A stretch of 64,000 nucleotides of DNA from Comamonadaceae bacterium. Its GTDB lineage: Bacteria > Pseudomonadota > Gammaproteobacteria > Burkholderiales > Burkholderiaceae_C. Location: positions 1 to 64,000 of the forward strand of contig JAIXOZ010000078.1 of assembly GCA_027486495.1 (NCBI GenBank). The letters are read 5' to 3'. Below, piece after piece: positions 1-64,000 of the stretch (position 1 is the first letter of the stretch; each line of letters opens with the position of its first letter). A program made the translations under genes and the position numbers. Below the pieces are notes generated by a model that was not told where the DNA came from, did no database searches, and was given only the letters and a program-made list of their open reading frames with translations.

Positions 1-591
1 GTGACCGACCGCGGCTTCATCAACGTCGACATTCAAATGCGCACCAACGTGCCGCACATCTTTGCCATTGGCGACATCGTGGGCCAGCCCATGTTGGCGC
101 ACAAGGCGGTGCACGAAGCACACGTGGCGGCCGAAGTCATTGCGGGCGAACTGCAAGGCAACAAAGAGCTGGCAGCCGCTGCGTTCAACGCACGCGTCAT
201 CCCAAGCGTGGCCTACACCGACCCCGAAGTGGCCTGGGTGGGCTTGACCTAGACCGAAGCCAAAGCGCAAGGCATTAAGGTGAAAAAGGGCTTGTTCCCT
301 TGGTCGGCTTCAGGCCGCGCCATTGCCAACGGCCGCGACGAAGGCGTGACCAAACTGCTGTTTGACGATTCACCCGAGGCCCACGGCCACGGCAAGATCT
401 TGGGCGGCGGCATGGTGGGCACGCATGCGGGCGACATGATTGGCGAGATCGCTCTGGCCATCGAGATGGGCGCAGACGCTGTGGACATCGGCAAAACCAT
501 CCACCCACACCCCACGCTGGGCGAAAGCATCGGCATGGCGGCAGAGGTGGCGCACGGCAGCTGCACGGACTTGCCGCCTGGCAAGAAGTAA
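1..591 (+). pseudogene. lpdA: Dihydrolipoamide dehydrogenase C-terminal part, 5' end outside window, interrupted by in-frame TAG at 250-252
   Basis: [47 protein letters not shown]...[51 protein letters not shown]...DIGKTIHPHPTLGESIGMAAEVAHGSCTDLPPGKK; same frame on both sides of the TAG. Confidence 0.85.
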
Positions 592-613
592 ACCGAACTG
601 AAACCAAAATTCA

Positions 614-643
614 AAAGCCCGATCCGGTCACGGATCGGGCTTT
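614..643. terminator. Rho-independent-type hairpin downstream of lpdA
   Basis: AAAGCCCGATCCG-GTCA-CGGATCGGGCTTT perfect stem. Confidence 0.8.
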
Positions 644-837
644 GAACTTTGCGCGTTCGAACCACCGCTGCCGTTGCAGGACGAGCCTTCCAGCAACGGC
701 GCGGGCTCACTTGGGGTCAGTAAGCTTTTCCCAACCCAAGCTGAGTTGACCCAGCCGGTGCCCCAAGGTAGAAGGCGCACTACAGGTGGGTGATCTTGAG
801 CGCACAGCCTTGCCAGTTTGGCATTTTTGGGGTGTGC

Positions 838-2001
838 TCAGACCCGCCACAAATTGTCGAGGGGCTGTGCTGCGCCAGGAAGCACAGTGTTCAACGCACC
901 CGCGCTCAATTGAAATTGCCTTTGCACAATTGGCATGATGAGCGAGCGAATATCCTGGGTTGGCCGCAAGTCCCGACCGTCCAGCAATTGGTGGCGTCCC
1001 AACCCCGGCCAATCGGTGAGGACTTGGCCGCCAGCGACTTGTCCACCTGCGACAAAAGCCACACCTCCCGTGCCGTGGTCAGTGCCTTGGCTGCCGTTCA
1101 TGGAAGCGGAACGGCCAAACTCAGTCATCACCAAGACCGTGGTGGTGGCCCAATGCACCGAGAGCGATTCACGCAAACCTGCCAGTGCTTCGTCCAATGC
1201 AGGCAGCAACCGGCCCAGGCGAGCTGTTTGTTGGCTGTGTGTGTCCCATCCACCCACTTCCAGCCAAGCGACGCGCGGGCCACGAGGTGCGGACAAGAAG
1301 GCACCTGCCTGTTTGGCCAAAACGGTCAAGCCTGCACCCGTTGAAGGTTCCGCACCCATGGACATGTCTTGCTGCTCCATGGCTTGGGCCAAGGCGCTTG
1401 CCAAAGGGACATCGTCGGCGTACATGGCTGCAATGCGGTTGAGTGTGTCTTGAGATTTGTTGGGCCTGCGGCTGGGGGTCCAGGTATTGGCGCGGTCAGC
1501 GCCACGCAGGGCCAAGGGCATGGCAGGTGTCATGGCCACCGCTGAATGCTGCGTCGCTTGCAGGGCGCGCGCCAGCCAACCGGTGCTGAGCACAAAGGGC
1601 CGTTCGCCGCCACTTTCAAGTTGCTGCTGGGCGTCGAAATGTGACCGTTCACGGTAAGGGCTGGCCACGGCATGCACAACGGCCATTTCTTTGTTCAGAT
1701 ACCAACGGTGCAAATGGGCCAAGCCGGGGTGCATGCCAAAGGTGCTGTCCAAGGGCAGCGCCGTGGGCGTTTCTGTACCGCCGCGCAAGGCCGCCCAGGC
1801 GGGGTCACCCAGTGCAGGCACTGCAGATAAGCCGTCCAAAGCCCCCCTGAGCAGTACCACCACCAAGCGCTGCTGCGACGGATTGTTCTCAGCTTGGGCA
1901 GCCAAAGCAAGTCGCGCAGGCAACAGGCCTGATACTGTGATTCCAGCCCCCAGGGCCAGTTGTTTCAGATGTTCGCGGCGCGAAAATGATGAACTTGTCA
2001 T
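838..2001 (-). CDS. DUF1501 domain-containing protein (Tat-like N-terminus)
   Basis: 387 aa; SRREHLKQLALGAGITVSGLLPARLA leader, LVVVLLRGALDGLSAVPALGDP, VLVMTEFGRSASMNGSQGTDHGTGG. Confidence 0.88.
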   Translation of the reverse strand: MTSSSFSRREHLKQLALGAGITVSGLLPARLALAAQAENNPSQQRLVVVLLRGALDGLSAVPALGDPAWAALRGGTETPTALPLDSTFGMHPGLAHLHRWYLNKEMAVVHAVASPYRERSHFDAQQQLESGGERPFVLSTGWLARALQATQHSAVAMTPAMPLALRGADRANTWTPSRRPNKSQDTLNRIAAMYADDVPLASALAQAMEQQDMSMGAEPSTGAGLTVLAKQAGAFLSAPRGPRVAWLEVGGWDTHSQQTARLGRLLPALDEALAGLRESLSVHWATTTVLVMTEFGRSASMNGSQGTDHGTGGVAFVAGGQVAGGQVLTDWPGLGRHQLLDGRDLRPTQDIRSLIMPIVQRQFQLSAGALNTVLPGAAQPLDNLWRV

Positions 2002-2005
2002 AGGC

Positions 2006-3361
2006 TTATCTCCGCATCAGTTCTGGGCTGGCCAATGCAAACGCCAGCGCTTGTGCGCCACTTTCGGCACGGGCGATGGTTTGAGCGGTGCTGGTGCTCA
2101 AGTTGGGGCCGAACGCTTGTTGCATCAAGTCTCTTGCATCAATGTCTTTGCCGTACAAATCGCCATAACGTTCAGCCCATTGAATCCGCTTGATGACAGC
2201 ATCTGGCGAGAGCCAATCCGCACTCAAGTCGGGCCAGCCCTGGGGTGAAGGTGAACGCGCCATGGCTTGACCCATGGTTTGCACCCAATACGCAGAATTT
2301 TCGACGTTGATGACTTTCTGTTGCATGAGGCGATGGGCTGAGATCAAGCATTCTTCGGGGCGCTTGAATTTGGGAGGAAGATCTTCTTGCCATGCCAAAT
2401 CATGGCTGAACAAGGCCACAGCCACAGCTTTGAGGTCGCCATCGGTGCGGCGAAATTGCGCGGCAACGGCTTGGACCAGCGCTGCTGGCGGCGCATCGGT
2501 GACAAAGTGACGGCACAGCTTGCTGGCCATGAAATCAGCGCATGCGGGGTGCCTGGCCAGGTCGGTGAGCAGCAGATCCAGCGCTTGTGGGCCTTCAGGA
2601 TAGGTGTTGCCCAAAATGGTTTTTTTGCCCGGTTGGTGCAGGTTGTCCATGAACCGCGTCACACCCGCGGTATTGGGGCCCACGGTCCAGCCGGTTAACA
2701 ATTTGGCGGTTTGGGTCACATCGTCTTGGGTATAGCCCGCCTTGACCCCCAAGGTGTGCAATTCGAGCAGCTCTCGGGCCAGGTTTTCGTTCAGACCCCT
2801 GTCGCGTCGGCGCCCCGCCATGGATTGCGGGCCGATTGATTGCGCATTGTCCAAATAGAGCAGCATGGCGGGATGCACGATGGCGGCGCGCAACAGCGCT
2901 TTGTAAGAGCCCCATGCATGCGGGCGAATGGCTTCATATTCGTGCGGCCAGACCAAAGCCAAGGTGGTTCCTTTGGTTGCGGCCACACAAAAATGATTGG
3001 CCCAAAACTGCACCCAGCGCTCTGCCACAGGCGTCGTGGTTTGCGTCATGTGTTGCCATCGTTTGCCCAGCCCATACAGATTGGTTTGGCGAAGCACCTG
3101 CCGCGCCGAGGTCATGGGACCCAAGACGTCTTGCGGCGGGTTGGTGTTGGTTGGTGTGCTTGGGCTGATTGCTGATTGCACAGCATCTCGCGAAATTTGC
3201 CAAGCTTTCGCACTGTCGACCAGCCCTTCTGAGTCAAACGAGGCGGGGCGCTCTAACTGCGCCAAGACCCAAGACCTGGGGTCATTGCCGAGGGTTTGCA
3301 GCTGGGGCTGCGAATAACCAAATCGATGGGATGCCAGATGGGTTGCTGAATACATGGTCAA
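2006..3361 (-). CDS. DUF1800 family protein
   Basis: 451 aa; ATHLASHRFGYSQPQL, RWVQFWANHFCV, GLNENLARELLELHTLGVKAGYTQDDVTQTAKLLTGW; adjacent to DUF1501 as is typical. Confidence 0.88.
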   Translation of the reverse strand: MTMYSATHLASHRFGYSQPQLQTLGNDPRSWVLAQLERPASFDSEGLVDSAKAWQISRDAVQSAISPSTPTNTNPPQDVLGPMTSARQVLRQTNLYGLGKRWQHMTQTTTPVAERWVQFWANHFCVAATKGTTLALVWPHEYEAIRPHAWGSYKALLRAAIVHPAMLLYLDNAQSIGPQSMAGRRRDRGLNENLARELLELHTLGVKAGYTQDDVTQTAKLLTGWTVGPNTAGVTRFMDNLHQPGKKTILGNTYPEGPQALDLLLTDLARHPACADFMASKLCRHFVTDAPPAALVQAVAAQFRRTDGDLKAVAVALFSHDLAWQEDLPPKFKRPEECLISAHRLMQQKVINVENSAYWVQTMGQAMARSPSPQGWPDLSADWLSPDAVIKRIQWAERYGDLYGKDIDARDLMQQAFGPNLSTSTAQTIARAESGAQALAFALASPELMRR

Positions 3362-3539
3362 CTTTCGGCTTTCATGGCTTTTTGGGTGTCATGTCCACAG
3401 CTGCAGAATTTTGGCAATTGCAGATGCCGCAGCATCAGCCGTGGAGAGCGGTGCCCCCATAGCCGTGAATCTACAAACGCCGTCTTATTCTAAAGCTCGG
3501 TCTTTCTTGGAAATCATCGGCCTGAAACTGGGCACCATT

Positions 3540-3950
3540 CCTCGGCGTTCAACGCAGGCGCCATCCCCAGCGTGGGCTACACCGACCCCGAGGTGCCATG
3601 CGTGGGCTTGACCGAAGACCGAAGCCAGTGCGCAAGTCATCAAGGTAAAAGGGCTTGTTGCTTTGGTCCGACTCGGGCCGTGCCATTTTCAGAGGCCGCG
3701 ACGAAGGCGTGACCGAACTGCTGTTTGACGACAGCCCCGAAGCGCATGGTCACGGCAAGATCTTGGGCGGCGGCATGGTGGGCACGCACGCGGGCGAAAT
3801 GATTGGCGAGATTGCTTTTGCCATCGAGTTGGGCGCAGACGCGGTGGACATCGGCAAAACCATCCACCCCCCAAGCTGGGCGAAAGCGTTGGCATGGCGG
3901 AGGAGGTGGCGCATGGTCATTGCACCGACTTGCCGCCGGCGCGGAAGTAG
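3540..3950 (+). pseudogene. lpdA 3' fragment (frameshifted)
   Basis: FNAGAIPSVGYTDPEVPCVGLTE / SDSGRAIFRGRDEGVTELLFDDSPEAHGHGKILGGGMVGTHAGEMIGEIAFAIELGADAVDIGKTIHP; several frameshifts. Confidence 0.85.
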
Positions 3951-4302
3951 ACCCGACCCCAAGCTGTCCAGTCAAAGTCCCAACTGGAAACGATGCGGGC
4001 TTTTCAGCTTGGCGCTGTTAACCACGCCAGAGTCTTTTTCAACCAAACATTGAGAGCACTGCGTGTCGGTATTGTTCATTGCCCGCATCAACAAAGTGCT
4101 TCCATTTGCACCGGACTTCGAGGGCTATCAAAGGTCGGCTCTTCCAGCCTGTTGGAAGACATTTGGCGTTCGGCTTCGGAGGCTTCCAATTTCTCGGATC
4201 GATTAACTCGTCTTTCATTCACGGCAAGGCTCGCTTTGAACATTGGCAATTGCACCTCGGTGTTGTGCTCCCCACAATCGTCGTACAAGTTGAAAGACTG
4301 TT

Positions 4303-5502
4303 TTGACTGATATGTTCATGACCGATTTGCACCAAGCCCGAGCCCCTCAGGCCAAAAAACCAGCCAAACCCTTGACGGGGATGCTGGTGGTGGCTTTGGA
4401 ACAAGCCGTGGCTGCGCCTTATTGTTCCAGTCGCCTGGCCGATGCAGGTGCCCGTGTTATCAAGATCGAACGTCCCGAGGGTGACTTTGCGCGCGGTTAC
4501 GACCGCCATGTGCATGGGGAGTCCACTTATTTTGTTTGGATCAACCGTGGGAAGGAGTCGGTGGCGCTCGACCTCAAGCAGAGCGAAGACCTGGCCGTGC
4601 TTGAGCGCATGATCGCTGGCGCGGATGTTTTTTTGCAAAACCTCGCACCGGGTGCCGCCGCCCGGCTGGGCTTGGGTTCTGCCAAGTTGCGCGAACGCCA
4701 TCCGCGTCTGATCACCTGTGATATCAGTGGTTACGGCGAACACGGCACGCAGCAAGAGATGAAAGCCTACGATTTGCTGGTGCAGGCCGAGTCGGGCCTG
4801 ATTTCGATCAGCGGTGCGCCGGGCGAGTGGGGCCGCATCGGTGTGTCGCTTTGCGACATCACTGCCGGAATGAACGCATTGATTGGCATTCAGCAAGCCT
4901 TGCTGCAGCGATCGTTCACCGGCGTGGGAAGCGGCGTGCATGTGTCGCTGTTCGATTCGGCGGCAGAGCTGATGACCGTGCCCTACCTTCAGGCGCATTA
5001 CGGCGGACGTGCACCGGAGCGCGTGGGGCTCAAGCATCCCTCCATCACCCCCTATGGCGTGTTCACCTGTGCCGATGGCCGAGAGCTGGTGATCTCTGTC
5101 CAAAACGAACGAGAGTGGGCCGAGTTTTGTCGACAGGTGCTCAAGCGCCCAGATTTGCTGAAAGACCCCCGCTGTGTCGACAACGCTACACGCTGCGCCA
5201 ACCGCGCATTTGTCGATGGTTTGGTGAGTGAAGTTTTTGCCGATCTGACCAGCGGCGAAGTCATTGACCGCTTGACGGTCGCTCAGACCGCTTATGGCAA
5301 GGTCAATTCCGTACATGACCTGATCGAACACCCACAATTGCGCACCCGCACCATGCCTGTGGGCCCTGGTGTGGCACGCCTGCCCGCACTGCCTTGGCAG
5401 GTGGAATGGGAAGACGTCGATTACCCCCCAGTGCCGCGCATCGATGAACATGGTGCCGCTTTGCGGGCCGAGTTTGCTGCGACCAGCACCCCCATATTTT
5501 GA
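4303..5502 (+). CDS. CaiB/BaiF (class III) CoA-transferase
   Basis: 399 aa; LEQAVAAPYCSSRLADAGARVIKIERPEGDFARGYD...FVWINRGKESVALDLK...KAYDLLVQAESGLISISGAPGEWGRIGVSLCDITAGMNA. Confidence 0.93.
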   Translation: MTDMFMTDLHQARAPQAKKPAKPLTGMLVVALEQAVAAPYCSSRLADAGARVIKIERPEGDFARGYDRHVHGESTYFVWINRGKESVALDLKQSEDLAVLERMIAGADVFLQNLAPGAAARLGLGSAKLRERHPRLITCDISGYGEHGTQQEMKAYDLLVQAESGLISISGAPGEWGRIGVSLCDITAGMNALIGIQQALLQRSFTGVGSGVHVSLFDSAAELMTVPYLQAHYGGRAPERVGLKHPSITPYGVFTCADGRELVISVQNEREWAEFCRQVLKRPDLLKDPRCVDNATRCANRAFVDGLVSEVFADLTSGEVIDRLTVAQTAYGKVNSVHDLIEHPQLRTRTMPVGPGVARLPALPWQVEWEDVDYPPVPRIDEHGAALRAEFAATSTPIF

Positions 5503-5532
5503 ATCCCTACTGACTTTGAATGGAGAACCTCT

Positions 5533-5868
5533 ATGAGCACCCCACGCACTTTTGTCAAACGCCTGGGCATCTTGCGATGCAAAGACGGCATGAACCACGA
5601 GGAATTCACCGAACACTGGCTCAAGCGCCATGCTGCACTGTGTCTTAAGTTGCCCGGTTTGCGCCGCTACTCTGTCAACTTGGTGGATCGTGCACGCTTT
5701 CCACACTTTGACTACGATGGGTTTTCCGAACTCTGGTTCGACTCTGAAGACGCCCTGGTGAGTTCCTTGTCCAGCCCCGAAGGCAAGACCTTGCTGGCCG
5801 ATCTGCCCAACTTTGCCAAGGATGTCTCGCCCATTATTTCGGTCGAACACCAGATGCTCTGGCCTTGA
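5533..5868 (+). CDS. EthD family protein
   Basis: 111 aa; KRLGILRCKDGMNHEEFTEHWLKRHAALCLKLPGLRRYSVN. Confidence 0.82.
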   Translation: MSTPRTFVKRLGILRCKDGMNHEEFTEHWLKRHAALCLKLPGLRRYSVNLVDRARFPHFDYDGFSELWFDSEDALVSSLSSPEGKTLLADLPNFAKDVSPIISVEHQMLWP

Positions 5869-5878
5869 AGGGGTGACC

Positions 5879-6631
5879 ATGAAAATTTTGCACAACAAAA
5901 TTGCCATCGTGACGGGCGGCGGTGCTGGTTTTGGGGAAGGCATTGCTCGCCTGTTTGCTGAACAGGGCGCGCGCGTGCTGATCGCTGACCTGGACCTTGA
6001 GCGTGCCCAGATCGTGGCCACCAGCCTCGGGGCTTTAGCCTTTGCCGTCAAGTGCGATGTCTCGCGTGCCCAGGACGTGCAGGTTGCCGTCGATGCTTGC
6101 GTGCAGCAGTTCGGTGCGCCTCAGATTGTGGTCAACAATGCGGGCACCACGCACCGCAACCAGCCCATGCTGGACGTGGATGAAGTCACGTTTGACCGGG
6201 TATTCAACGTCAATGTGAAATCCATTTACCACATGGCCCGAGCGGTGGTACCGCTCTTGCGCCAACAAGGGCAGGGCTCGATCATCAACATCGGCTCGAC
6301 CGCTGGCTTGCGTCCGCGCCCCGGGCTGACTTGGTACAACGCGTCCAAGGGCGCTGTCAACTTGCTCTCCAAGTCCATGGCGGCTGAACTGGGCCCAGAC
6401 GGCATTCGCGTTAACGCCATCTGCCCGGTCATGGGCGCCACGGGCCTGATTGAGCAGTTTTTGGGCACGGCCGACACACCCGAGGCCCGTGCCCGCATCA
6501 CCGCAGGCATTCCCTTGGGTCGCATGTCGACGCCCAACGATGTGGCCCAAGCGGCGCTTTACCTGGCCAGCGATGCTGCTGCTTTCATCACCGGTGTTGA
6601 ACTGCCGGTCGATGGCGGGCGCACCATTTGA
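5879..6631 (+). CDS. SDR family oxidoreductase
   Basis: MKILHNKIAIVTGGGAGFGEGIARLFAEQGARVLIADL; NNAGT; YNASKGAVNLLSKSMAAELGPDGIRVNAICPV. Confidence 0.93.
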   Translation: MKILHNKIAIVTGGGAGFGEGIARLFAEQGARVLIADLDLERAQIVATSLGALAFAVKCDVSRAQDVQVAVDACVQQFGAPQIVVNNAGTTHRNQPMLDVDEVTFDRVFNVNVKSIYHMARAVVPLLRQQGQGSIINIGSTAGLRPRPGLTWYNASKGAVNLLSKSMAAELGPDGIRVNAICPVMGATGLIEQFLGTADTPEARARITAGIPLGRMSTPNDVAQAALYLASDAAAFITGVELPVDGGRTI

Positions 6632-6652
6632 TGGCTTGTCCGAAAGCCCTCC

Positions 6653-8611
6653 ATGCCAGCGCGTGAGCGGCTTGCTCTGTACGGGTGTGACGAGCCCTTG
6701 CCGCAGCGCTTGAAGTTGCGCGCTGGGCCCCTGTCGTTCGAGCTGATAGGGGGGCGTTTCGGGCCGGTGCATGCCCATGGCCACGAGGTCTGGCATGGCC
6801 TGGCCTTCTTGTTTCGCGATGCCGCTTGGGGAACGCCCGAGCCTGAGTTCGAGGTGTTGGAGCACCAGGTCGACGGCGAGGGTTTTGCGTTGAGCTTGCG
6901 CGGGTGCATGGCCTGCGATCCGCAGGACGTGGTTGGTGTCCCTGAAGAAGGCGCTGTCATTCGGCTTGATCTTCAGGTGCAGGGCAAACCCGACGGGAGC
7001 CTGATTTTTAAAGCGCAAGCTACGCCAAGCCATGACCTGTGGAGCAACCGCTGCGGCTGGGTCTTGCTGCACCCGATGTCAGCGGCCGGTTGCGCTGTGC
7101 ACGTTTTGCATGTAGACGGTCGGATCAGCTTGTCCACATTGCCGCACGAGGTGCCTGCCTGGCCCCCCTTCACGGCAGTGTGTGCTGTGAGTCACGAATA
7201 TGCGCCGGGGCATTGGGGCCAAGCTCAATTGCACGGCGAGTATTACGAACTGGAGGACCAGCGCAACAACGCCGATGCCTCTTTCAAAACCTACTGCCGA
7301 TCCAATTCAATGCCCAGGCCTTATGTCCTGCGTCAGGGCCAGTCGTGGAACCGTGAGGTGCATTTGTGCTTGCTGGACCTGCCGCCTGATCCAGCACCTG
7401 ATGCGGCGACGCTAGAGGGGCCGCTGCGCTTGCCTTGGCCATTGACGCACGATGCCACACCCGCCATGAGTGTGGGCTTGGCCATCACACCTGACTTGAC
7501 GTGCGCCCCTGAGGACTGGGTGTTGGCTGTTTTGGCGCAGTGGCGACCAGCATTTTTGCACCTCACGCTCTGGCCTGACACGCCGAACGCTGCGGTGGAC
7601 GGGTCGGGCTTGCGCCGTTTGTTGCAAGCCGCGGGTGCTTCGCTGCGGCTGGACCTGTGCGGCCGTGAGGGGCTAGGCGACGGCGGCACATTCGACGCGG
7701 ACAGCCTTGCACTGGCTCAGCAGTTGGCGCTGGCGGGTGTGGTGCCGATGTCCGTAGCGGCTTTGCCTTGCGGCGTGCAGGCGGCCAGGTTTTTGCGCTC
7801 ACTTTTTCCGGCCTCGGCCATTGGGGGCGGCACGCCGCATTTTTTTGCGCAGCTCAACCGACTCGAAGTCAGCGGAGGTGAGGATTTCATGGGGTTCACG
7901 GTTTGCCCCATCGTGCATGGGGCCGATGACGACAGCGTGATGCAGGGTTTGCAAAGCATGTCCTCTGTGCTGGAGACGGCGCGCCGTAGGCATCCTGGGC
8001 GCGACTGGCATCTGGGTCCGAGCAGTTTGTCCGCCCGCGCGAGCCCGCTGGGGCGCCAGCCGCACAGCGATGGACAAAGGCGGATGGCCTTGGCCTCACG
8101 CGATCCCCGCAGTCGTGGCCTGTTCGGTGCCGCCTGGCTTTTGGGCCATCTGGCCGAGGCGGCCCGAGCTGGCGTCAAGGCGCTGAGCTTGCCGCCGCTG
8201 GTGGGCGAGGACGGATTGTTCTGGAAAACGGGTGACACTTGGCAGATGACGCCATCGGCAGCCTTGCTGCAAGTTTGCTTGCGCTGGCAGTCCCTGCACC
8301 ATGTGGTGCTGCAGGCGGTGGATGATCACAGCACAGTCGTGCAGGGGAGGGGGGTGGCCGCTGTCACAGGCCACAATGGGCAATGCTGGCAAATGGTGCT
8401 GGCCAACCTCGGTGCGCAAGCGAAGACGCTGGGCTGCTCGCCAGATGCGTCTTGGGCAAAATGGGCCTGTCTGGACACCGAGTCTTGGCTGAATTTTTTG
8501 GACGCGCACAGCAGCAGTCCCTGGCGCGAGTTGGAAGACTGTCCCGTCTCTTGGGTCTTGCCGCCTTATGGCTTGGTCCGAATTGACCTGCCCTTTTTAC
8601 CTGGAGACTGA
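6653..8611 (+). CDS. Large uncharacterised enzyme, resembles D-apionate lactonase (ApnL)-like family
   Basis: 652 aa; LRAGPLSFELIGGRFG...VWHGLAFLFRDAAWGT; NRCGWVLLHPMSAAG; YELEDQRNNADASFKTYCRSNSMPRPYVL; family assignment from memory. Confidence 0.45.
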   Translation: MPARERLALYGCDEPLPQRLKLRAGPLSFELIGGRFGPVHAHGHEVWHGLAFLFRDAAWGTPEPEFEVLEHQVDGEGFALSLRGCMACDPQDVVGVPEEGAVIRLDLQVQGKPDGSLIFKAQATPSHDLWSNRCGWVLLHPMSAAGCAVHVLHVDGRISLSTLPHEVPAWPPFTAVCAVSHEYAPGHWGQAQLHGEYYELEDQRNNADASFKTYCRSNSMPRPYVLRQGQSWNREVHLCLLDLPPDPAPDAATLEGPLRLPWPLTHDATPAMSVGLAITPDLTCAPEDWVLAVLAQWRPAFLHLTLWPDTPNAAVDGSGLRRLLQAAGASLRLDLCGREGLGDGGTFDADSLALAQQLALAGVVPMSVAALPCGVQAARFLRSLFPASAIGGGTPHFFAQLNRLEVSGGEDFMGFTVCPIVHGADDDSVMQGLQSMSSVLETARRRHPGRDWHLGPSSLSARASPLGRQPHSDGQRRMALASRDPRSRGLFGAAWLLGHLAEAARAGVKALSLPPLVGEDGLFWKTGDTWQMTPSAALLQVCLRWQSLHHVVLQAVDDHSTVVQGRGVAAVTGHNGQCWQMVLANLGAQAKTLGCSPDASWAKWACLDTESWLNFLDAHSSSPWRELEDCPVSWVLPPYGLVRIDLPFLPGD

Positions 8612-8613
8612 AC

Positions 8614-9543
8614 ATGCTCCCCGATATTGACTCTCTGGCCTTGTTCGTTCGCGCAGCCGAACTGCGCAGCTTGACCAAGGCGGCTGAAGCTTCGCACATT
8701 GGATTGGCTGCGGCCAGTCGGCGCATGGCTTTGCTGGAACATCGCTTTCGCACCACCTTGCTGGAGCGCTCATCTCGCGGCGTTGAGGTGACAGCGGCAG
8801 GCGCATCCTTGCTGCCGCACGCACGCGCTTTGCTGGTTGAACTCAACCAAATGCAGGCTGAAATGCGTGACCATGCCAATGGCCGCAAAGGCGCTTTGCG
8901 TCTGCTGGCCAACACCTCGGTGATCACGGACACCTTGCCCAACGACTTGGCCGCGTTTGCCAATCACAATCCGGAAGTGAAAGTGATCATGCAAGAACGG
9001 TGGAGTGAGGAAATTGTGAGTGCTTTGCAAGCGGCTGAGGCCGACGTGGGCATCGTCGTCGAGGGGTCAGCGGTCGAAGGTTTGGAAACGCGACCCTATT
9101 GTCAGGACCGACTGGCCGTGGTGATGCCCAACAATCATGCACTTGCGGCATTCGAAACTTTGAGTTTCAACGATGTGCTGGACGATGAATTGATCACCTT
9201 GGAGGGCGGCTCGTCCATGACCCGTTTGCTCGCTTCGCAGGCTGTGATTGCGCAAAGGACTTTGCAGCTGCGCATACAGGTGCGCAGTTTCGAGGCCATT
9301 TGCCACATGGTCGAAGCGGGACTTGGCTTGGGGTTGTTGCCTGAACAGGCGGCACGCGTTTTGGCCAAAGGTCTGGACCTGACGGTTCGCCCCTTCAGTG
9401 ACGCATGGGCCGAGCGCCGAATGCTGCTGTGTGTTCGAAAAGACAGAGCGGCCATGCCTTCTGTGACCAAGCTGTTGGATTTTCTATGTGACCGTGGTCA
9501 TTTACCCGAAACCGATGCGGCCACCCAAGGGAGTGCATTATGA
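8614..9543 (+). CDS. LysR family transcriptional regulator
   Basis: 309 aa; DIDSLALFVRAAELRSLTKAAEASHIGLAAASRRMALLEHRFRTTLLERSSRGVEVTAAG. Confidence 0.93.
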   Translation: MLPDIDSLALFVRAAELRSLTKAAEASHIGLAAASRRMALLEHRFRTTLLERSSRGVEVTAAGASLLPHARALLVELNQMQAEMRDHANGRKGALRLLANTSVITDTLPNDLAAFANHNPEVKVIMQERWSEEIVSALQAAEADVGIVVEGSAVEGLETRPYCQDRLAVVMPNNHALAAFETLSFNDVLDDELITLEGGSSMTRLLASQAVIAQRTLQLRIQVRSFEAICHMVEAGLGLGLLPEQAARVLAKGLDLTVRPFSDAWAERRMLLCVRKDRAAMPSVTKLLDFLCDRGHLPETDAATQGSAL

Positions 9544-10661
9544 GTCTTCAACCTTTGCAAGGTCTGTTGGTGGTGTCGCTGGAGCATGCCGTCGCAGCAC
9601 CATATTGTTCAAGCCGCCTGGCCCATGCGGGCGCTCGGGTCATCAAGGTCGAGCGGCCCGAAGGCGATTTCGCGCGCGACTACGACCGCGAGGTTTACGG
9701 TGAGTCCTCGTATTTCGTCTGGATCAACCAAGGTAAAGAATCGGTGGCGCTGGATTTGCGTCAGGACGCTGACCTTGCGCAGATGCTGGCCTTGCTCGCC
9801 CAAGCGGATGTATTTGTGCAGAATCTGGCGCCCGGTGCTGCCGAACGTCTGGGCCTGGGTTCTGCGAGCCTGCGTGAGCGCTTTGCGCGCCTGATCACCT
9901 GCGACATCACGGGTTATGGGCAAACTGGGCCTATGCACGACCTGAAGGCTTACGACCTGTTGGTGCAGGCCGAAAGCGGCTTGGTTTCGGTCAACGGCGC
10001 GCCCGGCCCTTGGGGCCGCATCGGAGTGTCCATTTGCGACATCACGGCTGGCATGAATGCTGCCCAAGGCATTTTGGAGGCTTTGTTCTTGCGCGAGCGC
10101 ACAGGCCAGGGCAGCGCCCTGCATGTGTCCTTGTTTGATTCAGCGGCCGAACTCATGGCCGTTCCCTATTTGCAGGCGCGCTATGGCCGTGCCGCCCCTC
10201 AGCGTGGGGGACTCAAGCACCCAAGCATTGCCGCTTATGGGGCCTTCACGTGCCGTGATGGCCATGAAGTCGTGCTGGCGGTGCAAAACGACCGTGAATG
10301 GCAGACCTTTTGCCAGCATGTGTTGCTGCAACCTGAGTTGACGAGCGACCCACGCTTTGCCAGCAGCACAGCGCGGGGGCTGCACCGGGATCAGATCGAA
10401 GACCTGATCCAGGCCGTGATTGGCGGCATGACCGGTGGCGAGGTAGCCGACCGACTGACCGAGGCGCAGACGCCTTTTGGCTCCATCAATTCGGTGCTCG
10501 ATCTGATCCATCACCCACAGCTGCGCACGCGCCAAGTGGAGGTGCGTGGCAGAAAGGTGGAAATGCCGGCGCCAGCTTGTCAAGCACCTTGGCACGATGC
10601 AACCCACGGGGCCCGAGCGCCTGGCATTGGCGAGCATGGGGATTTGCCGGGACTGCACTGA
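9540..10661 (+). CDS. CaiB/BaiF CoA-transferase, close paralogue of 4303..5502
   Basis: 373 aa; LEHAVAAPYCSSRLAHAGARVIKVERPEGDFARDYDREVYGESSYFVWINQGKESVALDL. Confidence 0.93.
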   Translation: MSLQPLQGLLVVSLEHAVAAPYCSSRLAHAGARVIKVERPEGDFARDYDREVYGESSYFVWINQGKESVALDLRQDADLAQMLALLAQADVFVQNLAPGAAERLGLGSASLRERFARLITCDITGYGQTGPMHDLKAYDLLVQAESGLVSVNGAPGPWGRIGVSICDITAGMNAAQGILEALFLRERTGQGSALHVSLFDSAAELMAVPYLQARYGRAAPQRGGLKHPSIAAYGAFTCRDGHEVVLAVQNDREWQTFCQHVLLQPELTSDPRFASSTARGLHRDQIEDLIQAVIGGMTGGEVADRLTEAQTPFGSINSVLDLIHHPQLRTRQVEVRGRKVEMPAPACQAPWHDATHGARAPGIGEHGDLPGLH

Positions 10662-10743
10662 AAAAACAAACCCCACCCAACGTGACCGATGGGTGAGGTT
10701 CAGGCTTTTTTCATGAGGACATGGCCGCACTGAACACCGGGAT

Positions 10744-11046
10744 TCAGCTCTGGCTGAGTGCTGTCCCTTCAATGACCACCATGCGGGCTTTGGCTGACAA
10801 CTGCCGCAAACGTCTGGCTGGCGCATATTCCTGCGAGTCCAGCCAGGCTTGCGCTTGAGCCACATTCGGAAATTCCAACAGGACCATTCTCTTGGGTTCC
10901 CAATTGCCTTCTAGTGGCGTCACTGGCCCGCCACGGGCCAAGAAACGTCCGCCATAAGCCGCCACGGAGCTGGGCGACAGGCGTTTGTATTCCTCGAACC
11001 TGATCGGGTCCGTGATCTCCATGTCATTGATGACGTAGGCGGGCAA
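10744..11046 (-). CDS. DUF1330 domain-containing protein
   Basis: 100 aa; MPAYVINDMEITDPIRFEEYKRLSPSSVAAYGGRFLARGG. Confidence 0.88.
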   Translation of the reverse strand: MPAYVINDMEITDPIRFEEYKRLSPSSVAAYGGRFLARGGPVTPLEGNWEPKRMVLLEFPNVAQAQAWLDSQEYAPARRLRQLSAKARMVVIEGTALSQS

Positions 11047-11058
11047 GGGGACGTTCTT

Positions 11059-11973
11059 TCAAGCGGTCTTGTGAGCGGCTGCTGGCTCTTGACGGATTTC
11101 GATGCCCAATTCCTTTTCTCGAATGAACATCAAGGCAGCGGTGTCGCGATCGCCCAGGCCCATGCCGATGGCACGCTCCATGGTCGCTTGCGCGCCGCGG
11201 CCCACCGAAGCCACAAAGCCCATTTGCTCAGCCGCTTCGCAGGCCAAGCGAACGTCTTTGCAAGCCAGACGGATGGCAAAGCCAGGGCTGTCGTCACCCA
11301 CAAAGGCCTTCTTGGGCAAGGCCACGGCAAACTGCTGATTCCAGGCCATGGTGGTGCGCATGACTTGTTGCATCAGCTCCAGCGTCAAACCGTTTTTGAC
11401 GCCGATCGCCAGAGCCTCGGTGTTGGCCACCATGATGGTGGTGGCCAACAGGTTGTTGGTCATCTTCATGGCGTGCCCGGTGCCTGGACCACCGCAGTAG
11501 TAGGTATCGGTGCCCATGCAGTTGAGCACCGGTGTGGCGCGATCAATGGCTGCCTGATTGCCGCCTACCATCAATGTCAGTGTGCCGGTCACGGCGTGTT
11601 CGCTGGTCTTGCCCACGGGAGAGTCGACCAGCTCCATGCCGCGTGCACGCAGCGCATCACCAACGCGTCGCGAAGTGGCCGGGTCGATGGTGCTCATCTC
11701 GATGACGATGCCACCTGCAGGCAGTCCCTCGACCAAGCCATCAGTGCCCAGCACGACTTGCTCGACGTGCTGCGGCTCGGGCAGCATGGTGACCACCATC
11801 TCGCTGGCTGCACCGACCTCCCGGGCTGTGTGGGCTGCGTGTGCACCAGCTTGGATCAACCGCGCTACCGCTTCCGGGCTGTGGTCGTAGACGGTGAGTT
11901 CGTGGCCGTGTTTGAGGATGTTCAGGGCCATAGGCGCACCCATGACACCCAATCCGATGAATCCGACTTTCAT
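11059..11973 (-). CDS. NAD(P)-dependent beta-hydroxyacid oxidoreductase (3-hydroxyisobutyrate dehydrogenase / tartronate semialdehyde reductase family)
   Basis: MKVGFIGLGVMGAPMALNILKHGHELTVYDHS; PVGKTSEHAVTGTLTLMVGG. Confidence 0.9.
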   Translation of the reverse strand: MKVGFIGLGVMGAPMALNILKHGHELTVYDHSPEAVARLIQAGAHAAHTAREVGAASEMVVTMLPEPQHVEQVVLGTDGLVEGLPAGGIVIEMSTIDPATSRRVGDALRARGMELVDSPVGKTSEHAVTGTLTLMVGGNQAAIDRATPVLNCMGTDTYYCGGPGTGHAMKMTNNLLATTIMVANTEALAIGVKNGLTLELMQQVMRTTMAWNQQFAVALPKKAFVGDDSPGFAIRLACKDVRLACEAAEQMGFVASVGRGAQATMERAIGMGLGDRDTAALMFIREKELGIEIRQEPAAAHKTA

Positions 11974-12004
11974 GTATTTTTCTCCAGTCTTTATGTTTTG
12001 AGGT

Positions 12005-13240
12005 TCAGCTGCGCTCTGACCATTTGTCCAATTCCCAGACTGGTCTGCCGCGCAAATCGGCCACATCGGTACGTGTGAATTCAGAGTTACCGGGTTTGGC
12101 ACCCAATCGGTCGTAGGCTTGGCGAATCAAGGGGGCTGTGCGGGAGAAGCCGTTCTTGACTTGGGACCATTGCAAAGGCTTTTCAATGACCTTGTTACCG
12201 GCCATGAACTTGGAGGTTTCCAACACCGCACGGGCATCGTTTTCGGTGGGCCAAGACCATCCGCGTGCAAACAGCACGTCGTCCTTGACGACCTTGGCAC
12301 CTTGCACAGGGTCGAGTTTCCAGTAGTCTTTGACCAGTTGCGACACCGCTCCTGGGTCCATGGCGGTCAGTGCGGCCACAGCCTCTTGCTGGGCCATGAG
12401 GAAGGCCACCACAGCCTGAGGGTGCTGGTCGATAAAGCCATTGCGACCGATCCAGAACGAGCGGTGCAGGTAATAGCCATCGGGGAAGAAAGGCGACTTT
12501 TTCACACTGGCCAGCATATGTCCGGCGCCTTTGCCAGCGGGGCCGTCATAGTGCTCTTCGGTGTAGCCAAAAGAGTTGGCAATCGCCACCGTGCCCGAGG
12601 CTTGGGCAGCCAAGTAAGCGGGGTAGATGGTGCAGGTGGCATCCACGCCGGTGGGCACTGAGGCCGCTTGCGCATGGGTGGGCATGTTGACGAACTTGAT
12701 CCCGGTGTCCTTGATGTCTTGCACACCCAGCTCGAACATCAGCATTTGGAACAACGCGCTTTGCGGGTCACCGCCGAGCGATACACCCATGGTCTTGCCT
12801 CTGAGGTCTTGCAGGTTGCGGATGGGTGAGCCCTTGCGGGTGGTGATCAAAAAGCGCAGATGGCCTTCACCCACGCACAAGAGGCTGATCGGCAAACCCG
12901 AGGCCAGACCGCGTGTGATGGGCGTGTTGCCCCACATGCCGACGTCCAGGTTGTTGCCCACCATGGCTTCGACCATGGGCAAGGCGGTCGGGTACTCACG
13001 CCAGTCGATGGTCAGGTCGTAGCCGAATTCAGCGGCCCTTTTTTCCATCAGCTTGTTGTTGATCATGTACTGGCTCATGGGGGAATTGCCAGCGGCCCAT
13101 GGGATGCGGCCGATGGACAATTTCAGAGCGCGGCGCGTGCCTTGGGCACGGACAAAAGCCGGTGCCAAGGACAAGCCTGCAGCAGCGGCACTGCCGAGCA
13201 AAATGCCACGGCGGGAACTTGGGAATTGAGGTGTGTTCAT
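12005..13240 (-). CDS. ABC transporter substrate-binding protein (NitT/TauT type)
   Basis: MNTPQFPSSRRGILLGSAAAAGLSLAPAFVRAQ leader; LKLSIGRIPWAAGNSPMSQYMI; GNNLDVGMWGNTPI. Confidence 0.87.
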   Translation of the reverse strand: MNTPQFPSSRRGILLGSAAAAGLSLAPAFVRAQGTRRALKLSIGRIPWAAGNSPMSQYMINNKLMEKRAAEFGYDLTIDWREYPTALPMVEAMVGNNLDVGMWGNTPITRGLASGLPISLLCVGEGHLRFLITTRKGSPIRNLQDLRGKTMGVSLGGDPQSALFQMLMFELGVQDIKDTGIKFVNMPTHAQAASVPTGVDATCTIYPAYLAAQASGTVAIANSFGYTEEHYDGPAGKGAGHMLASVKKSPFFPDGYYLHRSFWIGRNGFIDQHPQAVVAFLMAQQEAVAALTAMDPGAVSQLVKDYWKLDPVQGAKVVKDDVLFARGWSWPTENDARAVLETSKFMAGNKVIEKPLQWSQVKNGFSRTAPLIRQAYDRLGAKPGNSEFTRTDVADLRGRPVWELDKWSERS

Positions 13241-13277
13241 GTCTGTCTCCTGGGTTTTAAAGGGATGGATGGACCAC

Positions 13278-14159
13278 TCAGGTGGTGGCTTCTTCGGTGG
13301 GGTTGGCAAGGGATTCATCACCGCCAATGGCGCGGTAGGCCTCGTCGCGGATGAGCGACCAGATGTGTTCGACCAGCACGCCAAAGCGGGGGTGGGTGCG
13401 TGCTTTGCCGGCGCGTGGGCGTGGTAAGTCGATGGTGACCACTTCTCGCACACGGCCTGGGTTCGTGCTCATGACCACCACACGGTCCGCCAGCAGCACG
13501 GCTTCTTCGATGTCGTGGGTGATGAAAATGGCGGTTTTGCGTTCGGTCACCGGGGCGGTTTCGCCCCAGATGCGCAACAACTCGGCTTGCAGAATCAGGC
13601 GTGTTTGCGCGTCCAGCGCCCCCAGCGGCTCGTCCAGCAACAAGATGTCCGGCCCGTTGGCCAGCAAACGGGCCAGCGCGACACGTTGGCGCATGCCACC
13701 CGAGAGCTGGTGTGGGTATTTGTGCTCCGAGCCGCGAAGGCCCACCAGATCGATGAAGTGAGCAATGCGCTCGTTGCGTTGTGTTTTATTCAGTTGCTGA
13801 CCCGGTGTGCCGTGGCGCAGTCCAAAACCCACGTTGCCTTCCACCGTTTGCCAGGGCATGAGGGCATAGTCTTGGAACATCACCCCCCGGTCTGCGCCCG
13901 GTCCGGTCACGGCTTGGCCGTCTTTTTGGATGACTCCCCCGGAGGGCAAGTCCAAGCCGGCAATCATGTTGAGCACCGTCGATTTACCGCAACCCGAAGG
14001 CCCGACGATGCAGATAAATTCACCCGTATGGATGTCCAAGGACATCTCGGCTACCGCCAGCGTGCTCAGGCCGGTGCGTGGTGCAACGAAACTTTTGGTC
14101 ACGCCTGACAGGCGCAGCTTTGGGGACGGGGCGTTGTCGCTCATGGTCATGCTTTCCAA
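13278..14159 (-). CDS. ABC transporter ATP-binding protein (NitT/TauT type)
   Basis: Walker A GPSGCGKST, LSGGMRQRVALARLL, LLLDEPLGALDAQTR. Confidence 0.95.
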   Translation of the reverse strand: MESMTMSDNAPSPKLRLSGVTKSFVAPRTGLSTLAVAEMSLDIHTGEFICIVGPSGCGKSTVLNMIAGLDLPSGGVIQKDGQAVTGPGADRGVMFQDYALMPWQTVEGNVGFGLRHGTPGQQLNKTQRNERIAHFIDLVGLRGSEHKYPHQLSGGMRQRVALARLLANGPDILLLDEPLGALDAQTRLILQAELLRIWGETAPVTERKTAIFITHDIEEAVLLADRVVVMSTNPGRVREVVTIDLPRPRAGKARTHPRFGVLVEHIWSLIRDEAYRAIGGDESLANPTEEATT

Positions 14160-14938
14160 GGAATCAGGCGCTTTTCAACCAGCCGAAACAACTGGTCGAT
14201 CAGCAAAGCAACCACACCGACCACCGCCATGCAGACGACGATCGCGTTGAGGTCAATGTTGTAGGCATAGAAAACAAACATCATCTGGCCGATGCCGCCC
14301 GAGCCACCACCGCCCGATTTGGCGCCCACGGCCAGTTCCGCTGCAATGATGGCCGTCCAGGCCACGCCCATGGCCAAGCGTGTCCCCAGCACAATGGAAG
14401 GCAATGCGCCCGGCAGCACAACATGTGTGAGGATGGTCCAGCGCGAGATGCCCATGGTGCGGGCTGCCAGCACAAGCTTGCGCTCGACACGGCTGACACC
14501 GTGCACGGTGTTGATGAGGACAGGAAAGAAAGACGCGTAGGCTACGATGGCCAGTGCCGTAGGCGTGCCCGTGCCCAGCCATAGGATGGCAATCGGCAAG
14601 ATGGCCATAGGCGCAATCGGGCGGAAGCTTTCGATGATCGGGTCCAGGTTCTCACGAACGGCTTGACTGGCACCCATCATCAGGCCCAGCGAAATGCCCA
14701 GTACCGAGGCCATTGCAAAACCCAGCGCCACACGACCGAGGCTTTGTACTGTGGCTGAGAGCAAAGAGCCAGTGCTCAGCAAGTCCCCGAGGGTTTGCAG
14801 CACTTTCAGGGGCGCTGGCGCCGGGCTGCCGGCTGGCAGATTGCTGGCCCAGATTTGCCAAGCCACAATCAACAAGACAGGCAAGGTGAGCTTGCGCACC
14901 CACACCGAGGCACGGTGATCAGAGGTCAAGACTGTCAT
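14147..14938 (-). CDS. ABC transporter permease
   Basis: MTVLTSDHRASVWVRKLTLPVLLIVAWQIWASNLPAGSPAPAPLKVLQTL; multiple TM segments. Confidence 0.9.
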   Translation of the reverse strand: MTVLTSDHRASVWVRKLTLPVLLIVAWQIWASNLPAGSPAPAPLKVLQTLGDLLSTGSLLSATVQSLGRVALGFAMASVLGISLGLMMGASQAVRENLDPIIESFRPIAPMAILPIAILWLGTGTPTALAIVAYASFFPVLINTVHGVSRVERKLVLAARTMGISRWTILTHVVLPGALPSIVLGTRLAMGVAWTAIIAAELAVGAKSGGGGSGGIGQMMFVFYAYNIDLNAIVVCMAVVGVVALLIDQLFRLVEKRLIPWKA

Positions 14939-15741
14939 GATGAGGCTCCTGTGCCTTCGGCCCAGGGTGTCAGGCGGCGTTGAAGGCTGCGCAGACCCAG
15001 GTCGCACACATAACCGACTACCCCAATGGCCAAAATGAATGCAAACACTTTGGGTGTCATCAGCATTTGCCGGTACCACTCGATCGCAAAGCCCAAGCCG
15101 CTCGGTGAGCCGATCAATTCCGCAGCCACAATCGCCGCCCAGCTTGCAGCAAATGCGAGTCGAATGCCCACCATCACCGTGGGCAGGGCCGAAGGCACCA
15201 GCACATGCACCAGCAAAGGCCAGCGCCCGATGCCCATGGTGCGCGCTGCAGCCAGCAACCGTGGATCGGTTTGCCGCACACCCGCCACCGTGTTGAGCAA
15301 TATAGGAAAGAAGCCGACGTAGAACATGATGAAAACGGGAAGTGTGTCGCCCACACCGAAGATGAACAGCGCCAAAGGCAGCCATGCAATGCCCGAGATG
15401 GGACGCAGCATTTCAACCAGTGGATCAACGTACTGCTCTGCGCGTTGCGACAGGCCCATCAAAAATCCAAGAGGCACCGCAACCAGGACCGACAGCGACA
15501 AGGCCAGCAGCATGCGCACGGTGCTGACCGAAGCATGTTCAACGATTTCACCTTCTCGCAGCAACCCCCAAAGGGCTTCGAAAACTTTGAGGGGTGAAGG
15601 CAGTTGCAATGGATTGCCGTTCCACAAGTGCAACAGCCACCACAAGGCAAAGAACACCGCAAAGGCCCGCAGCGAAACCCACAGCGTGCCGTAACTCCGC
15701 TTCACCACAGGCCCGGGGGATGTTGTCATGGCCAATCCCAT
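14935..15741 (-). CDS. ABC transporter permease
   Basis: LWVSLRAFAVFFALWWLLHLWNGNPLQLPSPLKVFEALWGLL; paralogous to preceding permease. Confidence 0.9.
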   Translation of the reverse strand: MGLAMTTSPGPVVKRSYGTLWVSLRAFAVFFALWWLLHLWNGNPLQLPSPLKVFEALWGLLREGEIVEHASVSTVRMLLALSLSVLVAVPLGFLMGLSQRAEQYVDPLVEMLRPISGIAWLPLALFIFGVGDTLPVFIMFYVGFFPILLNTVAGVRQTDPRLLAAARTMGIGRWPLLVHVLVPSALPTVMVGIRLAFAASWAAIVAAELIGSPSGLGFAIEWYRQMLMTPKVFAFILAIGVVGYVCDLGLRSLQRRLTPWAEGTGASS

Positions 15742-15748
15742 GGTTGTC

Positions 15749-16561
15749 TTAACGGGTGACGGCCAGGAAGCCGCCATCCACGTAAAGCGTCTGACCGTTG
15801 ATGTAGGCGCCAGCACCGGATGCAAGCAAGAGTGCCGCACCACACAGGTCTTCGGGTTGACCCCAGCGGCGAGCCGGTGTCCAGCCCGACACGAAGGCGT
15901 TGAACTCGGGGTCCTTGGCTTGGCTGAATTCGGTTTCTGTGTAGCCCGGTGCGAGCGCATTGACCGTCACCCCGGTGCCGGCCAGGTCAGCGGCCATCGC
16001 GCGTGTCAGCGCCGACACACCGCCTTTGGCCACCACATAGGGCACCAAGTTGGGGCGCGCCACGTGGTTCATGATCGAGCTCAGGTGCACGATGCGGCCA
16101 CGGCCATGCGCCACCATTAACTTGGCAGCATGCTGGGCCATCAGGAAACAGGCGGTCAGGTCGGTGTCCAGTACTTTTTGCCACTCCTCACGCTTGAGCT
16201 GCAAAAAGGGTGTGCGGACAATGACTCCGGCGTTGTTGATCAGAACATCCAGACGACCGTGGCGTTCAATGACCTGCGCAAAGGCCTTGGCAATGTCATC
16301 TTCGTTGGTGACGTCAAAGACGAGCGCGTCGACATCCATCCCGCTGTCGCGCCATTGCACTGCCAGTTCGTGGATGCGGGGATTCAGGTCGCAGACCACC
16401 AACTTGGCGCCTGCTGCTGCAAAACCGCGTGCCAACGCGCCACCAATCCCACCGGCAGCGCCGGTGATCATGACCACTTGACCCTGCAGTGAAAAGAGTT
16501 GCTGGGGTGCCAGGTCCGAAAATGGATTCGCAGGTGCGACTACCGGGGAGGGAGCGGTCAT
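15749..16561 (-). CDS. SDR family oxidoreductase
   Basis: VVMITGAAGGIGGALARGFAAAGAKLVVCDL; NNAGV; YVVAKGGVSALTRAMAADLAGTGVTVNALAPGY. Confidence 0.93.
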   Translation of the reverse strand: MTAPSPVVAPANPFSDLAPQQLFSLQGQVVMITGAAGGIGGALARGFAAAGAKLVVCDLNPRIHELAVQWRDSGMDVDALVFDVTNEDDIAKAFAQVIERHGRLDVLINNAGVIVRTPFLQLKREEWQKVLDTDLTACFLMAQHAAKLMVAHGRGRIVHLSSIMNHVARPNLVPYVVAKGGVSALTRAMAADLAGTGVTVNALAPGYTETEFSQAKDPEFNAFVSGWTPARRWGQPEDLCGAALLLASGAGAYINGQTLYVDGGFLAVTR

Positions 16562-16644
16562 GTTTGTCTCATCCTTGTCGTATCAGTGGTGTGAATCGTA
16601 GGCGTCGCTGGGCTTGTTCGGAATTGGAACTTGGGCAATGCACA

Positions 16645-16685
16645 CTTCACACAAACGCAAGGCTTGGCGTTGCGTTTGTGTGAAG
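16645..16685. promoter_or_regulatory. Perfect 16-bp inverted repeat (candidate operator) in divergent promoter region
   Basis: CTTCACACAAACGCAA-GGCTTGGCG-TTGCGTTTGTGTGAAG. Confidence 0.7.
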
Positions 16686-16741
16686 ACCAGTTTGCCGCAA
16701 ATTTGATTCCCTGACTTGTCGGTGCCTCCTAGCATCGAACC

Positions 16742-17665
16742 ATGAACCACATCACGGCCCTACCCCAGTTAGACCTTCCGAGCACCCTGCAGCGTGTAGG
16801 CACACAGACCGACATACTGGGCGAATGCCCGCTCTGGGACGATGCCTCGCAGTGCCTTTACTGGGTGGACATTCGCCTACCGGCTATCCGTCGCCTTTGC
16901 CATGCCAATGGCCAAGTGGAGACTTGGCCCATGCCCGAATTGGTCGGCTCGATTGCTTTGGTCGATGACGCTCGCCTGTTGGTGGCCATGCCCAGCCAGA
17001 TTGCCCTGTTTGATCCGGACAGCGGGGCACTGAGTGCCTTTGTGGCGAGCTTGCCGATGCCAGAAGGACACCGATTCAACGATGGTCGATGCGATGCCCG
17101 TGGGCGCTTTTGGGTGGGGAGCATGCACAACATCACCCGTGCGCCTGAGGGGACGCTGTTCTGTCTGGAAGGTGCCGGACCCCTCAAGGCCGTGCGGCAC
17201 GGCATCTCAATTCCCAACAGCCTGGCTTTCAGCCCCAGCGGAGATATCTTGTATTTCGCCGACTCGCTGCACTATCGCATTTACGCACACCCTTATTCGC
17301 CGGAGACCGGCAGCATGGGCGAGGCGCAGGTGTTTGCCCAGAGTGCGCCGCCGGCCTTCCCCGACGGCTCAGCGGTGGATGCCGAAGGCTATGTCTGGAA
17401 CGCCGAATTCAATGGCGGGCGTCTCTTGCGTTATTCGCCCGATGGCCGGCTCGACCGCGAGATCATTTTGCCGGTCGAGCGTCCGACCTGCTGTGCATTT
17501 GGCGGACCGAACCTGGACACCCTCTACATCACCAGCACTTCGCAAAACATGAGCGAGGCCGAGCGTCTGGCGCATCCGATGGCAGGCGCCTTGATGGCGA
17601 TTCGACCGGGGGTGTGCGGACTGCCCGAACCCCGTTTTGCCTTGCATGGCCCTCGCACCGAATGA
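16742..17665 (+). CDS. SMP-30/gluconolactonase family lactonase
   Basis: LGECPLWDDASQCLYWVDI; HRFNDGRCDARGRFWVGSM; NSLAFSPSGDILYFADS. Confidence 0.93.
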   Translation: MNHITALPQLDLPSTLQRVGTQTDILGECPLWDDASQCLYWVDIRLPAIRRLCHANGQVETWPMPELVGSIALVDDARLLVAMPSQIALFDPDSGALSAFVASLPMPEGHRFNDGRCDARGRFWVGSMHNITRAPEGTLFCLEGAGPLKAVRHGISIPNSLAFSPSGDILYFADSLHYRIYAHPYSPETGSMGEAQVFAQSAPPAFPDGSAVDAEGYVWNAEFNGGRLLRYSPDGRLDREIILPVERPTCCAFGGPNLDTLYITSTSQNMSEAERLAHPMAGALMAIRPGVCGLPEPRFALHGPRTE

Positions 17666-17705
17666 GCTCTTTGAATTGACCATTTCAAGCCGAAAGACTT
17701 TCGCC

Positions 17706-18851
17706 ATGACAACACTGTCCTTTACCCTCGCTTCGATCGAGGCCTTTTGCATTCGTGTGCCCGTCAAGATGCCTATCAAGGTGGCCTTTGGCACCTTCCG
17801 CGACCGCCCCATGGTGTTGTTGCGCGTTGTGGACACGGCAGGTGCCGAAGGCTGGGGGGAGGTCTGGGCCAATTGGCCCGCCAGTGGTGCTGAGCACCGC
17901 GCACGCCTGGCCATCGACCTGGGCGAACGCTTGGTGGGCAGACGGTTTGAATCGCCAGAAGTCATGTTCCAGCAATTGAGCTGGGAGTTGGAAGTGCTGG
18001 TGCTGCAAACCCTGGAGGTCGGACCGATCGCTCAGGTGATCGCCGGGCTTGACATTGCCTGCTGGGACTTGGTGTCACGCCGAGCGGGTAAGCCCTTGCA
18101 CCAAATGCTCGGCGAGCGCGTGGTCAGCCATGTGCCGGTGTATGTCACCGGCATCAATCCCGATCAGCCCGAGATTTTTGCTTCGGCACGTCAGGCCGAA
18201 GGCTTCCAAGCCTTCAAGCTCAAAACCGGTTTTGGACACGACAAGGACGTGCGCAATTTGCAGGCCATGCGCGAGGTGCTGGGCCCACAAGCCGTGCTGA
18301 CCTGTGACTCCAATCAGAACCTGGACTTGCCCTCTGCTGTGGCTTTTGCGCAGGCGATTGCGCCCTTGAATCTGAGTTGGTTTGAAGAGCCCCTTCGGGT
18401 GGATGCGCCGCTGGTCGATTGGCAGGCTCTTGCTCAAACGAGCAGTACCCCCCTGGCTGGCGGCGAAAATTTTCATGGCCCGCAATTCGACAACGCGCTG
18501 GGCAGCCCCGTCTTGCAGGTGCTACAGCCCGACATCACCAAGTGGGGTGGCGTCAGTGGCAACGCCTCCGTGGGGCGGCGTGCCGTGTCTGCAGGCAAGC
18601 GTTATTGCCCACACTATTTTGGTGGCGGTATTTCATTGCTGGCTTCGCTGCATGTGCTGGCGGCAGTCGGCGGCGAAGGCCTGCTCGAATTTGACGCTCA
18701 TCCCAACCTGGGCCGCGAGGCCGTGGTGGGAGACTTGTTGCCGGTCAGGGATGGCAGCGTGCCCGTGCCCACAGGACCCGGCTTGGGCGCCATCCCCGAT
18801 CTAACTCGACTGGTGAGTCACCAAACCTGGACTGGCAGGGTCCAAGCATGA
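17706..18851 (+). CDS. Mandelate racemase/muconate lactonizing enzyme family (enolase superfamily)
   Basis: AFCIRVPVKMPIKVAFGTFRDRPMVLLRV; GLDIACWDLVSRRAGKPLHQMLG; AFKLKTGFG; CDSNQNLDL; WFEEPL; GGENFHG. Confidence 0.9.
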   Translation: MTTLSFTLASIEAFCIRVPVKMPIKVAFGTFRDRPMVLLRVVDTAGAEGWGEVWANWPASGAEHRARLAIDLGERLVGRRFESPEVMFQQLSWELEVLVLQTLEVGPIAQVIAGLDIACWDLVSRRAGKPLHQMLGERVVSHVPVYVTGINPDQPEIFASARQAEGFQAFKLKTGFGHDKDVRNLQAMREVLGPQAVLTCDSNQNLDLPSAVAFAQAIAPLNLSWFEEPLRVDAPLVDWQALAQTSSTPLAGGENFHGPQFDNALGSPVLQVLQPDITKWGGVSGNASVGRRAVSAGKRYCPHYFGGGISLLASLHVLAAVGGEGLLEFDAHPNLGREAVVGDLLPVRDGSVPVPTGPGLGAIPDLTRLVSHQTWTGRVQA

Positions 18852-19750
18852 GCAGCCCTGGCAGTGTGTTGCCTTGGCCAGAGGATGTCGCGTCTTTACG
18901 CATCGGCTTTATTGGTGCCGGTCGTTTGGGCCAAGCGCTGGCCTGGAGTCTGGCTCATGCGGGCCTGAAGGTGGTGGCGGTCAGCAGCCGACAAGAAACT
19001 CATGCCCTTGCTTTGGCCTCTCCGATCAAGGGCTGTGCTTGCATGGCGCCTCAGGCGGTGGCGGATGCCTGTGATCTGGTGTTCTTGACCACGCCCGACA
19101 GCGTCATCGGTGTCACATGTGACGGTCTGACTTGGCGCGCCGGGCAAGCGGTGGTTCACTGCAGCGGTGTGACCGAGGTGGGGGTGCTTGCGCATGCCCT
19201 GGCACAAGGCGCTAGCGTCGGTGGTTTCCATCCCATGCAGACCTTTGGCGATCCCCATGCGGCTGCTCAATCATTGCCCGGCTGCACCATCACGGTCGAG
19301 GCCGAGCAGCCTGAATTGATGCAAGGCTTGTTGGCGCTGGTGCAAGGTTTGCATTGCGTGCCCAACCGCTTACCCTCCGGCATGCGTGGGCGCTACCACG
19401 CCGCAGCCGGGTACACATCGCAGTTCATCAACGCCTTGTTCGATCAGGCCGTCCGTTTGTGGCAGACCTGGGGGGCGACCGAAGAAGAAGCCTTGCGGGC
19501 CTTACTGCCCCTGGCGCAGGGCACGCTCAGCGCCATAAAAAGTGCGGGTGTGGCGCGGGGCATGCCGGGTCCGGTATCGCGTGGTGATCTGCCCTCCATT
19601 GATAAACATCTGAGCGCGATCACACCCATGGGCCCGCAAATGCTGGACTTTTACAAAACCCTGTGCTCGGTCACGGTGCCATTGGCCCGCCAGGCAGGCG
19701 GTATCAACCAGGCGCAGGCACAAAAATTCATCGATTTGCTCAAGGCCTGA
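18848..19750 (+). CDS. Rossmann-like / DUF2520 domain protein
   Basis: RIGFIGAGRLGQALAWSLAHAGLKVVAVSSR; VGGFHPMQTF; AAAGYTSQFINALFDQAVRLW. Confidence 0.85.
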   Translation: MSSPGSVLPWPEDVASLRIGFIGAGRLGQALAWSLAHAGLKVVAVSSRQETHALALASPIKGCACMAPQAVADACDLVFLTTPDSVIGVTCDGLTWRAGQAVVHCSGVTEVGVLAHALAQGASVGGFHPMQTFGDPHAAAQSLPGCTITVEAEQPELMQGLLALVQGLHCVPNRLPSGMRGRYHAAAGYTSQFINALFDQAVRLWQTWGATEEEALRALLPLAQGTLSAIKSAGVARGMPGPVSRGDLPSIDKHLSAITPMGPQMLDFYKTLCSVTVPLARQAGGINQAQAQKFIDLLKA

Positions 19751-19882
19751 ATTCATCATGGCAAGCCATGGTGCCGTGGCGCATGGCCTGACCCACACAT
19801 TGGCCTTTTCATTTTGTGGGTGCCGGGCAACCGGCCTGCAAAATGACCGTTGCCCCCTTAGGCCTTGTAAGCAGCCCCAGCC

Positions 19883-21316
19883 TTAACCGTGGTAATGCAC
19901 CAGCGTCTTGGTGGTGCTGACTTCTTCAAGGGCGAGAAAGCCTTTTTCACGGCCATGGCCGCTGCGTTTTGTGCCCCCAAAGGGCAGTTCCACACCGCCA
20001 CCAGCGCCGTAGCAGTTCATGAAGACTTGACCGGCTTTCACCGATTTGGCGACGCGATGCAGACGACCAGCGTTCTCGGTCCATACAGCGGCCAGCAGGC
20101 CATATTGGGTGCCGTTGGCCAGCGCAATAGCGTCGGCTTCATCTTCGAAATGCATGGCAGCCAGCACAGGACCGAACACCTCCTCGCATGCCAATGCGGC
20201 GGTACGTGGCACGGGACCAAAAAAGGTGGGTTTGACAAAATGGCCGTTGGCGGGTGCATCAGCTGCGATTTGTCCTTCGGCGAGCACGGGAATGCCCTGC
20301 TCGCGGGCCTGGTCGATGTAGCGCTGCACGCGCTGGTGCTGGGCGAGGTTCATGACCGGGCCGCAGTCCAGGTCCATCTCGGGCGTTCCCACGCGCACCT
20401 TGGCAAAGGCCTCGGCCACTTTTCCCACAAATTGGTCGTAAATTGAGCGCTGCACCAGCAGCCGACTACCTGCCGTGCAGGTTTGCCCGGCGTTTTGCAC
20501 GATGGCGCGGACAATGATGGGCACCGCGCGCTGGACATCCACATCGTCAAACACGATTTGTGGTGATTTGCCGCCCAGTTCAAGCACGCACTTGACGGCA
20601 TTTTTGGCGGCAGCTTGCTGCACCAGGGTGCCCACTTCGTTCGAGCCGGTGAAGGAGACGAAGTCGATGCCAGGATGGCTTGAAAGCGCTGCGCCCACTT
20701 CTTCGCCCAGACCGGTGATGATGTTGAGGGCACCCCAAGGCAAGCCGGCTTCGAGTGCCAGTTCGGCAAAGCGGATGGCCGACAAGCTGGTGTCTTCGGC
20801 TGGTTTGAGTACCGTGCCGTTGCCCATGGCCAATGCGGGGGCCAAGGTGCGGCCCAGCATCTGCGCTGGGTAGTTCCAGGGGATGATGTGCGCGGTCACG
20901 CCCAGCGGTTCACGGATCAGACTGACCTGATGACCGTTGAGAAAGGGTATGGTTTCGCCGTGCAGTTTGTCGGCACCGCCAGCGTAAAACTCGAAGTAGC
21001 GTGCCAGCACCTTGATGTCGTTGCGCGCAGTGGTCAGGGGCTTGCCGGTGTCTTTTGCTTCTATCTGAGCCAACTCTTCTTCGTGGTCGATCACCTTTTG
21101 AGCGATGCGCATCATGATGCGGCCTCGCTCGCTGGCATTGAGATGACCCCAGGCCCCACTCAGCGAGGCGCGTGCGGCCTGAACGGCGCGGTCTACATCT
21201 TGAGCTGTGCCGCGGGGGATCTCGTCAAAGGACTGGCCATTGCTGGGTGCTACAACGCTGAGGGTGCGACCATCGCTAGCGCCCACCCATTGGTCTCCAA
21301 TCAACATTTTATTCAT
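19883..21316 (-). CDS. NAD-dependent aldehyde dehydrogenase
   Basis: MNKMLIGDQWVGASDGRTLSVVAPSNG; VTAHIIPWNYPAQM; FTGSNEVG; LELGGKSPQIVFDD; GQTCTAGSRLLVQ. Confidence 0.94.
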   Translation of the reverse strand: MNKMLIGDQWVGASDGRTLSVVAPSNGQSFDEIPRGTAQDVDRAVQAARASLSGAWGHLNASERGRIMMRIAQKVIDHEEELAQIEAKDTGKPLTTARNDIKVLARYFEFYAGGADKLHGETIPFLNGHQVSLIREPLGVTAHIIPWNYPAQMLGRTLAPALAMGNGTVLKPAEDTSLSAIRFAELALEAGLPWGALNIITGLGEEVGAALSSHPGIDFVSFTGSNEVGTLVQQAAAKNAVKCVLELGGKSPQIVFDDVDVQRAVPIIVRAIVQNAGQTCTAGSRLLVQRSIYDQFVGKVAEAFAKVRVGTPEMDLDCGPVMNLAQHQRVQRYIDQAREQGIPVLAEGQIAADAPANGHFVKPTFFGPVPRTAALACEEVFGPVLAAMHFEDEADAIALANGTQYGLLAAVWTENAGRLHRVAKSVKAGQVFMNCYGAGGGVELPFGGTKRSGHGREKGFLALEEVSTTKTLVHYHG

Positions 21317-21583
21317 GAGGGTTCCTGGTTGGTTCATGAGACTGCAAGATGGCGCGACTATAAGCATCGCCTTGTGCTTGGTGAATTGGAATGTGGGCAA
21401 TGGGGTGTTGCATCATCAGCAAGTCAAGTTCGAGCTGAACATCACCTCGTATTAAAAGCCAAGACCCACCTGATGTTTGAGCTCGTGTTGACTTGGAGCC
21501 AGTCCTTGAACATCCGTTCAGTCTTTTTCCGACCCACGAACTCGTCAAAGCCGATTCAGGCAGCGCCTTCACACTCTCACCCA

Positions 21584-22140
21584 ATCAGGCCATCATCGCT
21601 GCAGGCTCTCTAGCCGTGCCTTTGCCCTTTTATTCTTTGCGGCCCCCTCGCAGCTGGTCTACGACCTGGTGTTGCAAGCCGTGGGCCGCACGCCCAACGG
21701 CATAAAACTTGCCGCCGAAAAAGCAGGCTCAGCAGTAACCCACCATCGTTTCATTAATTCATAACGACATTCAAATGCATACCAATGTGCTGCACACCTG
21801 TGCCAATGGCGCCAACATGGGCCAACCCATGTTGGCGCTCAAGGCGGTGCACGAAGCGCAAGTGGCAGCCAAAGTGATTGAAGGCGAACTGCAAGGCAAC
21901 AAGGAGTTGGCCGAATATCTCAAGTCCTCGGCGTTCAACGCACGCGCCATCTCCAGCGTGGGCTTCACCGACCCCGAGGTGCCATGGGTGGGCTTGACCG
22001 AAGACCGAAGCCAGTGCGCAAGTCATCAAGGTGAAAAAGGGCTTGTTGCTTTGGTCCGACTCGGTCCGTGCCATTTTCAGAGGCCGCGACGAAGTCGTGA
22101 CCAATTGGCTGTTTGACGATTTACCCGAGGCACATCTGGC
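21584..22140 (+). pseudogene. lpdA fragment with internal deletion and frameshifts
   Basis: QAIIAAGSLAVPLPF fused to QLVYDLVLQAVGRTPNGIKLAAEKAGSAV, then [48 protein letters not shown]...FTDPEVPWVGLTE / KKGLLLWSDSVRAIFRGRDE. Confidence 0.85.
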
Positions 22141-22358
22141 AATGTTCATGATGAGCTTGAAGGCAACAGGGCTCACTGAGACGAAAACCCAAGAAGTTGA
22201 AGTCGATGGCCATTTCCCCATGGCTTGCATCGAATGATTCAGACCATCCCGAACAATCACATGGCGATGCTGGAGCCAAAGCTTCCGTGCGTTATGAGCG
22301 CCTTTCAGGAGCGTCCGCTGTGCGGCTTAAAAGTTTCTGATGTTAGAACAACAGGCGT

Positions 22359-23066
22359 TCAGCCCTGTTGAATTCTCATGGCTTCGAGTTGCGGCAAGTC
22401 CAGAAGGCGCACGCGGGAGTACGACAGTTCAATGCAACCGAGCGCCTGCAGGTTTTTCAGCTCGTGGTTCAGGCTTTGGCGAGAGATGCCCAAGGTGTCA
22501 GCCAGGCTGGCTTGTGACATTTGAAGGTCGATGGGGCCGCTGTGGCTTTTTGGAATCTGGCCATACATGGTGGCCATATTGAGCAGAACCTTGACCAGCT
22601 GGCCTCCGATGGGCAAAAGGTTGCGGTCGGCCAGCAGGTCTTGCAGGCGGCGCGAGCGCTGGCAAACCACACGCAGCAGCTCTATGGCCAGGCCTGAGTT
22701 GTTCTGCATGGCCGTAAACAGGGCTTCACCCGGCAGCAACACCACTTCGCTGTGGCCCAGCGAGTTGGCGTCGTGGATGGCGGTGGATTGTTCGATCACC
22801 GGGATGAGGCCAAACACCTGGCCGGCTTGCAACTGCCCAAACACGTGGCGTTTGCCGTTGCGACCCGTGATGCTCAACGAGAGACGCCCTTGCCTGACGA
22901 TCAGCAAGTGTGACAGTGCGCGGCCGCGTCTGGCAATGGTTTCCTTGTCTTGAAAGCTCATCAGCCGGCTGGCCTGGATCAAGTGCTGCAGGGCGTGATC
23001 CGGCAAGTTGGTCAGCCAGGGCACGAGGCGCAATGTGTCTTGGATGATCTGGAATTCGTGACTCAT
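22359..23066 (-). CDS. Crp/Fnr family transcriptional regulator
   Basis: 235 aa; cyclic-nucleotide-like N-terminal domain, QASLADTLGISRQSLNHELKNLQALGCIELSYSRVRLLD. Confidence 0.92.
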   Translation of the reverse strand: MSHEFQIIQDTLRLVPWLTNLPDHALQHLIQASRLMSFQDKETIARRGRALSHLLIVRQGRLSLSITGRNGKRHVFGQLQAGQVFGLIPVIEQSTAIHDANSLGHSEVVLLPGEALFTAMQNNSGLAIELLRVVCQRSRRLQDLLADRNLLPIGGQLVKVLLNMATMYGQIPKSHSGPIDLQMSQASLADTLGISRQSLNHELKNLQALGCIELSYSRVRLLDLPQLEAMRIQQG

Positions 23067-23107
23067 GGTTTTCCATTACGAAGTTTGTCGGCTTCTGGAC
23101 AGACGTC
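23064..23107. promoter_or_regulatory. Candidate operator copy A: CATGGTTTTCC-N10-TTGTC-N7-GGACAGACG
   Basis: Motif repeated at 24927-24969. Confidence 0.55.
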
Positions 23108-23146
23108 AACGGTGCGCTCGCCAACACTCGGGCCCTCAACAAGCCA

Positions 23147-24898
23147 TTGAATGTCATGTCCAGTATAAATCTTCAAGATGTCCCGAGTCAGGCCACGCTG
23201 CAGGCCTTGTGGGGCCAGGCCTGGCCTAAAGGCATGCCCACCGCACCGCAGTACCCGCTGGGGGAACTGCCTTTGACAAGCTACCTGCGTCATTGGGCCA
23301 CAGTGACCCCGAATCAACCGGCCGTGATTTACTACGGCTACGAGCTCAGTTTTGCCGAGCTGGACCGGCTGAGCGATGCGATGGCCCGATTGCTGCAGTC
23401 CAAGGGTGTGGGTGCGGGCGATAGGGTGGCGGTGTTTCTGCCCAATTGCCCACAGTTTCACCTGGCTTTTTACGGCATTCTCAAACTCGGCGCGGTGCAT
23501 GTTCCCGTCGGGCCGATGTCCAAGTCCTACGAGCTGCTGCATGAGTTGCAGGACAGCGGTGCCAAACTGATGATCACCCTGGACGCCTTCATGCCCGTGG
23601 TCAGGCAGGTCAGGGCGCAAACCGAATTGGGTGAGGTGTTGGTGACCGGCTATGCCGATGTGCATGCCAGTGACCCGGTGTTGCCTCTGCCCGAGGCCAT
23701 GCGCGCGCCGCGGCAGTACTGCGACGATGCGCTCGAGCTGATGCCTGCACTGACGCAGTGGCTGAACCATGAACCCTGGCTGGCGGCTGATTCGCTCGAT
23801 GGGCTGGCCGCACTCAACTACACCGGCGGCACCACGGGGCTGCCCAAGGGCTGTATGCACAGCCAGCGCGACATGTTGTACACCGCCGCAGCCAATTGCG
23901 GGGTGGCGATCCAAAATGCACCCGACACCGTGTTCCTGAGTTTTTTTCTGCAGTCTTGGATTGCTGGCGAAAACGCAGGCCTGATCTTTCATGTGTTTTG
24001 TGGCAAGCCACTGGTTCTGCTCTCGCGCTGGGATCCGGTGGCCGTGCTGCAAGCGGTGGCACGCTATCGGGTCACATCAATGGTCATGACGGTAGATTCT
24101 GCGCTGGAGCTGCTCGACCGCCCTGAATTCCTAAAGCATGACCTGAGTTCATTGCGTCAGCCACGGGTGGTGTCTTTCATGAAAAAACTCAGTTTGGGCG
24201 ACCGCGTGCGCTGGCGTGAGCGCCAGGGCAGCAACCTGGTGGAGTCGGCCTGGGGCATGACGGAGACGCACACTTCGGATACCTTCACCACCGGCCTGCA
24301 GCAAGTCGACTTCGACCTCAAGTCCACGCCAGTCTTCATCGGGCTGCCGGTGCCGGGCACCGAGTTCAGAATTTGTGATTTCGATTCCCGGGAGGTTCTG
24401 CCGCTTGGCGCGTCGGGCGAGCTTTGCATTCGGACCCCGTCCTTGTTCAAGGGTTATTGGCGCCAGCCTCAGGCCACTGCTGCGGTGATGTCTGGCAACT
24501 GGTTCCACACCGGGGATATCGGCATGATCGATGCCGACGGTTTTTTGCACTACTTGGGTCGGCGCAAAGAGATGATCAAGGTCAAGGGCATGAGCGTGTT
24601 TCCGATGGAAATTGAAGCGGTGCTGGGTCGGCACGATCTGGTGTTGGGCTCCGGTGTGGTGGCGCTGGCCGATGAGCGGCAGGGCGAGGTGCCAGTGGCC
24701 TTTGTCCAGCTCAGGCCCGATTGTGCTGTGCCCGACGTGGCACAGGTGCTCAGGGACTGGTGCGAAGCCAGCATGGCCTCTTACAAAGTGCCGCGTTTGC
24801 GGCTGGTCGAGGGCTTGCCGGTGACCGCCACCGGCAAGGTGGATAAAAAGGTGCTGTTGCAATGGCTGGCAGCCGAGGGCTCTGCTGCGCCGACATGA
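23147..24898 (+). CDS. AMP-dependent acyl-CoA synthetase/ligase
   Basis: 583 aa; LNYTGGTTGLPKGCMHSQRDML; ESAWGMTETH; GYWRQPQAT; WFHTGDIGMIDADGFLHYLGRRKEMIKVKGMSVFPMEIE. Confidence 0.94.
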   Translation: MNVMSSINLQDVPSQATLQALWGQAWPKGMPTAPQYPLGELPLTSYLRHWATVTPNQPAVIYYGYELSFAELDRLSDAMARLLQSKGVGAGDRVAVFLPNCPQFHLAFYGILKLGAVHVPVGPMSKSYELLHELQDSGAKLMITLDAFMPVVRQVRAQTELGEVLVTGYADVHASDPVLPLPEAMRAPRQYCDDALELMPALTQWLNHEPWLAADSLDGLAALNYTGGTTGLPKGCMHSQRDMLYTAAANCGVAIQNAPDTVFLSFFLQSWIAGENAGLIFHVFCGKPLVLLSRWDPVAVLQAVARYRVTSMVMTVDSALELLDRPEFLKHDLSSLRQPRVVSFMKKLSLGDRVRWRERQGSNLVESAWGMTETHTSDTFTTGLQQVDFDLKSTPVFIGLPVPGTEFRICDFDSREVLPLGASGELCIRTPSLFKGYWRQPQATAAVMSGNWFHTGDIGMIDADGFLHYLGRRKEMIKVKGMSVFPMEIEAVLGRHDLVLGSGVVALADERQGEVPVAFVQLRPDCAVPDVAQVLRDWCEASMASYKVPRLRLVEGLPVTATGKVDKKVLLQWLAAEGSAAPT

Positions 24899-24926
24899 GG
24901 CGCACCAAGTCTGAGCTTTGGCGATC

Positions 24927-24969
24927 ATGGTTTTCCGGGGGGGTGAATTGTCAAATTTTGGACAGACGG
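24927..24969. promoter_or_regulatory. Candidate operator copy B: CATGGTTTTCC-N11-TTGTC-N7-GGACAGACG
   Basis: Same elements as at 23064-23107, upstream of ThDP decarboxylase genes. Confidence 0.55.
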
Positions 24970-25021
24970 CCCGCCTTGGCGAGGCGGACACTGAAGTCTT
25001 TCTTCATTCATAGACTGCACC

Positions 25022-25561
25022 ATGTCCAGTGTCAAGCTGTCAGATTTTTCCATTCCGGCCTCTGCCTGTGTTGAGGCTATGGCTCGCAACCGGGTGGACC
25101 ATGTGGTCACGGTGCCCGACTGGGTGCAATTGGCCTTGCACCAACGGCTCGAAGAGGGCTTGACAGGGGTCAGGCTGGTGGGCTGCAGCAGTGAAAACCA
25201 AGTGGTGACTGTAGGAGCAGGCTTGGCCTTGGGCGGCAAGCGCCCCTTGCTGATGATGCAAAACCAAGGTTTGTACAACTGCATCAACACGCTTCGCGCG
25301 GTGAGCCTGGATGCACAAATGCCCTTGGTCTTCATGGTCGGTCAGTTTGGGCGGGAATACGCCAACCTGGGGCAGCCCAGTACGGCGTCCCGGCGGACCA
25401 TGGTGCGGATCATGGAGCCTTTGCTCAACGCGATCAACGTGCCTTTTTTATGCCTGGACTCGGAGGCTGACTTGGTCCGAATGGACGAGGCCTATGCCTT
25501 GGCCCATGCGCGGCGCACCGCGGTGGTGTTGCTGGTGTCCGCCCCCATGGCTTGGAGATAA
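25022..25561 (+). CDS. ThDP-binding decarboxylase, PYR-domain subunit (sulfopyruvate/phosphonopyruvate decarboxylase alpha-like)
   Basis: 179 aa; VDHVVTVPDWVQLALHQRL...CSSENQVVTVGAGLALGGKRPLLMMQNQGLYNCINTL. Confidence 0.78.
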   Translation: MSSVKLSDFSIPASACVEAMARNRVDHVVTVPDWVQLALHQRLEEGLTGVRLVGCSSENQVVTVGAGLALGGKRPLLMMQNQGLYNCINTLRAVSLDAQMPLVFMVGQFGREYANLGQPSTASRRTMVRIMEPLLNAINVPFLCLDSEADLVRMDEAYALAHARRTAVVLLVSAPMAWR

Positions 25562-25566
25562 ACCAT

Positions 25567-26199
25567 ATGATGAATTTGATTGAAGCTTGTGCCGTGGTCG
25601 CTAAGCAACGCCCCAGCGACTCTTTGTTGGTGGCCACCATGGGCGCCATGTTTGCCTTTGACCGCATCGACATGGAGGCCACGGGCGGCGACGCCAGCCG
25701 ACGACCTCCTGGGCGCATCAGCTCGGTGCCCCTGATGGGTGGCGCTGCCGGTCTGGGCCTGGGTTTGGCATTGGCCATGCCGCAGCGGTCTGTGGTGGTG
25801 GTGGATGGTGATGCAAGTCTGCTGCTTGAGCTTGGCGGGCTGGTGACTGTTGCCAATGCGCGACCAGATCATTTTTTGCATGTCGTCATCCGCAATGGCA
25901 CACAGTTCTCAGGGCTGGGAAATCTGGCCACCTTGCAACCCAGCTTGTCGTTTGCGGGCTTGGCAAAAGAAGCGGGCTACACGCATACCGAAGTGATCGA
26001 CAGTGCCCAGACATGGGCCATGCGTTTTACTGAGTTGTTAAGCCAGTCTGGCCCGACCTTTGTAGAGCTGATGGTTGAGCAGGTGCCACCTCGCACGGGC
26101 TCCGGTTTTGAATTGCCAGAGATGCCTGATTTGCAGTTTTCAAGGATGGGCTTGGAACTGACGGCGCTGCAACAGTGGCTGGGTACAACAACGCCATGA
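25567..26199 (+). CDS. ThDP-binding decarboxylase, PP-domain subunit (sulfopyruvate decarboxylase beta-like)
   Basis: MGGAAGLGLGLALAMPQRSVVVVDGDASLLLELGGLVTVANARPDHFLHVVIRNGTQFSG. Confidence 0.8.
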   Translation: MMNLIEACAVVAKQRPSDSLLVATMGAMFAFDRIDMEATGGDASRRPPGRISSVPLMGGAAGLGLGLALAMPQRSVVVVDGDASLLLELGGLVTVANARPDHFLHVVIRNGTQFSGLGNLATLQPSLSFAGLAKEAGYTHTEVIDSAQTWAMRFTELLSQSGPTFVELMVEQVPPRTGSGFELPEMPDLQFSRMGLELTALQQWLGTTTP

Positions 26200-27827
26200 G
26201 TACGCCCAGCTACGACTATGTGGTGGTTGGTGCGGGCTCATCGGGTGCCGCTTTAGCCCATCGCTTGGCTGAACAGCCCGACACCACTGTGCTGCTGCTC
26301 GAGGCAGGCGGCGCTCACCACAACGATTTTTGGGTCCGCACCCCATTGGGCATTGGTCGACTGCTCCAAAACCCCAAGTATGTCTGGCCGTTTTTTACCG
26401 AGCCTCAAGAGCAGGTCAACAACCAAAAGGTGTATTGGCCCCGCGGCAAGATGCCTGGGGGCTCGAGTTCGATCAACGGCATGATTTATGTGCGCGGCGA
26501 TCCACGCGAGTATGACCATTGGCGTGACCTGGGGTGCGCCGGCTGGGGCTATCAGGATTTGTTGCCGTATTTCAAAAAACTCGAATCCGCGTCCATGGGA
26601 GACACCGCTTACCGTGGACGGGAGGGGCCGATCAAGATCACTTCGTTGGCACAGGACCCGCAGCCGCTGGGAGATGCGTTTCATGAGGGGTGTTTGCAAG
26701 CGGGCATTGCCGCCAATCCCGACTACAACGGTGCCCGTTATGAGGGAGTGGGTTATTTGCAGTTGTCCACCCACCAAGGCCAGCGAAGCAGCACAGCGCG
26801 GGCTTATCTGGACGGGTTCACCCCGCCTCGTCTTACCCTGCAAGTGCAGGCTCAAGCCACATCCGTGATTTGGGATGGAACACGGGCGGTGGGGATTCGC
26901 TACCTGCACAATGGCCAATCGCTGCAAGTGATGGCCCGACGTGAAGTCATTCTCAGTGCCGGGCCCATTGTGAGTCCACAGTTGCTGGAACTGTCTGGCG
27001 TTGGTCAGGCCAATCGTTTGCGTGAGCTGGGTGTGGAGGTCAAAGCCGATGTGCCCGGTGTGGGGGAAAACTTGTGTGACCACTTGCAGGGGCGCATCAC
27101 TTTTGAATGCACTCAGCGCATCAGCCTGAACGAAATTGTGGGCAATCCGATCCGCCAAGCCTGGATGGGTGCTCATTATTTGCTGACGCGGCGGGGCATG
27201 ATGGCCACGCCGTCGGCGACGGTGCATGCGCTGGTTCCGGCGCACCCCACCGAACAGCGCGCGACGGTGAAGATCCAAATGACGCACCTGAGTGCCAACA
27301 GCCGCTACACACGCGGCCCAGGTTCCGGGCTTGACCGCTTCCCGGGTTTTTCGATCGGGTTTTTTCAACTGCGCCCACGCTCGCGTGGCCATGTGCATGC
27401 GCATTCCCCAGATGCCTTAAAAGCGCCGTTGATGGACCCCCGCTATTTGCAACACCCCGAAGATCAAGAAGACATGGTGCGTGCTTTTCGCGTGGCACGC
27501 CAGGTCTCGAGCCAACCCGCGCTGCAGGGCTTGATCCGGCGTGAAACTCGCCCCGGACTGGATGTGCAAAACGATGCGGCGGTGTTGGACTACATCCGTC
27601 AGTGTGGTCAAACCTCTTGGCACCCCATCGGCACTTGCAAGATGGGTACCGATGACATGGCCGTGGTCGACCCGCTGTTGCGGGTTAAAGGGGTACAGGC
27701 TTTGCGGGTGATTGATTCGTCGATCATGCCGACGATGCCCTCGTCCAATACCAACGCCGCCTCGATTGCCATCGGTGAAAAAGGTGCCGATTGCATTCTT
27801 CAACATCCCTTTAAGGTCAACGCATGA
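26196..27827 (+). CDS. GMC family oxidoreductase (choline dehydrogenase-like)
   Basis: YDYVVVGAGSSGAALAHRLAEQPDTTVLLLEAGG; GKMPGGSSSINGMIYVRGDPREYDHW; SWHPIGTCKMG. Confidence 0.95.
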   Translation: MSTPSYDYVVVGAGSSGAALAHRLAEQPDTTVLLLEAGGAHHNDFWVRTPLGIGRLLQNPKYVWPFFTEPQEQVNNQKVYWPRGKMPGGSSSINGMIYVRGDPREYDHWRDLGCAGWGYQDLLPYFKKLESASMGDTAYRGREGPIKITSLAQDPQPLGDAFHEGCLQAGIAANPDYNGARYEGVGYLQLSTHQGQRSSTARAYLDGFTPPRLTLQVQAQATSVIWDGTRAVGIRYLHNGQSLQVMARREVILSAGPIVSPQLLELSGVGQANRLRELGVEVKADVPGVGENLCDHLQGRITFECTQRISLNEIVGNPIRQAWMGAHYLLTRRGMMATPSATVHALVPAHPTEQRATVKIQMTHLSANSRYTRGPGSGLDRFPGFSIGFFQLRPRSRGHVHAHSPDALKAPLMDPRYLQHPEDQEDMVRAFRVARQVSSQPALQGLIRRETRPGLDVQNDAAVLDYIRQCGQTSWHPIGTCKMGTDDMAVVDPLLRVKGVQALRVIDSSIMPTMPSSNTNAASIAIGEKGADCILQHPFKVNA

Positions 27828-30127
27828 AGTACTCATGGCAGGCGCCCGCCAACCCCGCCGAAGGGTATCAGGGCACCATTGGTAAAACCCTCAAAGACTC
27901 CAAGCCGTGGTGGCGTGACCCTACACGCGCACCGCAGAGCGCCCCCAATGTGGTGGTGATCTTGTTGGACGACCTGGGGTTTTCGGACTTTGGCTGCTTT
28001 GGTGGCGAAATTGCCACGCCCCACATTGACGCCTTGGCCGGTGCGGGATTGCGTTTTACCGGTTACACCACGGTGCCGATGTGCACGCCCGCCCGTGCGG
28101 CCTTGCTGACGGGCAAAAATCCGCATGCGGTTGGATGTGGGTGGCTGACCCATAACAACCCGGGCTATCCGGGTTACCAAGCGGGTGAGATTTCACCCGA
28201 CGCGCCCACCATGCCCGAGCTGTTGCGCGGCCTGGGCTACTCGACCTATGGCGCTGGAAAGTGGCACAACACGGCCGACTATCACATCGGTTCAGGCAGC
28301 GACCGCCAGGCTTGGCCGTTGCAACGCGGGTTTGACCGTTTTTATGGTTTTTTGGGTTCCGAGACCCATTTCTTCTCGCCGCACCACCTGATCGACGGCA
28401 ACGAGTTTTTGAGCATCGACGCTTACGCACCCGACCATTACGCCACGCGGGACTGGACCGATCGTTCCATTCAATACTTGCGAGGCCATCAAAGCAGCAC
28501 GCCCGATAAGCCATTTTTTCTGTACCTGGCCCACAACGCACCCCACGTACCGTTGCAAGCACCGGCAGAAAACATTGGCCGTTATGCTGGTGTTTACGAC
28601 CAGGGTTGGGACCATCAGCGCGAACTTCGCTTTGCACGCCAGCGTGCCATGGGCTTGATCGGGCCAGACTGGCGTTTGTCACAAGCCAATCCTGGTGTGC
28701 CGCGTTGGGACGATGTCCCCGAGGCGAAGCGGCCTTTGATGGCGCATTACATGCAGGTCTATGCCGCGATGGTTGAGCTGGTCGACCAAGAGGTGGGGCG
28801 TCTGGTGGCCGAACTCAAAGCCCTTGGTGTTTACGACAACACCTTGATTGTTCTGACCTCAGACAACGGCGCCAATTCGATTGGCGGACCAGAGGGAACC
28901 GTGAACACCATGGAAAAAAGAGTGGCCCGTGCCACCGACGAGGAAATGGCGCACAAAGCCCAGCAAGCCTATGAGCAGGGCGTGGTGGGCGGCTCCGAGA
29001 CCTTTGTCGCCTACCCGGTGGGCTGGGCCAATTGCTCCAACACGCCATTTCGTTTTTATAAGCGCACCCCCATGAACGGCGGTATTCGTGTGCCCTTTAT
29101 CCTCAGCCACCCACGCAGCGTGAAAGATGCGGGGGCGGTAAGGACCCAGTGGATCCATGTCACCGACACCTTGCCCACTGTGCTGGAGATGATTGGTGCA
29201 AGCTACCCGCAAAGCTTCAATGGGCACGCAACGCGGGGTTTGGATGGCAGCAGCTATCTTGGCCTGCTCACGCAGGCTCAGGCGCCAACCCAACGCACGC
29301 GCCAACATTTCGAGCTGGAGGGCAATCGGGGCATGATCATGTACCCTTGGAAAGTGGTGTCCTTGCAACCCTTGGGCAAGGCCATTGAGTTGGACAACTG
29401 GCTGCTTTTTGACCTCGAAACTGATCCGACCGAATGTGACAATTTGGCGCTGCGCCACCCCGATATGCTGCAGCAGTTGATCGCAGAATTTGATCTTGAT
29501 GCCGCAAGCAACCAGGTCTATCCCCTGGACAACCGCGACTTGCGAAAAACGCTGGCGGTACCGCCCTTCTTGGAGAAAAAGTTTTCTGCAGCCTTGCATT
29601 TCTATCCTGGGGTGGAGACGATTCCGCTACAAAACTTTGCGCCCTTGATGGCAGACAGGGATTACTGCTTGGAAGCCCATTTCACCTGGCAGCCTGGCGT
29701 TGAGGGTGTGATCTTTTCCATCGGCGACAACATGGGCGGTGTGTGCGTGTTTGTCCAGGCCGATCATGTTGTTGCAGCATTTGTTGGGACGCGGGGCGCC
29801 GAGCGGCAATGCCGTTTGCGGCTGACCCCCGGCGCGCAGCAGCTTCGACTTGAGCACCGTGCCCTGGGTCAGCGCGAAGGGCTTGGGCAGTTGGTACTCA
29901 ATGGTGTGATGGCCGCTGACACCTTGGCCATGACGCCGACGTTTTTGAGACTGGTTGGTGAAGGCATTGATGTCGGTTTGGATCGCCGGCGCAAGGTCAG
30001 CTCCGACTGTGAGGGCCGTGGCGTGTACCGGTATGGGGCGCACATTGACCGTGTCTCCCTCACGCCAGGCCCGCAAGCGCCGGGCAGTTTGGCGAATGTT
30101 CCCGAGGCCATTGCGCAATGGGATTGA
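27824..30127 (+). CDS. Type I sulfatase / arylsulfatase
   Basis: 767 aa; NVVVILLDDLGFSDFGCFGGEIATPHIDALA; formylglycine motif CTPARAALLTG; GAGKWH. Confidence 0.94.
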   Translation: MKYSWQAPANPAEGYQGTIGKTLKDSKPWWRDPTRAPQSAPNVVVILLDDLGFSDFGCFGGEIATPHIDALAGAGLRFTGYTTVPMCTPARAALLTGKNPHAVGCGWLTHNNPGYPGYQAGEISPDAPTMPELLRGLGYSTYGAGKWHNTADYHIGSGSDRQAWPLQRGFDRFYGFLGSETHFFSPHHLIDGNEFLSIDAYAPDHYATRDWTDRSIQYLRGHQSSTPDKPFFLYLAHNAPHVPLQAPAENIGRYAGVYDQGWDHQRELRFARQRAMGLIGPDWRLSQANPGVPRWDDVPEAKRPLMAHYMQVYAAMVELVDQEVGRLVAELKALGVYDNTLIVLTSDNGANSIGGPEGTVNTMEKRVARATDEEMAHKAQQAYEQGVVGGSETFVAYPVGWANCSNTPFRFYKRTPMNGGIRVPFILSHPRSVKDAGAVRTQWIHVTDTLPTVLEMIGASYPQSFNGHATRGLDGSSYLGLLTQAQAPTQRTRQHFELEGNRGMIMYPWKVVSLQPLGKAIELDNWLLFDLETDPTECDNLALRHPDMLQQLIAEFDLDAASNQVYPLDNRDLRKTLAVPPFLEKKFSAALHFYPGVETIPLQNFAPLMADRDYCLEAHFTWQPGVEGVIFSIGDNMGGVCVFVQADHVVAAFVGTRGAERQCRLRLTPGAQQLRLEHRALGQREGLGQLVLNGVMAADTLAMTPTFLRLVGEGIDVGLDRRRKVSSDCEGRGVYRYGAHIDRVSLTPGPQAPGSLANVPEAIAQWD

Positions 30128-30159
30128 TGGGGTTGGGTATCTATTTTTAAGGAGCACAC

Positions 30160-31134
30160 ATGAGCAGTTTTATATCGAGACGTCAGCTGTTGGGTGGTTT
30201 TGCGATGACATCGGCCTTGCCCGGTTCGCTGTGGGCTCAAACCGCGTGGCCGACCCGGCCAGTGAAGGTGGTTGTCCCTTATCCAGCCGGCGGCTCACCC
30301 GATCTGTTTGCCCGCGTCGTGGCCAGAGAGTTGAGCAACATTTATGCGCAACCTTTTAACATCGACAACAAACCTGGGGCTGCAGCCTTGATCGGCGCAC
30401 GGGCAGTTTCACAAAATCCCAATGAGATCCACGCCTTGGCTTACATCACCTCAGGCCATGTCACGTTGCAGGCAATGGACCCTTCATTTAATTTGCTGAA
30501 GGAATTCAAATTGGTCAGCCGGATGAGCAATTCGCCCTACGTCTGCGTCGTCAATGCCAAGTCGCCCTACAAGACCATGGCGGATTTGGTTGCGGCGGCC
30601 AAAGCCAATCCCGGTAAATTGACCTATGGCTCGGCGGGCATCGGGTCACCCGCTCACATGGCGGTGGAGTACCTTGAAGAAAGCCTACCGTCCTTCAAAG
30701 CCTTGCATATCCCCTACAAAGGTGCGGTCGAATCTGCGAATGCGATTTTGGGCGGGCAGATTGATTTCAGCATCATGGTTCTGGGTACTGCGGTGCCGCA
30801 TCTCAAAGGCGGACAGTTGCGAGCCCTGGCGGTGACGACCAGCAAATCGGTGCAACCGATTCCAGACGTGCCGACGATCGGCGATACCGTGGCACCCGGC
30901 TATGTGTTTGGTGCCTGGGGTGGTTTTGCCATGCCCACCGGAACGCCAGATGATGTCATTGCACGTCTGTACAAATCATTGGTAACAGTTTCCACATCTG
31001 CGACGCTGATCGAAGAGACCAAGCGCACCGGCTCGATCATCGGCATGAATGAAAGCCCCAAAGAGTTTGCCGAACAAATCGCCCGCGATGTAGCCACTGA
31101 GACGGTGATTGTGAAAAAACTCAACTTGAAGTAA
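30160..31134 (+). CDS. Tripartite tricarboxylate transporter substrate-binding protein (Bug family)
   Basis: RPVKVVVPYPAGGSPDLFARVVARELS; NKPGAAALIGARAV. Confidence 0.92.
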   Translation: MSSFISRRQLLGGFAMTSALPGSLWAQTAWPTRPVKVVVPYPAGGSPDLFARVVARELSNIYAQPFNIDNKPGAAALIGARAVSQNPNEIHALAYITSGHVTLQAMDPSFNLLKEFKLVSRMSNSPYVCVVNAKSPYKTMADLVAAAKANPGKLTYGSAGIGSPAHMAVEYLEESLPSFKALHIPYKGAVESANAILGGQIDFSIMVLGTAVPHLKGGQLRALAVTTSKSVQPIPDVPTIGDTVAPGYVFGAWGGFAMPTGTPDDVIARLYKSLVTVSTSATLIEETKRTGSIIGMNESPKEFAEQIARDVATETVIVKKLNLK

Positions 31135-31161
31135 CGGCAGCCACGCTTTAATTCGCAAAAA

Positions 31162-32367
31162 ATGACTGCAATCATGGGCATCGACCACAAAGAAAACCCG
31201 CCGACCCGCGCAGACGAGGTACTTCAGTTGACGCGGCACTTGGCGCAGCAGTGGGTTCGTCCACAAGCGCAGCGCTGGCAGCGTGAACGCGTGATGGGGC
31301 TGGAGGTGGTGCAAGAAGCTGCTCGCCTGAATCTGCTGGGTGTTCAGGTGCCCGTTGAGCAAGGCGGGCTCGGTTTGCCCTTCAGCGTCAAGTCGGGCAT
31401 GGCGGCGATCCTGGCCGAAGCAGATTTTGGTTTTGCCTTGTCATTGATCAACACCCAGGGGGTCGCCTCCACGCTGGCCAACTGGCTGCCGGCGGCGGTC
31501 TCACAGCGTTGGCTGGGCGATTTGTTGAGTGGACAGCGCATCGGTTGCACCTGCTTGACCGAGCCTGGGGCAGGCTCAGATTTTGGCGCCATTCAGATGC
31601 AAGCTACCCCCCATGGCTCGGGTTGGCGCCTGCAGGGTGAAAAGGCCTGGATCATCAATGCGCAGGTGGCCGAGGTGATGGTGGTGTATGCACAAACCCA
31701 GCCGGGAATCGGCGCCAAGGGTATCGCCGCGTTTGTCGTGGATGCGTCGCGACCGGGCTTTCTTCGCACCGATCGCGGGCGCACCGAGACTGTGGCCTCA
31801 CTCGGTACGGGTGGCTTTGTGCTGGATGGCTATGAAGCGCGCGCCGACGAAATGCTGCACCCGCCTGGCATGGCCTTCAAACGCGCCATGGGTTCCATCA
31901 ACATGGCGCGCACCTATGTGGCGGCTATGGCGACGGCCATGGTGGTGGACAGCTTGCGCATCGCCCGTGCTTATGGTGAGCAGCGTCACACCTTTGGCCG
32001 TGCCTTGCAGGAGCACCAGGGTTGGCGTTGGGTGCTGGCAGATGCCATGGTTGATGTCGAGGCGGCGCAGTTGCTGATCGAGCAGGCCTGTGCTGCAGCG
32101 GATGCTCAAGCGCCCATGGAGGCATTGGCTGCACGCGCCAAAATTTTCTCCACCCGCATGGCGAGTAAACATATTGCCAGTTTGTTGCATGCACTGGGTG
32201 CGGCCGGCCTCAGCGCGCAATACCCCTTGAGCCGCCATTTGGCAGGTGCTCAGGTGGCCACGCTGGTAGACGGCTCCACAGAAATGTTGCTTGAACGGGT
32301 TTGGGCCAGCCAAGTTGGCTCCACGACGCCCCCGAAACACGCCATTCAGCAGGAGATATTGAATTGA
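31162..32367 (+). CDS. Acyl-CoA dehydrogenase family protein
   Basis: 401 aa; CTCLTEPGAGSDFGAIQMQA; GEKAWIINAQVAEVMVVYAQT; YGEQRHTFGRALQEHQG. Confidence 0.93.
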   Translation: MTAIMGIDHKENPPTRADEVLQLTRHLAQQWVRPQAQRWQRERVMGLEVVQEAARLNLLGVQVPVEQGGLGLPFSVKSGMAAILAEADFGFALSLINTQGVASTLANWLPAAVSQRWLGDLLSGQRIGCTCLTEPGAGSDFGAIQMQATPHGSGWRLQGEKAWIINAQVAEVMVVYAQTQPGIGAKGIAAFVVDASRPGFLRTDRGRTETVASLGTGGFVLDGYEARADEMLHPPGMAFKRAMGSINMARTYVAAMATAMVVDSLRIARAYGEQRHTFGRALQEHQGWRWVLADAMVDVEAAQLLIEQACAAADAQAPMEALAARAKIFSTRMASKHIASLLHALGAAGLSAQYPLSRHLAGAQVATLVDGSTEMLLERVWASQVGSTTPPKHAIQQEILN

Positions 32368-33446
32368 AAGCCGCTGTTTTTCATGGCCCAGGTCAGCCGA
32401 TGACCATCGAGCATGTCGAAATAAACAAGCCCAAGCGCAATGAGGTGCTGGTGCGAACCCGCGTGAGCGGGCTATGTCACAGTGACCTGCATTTTATGGA
32501 GGGCAAGTACCCCACACCTGTGCCCGCCGTGCTGGGCCATGAAGCTGCCGGGGTGGTTGAAGAGGTGGGTGAAGACGTCACCCACGTCAAGCCAGGTGAC
32601 CATGTGATCACCTGTCTGTCGGTGTTCTGTGGCCACTGCGAGTTCTGCGTGACTGGCCACCAGACCATTTGCAGCAACACCGCCATCAAGATGCCGCCAG
32701 GCAAGGCCAAACGTTTGCGCTGGAAGGGTGAGCACCTGAACCAATTCCTGAACCTGTCGTCCTTTGCAGAGCAGATGCTGGTGCATGAAAACGCTGTGGT
32801 CAAAATCCGCGAAGACATGCCGCTGGACTTGGCCGCACTGCTCGGTTGTGGTGTGCTCACCGGTTACGGCTCGGTGGTGCACAGCGCTCGCTTGGAGCCT
32901 GGCACCATTGTGGCCGTGCTCGGCTGCGGAGGCGTGGGTCTTTCCACCATCCATGCTGCGCACCTGGCGGGCGCGGCCCGCATCATCGCCATTGACATTG
33001 ATGCCAACAAGTTGCAAATGGCCAAGATCTTCGGCGCCACCGATAACATGGATGCCAAAGATCCCGACATGGTTGCCAAAATCATCGAGATGACCCAAGG
33101 CGGCGTGCACTAGGCATTCGAGTGCATTGGACTCAAACCCACCACCGAAGCCTCTTTCGCCATGCTGCGTCCTCGAGGTTTATCCACCATTGTGGGCATG
33201 ATTCCCCCGGGTACCAAGATCGAACTGAACGGGCCCGACTTTTTGCGTGAACGACGCATTCAGGGAACGATGATGGGCTCTAACCATTTTCGTCTCGATA
33301 TCCCCCGCCTGGTGGAATTCCACATGCAAGGTCGCATGAAGCTTGACGAGCTGGTCTCGAATCGGCTCAAGCTGGACCAGATCAACGACGGTTTTTCTGC
33401 TTTGCAGCGCGGCGGAATCGCCAGGAATGTGGTGGTCTTTGACTAA
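32364..33446 (+). pseudogene. Zn-dependent alcohol dehydrogenase interrupted by single in-frame TAG at 33111-33113 (TTG start)
   Basis: LKAAVFHGPGQPMTIEHVEINKPKRNEVLVRTRVSGLCHSDLHFMEGKYP...TQGGVH*AFECIGLKPTTEASFAMLRPRGLSTIVG; same frame on both sides. Confidence 0.85.
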
Positions 33447-33476
33447 CTTGGCGATGCCCAAGTCGCCCTAGCTGCC

Positions 33477-34901
33477 TTAACTGGGCAAGGCCCGCCAGTG
33501 CACCGATTTTTGCGTGGTGATTTCATGTAAAAACTCCATGCCATAGCCGTGACCCAAGCCACTGGATTTGACGGGCTCAGAACTTCCCCCCGGCGCCTTG
33601 CCACGTAGCGTGTTGATCTTGACCATGCCAGCGCGCAAGGAGTGAATGGCGCGCAGCGCACGCGGCGCCGAAGTGGTCATCACCATTGAAGCCAGGCCAA
33701 AGCGTGTGCGGTTGGCCATGTCGATGGCCTCTTCAAAATCATCAAAAGCGATGCAGGGAGCGACCGGGCCGAACGTCTCTTCCGTCATCAAGCGACCGTT
33801 GGGGTCTGGATGGCTGATGACGGTGGGCGGAAAGAAAAAGCCTTTTCCTGGCATTCGTGCGCCCCCATGGTGCAAGCTTGCGCCTGCGGCAAGGGCTTCT
33901 TGGACCTGCAGCGAGACAATACTCAGCTGGTTGTGGTCGACCAAAGGGCCCATCTGAATGCCATCCGTCAATCCGTTTCCTTGTCGGATGGCCCGTGCCT
34001 GTTGTGTCAGCGCATTGACAAACTCAGGGAATATTTTTCGCGCGACATACAGCCGTTCGGTTGAGGTGCAGATCTGCCCGGCATTTGAAAATGCCGCCTC
34101 TGCAGCCAGGCGGGCCGCAGAGGCGACATCGACGGTTTCATCAACGATGAGTGCGTCTTTGCCGCCCAACTCCAAAATGGCTTTCTTCAAGCTTTGACCG
34201 CAAATGGCGCCCAAGTGCCGACCAGTCGGCTCACTTCCAACAAAGACCAGCAAGTCCACCTGCGGGTGTCGCACCAAGGCTTCGCCCACAGTTGGACCGT
34301 CCCCCAGCATCACATTGACAACACCAGCGGGTAAGTGGTCAAAGATGCGCTCGACAATCAGACGTGAGGTCAATGGGGTTTTTTCTGAGGGCTTCCAAAC
34401 CACCGTATTGCCCACTAGCAAATTGGGCACCACATTGTCGAGGCCCAGTGCCACAGGAAAATTCCACGGCATGACGCAGGCGCAAACCCCTCGCGCAAAT
34501 CTTTGTTGAAAATTGAGCTCTAGATCAGCGGCCATCTGTTGACCACTTCGCAGATGGATCACCATTTCTGCATACGAGCGCATGCCCTCTATGGCTTTGT
34601 TGACCTCATTCAGCGAATGCGACAAAGGTTTGCCCATTTCACGGGTGAGCAAATGGGCCACTTCGTTGCGAATCTGAGTCAGCCGGTCAATGGCCGTCAC
34701 GATCAGCTGACGGCGCTGCGTGGGCGATCGTGCGGCCCAAGGTTCAAATGCGCGGCGGGCGGCTGCAACGGCAGCCTCGACATCGTTGGCATGTCCTCGC
34801 GGGATGGTGTCAATCAGCTCTTCCGTGGCAGGGTCCAGAATATCAAGGGCGTCGCCCGAACCCGGGTATGCCCGGTTGTCGATCCAGTGGGTTTGCATCA
34901 A
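33477..34901 (-). CDS. NAD(P)-dependent aldehyde dehydrogenase (succinate-semialdehyde dehydrogenase-like)
   Basis: 474 aa; VCACVMPWNFPVALGLDNVVP; LELGGKDALIVDETVD; NAGQICTSTERLYV. Confidence 0.93.
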   Translation of the reverse strand: MMQTHWIDNRAYPGSGDALDILDPATEELIDTIPRGHANDVEAAVAAARRAFEPWAARSPTQRRQLIVTAIDRLTQIRNEVAHLLTREMGKPLSHSLNEVNKAIEGMRSYAEMVIHLRSGQQMAADLELNFQQRFARGVCACVMPWNFPVALGLDNVVPNLLVGNTVVWKPSEKTPLTSRLIVERIFDHLPAGVVNVMLGDGPTVGEALVRHPQVDLLVFVGSEPTGRHLGAICGQSLKKAILELGGKDALIVDETVDVASAARLAAEAAFSNAGQICTSTERLYVARKIFPEFVNALTQQARAIRQGNGLTDGIQMGPLVDHNQLSIVSLQVQEALAAGASLHHGGARMPGKGFFFPPTVISHPDPNGRLMTEETFGPVAPCIAFDDFEEAIDMANRTRFGLASMVMTTSAPRALRAIHSLRAGMVKINTLRGKAPGGSSEPVKSSGLGHGYGMEFLHEITTQKSVHWRALPS

Positions 34902-35947
34902 ATGTCTTTCTGGCGCTGCGGCGCTTCAATATGGCGGGAGTCTGGAGTCGACTGGCTCAATGCATCACAAAAGCCGAACAGGCCGGCTTGACCACCGGTA
35001 TGAATGAACACGATGTTCTCGTTGGCTCGGTAATGCCCGCGCCGGATCCAGTCCATCAAACCGGCCATGGCTTTGCCGGTGTAGACCGGGTCGAGCAAGA
35101 TGCCCTCCAGCCGTGCCACCTGTTGAACAGCTTCCACCATGGCAGGTGTGGGAATGCTGTAACCCTTGCCCAGGTAGTCGGCATTCACCCGTATGGCTTC
35201 TGGTGGTATCTCAGGGATGTCTCCGATCCATTGCGCAGTGGCTAAAGCCAGCGCCGAGACCCTGGCGTGTTGAAGATGTGCGGCTTGGCTGACAGCAAAC
35301 CCTTGCACACCCACTGAGCTGTTTTGTGCGGCCACGCCCACCACCAGACCCGCTTGCGTGCCCGCGCTGCCGCTGGCCAGCACGATGTGATCCAGGTGTA
35401 AAGATTTTTCCCGAGCTTGATTTAGCAGCTCTTGAGCGGCCAAGACATAGCCAAGGGTGCCCACCGGATTGGAGCCGCCACTGGGAATCAGGTAGGGGCG
35501 CTGCCCCTTGGCGCGCAGCGCATCGCCAACTTGGGTCAGTGCGGCAGGCATGTCGGTGCCGCCTGGAAGGTGGACGATCTCAGCCCCGAGCAAGCCGTCG
35601 AGCAGCACATTGCCGTTGTGCAAATAGGCCTCGTCCGGATTCGGATGTCGGTGTTCCAGCAGGACGGTACAAGCCAGCCCGAGCCGCGCAGCTGCAGCGG
35701 CAGTTTGGCGGACATGGTTGGATTGAAGCGCGCCCAGCGTGACCAGATGGTTCGCCCCATGCTGAAGGGCGTCACCCAATAAAAACGCCAGTTTGCGTGC
35801 CTTGTTGCCACCCAGCGCCATGCCGGTACAGTCATCGCGCTTGATCCACAGTTGTGGTCCACCCAGGTGCTGTGTCAGTCGGGGCATGAATTCCAAGGGC
35901 GTAGGGGCATGGCACAGGTCGACTCTTGGGAAACGCTCGAGGTTCAT
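34898..35947 (-). CDS. PLP-dependent D-cysteine desulfhydrase / ACC deaminase / L-cysteate sulfo-lyase (CuyA) family
   Basis: 349 aa; LWIKRDDCTGMALGGNKARKLAFLL; LQSNHVRQTAAAAARLGL; IPSGGSNPVGTLGYV; LASGSAGTQAGLV; EGILLDPVYTGKAMAGLM. Confidence 0.9.
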   Translation of the reverse strand: MNLERFPRVDLCHAPTPLEFMPRLTQHLGGPQLWIKRDDCTGMALGGNKARKLAFLLGDALQHGANHLVTLGALQSNHVRQTAAAAARLGLACTVLLEHRHPNPDEAYLHNGNVLLDGLLGAEIVHLPGGTDMPAALTQVGDALRAKGQRPYLIPSGGSNPVGTLGYVLAAQELLNQAREKSLHLDHIVLASGSAGTQAGLVVGVAAQNSSVGVQGFAVSQAAHLQHARVSALALATAQWIGDIPEIPPEAIRVNADYLGKGYSIPTPAMVEAVQQVARLEGILLDPVYTGKAMAGLMDWIRRGHYRANENIVFIHTGGQAGLFGFCDALSQSTPDSRHIEAPQRQKDI

Positions 35948-37443
35948 CGTGCGACACCCGACACAGCGTCCAGACTGGCCCAGGCTTCCTCTGCCGACAC
36001 GCCGGGCGGTGGCGTAAAGGCAATAAACGCTTCTTCACCGACAGCTTTTTGGCCGCCATAAGCGTCGGCCTTGGCCCGCTGCGCGGCTTTGGCCCGGTCG
36101 TCTTGCAACTGTGGGTCACAGATGGACAGCAGCACCGGCATGAGGCGTCGCTCGATGGCGTCGCCTTGCGCAGTACCGTGCAAATCGTGCAGTTCATCGG
36201 GGTCAGCACAAAGATCAAACGTCTGGGTGGGCATGCCCACATGGACGATCATTTTGTCGTCGCGCAGCCGGACCAAATAGGCTGCTGAGCGCGAGCCCTG
36301 CGCATGGTATTCGGCAAACACGGGACGCTCCAGGTCGTCCTGTCCTCGTGCCGCCGGCAACAGCGATACGCCTGGCAGATCGGCGTCAGCCGGTTGCGCT
36401 TGCGCGCCTGTCATGTCAAGGAGTGTCGGAAATAGATCCACATGCGAGACCAGTTGCTGTGAAACATGATCGGCTTGAATACCCGGTCCTGCCAGAATCA
36501 GTGGCACCCCGACTGCACCCTCAAACATCGATCGTTTGCCGAACAGGCCTTGCGCGCCAAACAACTCGCCATGGTCGCTGGTGTACATCAAGCGGGTGGC
36601 CTCGTATATTTGAAGAGACATCATCTCTTGGAGTACGACGCCGATCTGCTCGTCCATGTGCGTGATCAAACCAAAATAGCTCGCAGCGATACGTTGCAGT
36701 ACAGCCGGGTCGAGTTCAGGCGGCATGCCGTCGAGTTGGCGCGCGAACTCGACAGACGGATGAAAAGCCGTGGCCTTCATGTCAGGCGGTAGAGGCATGT
36801 CCTGCTGTGGGTACATGTCCAAAAAACGTTTGGCCACGGTAAATGGCGGATGGGGGCTGATGTAAGACACGATCAGTACCGATGTTTTGTTCTCTGTGGG
36901 TTCATGCTCCCGTAGCCAGGCCACGGCCTGCTCGGTAATTTGACGGTCGTAGTCTTGGTAATGGGTGTCACCTTCTTTGGACAAATCGTCATACAAACCC
37001 ATCATCACGCCGGGCTCTTTGGGTTTTTGTGCATCGAAGCCACGCAACAGTCCTTTGAGAGCGCCTTTGCCTTCATGCAAGTGCATGGGCAATATTTCTT
37101 TGTTGAACCCGTTGTCGTCGTCGCCGCTGCGGTAATGCAATTTGCCGATGGCTGTCACATGGTGCCCCTGTTCGCGCAGGCGATGCATCCAACTGGAGAT
37201 GGCACCGTCATAGGCCATGACATTGTCCCAATAGCCGGTTTGGTGCGGGTAGCGGCCGGTCGCCATGGCTGCCCGCGCCGGGCAGCAAAGGGGACTGGTG
37301 CTGTAGGCATTGGCAAAACGCGTTCCACGCTTGGCGATGGCGTTGATGTTCGGTGTGTGTACGACCGGGTGCCCGTAGCAGCCGACCACTGACCGGTTGT
37401 GGTTGTCAGCGACGAAGATCACAAGGCGTTGGTGTGCGGGCAT
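35944..37443 (-). CDS. Type I sulfatase
   Basis: 499 aa; VVHTPNINAIAKRGTRFANAYSTSPLCCPARAAMATGRYPHQTG; AIGKLHY. Confidence 0.94.
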   Translation of the reverse strand: MPAHQRLVIFVADNHNRSVVGCYGHPVVHTPNINAIAKRGTRFANAYSTSPLCCPARAAMATGRYPHQTGYWDNVMAYDGAISSWMHRLREQGHHVTAIGKLHYRSGDDDNGFNKEILPMHLHEGKGALKGLLRGFDAQKPKEPGVMMGLYDDLSKEGDTHYQDYDRQITEQAVAWLREHEPTENKTSVLIVSYISPHPPFTVAKRFLDMYPQQDMPLPPDMKATAFHPSVEFARQLDGMPPELDPAVLQRIAASYFGLITHMDEQIGVVLQEMMSLQIYEATRLMYTSDHGELFGAQGLFGKRSMFEGAVGVPLILAGPGIQADHVSQQLVSHVDLFPTLLDMTGAQAQPADADLPGVSLLPAARGQDDLERPVFAEYHAQGSRSAAYLVRLRDDKMIVHVGMPTQTFDLCADPDELHDLHGTAQGDAIERRLMPVLLSICDPQLQDDRAKAAQRAKADAYGGQKAVGEEAFIAFTPPPGVSAEEAWASLDAVSGVAR

Positions 37444-37464
37444 CTGAGGCTCCTGGTATATAGA

Positions 37465-37500
37465 TTTGCTAAATTATGCTGGTTAACTAGCAAACCAGCA
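37465..37500. promoter_or_regulatory. Nested inverted repeats between divergent sulfatase and GntR genes
   Basis: TTTGCTA(37465)...TAGCAAA(37488) and TGCTGGTT-AACTAGCA-AACCAGCA (37477-37500). Confidence 0.6.
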
Positions 37501-37584
37501 ACATGACTGTTGCCATTGCGCCTTATCATGTGTTTTGTTTCACCTCACTTGCTCCCATAAAGTCAATTTCAGGAGCCTTTTGCC

Positions 37585-38325
37585 TTGACTGCTGCCCACA
37601 ACAAGTCGCCGCTTTATCACAGCATTGCTGGAGCCCTGCGGGCCCTGATTGCGAGTGGAGAGTTGAAAGTAGGGGCCCAATTGCCGACGATTGCTGCGAT
37701 GGCCAAACGCTATAACGTCGCGCCTGTCACCGTGCGTGAAGCACTCAGACTGCTGACCGAGGAAGGCTTGATTCGTGGTCGCCGTGGCAGTGGCACATTT
37801 GTCAACGAGGCGCCGCCGCGATTGACCTCACCTGTCACCGAAGCAGGGTGGCCCCAATTGCCGCATAACCTGCGCGAGCACCGAGGTCGAATTTTGGAAA
37901 CGGATGACGCACCGCCGCCGCTATTGCTGCATGAAGGCACTCTGGCGGCTGCCTATCGGCGGATGCGACGCGTGCATCTGGATGAGCGTTCAGAACCTTT
38001 TCGGGTAGTAGAGCTCTTTGTGGCTCGTCACTACTACGATCAAGCGCCCAGTCGATTCGACCAAGAGATGGTGTTGGTGGTGCTGGAGGAATTGGATGCG
38101 GTCAACTTGGTGGAAATGCGACAAAGCTTCAGCCTGACCATCGCCGACGCAGAGGTGGCGGCGCACCTGGGTGTACATGCTGGCGATCCTTTGGGGCGGC
38201 TCAGACGCTCGCTGGTAGATTCACGCGGTGTTGTGGTGTATTTTTCTATTGCGCTGATCCGTTCGGATCGGATCTCGCTGGCCTGGTCGATGCGCCGACC
38301 CGTGCCGCAAAACCCCAGCGCTTGA
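37585..38325 (+). CDS. GntR family (UTRA) transcriptional regulator
   Basis: 246 aa; LYHSIAGALRALIASGELKVGAQLPTIAAMAKRYNVAPVTVREALRLLTEEGLIRGRRGSGTFV. Confidence 0.93.
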   Translation: MTAAHNKSPLYHSIAGALRALIASGELKVGAQLPTIAAMAKRYNVAPVTVREALRLLTEEGLIRGRRGSGTFVNEAPPRLTSPVTEAGWPQLPHNLREHRGRILETDDAPPPLLLHEGTLAAAYRRMRRVHLDERSEPFRVVELFVARHYYDQAPSRFDQEMVLVVLEELDAVNLVEMRQSFSLTIADAEVAAHLGVHAGDPLGRLRRSLVDSRGVVVYFSIALIRSDRISLAWSMRRPVPQNPSA

Positions 38326-38371
38326 CCAATTTGCCGTTGGCCACGCCACAGGTGTATGGGGCTTGGTTTGT

Positions 38372-38518
38372 GCTGTGAACATCGGCAAAGCCATCCACCC
38401 ACACCCCGCGCTGTGCGGATGCATCGGCATGGCGGCTGCGGCGGTGGCGGTGGCGGTGGCGCTGGCGGTGGCGCTGGCGAACGGCTCTTGCTTGGACATG
38501 CCTCCAGCAAGCAACTAA
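38372..38518 (+). pseudogene. lpdA 3'-terminal fragment with hexanucleotide expansion
   Basis: AVNIGKAIHPHPALCGCIGMAAAAVAVAVALAVALANGSCLDMPPASN* versus AVDIGKTIHPHPTLGESIGMAAEVAHGSCTDLPPGKK* of 1..591. Confidence 0.8.
38439..38479 (+). repeat. GGCGGT/GGCGCT hexanucleotide microsatellite-like tract
   Basis: gcggtggcggtggcggtggcgctggcggtggcgctggcg. Confidence 0.75.
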
Positions 38519-38602
38519 AACCAAAAGCAGCTGAAGGGCTAAATAATTCAGCTGCTGAGCAGGGATACGCCCTGAAGTTGATGAGGACGAAGAGGGGTCA
38601 TT

Positions 38603-39043
38603 TCATATCCCGCGCTGTGTTGGCTCGGATAATTCTTTTTCCAAATCCCGCTGCAACCCGATCCATGCAGGGTCAAAACTGAGTTTTTTGGACAACGGGG
38701 TCCCGGGCTCCACGACACGCCAAAACGGTGGCAAATCGGCCAGCGGGACATTTCCCCCGTTGTGCTCCTGCCAAGCGTACTCCGCAACAATGCGCAAAAA
38801 AATGGAGGTCGATACGGGGCACGTGGCATCGCAGCTTTGTGCGAGGGCAATTTTTTGACGAAATTGCTGCAGAGATACCGTTTCACCTGGCCGAATTTTT
38901 CTGAGCTCATCGGCAATCTCTTGCGGGCTGGAAATGTGCAGTTTTGAGCCGCTTTTCACGCCTGCGAAGTCTTTTTCAAGAACGACATGGTGTGGCGGTT
39001 TGGTTGCCATTTTGTCTTTCCAAGTTTTTTTAGCTCTTGGCAT
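38603..39043 (-). CDS. Hypothetical protein, 146 aa (distant similarity to an alkyltransferase-like fold possible but unproven)
   Basis: Intact ORF; QEIADELRKIRPGETVSLQQFRQKIALAQSCDATCPVSTSIFLRIVAEYAWQE. Confidence 0.6.
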   Translation of the reverse strand: MPRAKKTWKDKMATKPPHHVVLEKDFAGVKSGSKLHISSPQEIADELRKIRPGETVSLQQFRQKIALAQSCDATCPVSTSIFLRIVAEYAWQEHNGGNVPLADLPPFWRVVEPGTPLSKKLSFDPAWIGLQRDLEKELSEPTQRGI

Positions 39044-39160
39044 GGTCAGTGAATGTGAAGTGTTGATGGTTTAATTTTCTTCTCTTGGCTGGATGATGCA
39101 AGTCATGCCAGTCAACCCCTATCCTTATTGGATAACCCTTTTTCTACTTTTGAAGGGTCA

Positions 39161-39285
39161 CACCGACCCCGAAGTGGCTTGGATGGGCTTGACCTAGACC
39201 CGATCTAAAGCGCAAGGGATCTAGGTGAAAAAGGGCTTGTTTTCTTGAACCGCCTGCGGCCGCGCCATGGCCAACGGGCGCAACA
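39161..39285 (+). pseudogene. lpdA internal fragment, multiple stops
   Basis: TDPEVAWMGLT*TRSKAQGI*VKKGLFS*TACGRAMANGRN. Confidence 0.75.
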
Positions 39286-39335
39286 GTTCAGGGGCCTGTC
39301 CTTCAAAAAGCCCTCAAGCATGAAGACTCACCATG

Positions 39336-39370
39336 AAAAAGCCGCTGAGCTATCGCTTCAGCGGCTTTTT
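39336..39370. terminator. Bidirectional hairpin terminator
   Basis: AAAAAGCCGCTGA-loop-TCAGCGGCTTTTT. Confidence 0.8.
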
Positions 39371-39392
39371 TTCAATGTCGGAATCTGTGGTT

Positions 39393-39755
39393 TCAGCGCT
39401 TTTCGTAGGTCAAAGTTTCCTTGTCCTCGGTCACGATCACGCGTGTTGTTGGCGTGAAGCTTTTGATCTCAAAATTCATCTTCAACCCGGCTTTGATGGT
39501 CAGCACCTTGTTGTCGGGGGACATGCTCCAAGTGCCACGCGTGCCATCTTTGCCCAAAATGCTTTGGAAGACGTTGGGAGCTGAAAACACCTGAAACACT
39601 TGCGTGGTACCCAGTTCACGCTCGATGTTCATGGTTTTGCCTTTAGGGTCTTTGTAATCAACCAACTGCCACTTGCCGATCAGCTCGGTCGCTGTTTGCG
39701 CAAAACCCATGGTGGCCGTTGTGCAAAGTGCCAATGCTGTGAGCCATTTTTTCAT
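39393..39755 (-). CDS. Small secreted lipocalin-like protein
   Basis: 120 aa; signal peptide MKKWLTALALCTTATMGFAQ then ELIGKWQLVDYKDPKGKTMNIE. Confidence 0.65.
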   Translation of the reverse strand: MKKWLTALALCTTATMGFAQTATELIGKWQLVDYKDPKGKTMNIERELGTTQVFQVFSAPNVFQSILGKDGTRGTWSMSPDNKVLTIKAGLKMNFEIKSFTPTTRVIVTEDKETLTYEKR

Positions 39756-39951
39756 GTCATCTTTCCTTATTCAGTTTGTTCTGTGCCCTGTGCACGGAGA
39801 CAGGGCCACATTTTTGCCGAATTAAATTACCAATAAAGAATTCACTTGAAGATATTGGTAACAATTTGAAAAGACAAAGTGTGATTGATGCAAGGGACTC
39901 GAACACCACCAATGGGCATAGCCTGGACTTGGGGGTGTTCCCAAGGCTTTC

Positions 39952-40857
39952 TCAATGCGCACCGAGGTAGCACCCCTCAGCCCGCGCCCCATCTGCCTCT
40001 TCACCTTCCTCGCTGCACAACGCAGCGATCAAGGCCTGGTCCACCACTTGGCCGGGCAGCAGCAGCTCTTCATTTGTCCAGCGCTTGACCAAGTGGCCGT
40101 TGGCCACGCCGCCGGTGTGTGGGGCTTGGTAGGCGCGGCGGTGTTGCATGGTTAGCCGGCTGTTGGCGTTGGCAATGAAGCGACTTTCGCCCAAGGCCCA
40201 AGGCTCAAAGTAGGCGTTGGCGGCGGCGTCCACTTGGCGGAAATAGCTGCGTGCGCCTTCGGCATTGAGCTTTTTGCGCACCGTGCGGGTGATCAGGCCT
40301 TGCAAGTGATCCAGCGCGGCACCGTCCATCTGATCGATGGTTTCGGTCCTCATGTCTTGCGCGGCCAAGGCTGTGAAGGTGGCCAAGTCAGTGGGCAGCA
40401 CTTGCACCATGGCTTTGACCACATTGCGGTGGGGCGCCACAGCGGTGGCCACGCCGCGTGTTTGCGGCTGAATGGGGCAGCGAATTTCCACAAAGCGTGG
40501 CTTGACGGGGCCTGTGCACCCGTCGTGGTGGTAATACTCGCCTTGGCTCAGCCGCCCTTTGCTGGAGCGCCCACGAACATCGCGGTAGCTGGGGTGTTGG
40601 GTGTGCACATTCAGGCAGACCACCAGGCCTGTGTCATCGACCAATTGGTAAAAGGCCTCGCGCCATTCGGGCAACAAAAGTTTGTCGTGCAGGTAATCGT
40701 TGGGTGGGGCGACTTCTTGGCCCTCAAAGCTCTTTTCCTCGCCCTCGATCACCAACACAAAGGGCTTGGGCCGACGCACCCGCCACAAAGTGTTGGCCAA
40801 GTTCAAAGTCGAATGCGTGGTGGCAGGGTGGGGTGGGGCGTTTGTGCTGGGGGCCAT
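39952..40857 (-). CDS. Hypothetical protein, 301 aa
   Basis: Intact ORF; FVLVIEGEEKSFEGQEVAPPNDYLHDKLLLPEWREAFYQLVDD...YYHHDGCTGPVKPRFVEIRCP; family not recognised. Confidence 0.6.
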   Translation of the reverse strand: MAPSTNAPPHPATTHSTLNLANTLWRVRRPKPFVLVIEGEEKSFEGQEVAPPNDYLHDKLLLPEWREAFYQLVDDTGLVVCLNVHTQHPSYRDVRGRSSKGRLSQGEYYHHDGCTGPVKPRFVEIRCPIQPQTRGVATAVAPHRNVVKAMVQVLPTDLATFTALAAQDMRTETIDQMDGAALDHLQGLITRTVRKKLNAEGARSYFRQVDAAANAYFEPWALGESRFIANANSRLTMQHRRAYQAPHTGGVANGHLVKRWTNEELLLPGQVVDQALIAALCSEEGEEADGARAEGCYLGAH

Positions 40858-41094
40858 GAGGCAATTTTAGAGTGTCGACAGCAGCGTTCCGGCTGGCTGG
40901 ATCTCGGACGCCAGCCTCTGTTGCAGTCAATGGCCTCGATATTCATCCGCGAATCCCTCACATGGTGTGCCCGAGGGCTCTCCTGGTGACTGTTGGATGG
41001 AGTCGAATGCTGTAAATTGAGTTGTGTGCCTTGCTCATGACTTTTTGAGGGACACGGTTTTGTCCACCTTTCGATTTCCCATTGACTTGAACCC

Positions 41095-41997
41095 ATGACC
41101 CATCCCAATGCGCCCCCCGTGCGGGCCGATCACCCGCTGCAAGGCATTGCCTGGATGGTGGCAGGGGTGTTTTTGCTGTCGGTCATGGATGCCTTGTCCA
41201 AGCATGCGGTGTCCCAGTTGTCGATTCCCGTGTTGATTGCAGCGCGATCGGCCATGGTGCTTCTTTTGCTGCTGCCATGGGTGCTGCGCAGCGGGGGGTG
41301 GTCGGCATTGCGTACGCGCCGTCCTGGCGCTCATTTTTTGCGTGGCTTGTTGGCGGTGTGTTCCATGCTGGCTTTTTTTGAGAGCTTGCGATTGTTGCCC
41401 TTGGCCACGGTGATTGCCGTCAGTTTTGCCGCGCCGCTGTTCATGACGCTGTTGTCTGTGCCCTTGCTCAAAGAGCGTGTAGGGGCGCACCGCTGGGGCG
41501 CGTTGGTGGCGGGCTTTTTGGGCGTGAGCCTGATCGTCGGGCCGCAGGCGATGGATGGCGAGTTGGGTCTGGGGGCTTGGCTTGCTTTGGTGGCGGCATT
41601 TTTTTATGCCGCTTCGATGACCTGTGTGCGTTGGCTTTCACCCACCGAGAGCGACCTGTCCATGTTGGTCTGGCAGAACCTGACAATGGGTCTGGCGGGT
41701 ACGGTGGGTTTGCTTTTTGTGCCCTGGAGCGTGGCGCCAGGCATGTGGCCGGTCATGGCTTTGATGGCCATTTTGGTGTTGCTGGGCCAGCGTTGCACCT
41801 TTCGGGCCTTTCGGCTGGCTCCAGTCGGGGTGGTGGCCCCTTTTCACTACAGCGAATTGCTGTGGTCTGCCTTGTTCGGCTGGGTGTTTTGGCAGGAGTG
41901 GCCTGGCTCACATGTTTGGTGGGGCGCGTTTTTTGTGGTCGGCGCGGGTTTGTACACCTTGTGGCGTGAGCGAACACGCACCTTGGTCGGCGATTGA
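41095..41997 (+). CDS. DMT/EamA family transporter
   Basis: 300 aa; ~10 TM segments; HPLQGIAWMVAGVFLLSVMDALSKHAVSQLS. Confidence 0.92.
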   Translation: MTHPNAPPVRADHPLQGIAWMVAGVFLLSVMDALSKHAVSQLSIPVLIAARSAMVLLLLLPWVLRSGGWSALRTRRPGAHFLRGLLAVCSMLAFFESLRLLPLATVIAVSFAAPLFMTLLSVPLLKERVGAHRWGALVAGFLGVSLIVGPQAMDGELGLGAWLALVAAFFYAASMTCVRWLSPTESDLSMLVWQNLTMGLAGTVGLLFVPWSVAPGMWPVMALMAILVLLGQRCTFRAFRLAPVGVVAPFHYSELLWSALFGWVFWQEWPGSHVWWGAFFVVGAGLYTLWRERTRTLVGD

Positions 41998-42032
41998 TGG
42001 GTCCTTCTTGACCTCGCAATCAGCGGCAGAGC

Positions 42033-42815
42033 TCAATCGGCATAACCCGGGTTCACCCGGTCAACCACACGCATCATGGCTTCAAAAAACAGGCGCTCAC
42101 GTTCGCTGCGGGGGTGGCGGTCCAGCGTGCTGGGGTTTTTGATGCGCTGAATCACGGATTCGGTCAGCACGTTCAGGGGCTGGCCTGTGCCCATGGCCAG
42201 CACTTGGGTGCGGCAGGCTTTTTCGAGTTTGTAGAGCCTGCGGTAGGCTTGTGCCACGGTGTCGCCCACGGTCATCACGCCATGGTTTTTCATGAATAGC
42301 ACGGTTTTGCCACCGCTCATGAGCTGCGATAAACGTTCACCCTCGGACAATTCAGCGGCCAACCCGGTGTAGTGGTCGTCGTAGGCGATGGCACCATCAA
42401 AAAAAGCCGCCGTTTGGGTGGCGGGCAGCAAACGGTTGGCTTTGAGCATGTTCAACGCCAGTGCCCAAGGCTGGTGGGTGTGCAGCACCACTTTGGCACC
42501 CGTGAGGCGGTGCACCGGGGCGTGGATCGATTGGGCCGACAGCTCCACCACACCCGTGCCTTCCAGCGTTTCACCCGCTTCGTTGAAGACCATCATGGTG
42601 CTGGCGCGGGCCTCGGACCAGTGCACGCCAAAAGGCGATATCAGGTACTGGTTTTCTCGCCCCGGCACAGCCACTGTGAAGTGGTTGTCGATGCCTTCGT
42701 CAAAGTCGTGCAGCACTGCCAAACGCAAAGCAGCGGCCAGGTGCACCTTGGCTTGCCAAACAGTGTCGCCTTGGGTGTGCGCTGTTGCTGGTGCGTGGGT
42801 TGATGCAGGTGACAT
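42033..42815 (-). CDS. Class II aldolase/adducin family protein
   Basis: 260 aa; HFTVAVPGRENQYLISPFGVHWSEARAS; HTHQPWALALNML; MKNHGVMTVGDTVAQAYRRLYKLEKAC. Confidence 0.9.
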   Translation of the reverse strand: MSPASTHAPATAHTQGDTVWQAKVHLAAALRLAVLHDFDEGIDNHFTVAVPGRENQYLISPFGVHWSEARASTMMVFNEAGETLEGTGVVELSAQSIHAPVHRLTGAKVVLHTHQPWALALNMLKANRLLPATQTAAFFDGAIAYDDHYTGLAAELSEGERLSQLMSGGKTVLFMKNHGVMTVGDTVAQAYRRLYKLEKACRTQVLAMGTGQPLNVLTESVIQRIKNPSTLDRHPRSERERLFFEAMMRVVDRVNPGYAD

Positions 42816-43036
42816 GGCGAATTTTCCAATGTTGAATGGATCATTACTTTAGGCATGTGCCGATTGCGAACCTGTCACATGCGCGGCAAACGTCAATGCC
42901 CGTTGGTCTCAGTCTGTTCGGGCGTCGATCCCGGTTTTGATCAGCTCCAGTTCCTCCTGCTGAGAAACTCTGCACGAGGCCAGACCCTGTGTGCCAGCTA
43001 TCAGCCGTGCCCAGCATCATTGAGCCATGAAACAAG

Positions 43037-43510
43037 TCAAACTTGACTGGATCTTATGACGGCAGCCGGATTGAACTCTGGCACGGCACCGTCCTGGGGT
43101 GCAGGGTGCTTCTCAACCAGCGCGGCGTTATCCCCCGGTGCCGTGGCCGCGATGGTTTGTGCATGCCGCTCGGCCAGAATTTTGCGCTTGCGCAAGGCCA
43201 GCACGCCGCGCTGAAAATCCGACACGCTGCGCCGCCCCAAGTGCTGATCGATCATCCACAGGTGAACGTCTGTCATCGATAGGAAGCGCGTGTTTTGCAA
43301 GGTCTAAAAAGGCAGACCGTGATTTTGGCAAAAATCATATCGGTTGTGCCCGTCCACCAGCAATTCGTCCCACAGCACCAGCGCGTCGCGGCAGCCCTCG
43401 CCCAAGAGGCCGCGCTTCAGCGCCGCATGCTTGTCGGGTGTGAGCCGGTCGATGTCGGCTTTGAGATCTTCGTTGACGGTGATCTGCTTGGTGGGCTGTA
43501 GCGGGCGCAG
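43037..43510 (-). pseudogene. ParB-like (plasmid/ICE-type) protein remnant with in-frame TAG at 43304-43306
   Basis: Complement reads QPTKQITVNEDLKADIDRLTPDKHAALKRGLLGEGCRDALVLWDELLVDGHNRYDFCQNHGLPF*TLQNTRFLSMTDVHLWMIDQHLGRRSVSDFQRGVLALRKR. Confidence 0.65.
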
Positions 43511-43532
43511 GCAACGCGGATTTGCAAATGCC

Positions 43533-43554
43533 GAAGGCCCCTTGCGGGGCCTTC
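43533..43554. terminator. Hairpin terminator GAAGGCCCC-TTGC-GGGGCCTTC
   Basis: Perfect 9-bp stem. Confidence 0.7.
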
Positions 43555-43588
43555 ATTCACTTAACTTGAGACAGGCTGATTGAAACCT

Positions 43589-43662
43589 TGGAGCGGGTGA
43601 TGGGAATCGAACCCACGTTATTTGCTTGGGAAGCAAGAGTCCTACCATTGAACGACACCCGC
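43589..43662 (-). tRNA. tRNA-Gly(CCC)
   Basis: Complement GCGGGTGTCGTTCAATGGTAGGACTCTTGCTTCCCAAGCAAATAACGTGGGTTCGATTCCCATCACCCGCTCCA; encoded CCA; anticodon loop TTCCCAA. Confidence 0.95.
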
Positions 43663-43734
43663 GATCGGTCAATTCTAATCGCTTTGGCGCGCTGCAAGAC
43701 CCGTCATCAACGATCACAAAGTTAGAATCCTTGA

Positions 43735-44757
43735 ATGCCTAGACCCCCCCAAAAAAACCAAGCCTTGAACTTTCAGCCTTGGTTTTTGTTTTTGCTGGCC
43801 TGCTACACCGTCCTCGAGTTGTCCTTTAACCACCGCTTGCTTGAATTGGCGGGTGATTTGAAATGGAATACCACCCAAGTGCAATTGAACGATATTGAGA
43901 TTTGGGGGCGAATCGTTTCTGGTTTGGGTTTGGCTTTGTTGTTGATGCGGTGGCTAGACAACTGGGTGCGTTCCAGGGTTTTGCTTTTGGTGATTTGCTG
44001 TGCGCTGGGTTTGTTCAGCATGTGGCAGGTGCAAAAAGCTTTGGTGGACACCATTGTGGCGCGTGCCGATGCGCAAGACCTGACGATGAGTTGGAAGTCG
44101 CAGATGAGCACGCAGGAAGCGCTCAATGGACGCATTTTGCTTCGAGGCGAAACCCTGCTGACCAGCCCAGCCCCCCCAGAGATACGGCCTGTGATGAGTG
44201 CTTTGTGGGCCTCTTCGGTGGCTGGCTTGTACCCTGAAGATTTGGAGTCGGATTCGGGCGCATCGCAACTGATGGGCAGCTTTTTTGCCCCGCAAATCAC
44301 CCATTCGCAACGGGTTGCGGCTTACCGCAAAACCGTCATGACGCCAGTGGTTCTGGCCGCTTCCTTGATGTTTGGATTGCTCAATCTGTGTCAACTTTTT
44401 GCCGGTGGTTTCGCTTGGCTGTTGATGGCCATCGGGCAAGACCGCTTGGTGCAGCGCTGCAAGCCCTGGTTGCTGCCGGCCTTGACCGTGTTCTGTGTGG
44501 CGCTGAGTTGGTGGCCAGGCAATGTGTGGACCACATCGCCTGCCTATCAACGGGTGGCCAGTCCTGCGCTTTGGGCTGACAAACCTTATTTGGCCCCTTT
44601 TGTGGCGTGGAGTGTGCACGCTGAGCCGGCTTGGGCGGACTCAGTGGCTTGGGTTCACCGGGCTTTGCTGCAAGATTTCGAATTCAAGGTCCCTTTTCGC
44701 CATTGGCTCGGGTATGAGGGTACTCAACCCTCACCCCAGGGGCAGCCAGTGCGCTGA
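43735..44757 (+). CDS. Hypothetical membrane protein, 340 aa
   Basis: Several hydrophobic segments (WFLFLLACYTVLELSF, VLLLVICCALGLFS, VVLAASLMFGLLNLCQLF). Confidence 0.65.
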   Translation: MPRPPQKNQALNFQPWFLFLLACYTVLELSFNHRLLELAGDLKWNTTQVQLNDIEIWGRIVSGLGLALLLMRWLDNWVRSRVLLLVICCALGLFSMWQVQKALVDTIVARADAQDLTMSWKSQMSTQEALNGRILLRGETLLTSPAPPEIRPVMSALWASSVAGLYPEDLESDSGASQLMGSFFAPQITHSQRVAAYRKTVMTPVVLAASLMFGLLNLCQLFAGGFAWLLMAIGQDRLVQRCKPWLLPALTVFCVALSWWPGNVWTTSPAYQRVASPALWADKPYLAPFVAWSVHAEPAWADSVAWVHRALLQDFEFKVPFRHWLGYEGTQPSPQGQPVR

Positions 44758-44771
44758 TCTTGGGGTGGGCA

Positions 44772-46262
44772 TCACTTCAGGATGTCGCCCATGCAGAGGT
44801 ATTTGATTTCCACATAGTCGTCCATGCCGTGGTGTGAGCCTTCGCGGCCCAGGCCCGATTGCTTGACGCCGCCAAAAGGCACATGCTCTGTGGCCAAAAT
44901 GCCCACGTTGATGCCGACCATGCCGTATTCCAGCGCTTCGGCTACGCGGAAGATGCGCCCCACGTCGCGGCTGTAGAAGTAGCTGGCCAGCCCAAACTCG
45001 GTGTTGTTGGCCGCATCCACCGCTTCTTGCTCGGTTTTGAATTTGAAGATGGGCGCAAAGGGGCCGAAAGTTTCTTCTTTCGCGCACAGCATGTCTGCCG
45101 TGGCATCGGCCAACACGGTGGGCTCAAAAAATTGACCCGAGCCCATGCCTAGCAGGCGCTTGCCCCCGACCACCACGCGGCCGCCTTTGGCCAAGGCGTC
45201 GTCCACATGGCGCTGCACTTTGGTCAGGGCTGCTTCTTCAATCAAGGGGCCTTGGTTGACGCCTTCTTCAAAGCCGTTGCCCACTTTGGCCGTCTGTACT
45301 TTGGCCGCGAACTTTTTGACAAACTCGTCGTACACACCCTCTTGCACATAAAAGCGGTTGGAGCACACACAGGTCTGGCCGGCGTTGCGGTATTTGCTGG
45401 CGAACGAACCTTCAACTGCGCTGTCGATGTCGGCGTCGTTGAACACGATGAAGGGCGCGTTGCCACCCAGCTCGAGCGACATTTTTTTGACGGTGGGGGC
45501 CGACTGTGCCATGAGGATGCGGCCCACCTCGGTCGAGCCGGTGAAGCTGATGTGGCGCACCACGTCGCTGGCGCACAGCACCTTGCCCACAACAATCGAG
45601 TTGTCGGCGTCGGCGGTGATCATGTTGAGCACGCCCGCGGGAATGCCTGCGCGGATGGCCAACTCGGCTGCGGCCAGTGCGGTGAGTGGCGTGAGCTCGG
45701 CCGGTTTGATGATGACGGGGCAACCCGCAGCCAGCGCAGGTGCCACCTTGCGGGTGATCATGGCCAGAGGGAAGTTCCAGGGCGTGATGGCCGCGCACAC
45801 GCCGATGGGCTGCTTCAAGACCATCAAGCGGCGGTTGTTGTCGAACTGGGGCAAGGTCTCGCCGTTGACACGTTTGGCCTCTTCGGCGAACCATTCCACA
45901 AAGCTGGCACCGTAAGCCACTTCGCCCTTGGCCTCAGGCAGGGGCTTGCCTTGTTCGGCGGTCATGATGCGGCCCAGGTCGTCCTGGTTGGCCATCAGCA
46001 GGTCGTACCACCTGCGCAAGATGATGCTGCGTTCTTTGGCCGTTTTGGTTTTCCAGGCGGGCCAGGCCGCATTGGCGGCGGCAATGGCTTGTTCGGCCTC
46101 GGCAGATCCCAGATTGGCCACATCGGCCAAATGAGCACCTGTGGCGGGGTCGGTCACGGCAAAACGGCTGCCGCCCTTGACCCATTGGCCGTTGATCAGG
46201 GCGTCGGTCTTGAGCAGGCTGGGGTCGTTGAGTTGGGCGAGGGGGGATGTTTTCATGTCCAT
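44772..46262 (-). CDS. gabD: NAD(P)-dependent succinate-semialdehyde dehydrogenase
   Basis: LINGQWVKGGSRFAVTDPATG; VCAAITPWNFPLAMITRKVAPALAAGCPVIIKPAELTPLTALA; LELGGNAPFIVFNDAD; NAGQTCVCSNRF. Confidence 0.93.
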   Translation of the reverse strand: MDMKTSPLAQLNDPSLLKTDALINGQWVKGGSRFAVTDPATGAHLADVANLGSAEAEQAIAAANAAWPAWKTKTAKERSIILRRWYDLLMANQDDLGRIMTAEQGKPLPEAKGEVAYGASFVEWFAEEAKRVNGETLPQFDNNRRLMVLKQPIGVCAAITPWNFPLAMITRKVAPALAAGCPVIIKPAELTPLTALAAAELAIRAGIPAGVLNMITADADNSIVVGKVLCASDVVRHISFTGSTEVGRILMAQSAPTVKKMSLELGGNAPFIVFNDADIDSAVEGSFASKYRNAGQTCVCSNRFYVQEGVYDEFVKKFAAKVQTAKVGNGFEEGVNQGPLIEEAALTKVQRHVDDALAKGGRVVVGGKRLLGMGSGQFFEPTVLADATADMLCAKEETFGPFAPIFKFKTEQEAVDAANNTEFGLASYFYSRDVGRIFRVAEALEYGMVGINVGILATEHVPFGGVKQSGLGREGSHHGMDDYVEIKYLCMGDILK

Positions 46263-46420
46263 GGGTATCTCCAGAAGCTGCAATTGCAGATACTTTTTTT
46301 GAGTTTGACCGGCAAGCTTAGCGTCTGTGCGTTTCAAGGTCTGTCACAAAAGTCCCAAAACCCCGATGCCCAGAGGGCAGCGGGTCTTGTGCGAGCCAAA
46401 AAATGGCCCTGCCTCAAATC

Positions 46421-46426
46421 TATAAT
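46421..46426 (+). promoter_or_regulatory. Candidate -10 element of alaS
   Basis: TATAAT 30 bp upstream of alaS start. Confidence 0.4.
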
Positions 46427-46455
46427 GACCGGTTGCACTGAAAGCCTGAACCACC

Positions 46456-49107
46456 ATGAGCCAAGCCCCCATTTCCGTCTCCGACATCCGCAAGACCTTT
46501 TTGGACTTTTTTGAGTCCAAAGGCCACACCGTGGTGGCATCCAGCCCCCTGGTGCCGGGCAACGACCCCACCTTGATGTTCACCAACTCGGGCATGGTCC
46601 AGTTCAAGGACGTGTTTTTGGGCTCGGACAAGCGCTCTTATGTGCGCGCCGCCTCGGTGCAGGCCTGCCTGCGCGCCGGTGGCAAGCACAATGACCTGGA
46701 AAACGTGGGCTACACCGCCCGCCACCACACCTTTTTCGAGATGCTGGGCAACTGGTCGTTTGGCGACTACTTCAAGCGCGAGTCGCTGGAGTGGGCGTGG
46801 GAACTGCTCACCCAGGTCTACAAGCTGCCCGCTGACAAGTTGTACGCCACCGTCTACATGGAAGACGACGAGGCCCATGGCATTTGGGAAGGCATTTTTG
46901 TCAAAGCCGGCTGGACCCCTGAGCGCATCAAGGCAGAAAACCGCATCATCCGCATCGGTGACAACAAGGGTGGCCGCTACAAGTCCGACAATTTCTGGAT
47001 GATGGCCGACACGGGCCCTTGTGGTCCTTGCTCCGAGATCTTTTACGACCACGGCGCACACATTCCCGGCGGCCCACCCGGCAGCCCTGACGAAGACGGC
47101 GACCGCTTCATCGAAATCTGGAACAACGTGTTCATGCAGTTCAACATGGACGAGACCGGTGCCGTCACGCCGCTGCCCGCGCCTTGTGTGGACACCGGCA
47201 TGGGCCTGGAGCGCCTGGCCGCCATCTTGCAGCACGTTCACAGCAACTACGAGATCGACATTTTTGACGCGCTGATCAAGGCTGCATCGCGCGAAACCGG
47301 CTGCACCGACCTGAACAACAAGTCGCTGCGTGTGATCGCCGACCACATCCGCGCCACTTCTTTCTTGGTGAGTGACGGTGTGGTGCCGAGCAACGAAGGG
47401 CGCGGCTATGTGCAGCGCCGCATCGTGCGCCGCGCCATCCGCCACGGTTATCTGCTGGGCCAAAAGACCCCGTTCTTCCACAAGCTGGTGCCCGATTTGG
47501 TCAAGCTCATGGGCGCGGCTTATCCCAATATGGCCGATCAGGCCGAGCGCATTGCGGACGTGTTGCGTGTGGAAGAAGAGCGATTCTTTGAGACGCTGCA
47601 AAGCGGCATGCAAATTCTGGATGCGGCTCTTGACGGTGGCGTGAAAGTGCTGCCCGGCGAAGTGGCCTTCAAGCTGCACGACACCTACGGTTTCCCGCTC
47701 GACTTGTCGGCCGATGTGTGCCGCGAACGTGGCTTGTCTGTGGACGAAGCCGGTTTTGCCACGGCCATGGAAAAGCAAAAAGCCCAGGCGCGCGCGGCGG
47801 GCAAGTTCAAGATGGACAAGGCGCTCGATTACTCCGGCGCTGGCAACGACTTTGTGGGCTACGAAGACCTGACGGCCAACGCCAAAGTGCTGGCCTTGTA
47901 CGCCGACGGCAATTCCGTGACCGAACTGAAAGCCGGTCATTCAGGCGTGGTGGTGTTGGACACCACACCGTTTTACGCAGAGTCCGGCGGCCAAGTGGGC
48001 GATCAGGGCATGGTCCACAACGCGGGTGGTCAGTTCAACGTGTTGGATACGCTCAAGATCAAGGCCGATGTGTTCGGTCACCATGGCGAAGTGAAATCCG
48101 GTAGCCTGAAGGTGGGCGATGCGGTGCAAGCCCATGTGGACTTGGCGGTGCGTGCCGCCACCGTGCGCAACCACAGCGCCACCCATCTGATGCACAAGGC
48201 CCTGCGCGAAGTGCTGGGCAGCCATGTTCAGCAAAAAGGCAGCTTGGTCAACGCCGATCGCACCCGTTTCGACTTTGCGCACAACGCGCCCGTGACGGAC
48301 GCCGAAATCCGCCAGATCGAAGCCCAAGTGAACGCCGAAATTTTGGCCAACGCCACAGCGCAAGCGCGTGTGATGGACATCGAAAGTGCCCAGAAAACTG
48401 GCGCGATGATGCTGTTTGGCGAGAAATACGGCGAGACGGTGCGTGTGTTGGACATTGGTTCCAGCCGCGAACTGTGTGGCGGCACCCACGTCAAAGCCAC
48501 GGGCGACATTGGCCTGTTCAAGATCGTGAGCGAAGGCGGCGTGGCCGCTGGCGTGCGCCGCATCGAAGCCGTCACGGGCGCGAATGCTTTGGCTTACCTG
48601 CAGTCGCTCGAAGACACCGTCTCGCAAGCCGCAGGCACGCTCAAGGCCCAACCGGCTGAGCTGAACGCCCGCATTGCGCAAGTGCTGGACCAAGTCAAAG
48701 CGCTGGAGAAAGAACTGGCCGCAGCCAAAGGCAAGCTGGCTTCGGCCCAGGGCGACGAGTTGGCCAAGCAAGCGGTGGACATCAAGGGCATCAAGCTGCT
48801 GGTGGCCACCCTGGAAGGGGCCGACGCCAAGACCCTGCGCGACACCATGGACAAGCTCAAGGACAAGATCAAGACCGCCGTGATTGTGCTGACCGCTGTG
48901 GACGGCGAGAAAGTGCAGATCGCCGCTGGTGTGACCGCCGACACTGTGGGCAAAGTCAAAGCCGGTGAACTGGCCAGCTTTGTGGCTGCTCAAGTGGGCG
49001 GCAAAGGCGGCGGCAAGCCCGACATGGCCATGGCCGGAGGCACCAACCCAGCAGCCTTGCCCGCAGCTTTGGCCAGTGTGCAAGCTTGGGTGACTGAACG
49101 GGTTTGA
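46456..49107 (+). CDS. alaS: Alanine--tRNA ligase
   Basis: 883 aa; [78 protein letters not shown]. Confidence 0.98.
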
Positions 49108-49139
49108 AAACCTGCTGATCCGTTGATCCGTTGATCGTC

Positions 49140-50372
49140 TCAGCTTGCCTGAGACACGGCACCTTTCGCGATCAAGTCGTTGATTTCAGCCTCGCTCAAG
49201 CCATGTTCTTGCAGCAGCTCTCGCGTGTGCTGGCCCAGCAATGGCGCAGCTTGGCCGTTGTCTGTGGGCGTTCGCGAAAAGTGAATCGGGCATCCAATGC
49301 CACGGGTGGTGCCCGCTTGCGGGTGTTCCAGAGTGACCACCATGCCGCGAGCCAAGGTTTGTGGGTGTGACAGCGCCTCGCCAATGGTGTGCACCGGTCC
49401 CGCGGGCACGCCCGCTGCATCCATGTCGGCCTGCCATTCGGCGCGGGTGCGTTTCCGCAGCACCGCATTCATCAGTGCGACCAGCTCACCCAAGTTCGCC
49501 ATGCGCTCGCTGTTGGTCACAAATCGGGGGTCTTCGCGCCACTCGGGGTGGCCCAGCACTTGGCAGATGCGCTCCCAGTTGGTTTGGTTGGCCCCGCCGA
49601 TGTTGATCCATCCGTCGCTGGCCTCAAAGGCCTGGTAGGGCGCGGTCAGGATGTGTGCCGAGCCCGTGGGCTGAGGCTCGCGCTGCGTCGCCAGCCAGAC
49701 GGCTGCGTGCCAATAGGTTTGCTGCAAGGCGGCGTCGCTCAACGAGGTATCCACTATTTGGCCTTCACCGGTTTTGAGTTTGTGGATGTAAGCCGCCAAG
49801 ATGCCCGTGGCTGCCAAGATGCCCGCGTTCATGTCAGACACAGCGTTGCCGCTTTTAGCGGGGGGCCGACCGGGTTCCCCTGTCACAGCCATCAGGCCTG
49901 CAAAGCCTTGGGCGATCAGGTCAAAGCCGCCTTTATCGGCATAAGGCCCCGTGCGGCCATAGCCTGAGATGGCGCAGTAGATCAGCCCTGGATTCACCTC
50001 GCGCAGGGCTTCGTAGCCCAGATCCAACTTTTCCATGGTGCCGCCACGAAAGTTCTCGACCAGCACATCGGCGTTTTTGACCATGCGCAGCAGCAGGGCG
50101 CGGCCTTGGGGTTTTTTCAGATCCAGCGCCAGACCCCGTTTGTTGCGGTTGAGCATCAAAAAGGGCGCTGATACGCCATTGATTTGCGGGTCGCTGTAGC
50201 CCCGGGCGTCATCGCCGCCGGGCAGCTTTTCGATCTTGATGACGTCGGCTCCCATGTCGGCCAACAGCAGACCACAAGTCGGGCCCGACATGATTTGCGT
50301 CATTTCGAGGACGCGCAGACCGGCCAAAGGCCCGGTGCGTTGTGCGCTTGCCATGGTCAAAGACCTTTCCAA
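49140..50372 (-). CDS. CaiB/BaiF CoA-transferase
   Basis: LAGLRVLEMTQIMSGPTCGLLLADMGADVIKIEKLPGGDDARGY; FLMLNRNKRGLALDLKKPQG. Confidence 0.94.
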   Translation of the reverse strand: MERSLTMASAQRTGPLAGLRVLEMTQIMSGPTCGLLLADMGADVIKIEKLPGGDDARGYSDPQINGVSAPFLMLNRNKRGLALDLKKPQGRALLLRMVKNADVLVENFRGGTMEKLDLGYEALREVNPGLIYCAISGYGRTGPYADKGGFDLIAQGFAGLMAVTGEPGRPPAKSGNAVSDMNAGILAATGILAAYIHKLKTGEGQIVDTSLSDAALQQTYWHAAVWLATQREPQPTGSAHILTAPYQAFEASDGWINIGGANQTNWERICQVLGHPEWREDPRFVTNSERMANLGELVALMNAVLRKRTRAEWQADMDAAGVPAGPVHTIGEALSHPQTLARGMVVTLEHPQAGTTRGIGCPIHFSRTPTDNGQAAPLLGQHTRELLQEHGLSEAEINDLIAKGAVSQAS

Positions 50373-51145
50373 AGGGGTTTGCGTTTGGCTACAAAGGCGC
50401 TGACGCCTTCACGGAAGTCCTCGCTGCCATAGGCTTGGCGAATCAGGTCTTCGGCCTCGGGTGCGCTGTGCTGCACCAAGCGTTTCAGGGCTTGCTTGCT
50501 GACCTGTTGGGTCACTGGGGCCAGGGTGGTCAGGCGCTGCACCAATGCGCTGGTGGCCGCGTCGATGTCGCTGGGCTCTGCCAATTGGTGTAAGTAACCG
50601 CAGGAAAGGGCTTCGTCGGCCCCAATCATCTCGGCCAACATGAGCATGCGTTTAACGCGTTGAGGTCCGAAAGCGGCGCTCAGCCGCGCCACATTGGCCA
50701 CCGACAAACAGTTGCCCAAGGTTTTGGCAATGGGCACGCCCAATTGCGAGCCCGGTGTGGCCAGGCGAAAGTCACAAGCGGTGGCAATGGCCAGCCCACC
50801 CCCCACAGCCCAACCTTCAATCAGCGCCACCGTGGGCATGGGCAGCGAGCACAGCAGTTCGATGCAGGCCTCGATCTGCGCTTCGTAAGCCACACCATCA
50901 TCGCCCGTGGTGAAGGTTTTGAACTGGTCGATGTCGGTACCCGCCACAAAGGCTTGGCCGCCTGCGCCGCGAAACACCACGGCCCGCACGCCCGGATCAG
51001 TCATGAAGCCCTGGCAATGTTCGCAGAGCTGTTGGTACATGGCCCAGGTCATCGCGTTGCGCGCCTGGGGTCGGTTGAAGGTCACCGTGGCCACACCTTG
51101 CCAAATGACAAGGTCCACGGTGCCTGAGGCCAAAATGTCGGTCAT
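50357..51145 (-). CDS. Enoyl-CoA hydratase/isomerase family protein
   Basis: VATVTFNRPQARNAMTWAMYQQL; AFVAGTDIDQFK; LIEGWAVGGGLAIATACDFRLAT. Confidence 0.93.
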   Translation of the reverse strand: MTDILASGTVDLVIWQGVATVTFNRPQARNAMTWAMYQQLCEHCQGFMTDPGVRAVVFRGAGGQAFVAGTDIDQFKTFTTGDDGVAYEAQIEACIELLCSLPMPTVALIEGWAVGGGLAIATACDFRLATPGSQLGVPIAKTLGNCLSVANVARLSAAFGPQRVKRMLMLAEMIGADEALSCGYLHQLAEPSDIDAATSALVQRLTTLAPVTQQVSKQALKRLVQHSAPEAEDLIRQAYGSEDFREGVSAFVAKRKPLWKGL

Positions 51146-52122
51146 CAGCTGTCGAGCTTGACGTTGCTGTCCTTGACCACTTTGGCCCACTTGACCTGCT
51201 CGGTGCGGATGAAGTCGGCAAAGCGTTGGGCGGAGCCGCCACCGTCTTCTGCGCCATATTGGGCCAATTTTTCTACCACGTCCGGCATGACCAAGACCTT
51301 GTTGATGTCTTCGTTCATGCGCTGTGCCATGGCTGGGGGTAACTTGCCGGGACCCACCAAGCCATACCAGGTGGTGGCTTCGAAGTTGGGAAATCCCGCT
51401 TCAACCATGGTGGGCACATTCGGGTAGCTGGCGGCCCGTTTGGCTCGGGTTTGTGCAATTGCACGTACCTTGCCACTTTTAACGTGGGGTGTGGCCGCGG
51501 TCATGGTGTCAAACGAGTACCCGATTTGTCCCCCAATCAAATCTACCAACATGGGGCCAGATCCTTTGTAAGGGATGTGGTTGGTGTCCACACCCGCCGC
51601 CAATTTGAAGGACTCCAAAGCCATGTGCTGGGCCGAGCCCTGACCGGCAGAGCCAAAGCTGACTTTGCCGGGGTTGGCCTTGCACTGCGCGACCAATTCG
51701 GCCACGGTTTTGGAAGGCTGGTCGTTGTTCGAAATGAGCAAATTGGGTGTGATCCCCACCAGGGTCAAAGGCGTGAAGTCGCGGTCCACCACATAGTTGA
51801 GTTTGGGCATGAGCGCAGGGGCCAATGCATGGCTGTTGATGTGCGCCATCAGCAAGGTGTTGCCGTCAGGGGCGGCCTTGGCCACAGCTTCAGCAGCGAT
51901 CACCCCCGTGGCCCCGGCGCGGTTTTCAACCAACACCGTGATGCCCCACATGGTTTGCAGTTTTTGGGCCACGATGCGGGCCAAGATGTCGGTGCCGCCT
52001 CCTGGTGCAAATCCCACCAGGATGCGCACCGGACCGGCGGGCAAGGTTTGGGCTTGGATCGACGGGGCCACCATCGTTGCGGCGGTGGCAGCGGTAGCGG
52101 CCACAAAGGTTCTGCGTTTCAT
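51145..52122 (-). CDS. Tripartite tricarboxylate transporter substrate-binding protein (Bug family)
   Basis: GPVRILVGFAPGGGTDILARIVAQKLQ; VENRAGATGVIAAEAVAKAAPDGNTLLM. Confidence 0.94.
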   Translation of the reverse strand: MKRRTFVAATAATAATMVAPSIQAQTLPAGPVRILVGFAPGGGTDILARIVAQKLQTMWGITVLVENRAGATGVIAAEAVAKAAPDGNTLLMAHINSHALAPALMPKLNYVVDRDFTPLTLVGITPNLLISNNDQPSKTVAELVAQCKANPGKVSFGSAGQGSAQHMALESFKLAAGVDTNHIPYKGSGPMLVDLIGGQIGYSFDTMTAATPHVKSGKVRAIAQTRAKRAASYPNVPTMVEAGFPNFEATTWYGLVGPGKLPPAMAQRMNEDINKVLVMPDVVEKLAQYGAEDGGGSAQRFADFIRTEQVKWAKVVKDSNVKLDS

Positions 52123-52164
52123 GTTGTCTCCTTGGGTAGTTGTTGGAAATGCACGCGAGAAAAC

Positions 52165-52190
52165 GAAAAGCCCCGGGTTCTGTGCCCGGG
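52165..52190 (-). terminator. Hairpin terminator downstream of aminotransferase gene
   Basis: CCCGGG-TTCTGTG-CCCGGG with flanking A/T runs. Confidence 0.5.
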
Positions 52191-52192
52191 TT

Positions 52193-53383
52193 TCATTGGC
52201 TTGAAAAATGGTCCATGATGGCTTGCACGCCGCTGCCTTGCAGCGCCACGCCCGAAAGCTTCAGGCCCATTTCGCAGCCCGCCACGGTGGCGATCAGGGT
52301 CAGGTCGTTGCTGTCACCCAGGTGGCCTATCCGGAACATGCGGCCTTTGACTTTGCCAAGGCCCGTGCCCAGTGAGCAGTCAAAACGTTGGTGAATGACC
52401 TTGCGCACCGCGTCGGCGTCGATGCCTTCGGGGGTCATGACCCCAGTCAAGATGGGCGAGTAAACAGCCGGGTCGGCGCACTGGATGGGCAGGCCCCAGG
52501 CATTCACGGCCGCACGCACGCCAGCGGCCCAGCGTTGGTGCCGCGCAAAAACCTTGTCGAGGCCTTCGGCCAGCAGCATGTCGCAGGCCTCGCTGAGGCC
52601 GTAGAGCAAATTCGTGTTGGGTGTGGAGGGCCAGTAGCCGTTTTTGTTCATCTCGATCATCTCGCCCCAAGCCCAATAGCTGCGGGGCATGCCGCCTTTT
52701 TGGCTGACTTCGATGGCGCGCGGTGACAGGGCGTTGAAGCTGATGCCGGGCGGCAGCATCAAGCCTTTTTGTGAGCCGCTGATGGTCACGTCCACGCCCC
52801 ATTCGTCGTGCCGATAGTCGGCGCTGGCCAGGCCCGAGATGGTGTCGACCAAGAGCAAGGCCGGGTGTTTGGCGGCGTCCATGGCCCGACGCACGGCGGC
52901 GATGTCGCTGGTCACGCCGGTCGAGGTTTCGTTGTGCACCACGCAAACGGCCTTGATGCTGTGGCCCGTGTCGGCTTTCAGGCGTTGCTCGATCAGGTCG
53001 GCTTGCACGCCGTTGCGCCAGCCTTCCAGGCCAGGCAGGCTAATGACCTCTGATTTGAGTCCAAGTTGGTTGGCCAGTTTGTTCCACAAAAACGCAAAGT
53101 GCCCGGTTTCGTACATCAGCACATGGTCGCCCGCCTGGAGCACGTTGCTGAGCGCTGCCTCCCAAGCCCCCGTGCCGGAGGCGGGGTAGATCATGACCGG
53201 GTGGCGGGTTTTGAATATTTTTTGGACATCGGCCAGGACTTTCAGGCCCAGGGCACCGAACTCGGGACCACGGTGGTCGATGGTGGGCGAGCTGATGGCG
53301 CGCAAGATGCGGTCGGGTACGGGAGAAGGACCTGGAATTTGCAGGAAGTGGCGACCGGTGGGGTGAAAATTGGTGACGAGCAT
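52193..53383 (-). CDS. Alanine/serine--glyoxylate aminotransferase family protein
   Basis: HFLQIPGPSPVPDRILRAISSPTIDHRGPEF; YPASGTGAWEAALSN; NETSTGVTSDI; VDTISGLASADYRHDEWGVDVTISGSQKGLMLPPG. Confidence 0.94.
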   Translation of the reverse strand: MLVTNFHPTGRHFLQIPGPSPVPDRILRAISSPTIDHRGPEFGALGLKVLADVQKIFKTRHPVMIYPASGTGAWEAALSNVLQAGDHVLMYETGHFAFLWNKLANQLGLKSEVISLPGLEGWRNGVQADLIEQRLKADTGHSIKAVCVVHNETSTGVTSDIAAVRRAMDAAKHPALLLVDTISGLASADYRHDEWGVDVTISGSQKGLMLPPGISFNALSPRAIEVSQKGGMPRSYWAWGEMIEMNKNGYWPSTPNTNLLYGLSEACDMLLAEGLDKVFARHQRWAAGVRAAVNAWGLPIQCADPAVYSPILTGVMTPEGIDADAVRKVIHQRFDCSLGTGLGKVKGRMFRIGHLGDSNDLTLIATVAGCEMGLKLSGVALQGSGVQAIMDHFSSQ

Positions 53384-53410
53384 GGGTAATGAAGCCTTTC
53401 TAATGGTCTT

Positions 53411-53490
53411 ATTTTTTGTATTCAAAATACATTTGTCAAGGGCGTTTGCCCTAAAATTCTTTCTATCACAAGAATTTTTTGTATTCAAAA
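53411..53490. promoter_or_regulatory. Two 17-bp perfect direct repeats ATTTTTTGTATTCAAAA (53411-53427, 53474-53490), candidate GntR operators
   Basis: Located in the divergent intergenic region next to the GntR gene. Confidence 0.65.
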
Positions 53491-53497
53491 CAAGCTC

Positions 53498-54223
53498 ATG
53501 GCCAAAGAACACCTGTCCATTGCCCGTCCCGTTTTGCACGAACAAGTGGCGCAGCGCCTGCGCCAAATGTTGGTGGAGGGTTTGATCCCGCCGGGGGGCA
53601 AACTCAATGAGCGCACCCTTTGCGAAGAGCTGAGCATCTCGCGCACACCCTTGCGCGAAGCCATCAAGATGCTGGCCGCAGAAGGCCTGGTGGAGTTGTT
53701 GCCCAACAGGGGTTCGGTGGCCGTTCAGCTGAGCGAGTCGGATGTGCGCCACACCTTTGAAGTGATGGCCGGTTTAGAAGGCCTGTCGGGTGAGTTGGCT
53801 GCGCAGCGCGTGACCGATGCCGAACTCAACGAAATCAAGGCCCTCCATTTCGAGATGATGGCCGCCTACACACGGCGTGACTTGTCGGCCTATTACCAAG
53901 TCAATGCGGCGATTCACCACAGTTTCAACGCGGCGGCCAAGAATCCGGTGCTGACGGCCACTTACAACCAAGTCAACGCCCGCTTGCAGGCGCTGCGCTT
54001 TCGTTCCAACCAAGACGGTGACAAGTGGAAGAGGGCCGTGGACGAGCACATCGCGATGGTGCAGGCACTGGAGGCCCGCGACGCTGCAGCCTTGCGCCAG
54101 GTGCTCATGCACCACTTGGACAACAAGCGCAACGTGGTGATTGAGCAGCTGCGCAGCGCCCAAAATGCCCCCATCAGCGACAACCACACATCGCCATCCC
54201 TCACAGAAGGACACGCCCCATGA
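53498..54223 (+). CDS. GntR family (FCD) transcriptional regulator
   Basis: LHEQVAQRLRQMLVEGLIPPGGKLNERTLCEELSISRTPLREAIKMLAAEGLVELLPNRGSVAVQLSE. Confidence 0.95.
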   Translation: MAKEHLSIARPVLHEQVAQRLRQMLVEGLIPPGGKLNERTLCEELSISRTPLREAIKMLAAEGLVELLPNRGSVAVQLSESDVRHTFEVMAGLEGLSGELAAQRVTDAELNEIKALHFEMMAAYTRRDLSAYYQVNAAIHHSFNAAAKNPVLTATYNQVNARLQALRFRSNQDGDKWKRAVDEHIAMVQALEARDAAALRQVLMHHLDNKRNVVIEQLRSAQNAPISDNHTSPSLTEGHAP

Positions 54224-57200
54224 ACGCCCCTTTGCCGATCGATTTGTCCCAATCCTTGCCCGACCATGCCTACGACAAGGTCGCGCACATCAGCAACGAG
54301 GTGGCCGGGCTGCTCGCCAAGCGCTTGCGCTCGGATACCCGGGGTGAGGTCTTGTTTTCTGCGGCTGACCGGGGCCGATACGCCACTGATGCATCGATTT
54401 ATCAGCAAATGCCTGTAGGCGTTTTTGTGCCGCGTGACGAAGCCGACGTGCGCGTTGCGCTGGACATTTGCCGTGATTTGGGCGTGCCCATCGTGCCGCG
54501 CGGCGGCGGCACCAGCCAATGTGGCCAGACGGTGGGCGCGGGTTTGGTCATTGATCACTCCAAACACATGCGCAAGATCATGTCGGTGGACGCTGAGCAG
54601 CGCACCGCCACAGTGGAGCCAGGCCTGGTGCTGGACCACCTGAACGCAGCCCTCAAAACGCATGGACTTTGGTACCCGGTGGACGTGTCCACCAGCGCGC
54701 AGGCCACGCTGGGCGGCATGGCGGGCAACAACTCGTGTGGCAGTCGATCCATTGCTTACGGCAACATGGTGCACAACGTGCTGGGGGCTGAGGCGTGGTT
54801 GGCCGATGGCAGTTTGCTCACATTTGGCGCCTATGAAAAAGCCCAAGGCCGCGCTCGTCAGATTGGTGACTTTGTGCGCGATTTGGCGCAGCAGCACGCC
54901 CCTGAGATGGACGCCCACTGGCCCAAAGTGTTGCGCCGCGTGGCCGGTTACAACCTGGACATTTTCCGCAACCAAAACGAGCGGCCTTACACGGCGGATG
55001 GCTCGGTCAACCTGGCGCATTTGCTCATTGGCAGCGAGGGCACGCTGGCCCTCACGCGTTCGCTGACTTTGCGCCTGGCCGAGTTGCCACGCGCCAAGGT
55101 GCTGGGCGTGGTGAACTTCCCGAGCTTTTACCAGGCCATGGATTCGGCCCAGCACATCGTCAAACTGGGGCAGGGCATGCCGGTGGGGCACTTGTCGGCC
55201 GTCGAGCTGGTGGACCGCACCATGATCGAGCTGTCTTTGCAAAACCCGGCTTTTGCGCCCACCATCCGCACCGCTTTGTCGCCGCACATCAACGGCGGCA
55301 TGCCCGAGGCGGTGTTGTTGGTGGAGTTTTCCGGGCCGTGCAAGGCCCACATCGCGCACAAGATCAAGGAGTTGGTGGAGCTCATGGGCGACTTGGGCCT
55401 GCCCGGCAGCGTGGTCGAGATGGTGGACGATGCGCCGCAAAAAAACCTGTGGGAAGTGCGCAAAGCGGGCCTCAACATCATGATGAGCCTGCGCGGCGAT
55501 GGCAAACCAGTGAGTTTCATTGAGGACTGCGCCGTGCCTTTGGAGAGTCTGGCCGAGTACACCGATGCCTTGACCGGCGTGTTTCGCAAATACGGCAGCC
55601 GAGGCACTTGGTACGCCCACGCCTCGGTGGGCACCTTGCATGTGCGGCCGATTTTGGACATGCGCCGCGATGGGGCGAGCAAAATGCGCGCCATTGCCGA
55701 AGAGGCCAGCGAACTGGTACGCCGCTACAAAGGCGCTTTCAGTGGCGAGCATGGCGACGGCCTGTGCCGGGGCGAGTGGATCGGTTGGCAGTTTGGCCCG
55801 CGCATCAGCGAGGCCTTTGCACAGATCAAGCAGCAGATGGACCCGCAGCAACTGCTGTGCCCCCAGCGCATCGTCAACCCGCCCAAAATGGACGACACCA
55901 CGCTGATGCGTTTTCCGCCCAGCTACAAGGTGGTGCCCATCCGCACCGCGCTGGACTGGAGCGCCTGGAACGTGCAAAACGACCCGGTCACCGAGCAAAC
56001 CAGCGCCCCAGGCACCGGCGGTGACCCGGCCCAGGGCCTGGCCAAGGCGGTGGAGATGTGCAACAACAACGGCCATTGCCGCAAGTTCGATGCAGGCACC
56101 ATGTGCCCCAGCTACCGGGTGACCCGCGACGAGAAACACCTGACGCGTGGCCGCGCCAACACTTTGCGTCTGGCCTTGAGCGGCCAGATCGAAGGCCTGG
56201 CGGGCGAAGACGCTTTGAGCAGCGAAGCTGTGCGCGAGGCCATGGACCTGTGCGTGGGCTGCAAAGGCTGCAAGCGCGATTGCCCCACCGGGGTGGACAT
56301 GGCCAAGATGAAGGTTGAGTTTTTGCAGCACTACAAGGCCAAGCATGGTCACACGCTGCAAGACAAATTAGTCGCCAATTTGCCCGACTATGCCCGCTGG
56401 GCGGCGCGCCTGGCCCCGGTCTTGAACCTGCGCAACCGCATGCCTTTGCTGGCCACGTTGACGGAAAAGCTCTTGGGCCTGTCGGCCAAGCGCAGCTTAC
56501 CCGAGTGGCAGATGCGTCACTTCTTCAACACCTCGCCTAGCGCTGCACAAGCCACCGCCACCCGTGCCGAGGTGTTGGCCTCCACGCATGGCGTGGTCTT
56601 GTTTGTGGACACCTTCAACGGCTACTTGGAGTCGGCCAACGCGCATGCTGCCGTGAAGGTCCTGCAGGCGGCCGGTTACACGGTGCATGTGGCCACCAAG
56701 CTGCAGGGCGATGGACAGCACTTGTGCTGTGGCCGCACTTTTCTTGCCAGCGGCATGGTGGACAAAGCCCGCGAAAAGGCCAGCGAGGTGGTGCAAAGCC
56801 TGCTGCCTTTTGCCGAAAAAGGTCTGTCCATCGTGGGCTTGGAGCCTTCATGCCTGCTCACGCTGCGCGACGAAATGCTGGTCATGGGCTTGGGTGACGG
56901 CGCGCAACGCATCGCCGGGCAAGCCTTGTTGTTCGAGGAATTTTTGGCCCGCGAAGCCCAGGCGGGGCAGCTGGATGGGCTCAAGGCGCAAATCGCCCCG
57001 GTAGAGCGGCCGGTCTTGCTGCACGGGCATTGCCACCAAAAAGCCTTTGACGCGGTGTCGCCCGTGATGGAAGTCTTGCGCTGGATTCCGGGGGCCAAGC
57101 CGCAGCTGATCGAGAGCAGTTGCTGCGGCATGGCGGGCAGCTTTGGTTACGAGGCCAGCCACTACGAGATGTCGATGCAAATGGCCGAATTGAGCTTGCT

Positions 57201-57333
57201 GCCCGCCGTGCGCGCCCAAGCCGACGCGATCGTGGTGGCCGACGGCACCAGCTGCCGCCACCAAATCCACGACGGTGCTGGGCGTGAGGCGGTGCACCTG
57301 AGCCAGTTGCTGGCGGGTTTGTTGCCGAAGTAA
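54220..57333 (+). CDS. FAD-binding/4Fe-4S fusion oxidoreductase (GlcD-GlcF-like)
   Basis: 1037 aa; PIVPRGGGTSQCGQTVGAGLVIDHSKHM; GGMAGNNSCGSRSIAYG; CVGCKGCKRDCPTGVDMAKMK; CCGMAGSFGYE. Confidence 0.93.
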   Translation: MNAPLPIDLSQSLPDHAYDKVAHISNEVAGLLAKRLRSDTRGEVLFSAADRGRYATDASIYQQMPVGVFVPRDEADVRVALDICRDLGVPIVPRGGGTSQCGQTVGAGLVIDHSKHMRKIMSVDAEQRTATVEPGLVLDHLNAALKTHGLWYPVDVSTSAQATLGGMAGNNSCGSRSIAYGNMVHNVLGAEAWLADGSLLTFGAYEKAQGRARQIGDFVRDLAQQHAPEMDAHWPKVLRRVAGYNLDIFRNQNERPYTADGSVNLAHLLIGSEGTLALTRSLTLRLAELPRAKVLGVVNFPSFYQAMDSAQHIVKLGQGMPVGHLSAVELVDRTMIELSLQNPAFAPTIRTALSPHINGGMPEAVLLVEFSGPCKAHIAHKIKELVELMGDLGLPGSVVEMVDDAPQKNLWEVRKAGLNIMMSLRGDGKPVSFIEDCAVPLESLAEYTDALTGVFRKYGSRGTWYAHASVGTLHVRPILDMRRDGASKMRAIAEEASELVRRYKGAFSGEHGDGLCRGEWIGWQFGPRISEAFAQIKQQMDPQQLLCPQRIVNPPKMDDTTLMRFPPSYKVVPIRTALDWSAWNVQNDPVTEQTSAPGTGGDPAQGLAKAVEMCNNNGHCRKFDAGTMCPSYRVTRDEKHLTRGRANTLRLALSGQIEGLAGEDALSSEAVREAMDLCVGCKGCKRDCPTGVDMAKMKVEFLQHYKAKHGHTLQDKLVANLPDYARWAARLAPVLNLRNRMPLLATLTEKLLGLSAKRSLPEWQMRHFFNTSPSAAQATATRAEVLASTHGVVLFVDTFNGYLESANAHAAVKVLQAAGYTVHVATKLQGDGQHLCCGRTFLASGMVDKAREKASEVVQSLLPFAEKGLSIVGLEPSCLLTLRDEMLVMGLGDGAQRIAGQALLFEEFLAREAQAGQLDGLKAQIAPVERPVLLHGHCHQKAFDAVSPVMEVLRWIPGAKPQLIESSCCGMAGSFGYEASHYEMSMQMAELSLLPAVRAQADAIVVADGTSCRHQIHDGAGREAVHLSQLLAGLLPK

Positions 57334-57354
57334 CGAGCCCCATGGGATACAACC

Positions 57355-57750
57355 TTCTTCGCATCAAAACCGCCCACCAGCAAGCCTTGGCGCTGCACAG
57401 CTTTCGTGCGGGCACGAAAAGCAGCGCTGGGTATTGATCAACCGTATCCGAGGGCTGTTGGCCGAGTTTGGGCTGGGTTTTCCGCTAATCCTTGAGTCTT
57501 TGAGCCAAGCCACTGAGGGTGCGTTGGGGGGGCAGCCGCAACGGGTTGCCTGATGTAGCGCGCATGGCACTACAGGAGTCGCTTGAGCACAGACAGAAGC
57601 TGAAGGAAAAAATGCGCTGTTGCGAGCAAGGCATCCATGAACACGTTCGGCATGTGCCACCAGGATCGGCATTCAGTCTGTGGAGCAAATCCTTGTTTAA
57701 AGACCGCTTGGCCAAAGGATGGCGGTTGAACCTTCTGGGCCAGATCGAGT
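57355..57750 (+). mobile_element. Decayed IS110-family transposase fragment
   Basis: Three frames: RIKTAHQQALALHSFRA / WVLINRIRGLLAEFGLGFPLILESL / LPDVARMALQESLEHRQKLKEKMRCCEQGIHEHVR. Confidence 0.6.
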
Positions 57751-57809
57751 GACGACAGTCACTGACACCTTCAATCTGCCATGAGCCCGGCTAAATGGGT
57801 CCGGGGCGC

Positions 57810-58133
57810 TCAAAAACTCACACGCCCGCGCCACATGTCGCGGTACATCACCCAGTCGCCCATGAAGCTGTAGAGCGGGCGCTTGAAGCTGGCGGGCTTG
57901 TTTTTCTCGAACACAAAATGCCCGATCCAGGCGCAGCCATAGCCGCACAGCAAGGCAAATAAAAAATACTGGGGTTTGCCCGTGATGGCCAAAAGGCCCA
58001 AACACATCAGGCTCAAAGTGCTGCCCACAAAATGCATGCGCCGGCAAGTCCGATCGCTGTGCTCACTCAGGTAAAAGGGGTAGAACTCGGCAAAGCTGGC
58101 GTGCCGGTGTGCAGGTGTTTGATCGGGGTTCAT
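57810..58133 (-). CDS. Mpo1-like/DUF962 family protein
   Basis: 107 aa; SFAEFYPFYLSEHSDRTCRRMHFVGSTLSL; GYGCAWIGHFVFEKNKPASFKRPLYSFMGDWVMYRDM. Confidence 0.88.
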   Translation of the reverse strand: MNPDQTPAHRHASFAEFYPFYLSEHSDRTCRRMHFVGSTLSLMCLGLLAITGKPQYFLFALLCGYGCAWIGHFVFEKNKPASFKRPLYSFMGDWVMYRDMWRGRVSF

Positions 58134-58151
58134 GGCTTGACTCCTTGTGGC

Positions 58152-59492
58152 TTATCGGATCGAAAACGGTGCGTGCAAAAAGCCGCGAAACCGAGCCCGG
58201 CCGCCACGCTGGGGCGCTTGGGTGAGCTGGTAATCGGGAAAGCGCTGCAAAAAACGGCCGATGGCGATGCGGCCTTCCAACCGCGCCAGGCTCAGGCCCG
58301 CGCACTGGTGCACCCCAAAGCCAAAGGCCAAGTGCTTGTTGCCGGTGCGGCGCAGATCCAGTTGTTCGGGGTTCTCGTACACCGCTGGGTCACGATTGGC
58401 CGCGCCGATGCACAGCGTCACCAAGGCCCCTGCGGGTAGATGGAGGCCGTTGACCTGGGTGGCCTGCAGGGCGCGGCGGTTGCTCAGTTGGTTGGACGAT
58501 TCAAAGCGCAAAAACTCGTCAACCGCCAAGCCCAGTACCTGCTCCCGCTCTTCGTCGGTGGCGACTTGTTTCAAGTCGGCCTGGAGTTGTTTGCGCTGCT
58601 CGGGCCACTCCTGCAGACTGATGAGCGCGTTGCCGATCAGGTTGGTGGTGGTTTCGTGCCCGGCGTTGAGCAGGAACACGCAGTTTTGCAGCAGCTCGAC
58701 TTCGCTCAGGGCGTCGCCACCATTTCCCTCGTTTCCCTCTCCCTGGATCAGCCGGGTCAGCACATCGTGCTCTGGGTCGCCCGGGCGCTGGCGGCGCTGC
58801 GCCACCAACTCGCGCAGGTAGGCCAGAAATTCGGTCACGCTGCTATTGCCCAGCGCTTCTTGTTCAGGGCTCAGGGCTGGCTCCAGTGCCCCCAAAATGG
58901 CCAGCGACCAGCCGCGCAGCGGTTCGCGCTCAGCGTGCGGCACGCCCAGCAGGTTGCCGATGATCTCGACTGGAATGGCTGAGGCAAAGTCCTCGATCAG
59001 GTCGCCGCCGCCTTGGGCCTCGATCTTGTCCAGCAGGCTGTCCACCAAGGTCACAAGGCCGGGCTCCATGGCCTCAATGGCGCGGCGGGTGAGGGCACCC
59101 ATGATGAGGCGGCGCACCCGGGTGTGCAGCGGCGGATCGTTGAAGACCAGGCTGTTGGTGTGGTGCTCAAACAGCGGTGCCATGCCACCCGCTGTGGCCA
59201 ATGGCGGCTGGTTGAAGGGGGCGTGGTTGTATTTGGGTCCGAACTCGACTTGCTTGTCAGAGCTGAAGACCTTGGCATCGCGGTACACCGCCACCAGATC
59301 GGCGTGACGCGTGAGGAAGTAAGAGCCATCGGGCATGCGCTTGCAGGGCTCGGCTTGGCGCAGCGCGGCGTACACAGGATAAGGGTTGTCCAGAAAATCG
59401 CGCGGCAAGGCCCGCAGGTCCAGCGAGCGGGCGATGATCTGGGCCCTTTCAGCCGACAAGGTTGGGGTGATGTGGGCAGTCAGTGTGGTCAT
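58152..59492 (-). CDS. Cytochrome P450
   Basis: LLNAGHETTTNLIGNALISL; ANRDPAVYENPEQLDLRR; HLAFGFGVHQCAGLSLARLEGRIA. Confidence 0.95.
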   Translation of the reverse strand: MTTLTAHITPTLSAERAQIIARSLDLRALPRDFLDNPYPVYAALRQAEPCKRMPDGSYFLTRHADLVAVYRDAKVFSSDKQVEFGPKYNHAPFNQPPLATAGGMAPLFEHHTNSLVFNDPPLHTRVRRLIMGALTRRAIEAMEPGLVTLVDSLLDKIEAQGGGDLIEDFASAIPVEIIGNLLGVPHAEREPLRGWSLAILGALEPALSPEQEALGNSSVTEFLAYLRELVAQRRQRPGDPEHDVLTRLIQGEGNEGNGGDALSEVELLQNCVFLLNAGHETTTNLIGNALISLQEWPEQRKQLQADLKQVATDEEREQVLGLAVDEFLRFESSNQLSNRRALQATQVNGLHLPAGALVTLCIGAANRDPAVYENPEQLDLRRTGNKHLAFGFGVHQCAGLSLARLEGRIAIGRFLQRFPDYQLTQAPQRGGRARFRGFLHAPFSIR

Positions 59493-59532
59493 GTTGTAGG
59501 AGCGCAACCCTGTTCGCAAAGGGTCTTCATGC

Positions 59533-60351
59533 TCAGATTTTCAAAAAGCCCTTGAGCGCCTGCAACACGCCTTCGGGTGCTTCGGTCATGAGCGAATGGC
59601 CTGCGGGCAGCTTCACCACTTGTGGCTGCTTGCACAGATCGATCAAGCTTTGCGCCGCTTTCGGTGGCGTCATTTGGTCGGCGTTGCCCAGCACAAACAG
59701 GGTGGGGCAGGTGATCTGGGGCATGGCAGCCTCGGCACCACGGTAGTCGTCGCAGGCTTTGAAGCCGGTGTGGAACACGTTGACCTGAGTGTTGCTGGCC
59801 AGCACGCGGCGCATGAGCGCTTTGCTGCCGCCATACAACCAAGTGCCGGGCCCCAGGGCCGAAGGCGGTGGTGCCAACGTCGAATGCGAGAAGCTGTTGA
59901 CCATGTCAATCGCTTTGAACGGGGCGCTGACCGACAGATCGAGCAGGGCGGGCGACACGCGCATGGGGTAGGCCGTTCCCACCATCACCAGGTGGCTCAC
60001 GCGGGCTGGGTGCGCCACTGCATCGCGGGCGGTGGCTTCGAGGGCAATGAGCGAGCCAAAGCTGTGGCCGATCAGTGCGGCTTTTTCGATCTTTAGCGCA
60101 TCGAGCAGCGCGATGACGGTGTCGGCCGCTTCTTCCACGCTTTGCGGCGGTGTGCCTTCGCTTTTGCAGTGCCCGGGCAGGTCAATGGCCAGCACGTTCC
60201 AGCCGTGGTGCGCCAGATAACGGGTTTGCAAAATCCAGACGCTGTGGTCGTTGAGCACGCCGTGGATGAACACGGCGGTGGGTTGCGCAGGGTTGAAGGG
60301 CTTGCCGCCGGTGTAGGCGTAGAGCGTGTGGGTGGGCAATGGAATGTGCAT
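59533..60351 (-). CDS. Alpha/beta fold hydrolase
   Basis: FIHGVLNDHSVW; GWNVLAIDLPGHCKSEG; ALIGHSFGSLIALEA. Confidence 0.93.
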   Translation of the reverse strand: MHIPLPTHTLYAYTGGKPFNPAQPTAVFIHGVLNDHSVWILQTRYLAHHGWNVLAIDLPGHCKSEGTPPQSVEEAADTVIALLDALKIEKAALIGHSFGSLIALEATARDAVAHPARVSHLVMVGTAYPMRVSPALLDLSVSAPFKAIDMVNSFSHSTLAPPPSALGPGTWLYGGSKALMRRVLASNTQVNVFHTGFKACDDYRGAEAAMPQITCPTLFVLGNADQMTPPKAAQSLIDLCKQPQVVKLPAGHSLMTEAPEGVLQALKGFLKI

Positions 60352-60364
60352 GGTGGGTGGAAGT

Positions 60365-60784
60365 TCAAAGGTCCGGGATCAGGCGTTTGCCCATGCTGAC
60401 GACCTGGTCGTCGCGGTAACCCAGCGATTCGTAAAAAGCCAGTACTTGGGAATTGCTGGCACGCACTTGCAAATTGATTTTGGGGCAGCCCGAGGCCAGC
60501 AACAGGGCTTCGCCGTGCTGCATCATGGCCTTGGCGTGACCTTGTCTTTGGTGGTCAGGCGAGACGGCCAGGTAGTTCACCCAGCCGCGATGGCCTTCAT
60601 AACCAAACATGGCGCTGGCCATCAAGCGGCCTTGCACTTCGCCCACCAAAAACAGATCGGGGCGCACTTGCAACTTGCGGGCGATGTCTTTGTAGGGATC
60701 GTTCCAGGGGCGGGTCAAGTCGCAGGCTTGCCACAAGGCCACCACGGCGGCTTCGTCTGAAGTTTGGTAGGCGCGGATGTGCAT
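60365..60784 (-). CDS. GNAT family acetyltransferase
   Basis: MHIRAYQTSDEAAVVALWQAC; LAVSPDHQRQGHAKAMMQHGEALL; VLAFYESLGYRDD. Confidence 0.93.
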   Translation of the reverse strand: MHIRAYQTSDEAAVVALWQACDLTRPWNDPYKDIARKLQVRPDLFLVGEVQGRLMASAMFGYEGHRGWVNYLAVSPDHQRQGHAKAMMQHGEALLLASGCPKINLQVRASNSQVLAFYESLGYRDDQVVSMGKRLIPDL

Positions 60785-60787
60785 GAA

Positions 60788-62083
60788 TCAAGCCTTTTCA
60801 GCGGCCTTGAGTGCCTTTTTCAGGTCGTCGATCAGGTCGGCCGGGTCTTCCAGGCCAATCGATAGACGGATCGTGCCCGGGCCGATGCCGCCAGCGGCGA
60901 GGGCTTCGTCCGTCATGCGGAAATGTGTGGTGCTGGCCGGGTGGATCACCAGGCTGCGGCAGTCGCCCACATTGGCCAGGTGGCTGAAGACCTTCAGGGT
61001 CTCGATGAACTTTTGGCCTTGAGCGCGGCTTGCCTTGATGTCGAAGCTGAACACCGATCCGGCCCCGCGTGGTAAAAGTTTTTGCGACAGGGCGTGCGAG
61101 GGGTGGCTCTCCAGCATCGGGTGTCCTACGCGGCTGACCAGCGGGTGCGCGGCCAAAAACTCGACCACTTTGGTGGTGTTTTCCATGTGGCGGGCCATGC
61201 GCAGGGGCAAGGTCTCGATGCCTTGCAAAATCAGCCAGGCGGTGTGAGGGCTCATGCAGGCCCCAAAGTCGCGCAGGCCCTCGCGGCGGGCCCGCAGCAA
61301 GAAGGCGCCCACGGTGCTTTCTTCGCTGAAGACCATGTTGTGAAAGCCTTCATAGGCTTGGCTCAGCTCGGCGAACTTGCCGGATTTGTCCCAGTCAAAG
61401 CTGCCGCCATCGACCACCACGCCGCCCACCACCGTGCCGTGGCCCGACAAAAATTTGGTGGCCGAGTGGTAGACCAAATCGGCCCCGTGGTCGAAGGGCT
61501 TGATCAGCCAGGGGGAGGTGAGGGTGGAATCCACCAGCAGCGGCACACCCGCTTCGTGCGCAATGGCGCTCACCGCTTGGATGTCGAGCACGTCCATGCC
61601 GGGGTTGCCCACGGTTTCGCCAAAAAAGAGTTTCGTGTCGGGCTGAACGGCGGCGCGCCAAGCCTCCAGGTCGCCCGGCTTGACGAAAGTGGTGCGTATG
61701 CCAAAACGGCTCAGGGTGTAGTGCAGCAGGTTGTGTGAGCCGCCATACAACGCACTGGAGGCCACGATGTGCGAACCCGACCCCATGAGGGTGGCAATCG
61801 CCAGGTGCAAGGCGGCTTGGCCGCTGGAAGTGGTGATGGCCCCGATGCCGCCTTCGAGTGCCGAAATGCGCTGCTCCAGCACTGCGTTGGTCGGGTTGCT
61901 GATGCGGCTGTAGACGTGCCCGGGACGCTCCAGGTTGAAGAGGGCGGCAGCTTGGTCTGAAGACTCAAAAACGAAGGAGGTGGTCAGGTGGATGGGCACG
62001 GCCCGTGCACCCGTGCTCGGGTCAGGGGCTGCCCCCGCATGCAAGGCCAAAGTGTCAAAACCGGGATCGCTGTATCCAGCCAT
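60788..62083 (-). CDS. metY: O-acetylhomoserine aminocarboxypropyltransferase (Cys/Met metabolism PLP enzyme)
   Basis: DTLALHAGAAPDPSTGARAVPIHLTTSFVFESSDQAAALFNLE; YSRISNPTNAVLEQRISALEGG; HSATKFLSGHGTVVGG. Confidence 0.93.
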   Translation of the reverse strand: MAGYSDPGFDTLALHAGAAPDPSTGARAVPIHLTTSFVFESSDQAAALFNLERPGHVYSRISNPTNAVLEQRISALEGGIGAITTSSGQAALHLAIATLMGSGSHIVASSALYGGSHNLLHYTLSRFGIRTTFVKPGDLEAWRAAVQPDTKLFFGETVGNPGMDVLDIQAVSAIAHEAGVPLLVDSTLTSPWLIKPFDHGADLVYHSATKFLSGHGTVVGGVVVDGGSFDWDKSGKFAELSQAYEGFHNMVFSEESTVGAFLLRARREGLRDFGACMSPHTAWLILQGIETLPLRMARHMENTTKVVEFLAAHPLVSRVGHPMLESHPSHALSQKLLPRGAGSVFSFDIKASRAQGQKFIETLKVFSHLANVGDCRSLVIHPASTTHFRMTDEALAAGGIGPGTIRLSIGLEDPADLIDDLKKALKAAEKA

Positions 62084-62194
62084 GAAAGTCTCCGAAAAAA
62101 GAAAAGTCCAGCGTGTGTGAATCGCTGTCCACAGCGTACATTGTGGGCTATATTCATTCTTCACAAGTCACACATTGGCCAGAGGAGAGACACC

Positions 62195-62653
62195 ATGAAA
62201 GTCAGCGATATTTTGCGCGTCAAGGGCAGTACTTTGTTCACGGTCAAGCCCGATGAGCTGCTGGCCAGTGCCTTGAATGCCATGGCGGAAAAAGACATTG
62301 GTTCTTTGGTGGTCATGTCCCATGGCCAGCTGGCGGGCATGCTGACTTTCCGCGAGGTGATTCAGCAAGTGGTCAAAAACGGTGGTCAAGTGGGCCAGAC
62401 CACGGTGCTTGAAGCCATGGACATCCAGCCGATGACCTGCAGCAGTGACACGGATCTGGATGAGGTGCGCCGCATCATGCTGGAGCGTCATGCCCGTTAC
62501 ATGCCCATCATGGATGGGAAGACCTTGATGGGCGTGATCAGTTTTTACGATGTGGCCAAAGCCGTGGTGGACAGCCAGGACTTCGAAAACAAGATGCTCA
62601 AGGCCTACATCCGGGACTGGCCTGACCAAGAAGGCGTTGCGGCCAAAAACTGA
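62195..62653 (+). CDS. CBS domain-containing protein
   Basis: 152 aa; MKVSDILRVKGSTLFTVKPDELLASALNAMAEKDIGSLVVM; two CBS repeats. Confidence 0.92.
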   Translation: MKVSDILRVKGSTLFTVKPDELLASALNAMAEKDIGSLVVMSHGQLAGMLTFREVIQQVVKNGGQVGQTTVLEAMDIQPMTCSSDTDLDEVRRIMLERHARYMPIMDGKTLMGVISFYDVAKAVVDSQDFENKMLKAYIRDWPDQEGVAAKN

Positions 62654-62820
62654 TGGAGCACCCAATTGTCTTCAGGGGTGTGCAAAGCAGGGGATTGTGT
62701 TTTGCTTTCTGTGGCTTCCGACCCTTCTACCTGCTCTCGTAAAGATTGCAGGTTTTTTTTATTTTCTTGCGTATTCTCGTGCAATAATATTTGAGTACTA
62801 AATTAATAAAAACATGGAAA

Positions 62821-64000
62821 ATGTTTTTAACTCAAATGGAAAATCACAAATTTTGGCGCGCCAGTTGGGTATTTGCGGCCCTCGTGGCGGGCACTCCTTG
62901 GCTTTCATTCGCCACGGAGTTGCGCTTGGCCGATGCCCTCAACCTGTCGGGGACCCATCATCCGAGTGTCAAAGCCAAACAGGCAGAAGTGCAGTCTGCA
63001 CAAGCTGATTTGGAAACGGCCAAGTGGTCGCGCTTTCCCACTTTGAGCACCGAAGCCACGGCCTCTGGTGGACGACCACAAGCCGCCTTGCTGATACAGC
63101 AGCCGCTTTGGGCGGGTGGCAAAATTGATGCGCAAAACCGTTTGGCCCAAGCCCAACTGACGCTGGCCGAAGCAGGCCTGCATGAAACACGCTCCAGCCT
63201 GATGCAGCAAGCAGGACAGCAGTTTTTCGAAGTGCTGCGCTGGAGCCAGCGCCTGAACGTGGCTCGCAAAACCGAAGACGAACACCGCAAGCTGCTGGAG
63301 TTGATCCAGCGCCGCGTGGTGGCCGAGATCAGCCCCTTGACCGATCAGGTTCTGGCCTCAGCACGGTTTCAGCAAGCTGTGTCAGAGCGCATCCAATTTG
63401 GCCGCTCATTACAGACCGCGCAGTTGGCATTGCAGCAGTTGGTAGGTGAGCCCCACACGGGTCTGAAAGCTCCCAAGCTCTTGGTCCTTCCCAAGCAGGA
63501 TGAAGTCATGGCCATCGAGGCGAGCAAAAACCACTCAGCCGAATTGCGGCGCTGGCGCACCCAGCAAGATGTGGCGCAAGCGCAAATCGACATGGCCCAA
63601 GCGGGTTTGTTCCCCACCTTGGCCTTGGCCCATCGTCACAACTTGGGTGGCTCTGACAATGCCACCGTGCCCAATCGCACTTATTTGTCGATGCAGTTCA
63701 CGCCCGGCCCGGGGTTTTCGGCCAGTAGCGCGGCTGCAGCCGCCCGATCGCGTTTGGAAAACAGCCAGCAAAACACCGTGGCTTTTGAGCGGCAATTGGA
63801 GCAGCAAGTGCGCACAGCCTTGGCCGATCTGGATGCGCTGACACAACAAGTGGAGCCTGCGCGCTTGCTGGTCACAGCCACAGAAGACGTGGTGGCCTCT
63901 TATCTAAGGCAGTACCAAATTGGTAAGAAAAACTGGCTCGACGTCCTCAATGCTTTGCGCGAAAGTGCCCAAGCCACTTACAGCGCAGTCGATGTGGCGC
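62821..64000 (+). CDS. TolC family outer membrane efflux/secretion protein, truncated by window end
   Basis: Open frame from 62821 to window edge: ELRLADALNLSGTHHPSVKAKQAEVQSAQADLETAKWSRFPTLSTEATASGG; not in the ORF track because no stop is reached. Confidence 0.82.
   Translation, partial: MFLTQMENHKFWRASWVFAALVAGTPWLSFATELRLADALNLSGTHHPSVKAKQAEVQSAQADLETAKWSRFPTLSTEATASGGRPQAALLIQQPLWAGGKIDAQNRLAQAQLTLAEAGLHETRSSLMQQAGQQFFEVLRWSQRLNVARKTEDEHRKLLELIQRRVVAEISPLTDQVLASARFQQAVSERIQFGRSLQTAQLALQQLVGEPHTGLKAPKLLVLPKQDEVMAIEASKNHSAELRRWRTQQDVAQAQIDMAQAGLFPTLALAHRHNLGGSDNATVPNRTYLSMQFTPGPGFSASSAAAAARSRLENSQQNTVAFERQLEQQVRTALADLDALTQQVEPARLLVTATEDVVASYLRQYQIGKKNWLDVLNALRESAQATYSAVDVA

Follow-up and report, generated by a model that had tools for sequence, protein, structure and literature searches.

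Why should pieces of a single gene recur, all in one direction, between the functional blocks of a bacterial chromosome? The question arises from a 64,000-nucleotide stretch of DNA (the window), which is the start of contig C154 in the 3.78-Mb draft genome of a freshwater Comamonadaceae bacterium from a genus containing Limnohabitans isolates (Limnohabitans-like). A preliminary description had reported five fragments of lpdA, the dihydrolipoamide dehydrogenase gene, on the + strand between such blocks, and had proposed the lpdA 3' end as a repeated landing site for incoming DNA. When a reconstructed 1830-bp lpdA was compared with the window by blastn, the five fragments were recovered between the functional blocks, every one of them on the + strand, with E-values of 0 to 4e-19 for the main pieces, far above chance.

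Fragments of lpdA and the modules between them

The features of the locus are, in order:

1-591, + strand: lpdA fragment 1 (97%, blastn), 3' part of the gene, pseudogene
838-3361, - strand: module of DUF1501 (838-2001) and DUF1800 (2006-3361) genes (Pfam), located directly 3' of intact lpdA in L100/G045
3545-3950, + strand: lpdA fragment 2 (86% over 3545-3949, blastn), extending to the stop codon
4303-21400, strand not given: catabolic module 1 (Pfam)
21587-21629 and 21642-22134, + strand: lpdA fragment 3 (88% and 82%, blastn), internally deleted and lacking the 3' end
22359-38325, strand not given: catabolic module 2 (Pfam)
38315-38367, + strand: 53-bp match to a section of the 301-aa neighbour gene (direct repeat D7; copy at 40078-40130, 91%), immediately 5' of fragment 4
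38372-38518, + strand: lpdA fragment 4 (86% over 38372-38444, 73 bp aligned, blastn)
38603-39043, - strand: 146-aa gene without known domain, with relatives close behind lpdA in G005, G009 and L053
39160-39284, + strand: lpdA fragment 5 (84%, blastn), internal piece, the most distal
39952-40857, - strand: 301-aa gene, native lpdA neighbour (tblastn across loci; Pfam)
41095-41997, + strand: EamA gene, native lpdA neighbour (tblastn across loci; Pfam)
42033-42815, - strand: class II aldolase gene, native lpdA neighbour (tblastn across loci; Pfam)

Fragment 1 continues upstream on contig C39, back to position -683 from the lpdA stop, and is a pseudogene because its reading frame contains an in-frame TAG at 250-252. 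Past 38444, fragment 4 was read by eye as an expanded short repeat and a degenerate tail up to a stop at 38518; the expanded repeat is of the GGTGGC type and occupies 38445-38490. By Pfam, module 1 encodes CoA-transferases, an SDR, a LysR regulator, a 3-hydroxyisobutyrate-type dehydrogenase, an NMT1-type ABC transporter, SMP-30, MR/MLE and an aldehyde dehydrogenase, and module 2 a Crp-type regulator, a split TPP enzyme, a GMC oxidoreductase, two sulfatases and TctC, together with an acyl-CoA dehydrogenase, an ADH, an aldehyde dehydrogenase, PALP and GntR. The TPP-dependent enzyme (25022-26199) is divided into N-terminal and C-terminal ORFs, possibly by a frameshift or as a two-subunit form.

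The parent of the fragments is the pyruvate dehydrogenase lpdA of the operon aceE-aceF-lpdA, at the end of contig C100. The preliminary description had placed it beside odhB; the odhB-linked copy is rejected as parent. The window begins within fragment 1 and not in intact lpdA, whose 3' end lies on the 4,027-bp contig C39, followed there by the remains of an IS91-family transposase, a lipoprotein gene (867 aa, FG-GAP/Ig-like) and the 5' portion of fragment 1. Overlaps of 15 bp and 119 bp, the latter between C39 and the window start, suggest a contig path C100-C39-C154, whereas the other reading would place the TAG of fragment 1 inside the sole lpdA. Between intact lpdA and fragment 1 there is one module beyond those described previously, consisting of the IS91 remnant and the FG-GAP lipoprotein gene. 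The latter was rejected as recurrent cargo, as the weak nucleotide matches in relatives are to the IS91-like remnant and not to the FG-GAP gene.

Recurrence of lpdA tails and emptier sites in relatives

Sequence behind the gene was available at 109 lpdA loci, and 29 of these carried further pieces of lpdA downstream. All 65 downstream matches at the 109 loci lay on the same strand as lpdA, with none on the opposite strand, and their coverage of the gene was nil at the 5' end and climbed toward the 3' end. Twenty-eight pieces ended within 3 nt of the stop (<=3 nt), and their 5' ends were scattered from -39 to -1481, which fits a pattern of homologous anchor and random join. Chance or gene-family background was rejected by controls: the 3' ends of aceE and alaS nearly always occurred once, the few additional partial matches lying at contig ends or in paralogues, and the lpdA 5' end found the lipoyl domain of aceF, a long second copy in G012 and little else. 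Each insertion leaves an lpdA tail, as had been suspected, and the pattern is specific to the lpdA 3' end among the gene ends tested (aceE 3', alaS 3', lpdA 5'). It extends beyond the genus to Rhodoferax BP02 and OV413 and to the complete chromosome of Polaromonas P2-4, and the same architecture is found on a 2.58-Mb contig of G037. Identity against age along the stack gave a weak trend (rho -0.27, p 0.07), and identity was discarded as an age clock. A search for lpdA tails on phages gave two weak lpd matches only.

Two kinds of cargo were seen repeatedly in these islands. In G030, G005, G037, G062 and L054, a small cassette containing a helix-turn-helix (HigA-like) gene separates intact lpdA from an lpdA piece (first 0.8 kb); in G003 and G024 the cassette is found further down the stack. 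The other is a restriction-modification operon of type I, with HsdM and HsdR domains, which occupies 4262-13481 of L126 (G003) and is also present at the lpdA loci of G008 and G037.

The comparison of sites proposed in the preliminary description showed the native state in G041, where only 113 bp separate lpdA from the 301-aa gene, with EamA and the class II aldolase next, the same order as in the window from 39952 (tblastn). Because the 301-aa gene lies 113 bp from lpdA in G041 and at 39952 here, about 43 kb (window and C39 together) is inserted behind lpdA in this genome. In L100, intact lpdA is followed directly by the DUF1501-DUF1800 module and then by the 301-aa gene, the state expected prior to addition of the FG-GAP module and the catabolic modules. 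Pairs of filled and emptier sites comprise G000/L100, G021/G031 (98%), G043/G070 (95%) and G003 with five genomes (90-95%), and in four species (G003, G008, G012 and G015) one displaced tail and its flank stand behind four modules without detectable mutual sequence similarity. The order of cargo is shuffled: in G043 it is module 1 that shares a contig with lpdA, with DUF1501-DUF1800 coming later, so that the order is opposite to the one seen here (contigs C126 and C77 of G043 were joined on the basis of a shared module). Module 1 lies at the lpdA locus in G043 and, in G017, G049, G042 and G083, on contigs without a good lpdA match. The modules are not bound to lpdA, an outcome that by the preliminary description's own terms refutes its view for this cargo, though not for lpdA as a landing site. 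When donor and native alleles were compared (fragment 1 and the G043 fragment), a donor 3' end in intact lpdA was not seen. Taken together, DNA has been inserted at lpdA, old tails have been displaced, the orientation is single and emptier sites exist in relatives, so that the proposed role of the lpdA 3' end as a repeated landing site is borne out by the 29 loci and by the filled and emptier pairs.

An IS91-family element linked to lpdA

The remnant on C39 matches IS91-family transposases and, in this genome, is C-terminal only. Of 80 named loci, 7 have pieces of IS91-like transposases behind lpdA, every time pointing the same way as the gene, and none was found upstream of lpdA in 693 kb from these 80 loci. 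In all tested copies that keep both ends, the transposase start codon lies exactly 108 bp past the lpdA stop, in G024, G008, G071, G003:C21 and L056 and in other genera (G123, G431, G388, G314, G301 and G237). The plasmid pADP-1 (NC_004956) contains three full ISPps1 copies with lpdA 108 bp ahead, where IS1071 cuts into this lpdA. The same arrangement is found on Paenarthrobacter pTC1 and on a Klebsiella plasmid, and 28 plasmid records hold most of the unit formed by lpdA (-570), leader and transposase start. The unit of lpdA, 108 bp and transposase is thus fixed in several genera and on plasmids. On catabolic plasmids the lpdA piece of ISPps1 is mostly unannotated, although some plasmid records do annotate an adjacent lpdA piece.

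We take ISPps1 to be ISCR8, from the common host plasmid group rather than from sequence comparison. The preliminary description knew of no named element that behaves in this way at lpdA, yet a close one exists: in ISPps1, so equated, an lpdA tail stands 108 bp ahead of the transposase, on catabolic plasmids as well. The landing-site idea was right, and what is new about the element is its setting rather than its kind. In the literature outside subscription journals, we found no paper linking ISPps1 or ISCR8 to lpdA, or describing lpdA as an integration site.

A related plasmid transposase (WP_011798713.1) matches PF04986 and PF14319, as expected of an HUH transposase with Zn_Tnp_IS91 and Y2_Tnp domains, and near-intact copies are present in G024 (82% identity) and G037 (77%). 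The oriIS GCGGTTGAATTTCCTATCC lies behind the transposase in G024, L092, L196 and the pADP-1 copies; it was not found in this genome at <=4 mismatches. In G024 this oriIS is joined directly to fragment 1 of that genome, its youngest lpdA piece, at the 5' end; this is the sole oriIS-lpdA junction found, and either a rolling-circle junction or an insertion into lpdA would give such a fusion. A LexA box (CTGT-N8-ACAG) precedes the transposase in G008, G024, G071:C61, pADP-1, G123, G237, G388, G314 and G301 and is absent before it in G003:C21 and L056; such a box has been reported for ISCR1, ISCR2 and ISCR8.

In IS91 copies without lpdA, similarity to the lpdA-linked copies begins no earlier than about 30 bp ahead of the start codon, the LexA-type box included, and lpdA with its terminator therefore looks like captured flanking DNA. 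A left end of about 110 bp common to lpdA- and acnB-tailed copies was rejected as the terminus of the element and is read as an end of IS1071; in pADP-1 it is found in both orientations around the IS1071 transposase genes. In another IS91-like lineage (L205, L206 and L207, from G267, G225 and G175), the 3' tail of acnB (aconitase B) and a terminator stand before the transposase. Judging from this lineage, tail capture by IS91-like elements may be general.

Origin of the island

In the explanation we favour, the region behind lpdA would have grown by addition, as an island formed through one recombination event after another at the lpdA 3' end. DNA arriving with an lpdA tail joined to cargo would recombine with the host lpdA. 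The host gene would remain whole, its 3' end replaced in part; the cargo would land behind it, and the old tail would be displaced downstream as a 5'-truncated fragment and then decay. The likely original source is an ISPps1/ISCR8-type rolling-circle element of the IS91 family, lying some 80 bp past lpdA and in the same orientation. One-ended transposition may carry the upstream lpdA tail along, giving units or circles of lpdA tail, IS and oriIS that might integrate by homology, as with ISCR1 at the integron 3'-CS; the signs of such one-ended rolling-circle transposition of the lpdA-linked element are structural hints in the sequence. One-ended IS91 transposition takes along flanking DNA beyond the ter end (PMC9676059), for ISCR1, circles have been proposed that return through homology to the segment they bring along and leave partial repeats (PMC13023784), and ISCR8 transposase expression is SOS-controlled (PMC13393415). 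Once repeats exist, later modules may spread by plain homologous recombination between lpdA copies, a route that must explain many borders because these are without IS traces and a piece of the neighbour gene stands before fragment 4. On balance we think it more likely than not that an ISPps1/ISCR8-type IS91 element seeded lpdA-tail DNA and that such DNA has entered lpdA time and again by recombination, in the manner of ISCR1 at the integron 3'-CS, and we infer a circular intermediate, RecA dependence and the IS as initiator of the process. Several observations count against a role of the IS: its remnant in this genome is at the newest module only; neither IS nor oriIS traces were found at most module borders, so that its role there is one we infer; the G024 junction could equally be an IS insertion into an old fragment; and cargo lies on the oriIS side, where simple one-ended read-through past the transposase start would not collect it. 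The allele comparison and the weakness of the age trend also speak against the favoured account.

An alternative, which we judge rather unlikely, requires no transposon: donor DNA, taken up for instance by natural transformation, would anchor in lpdA and join the recipient at random with its other end, through recombination that is either plainly homologous or illegitimate and homology-facilitated, with IS91 copies as frequent passengers of the island. The scattered 5' ends of the fragments and the lack of oriIS at most borders agree with it, the neighbour-gene piece adjoining fragment 4 fits it better, and the same geometry is seen in the Vibrio T6SS displacement model (PMC5361080). However, plain recombination predicts neither the single orientation of IS91, nor the constant 108-bp spacing across genera and plasmids, nor the oriIS-lpdA fusion in G024, and it offers no reason for lpdA over the other gene ends tested. 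Tyrosine-integrase islands using the lpdA 3' end as an attachment site, restored on entry, would likewise insert at a gene 3' end, restore the gene and displace its tails, but this account is largely refuted and very improbable: no integrase lies at the locus among the PF00589 matches listed for 36 genomes, which comprise all but the weakest, none is among the scanned cargo proteins of the window, and the 28 stop-reaching fragments begin over the range given above and not at one crossover position. Contigs of the draft genome do break at lpdA copies, as an assembly artefact or a local tandem duplication of lpdA might have it, yet the long G037 contig and the complete Polaromonas chromosome have the same architecture, the fragments have diverged and duplication brings no unrelated cargo, which makes this account scarcely credible.

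A wider reading can be put forward tentatively, as a possibility: lpdA would be an integrase-free attachment site across Comamonadaceae, where an ISCR8-type element with an lpdA tail captured in this family gives circles that recombine into any lpdA and stack catabolic, toxin-antitoxin and restriction modules last-in-first-out, and ISPps1/ISCR8 on pesticide-degradation plasmids, as far as Actinomycetota, would be escapees of the chromosomal locus. The observations point to the lpdA locus of Comamonadaceae as the place from which ISPps1/ISCR8, associated with pesticide-degradation plasmids, is likely to have come. They suggest a route, specific enough to be tested, for adding entire catabolic modules to chromosomes without an integrase. 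In many genomes, a single site also retains a stack of earlier insertions that is preserved in part and ends at a native neighbour gene.

Comparison with known systems

The elements e14 and phage 21 at icd are integrase islands in the 3' end of a gene, in which the gene is restored and the old tail displaced. The lpdA locus resembles them in both respects and differs in that no integrase and no fixed crossover point were found. In complex class 1 integrons with ISCR1 and the 3'-CS (PMC13023784), the element is likewise fused behind a conserved segment at constant spacing, re-entry is proposed to occur by homology with this segment, and partial repeats of the anchor lie between cargo modules. 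At lpdA, by contrast, the anchor is a chromosomal housekeeping gene and not qacE-delta1/sul1, the cargo is catabolic, toxin-antitoxin or restriction, and many borders lost the IS or never had one; as to a class 1 integron proper (attC cassettes, qacE-delta1/sul1), the window annotation contains no integron or sulfonamide-resistance gene.

Sequential displacement at Vibrio T6SS and Rhs loci (PMC5361080) shares the conserved upstream anchor, the new module behind it and the old 3' ends pushed downstream. The lpdA island differs from these loci in that its anchor is a core metabolic gene, its cargo is unrelated to the anchor and an IS91 element is linked to the anchor. A further counterpart is ISPps1 (taken as ISCR8) on catabolic plasmids such as pADP-1 and pTC1, with the same transposase family, the same oriIS and the lpdA tail exactly 108 bp before the transposase start. 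On the plasmids, however, ISPps1 is spread as a unit and is often cut by IS1071, whereas at the native chromosomal lpdA the element or its remains are found together with stacked tails and modules.
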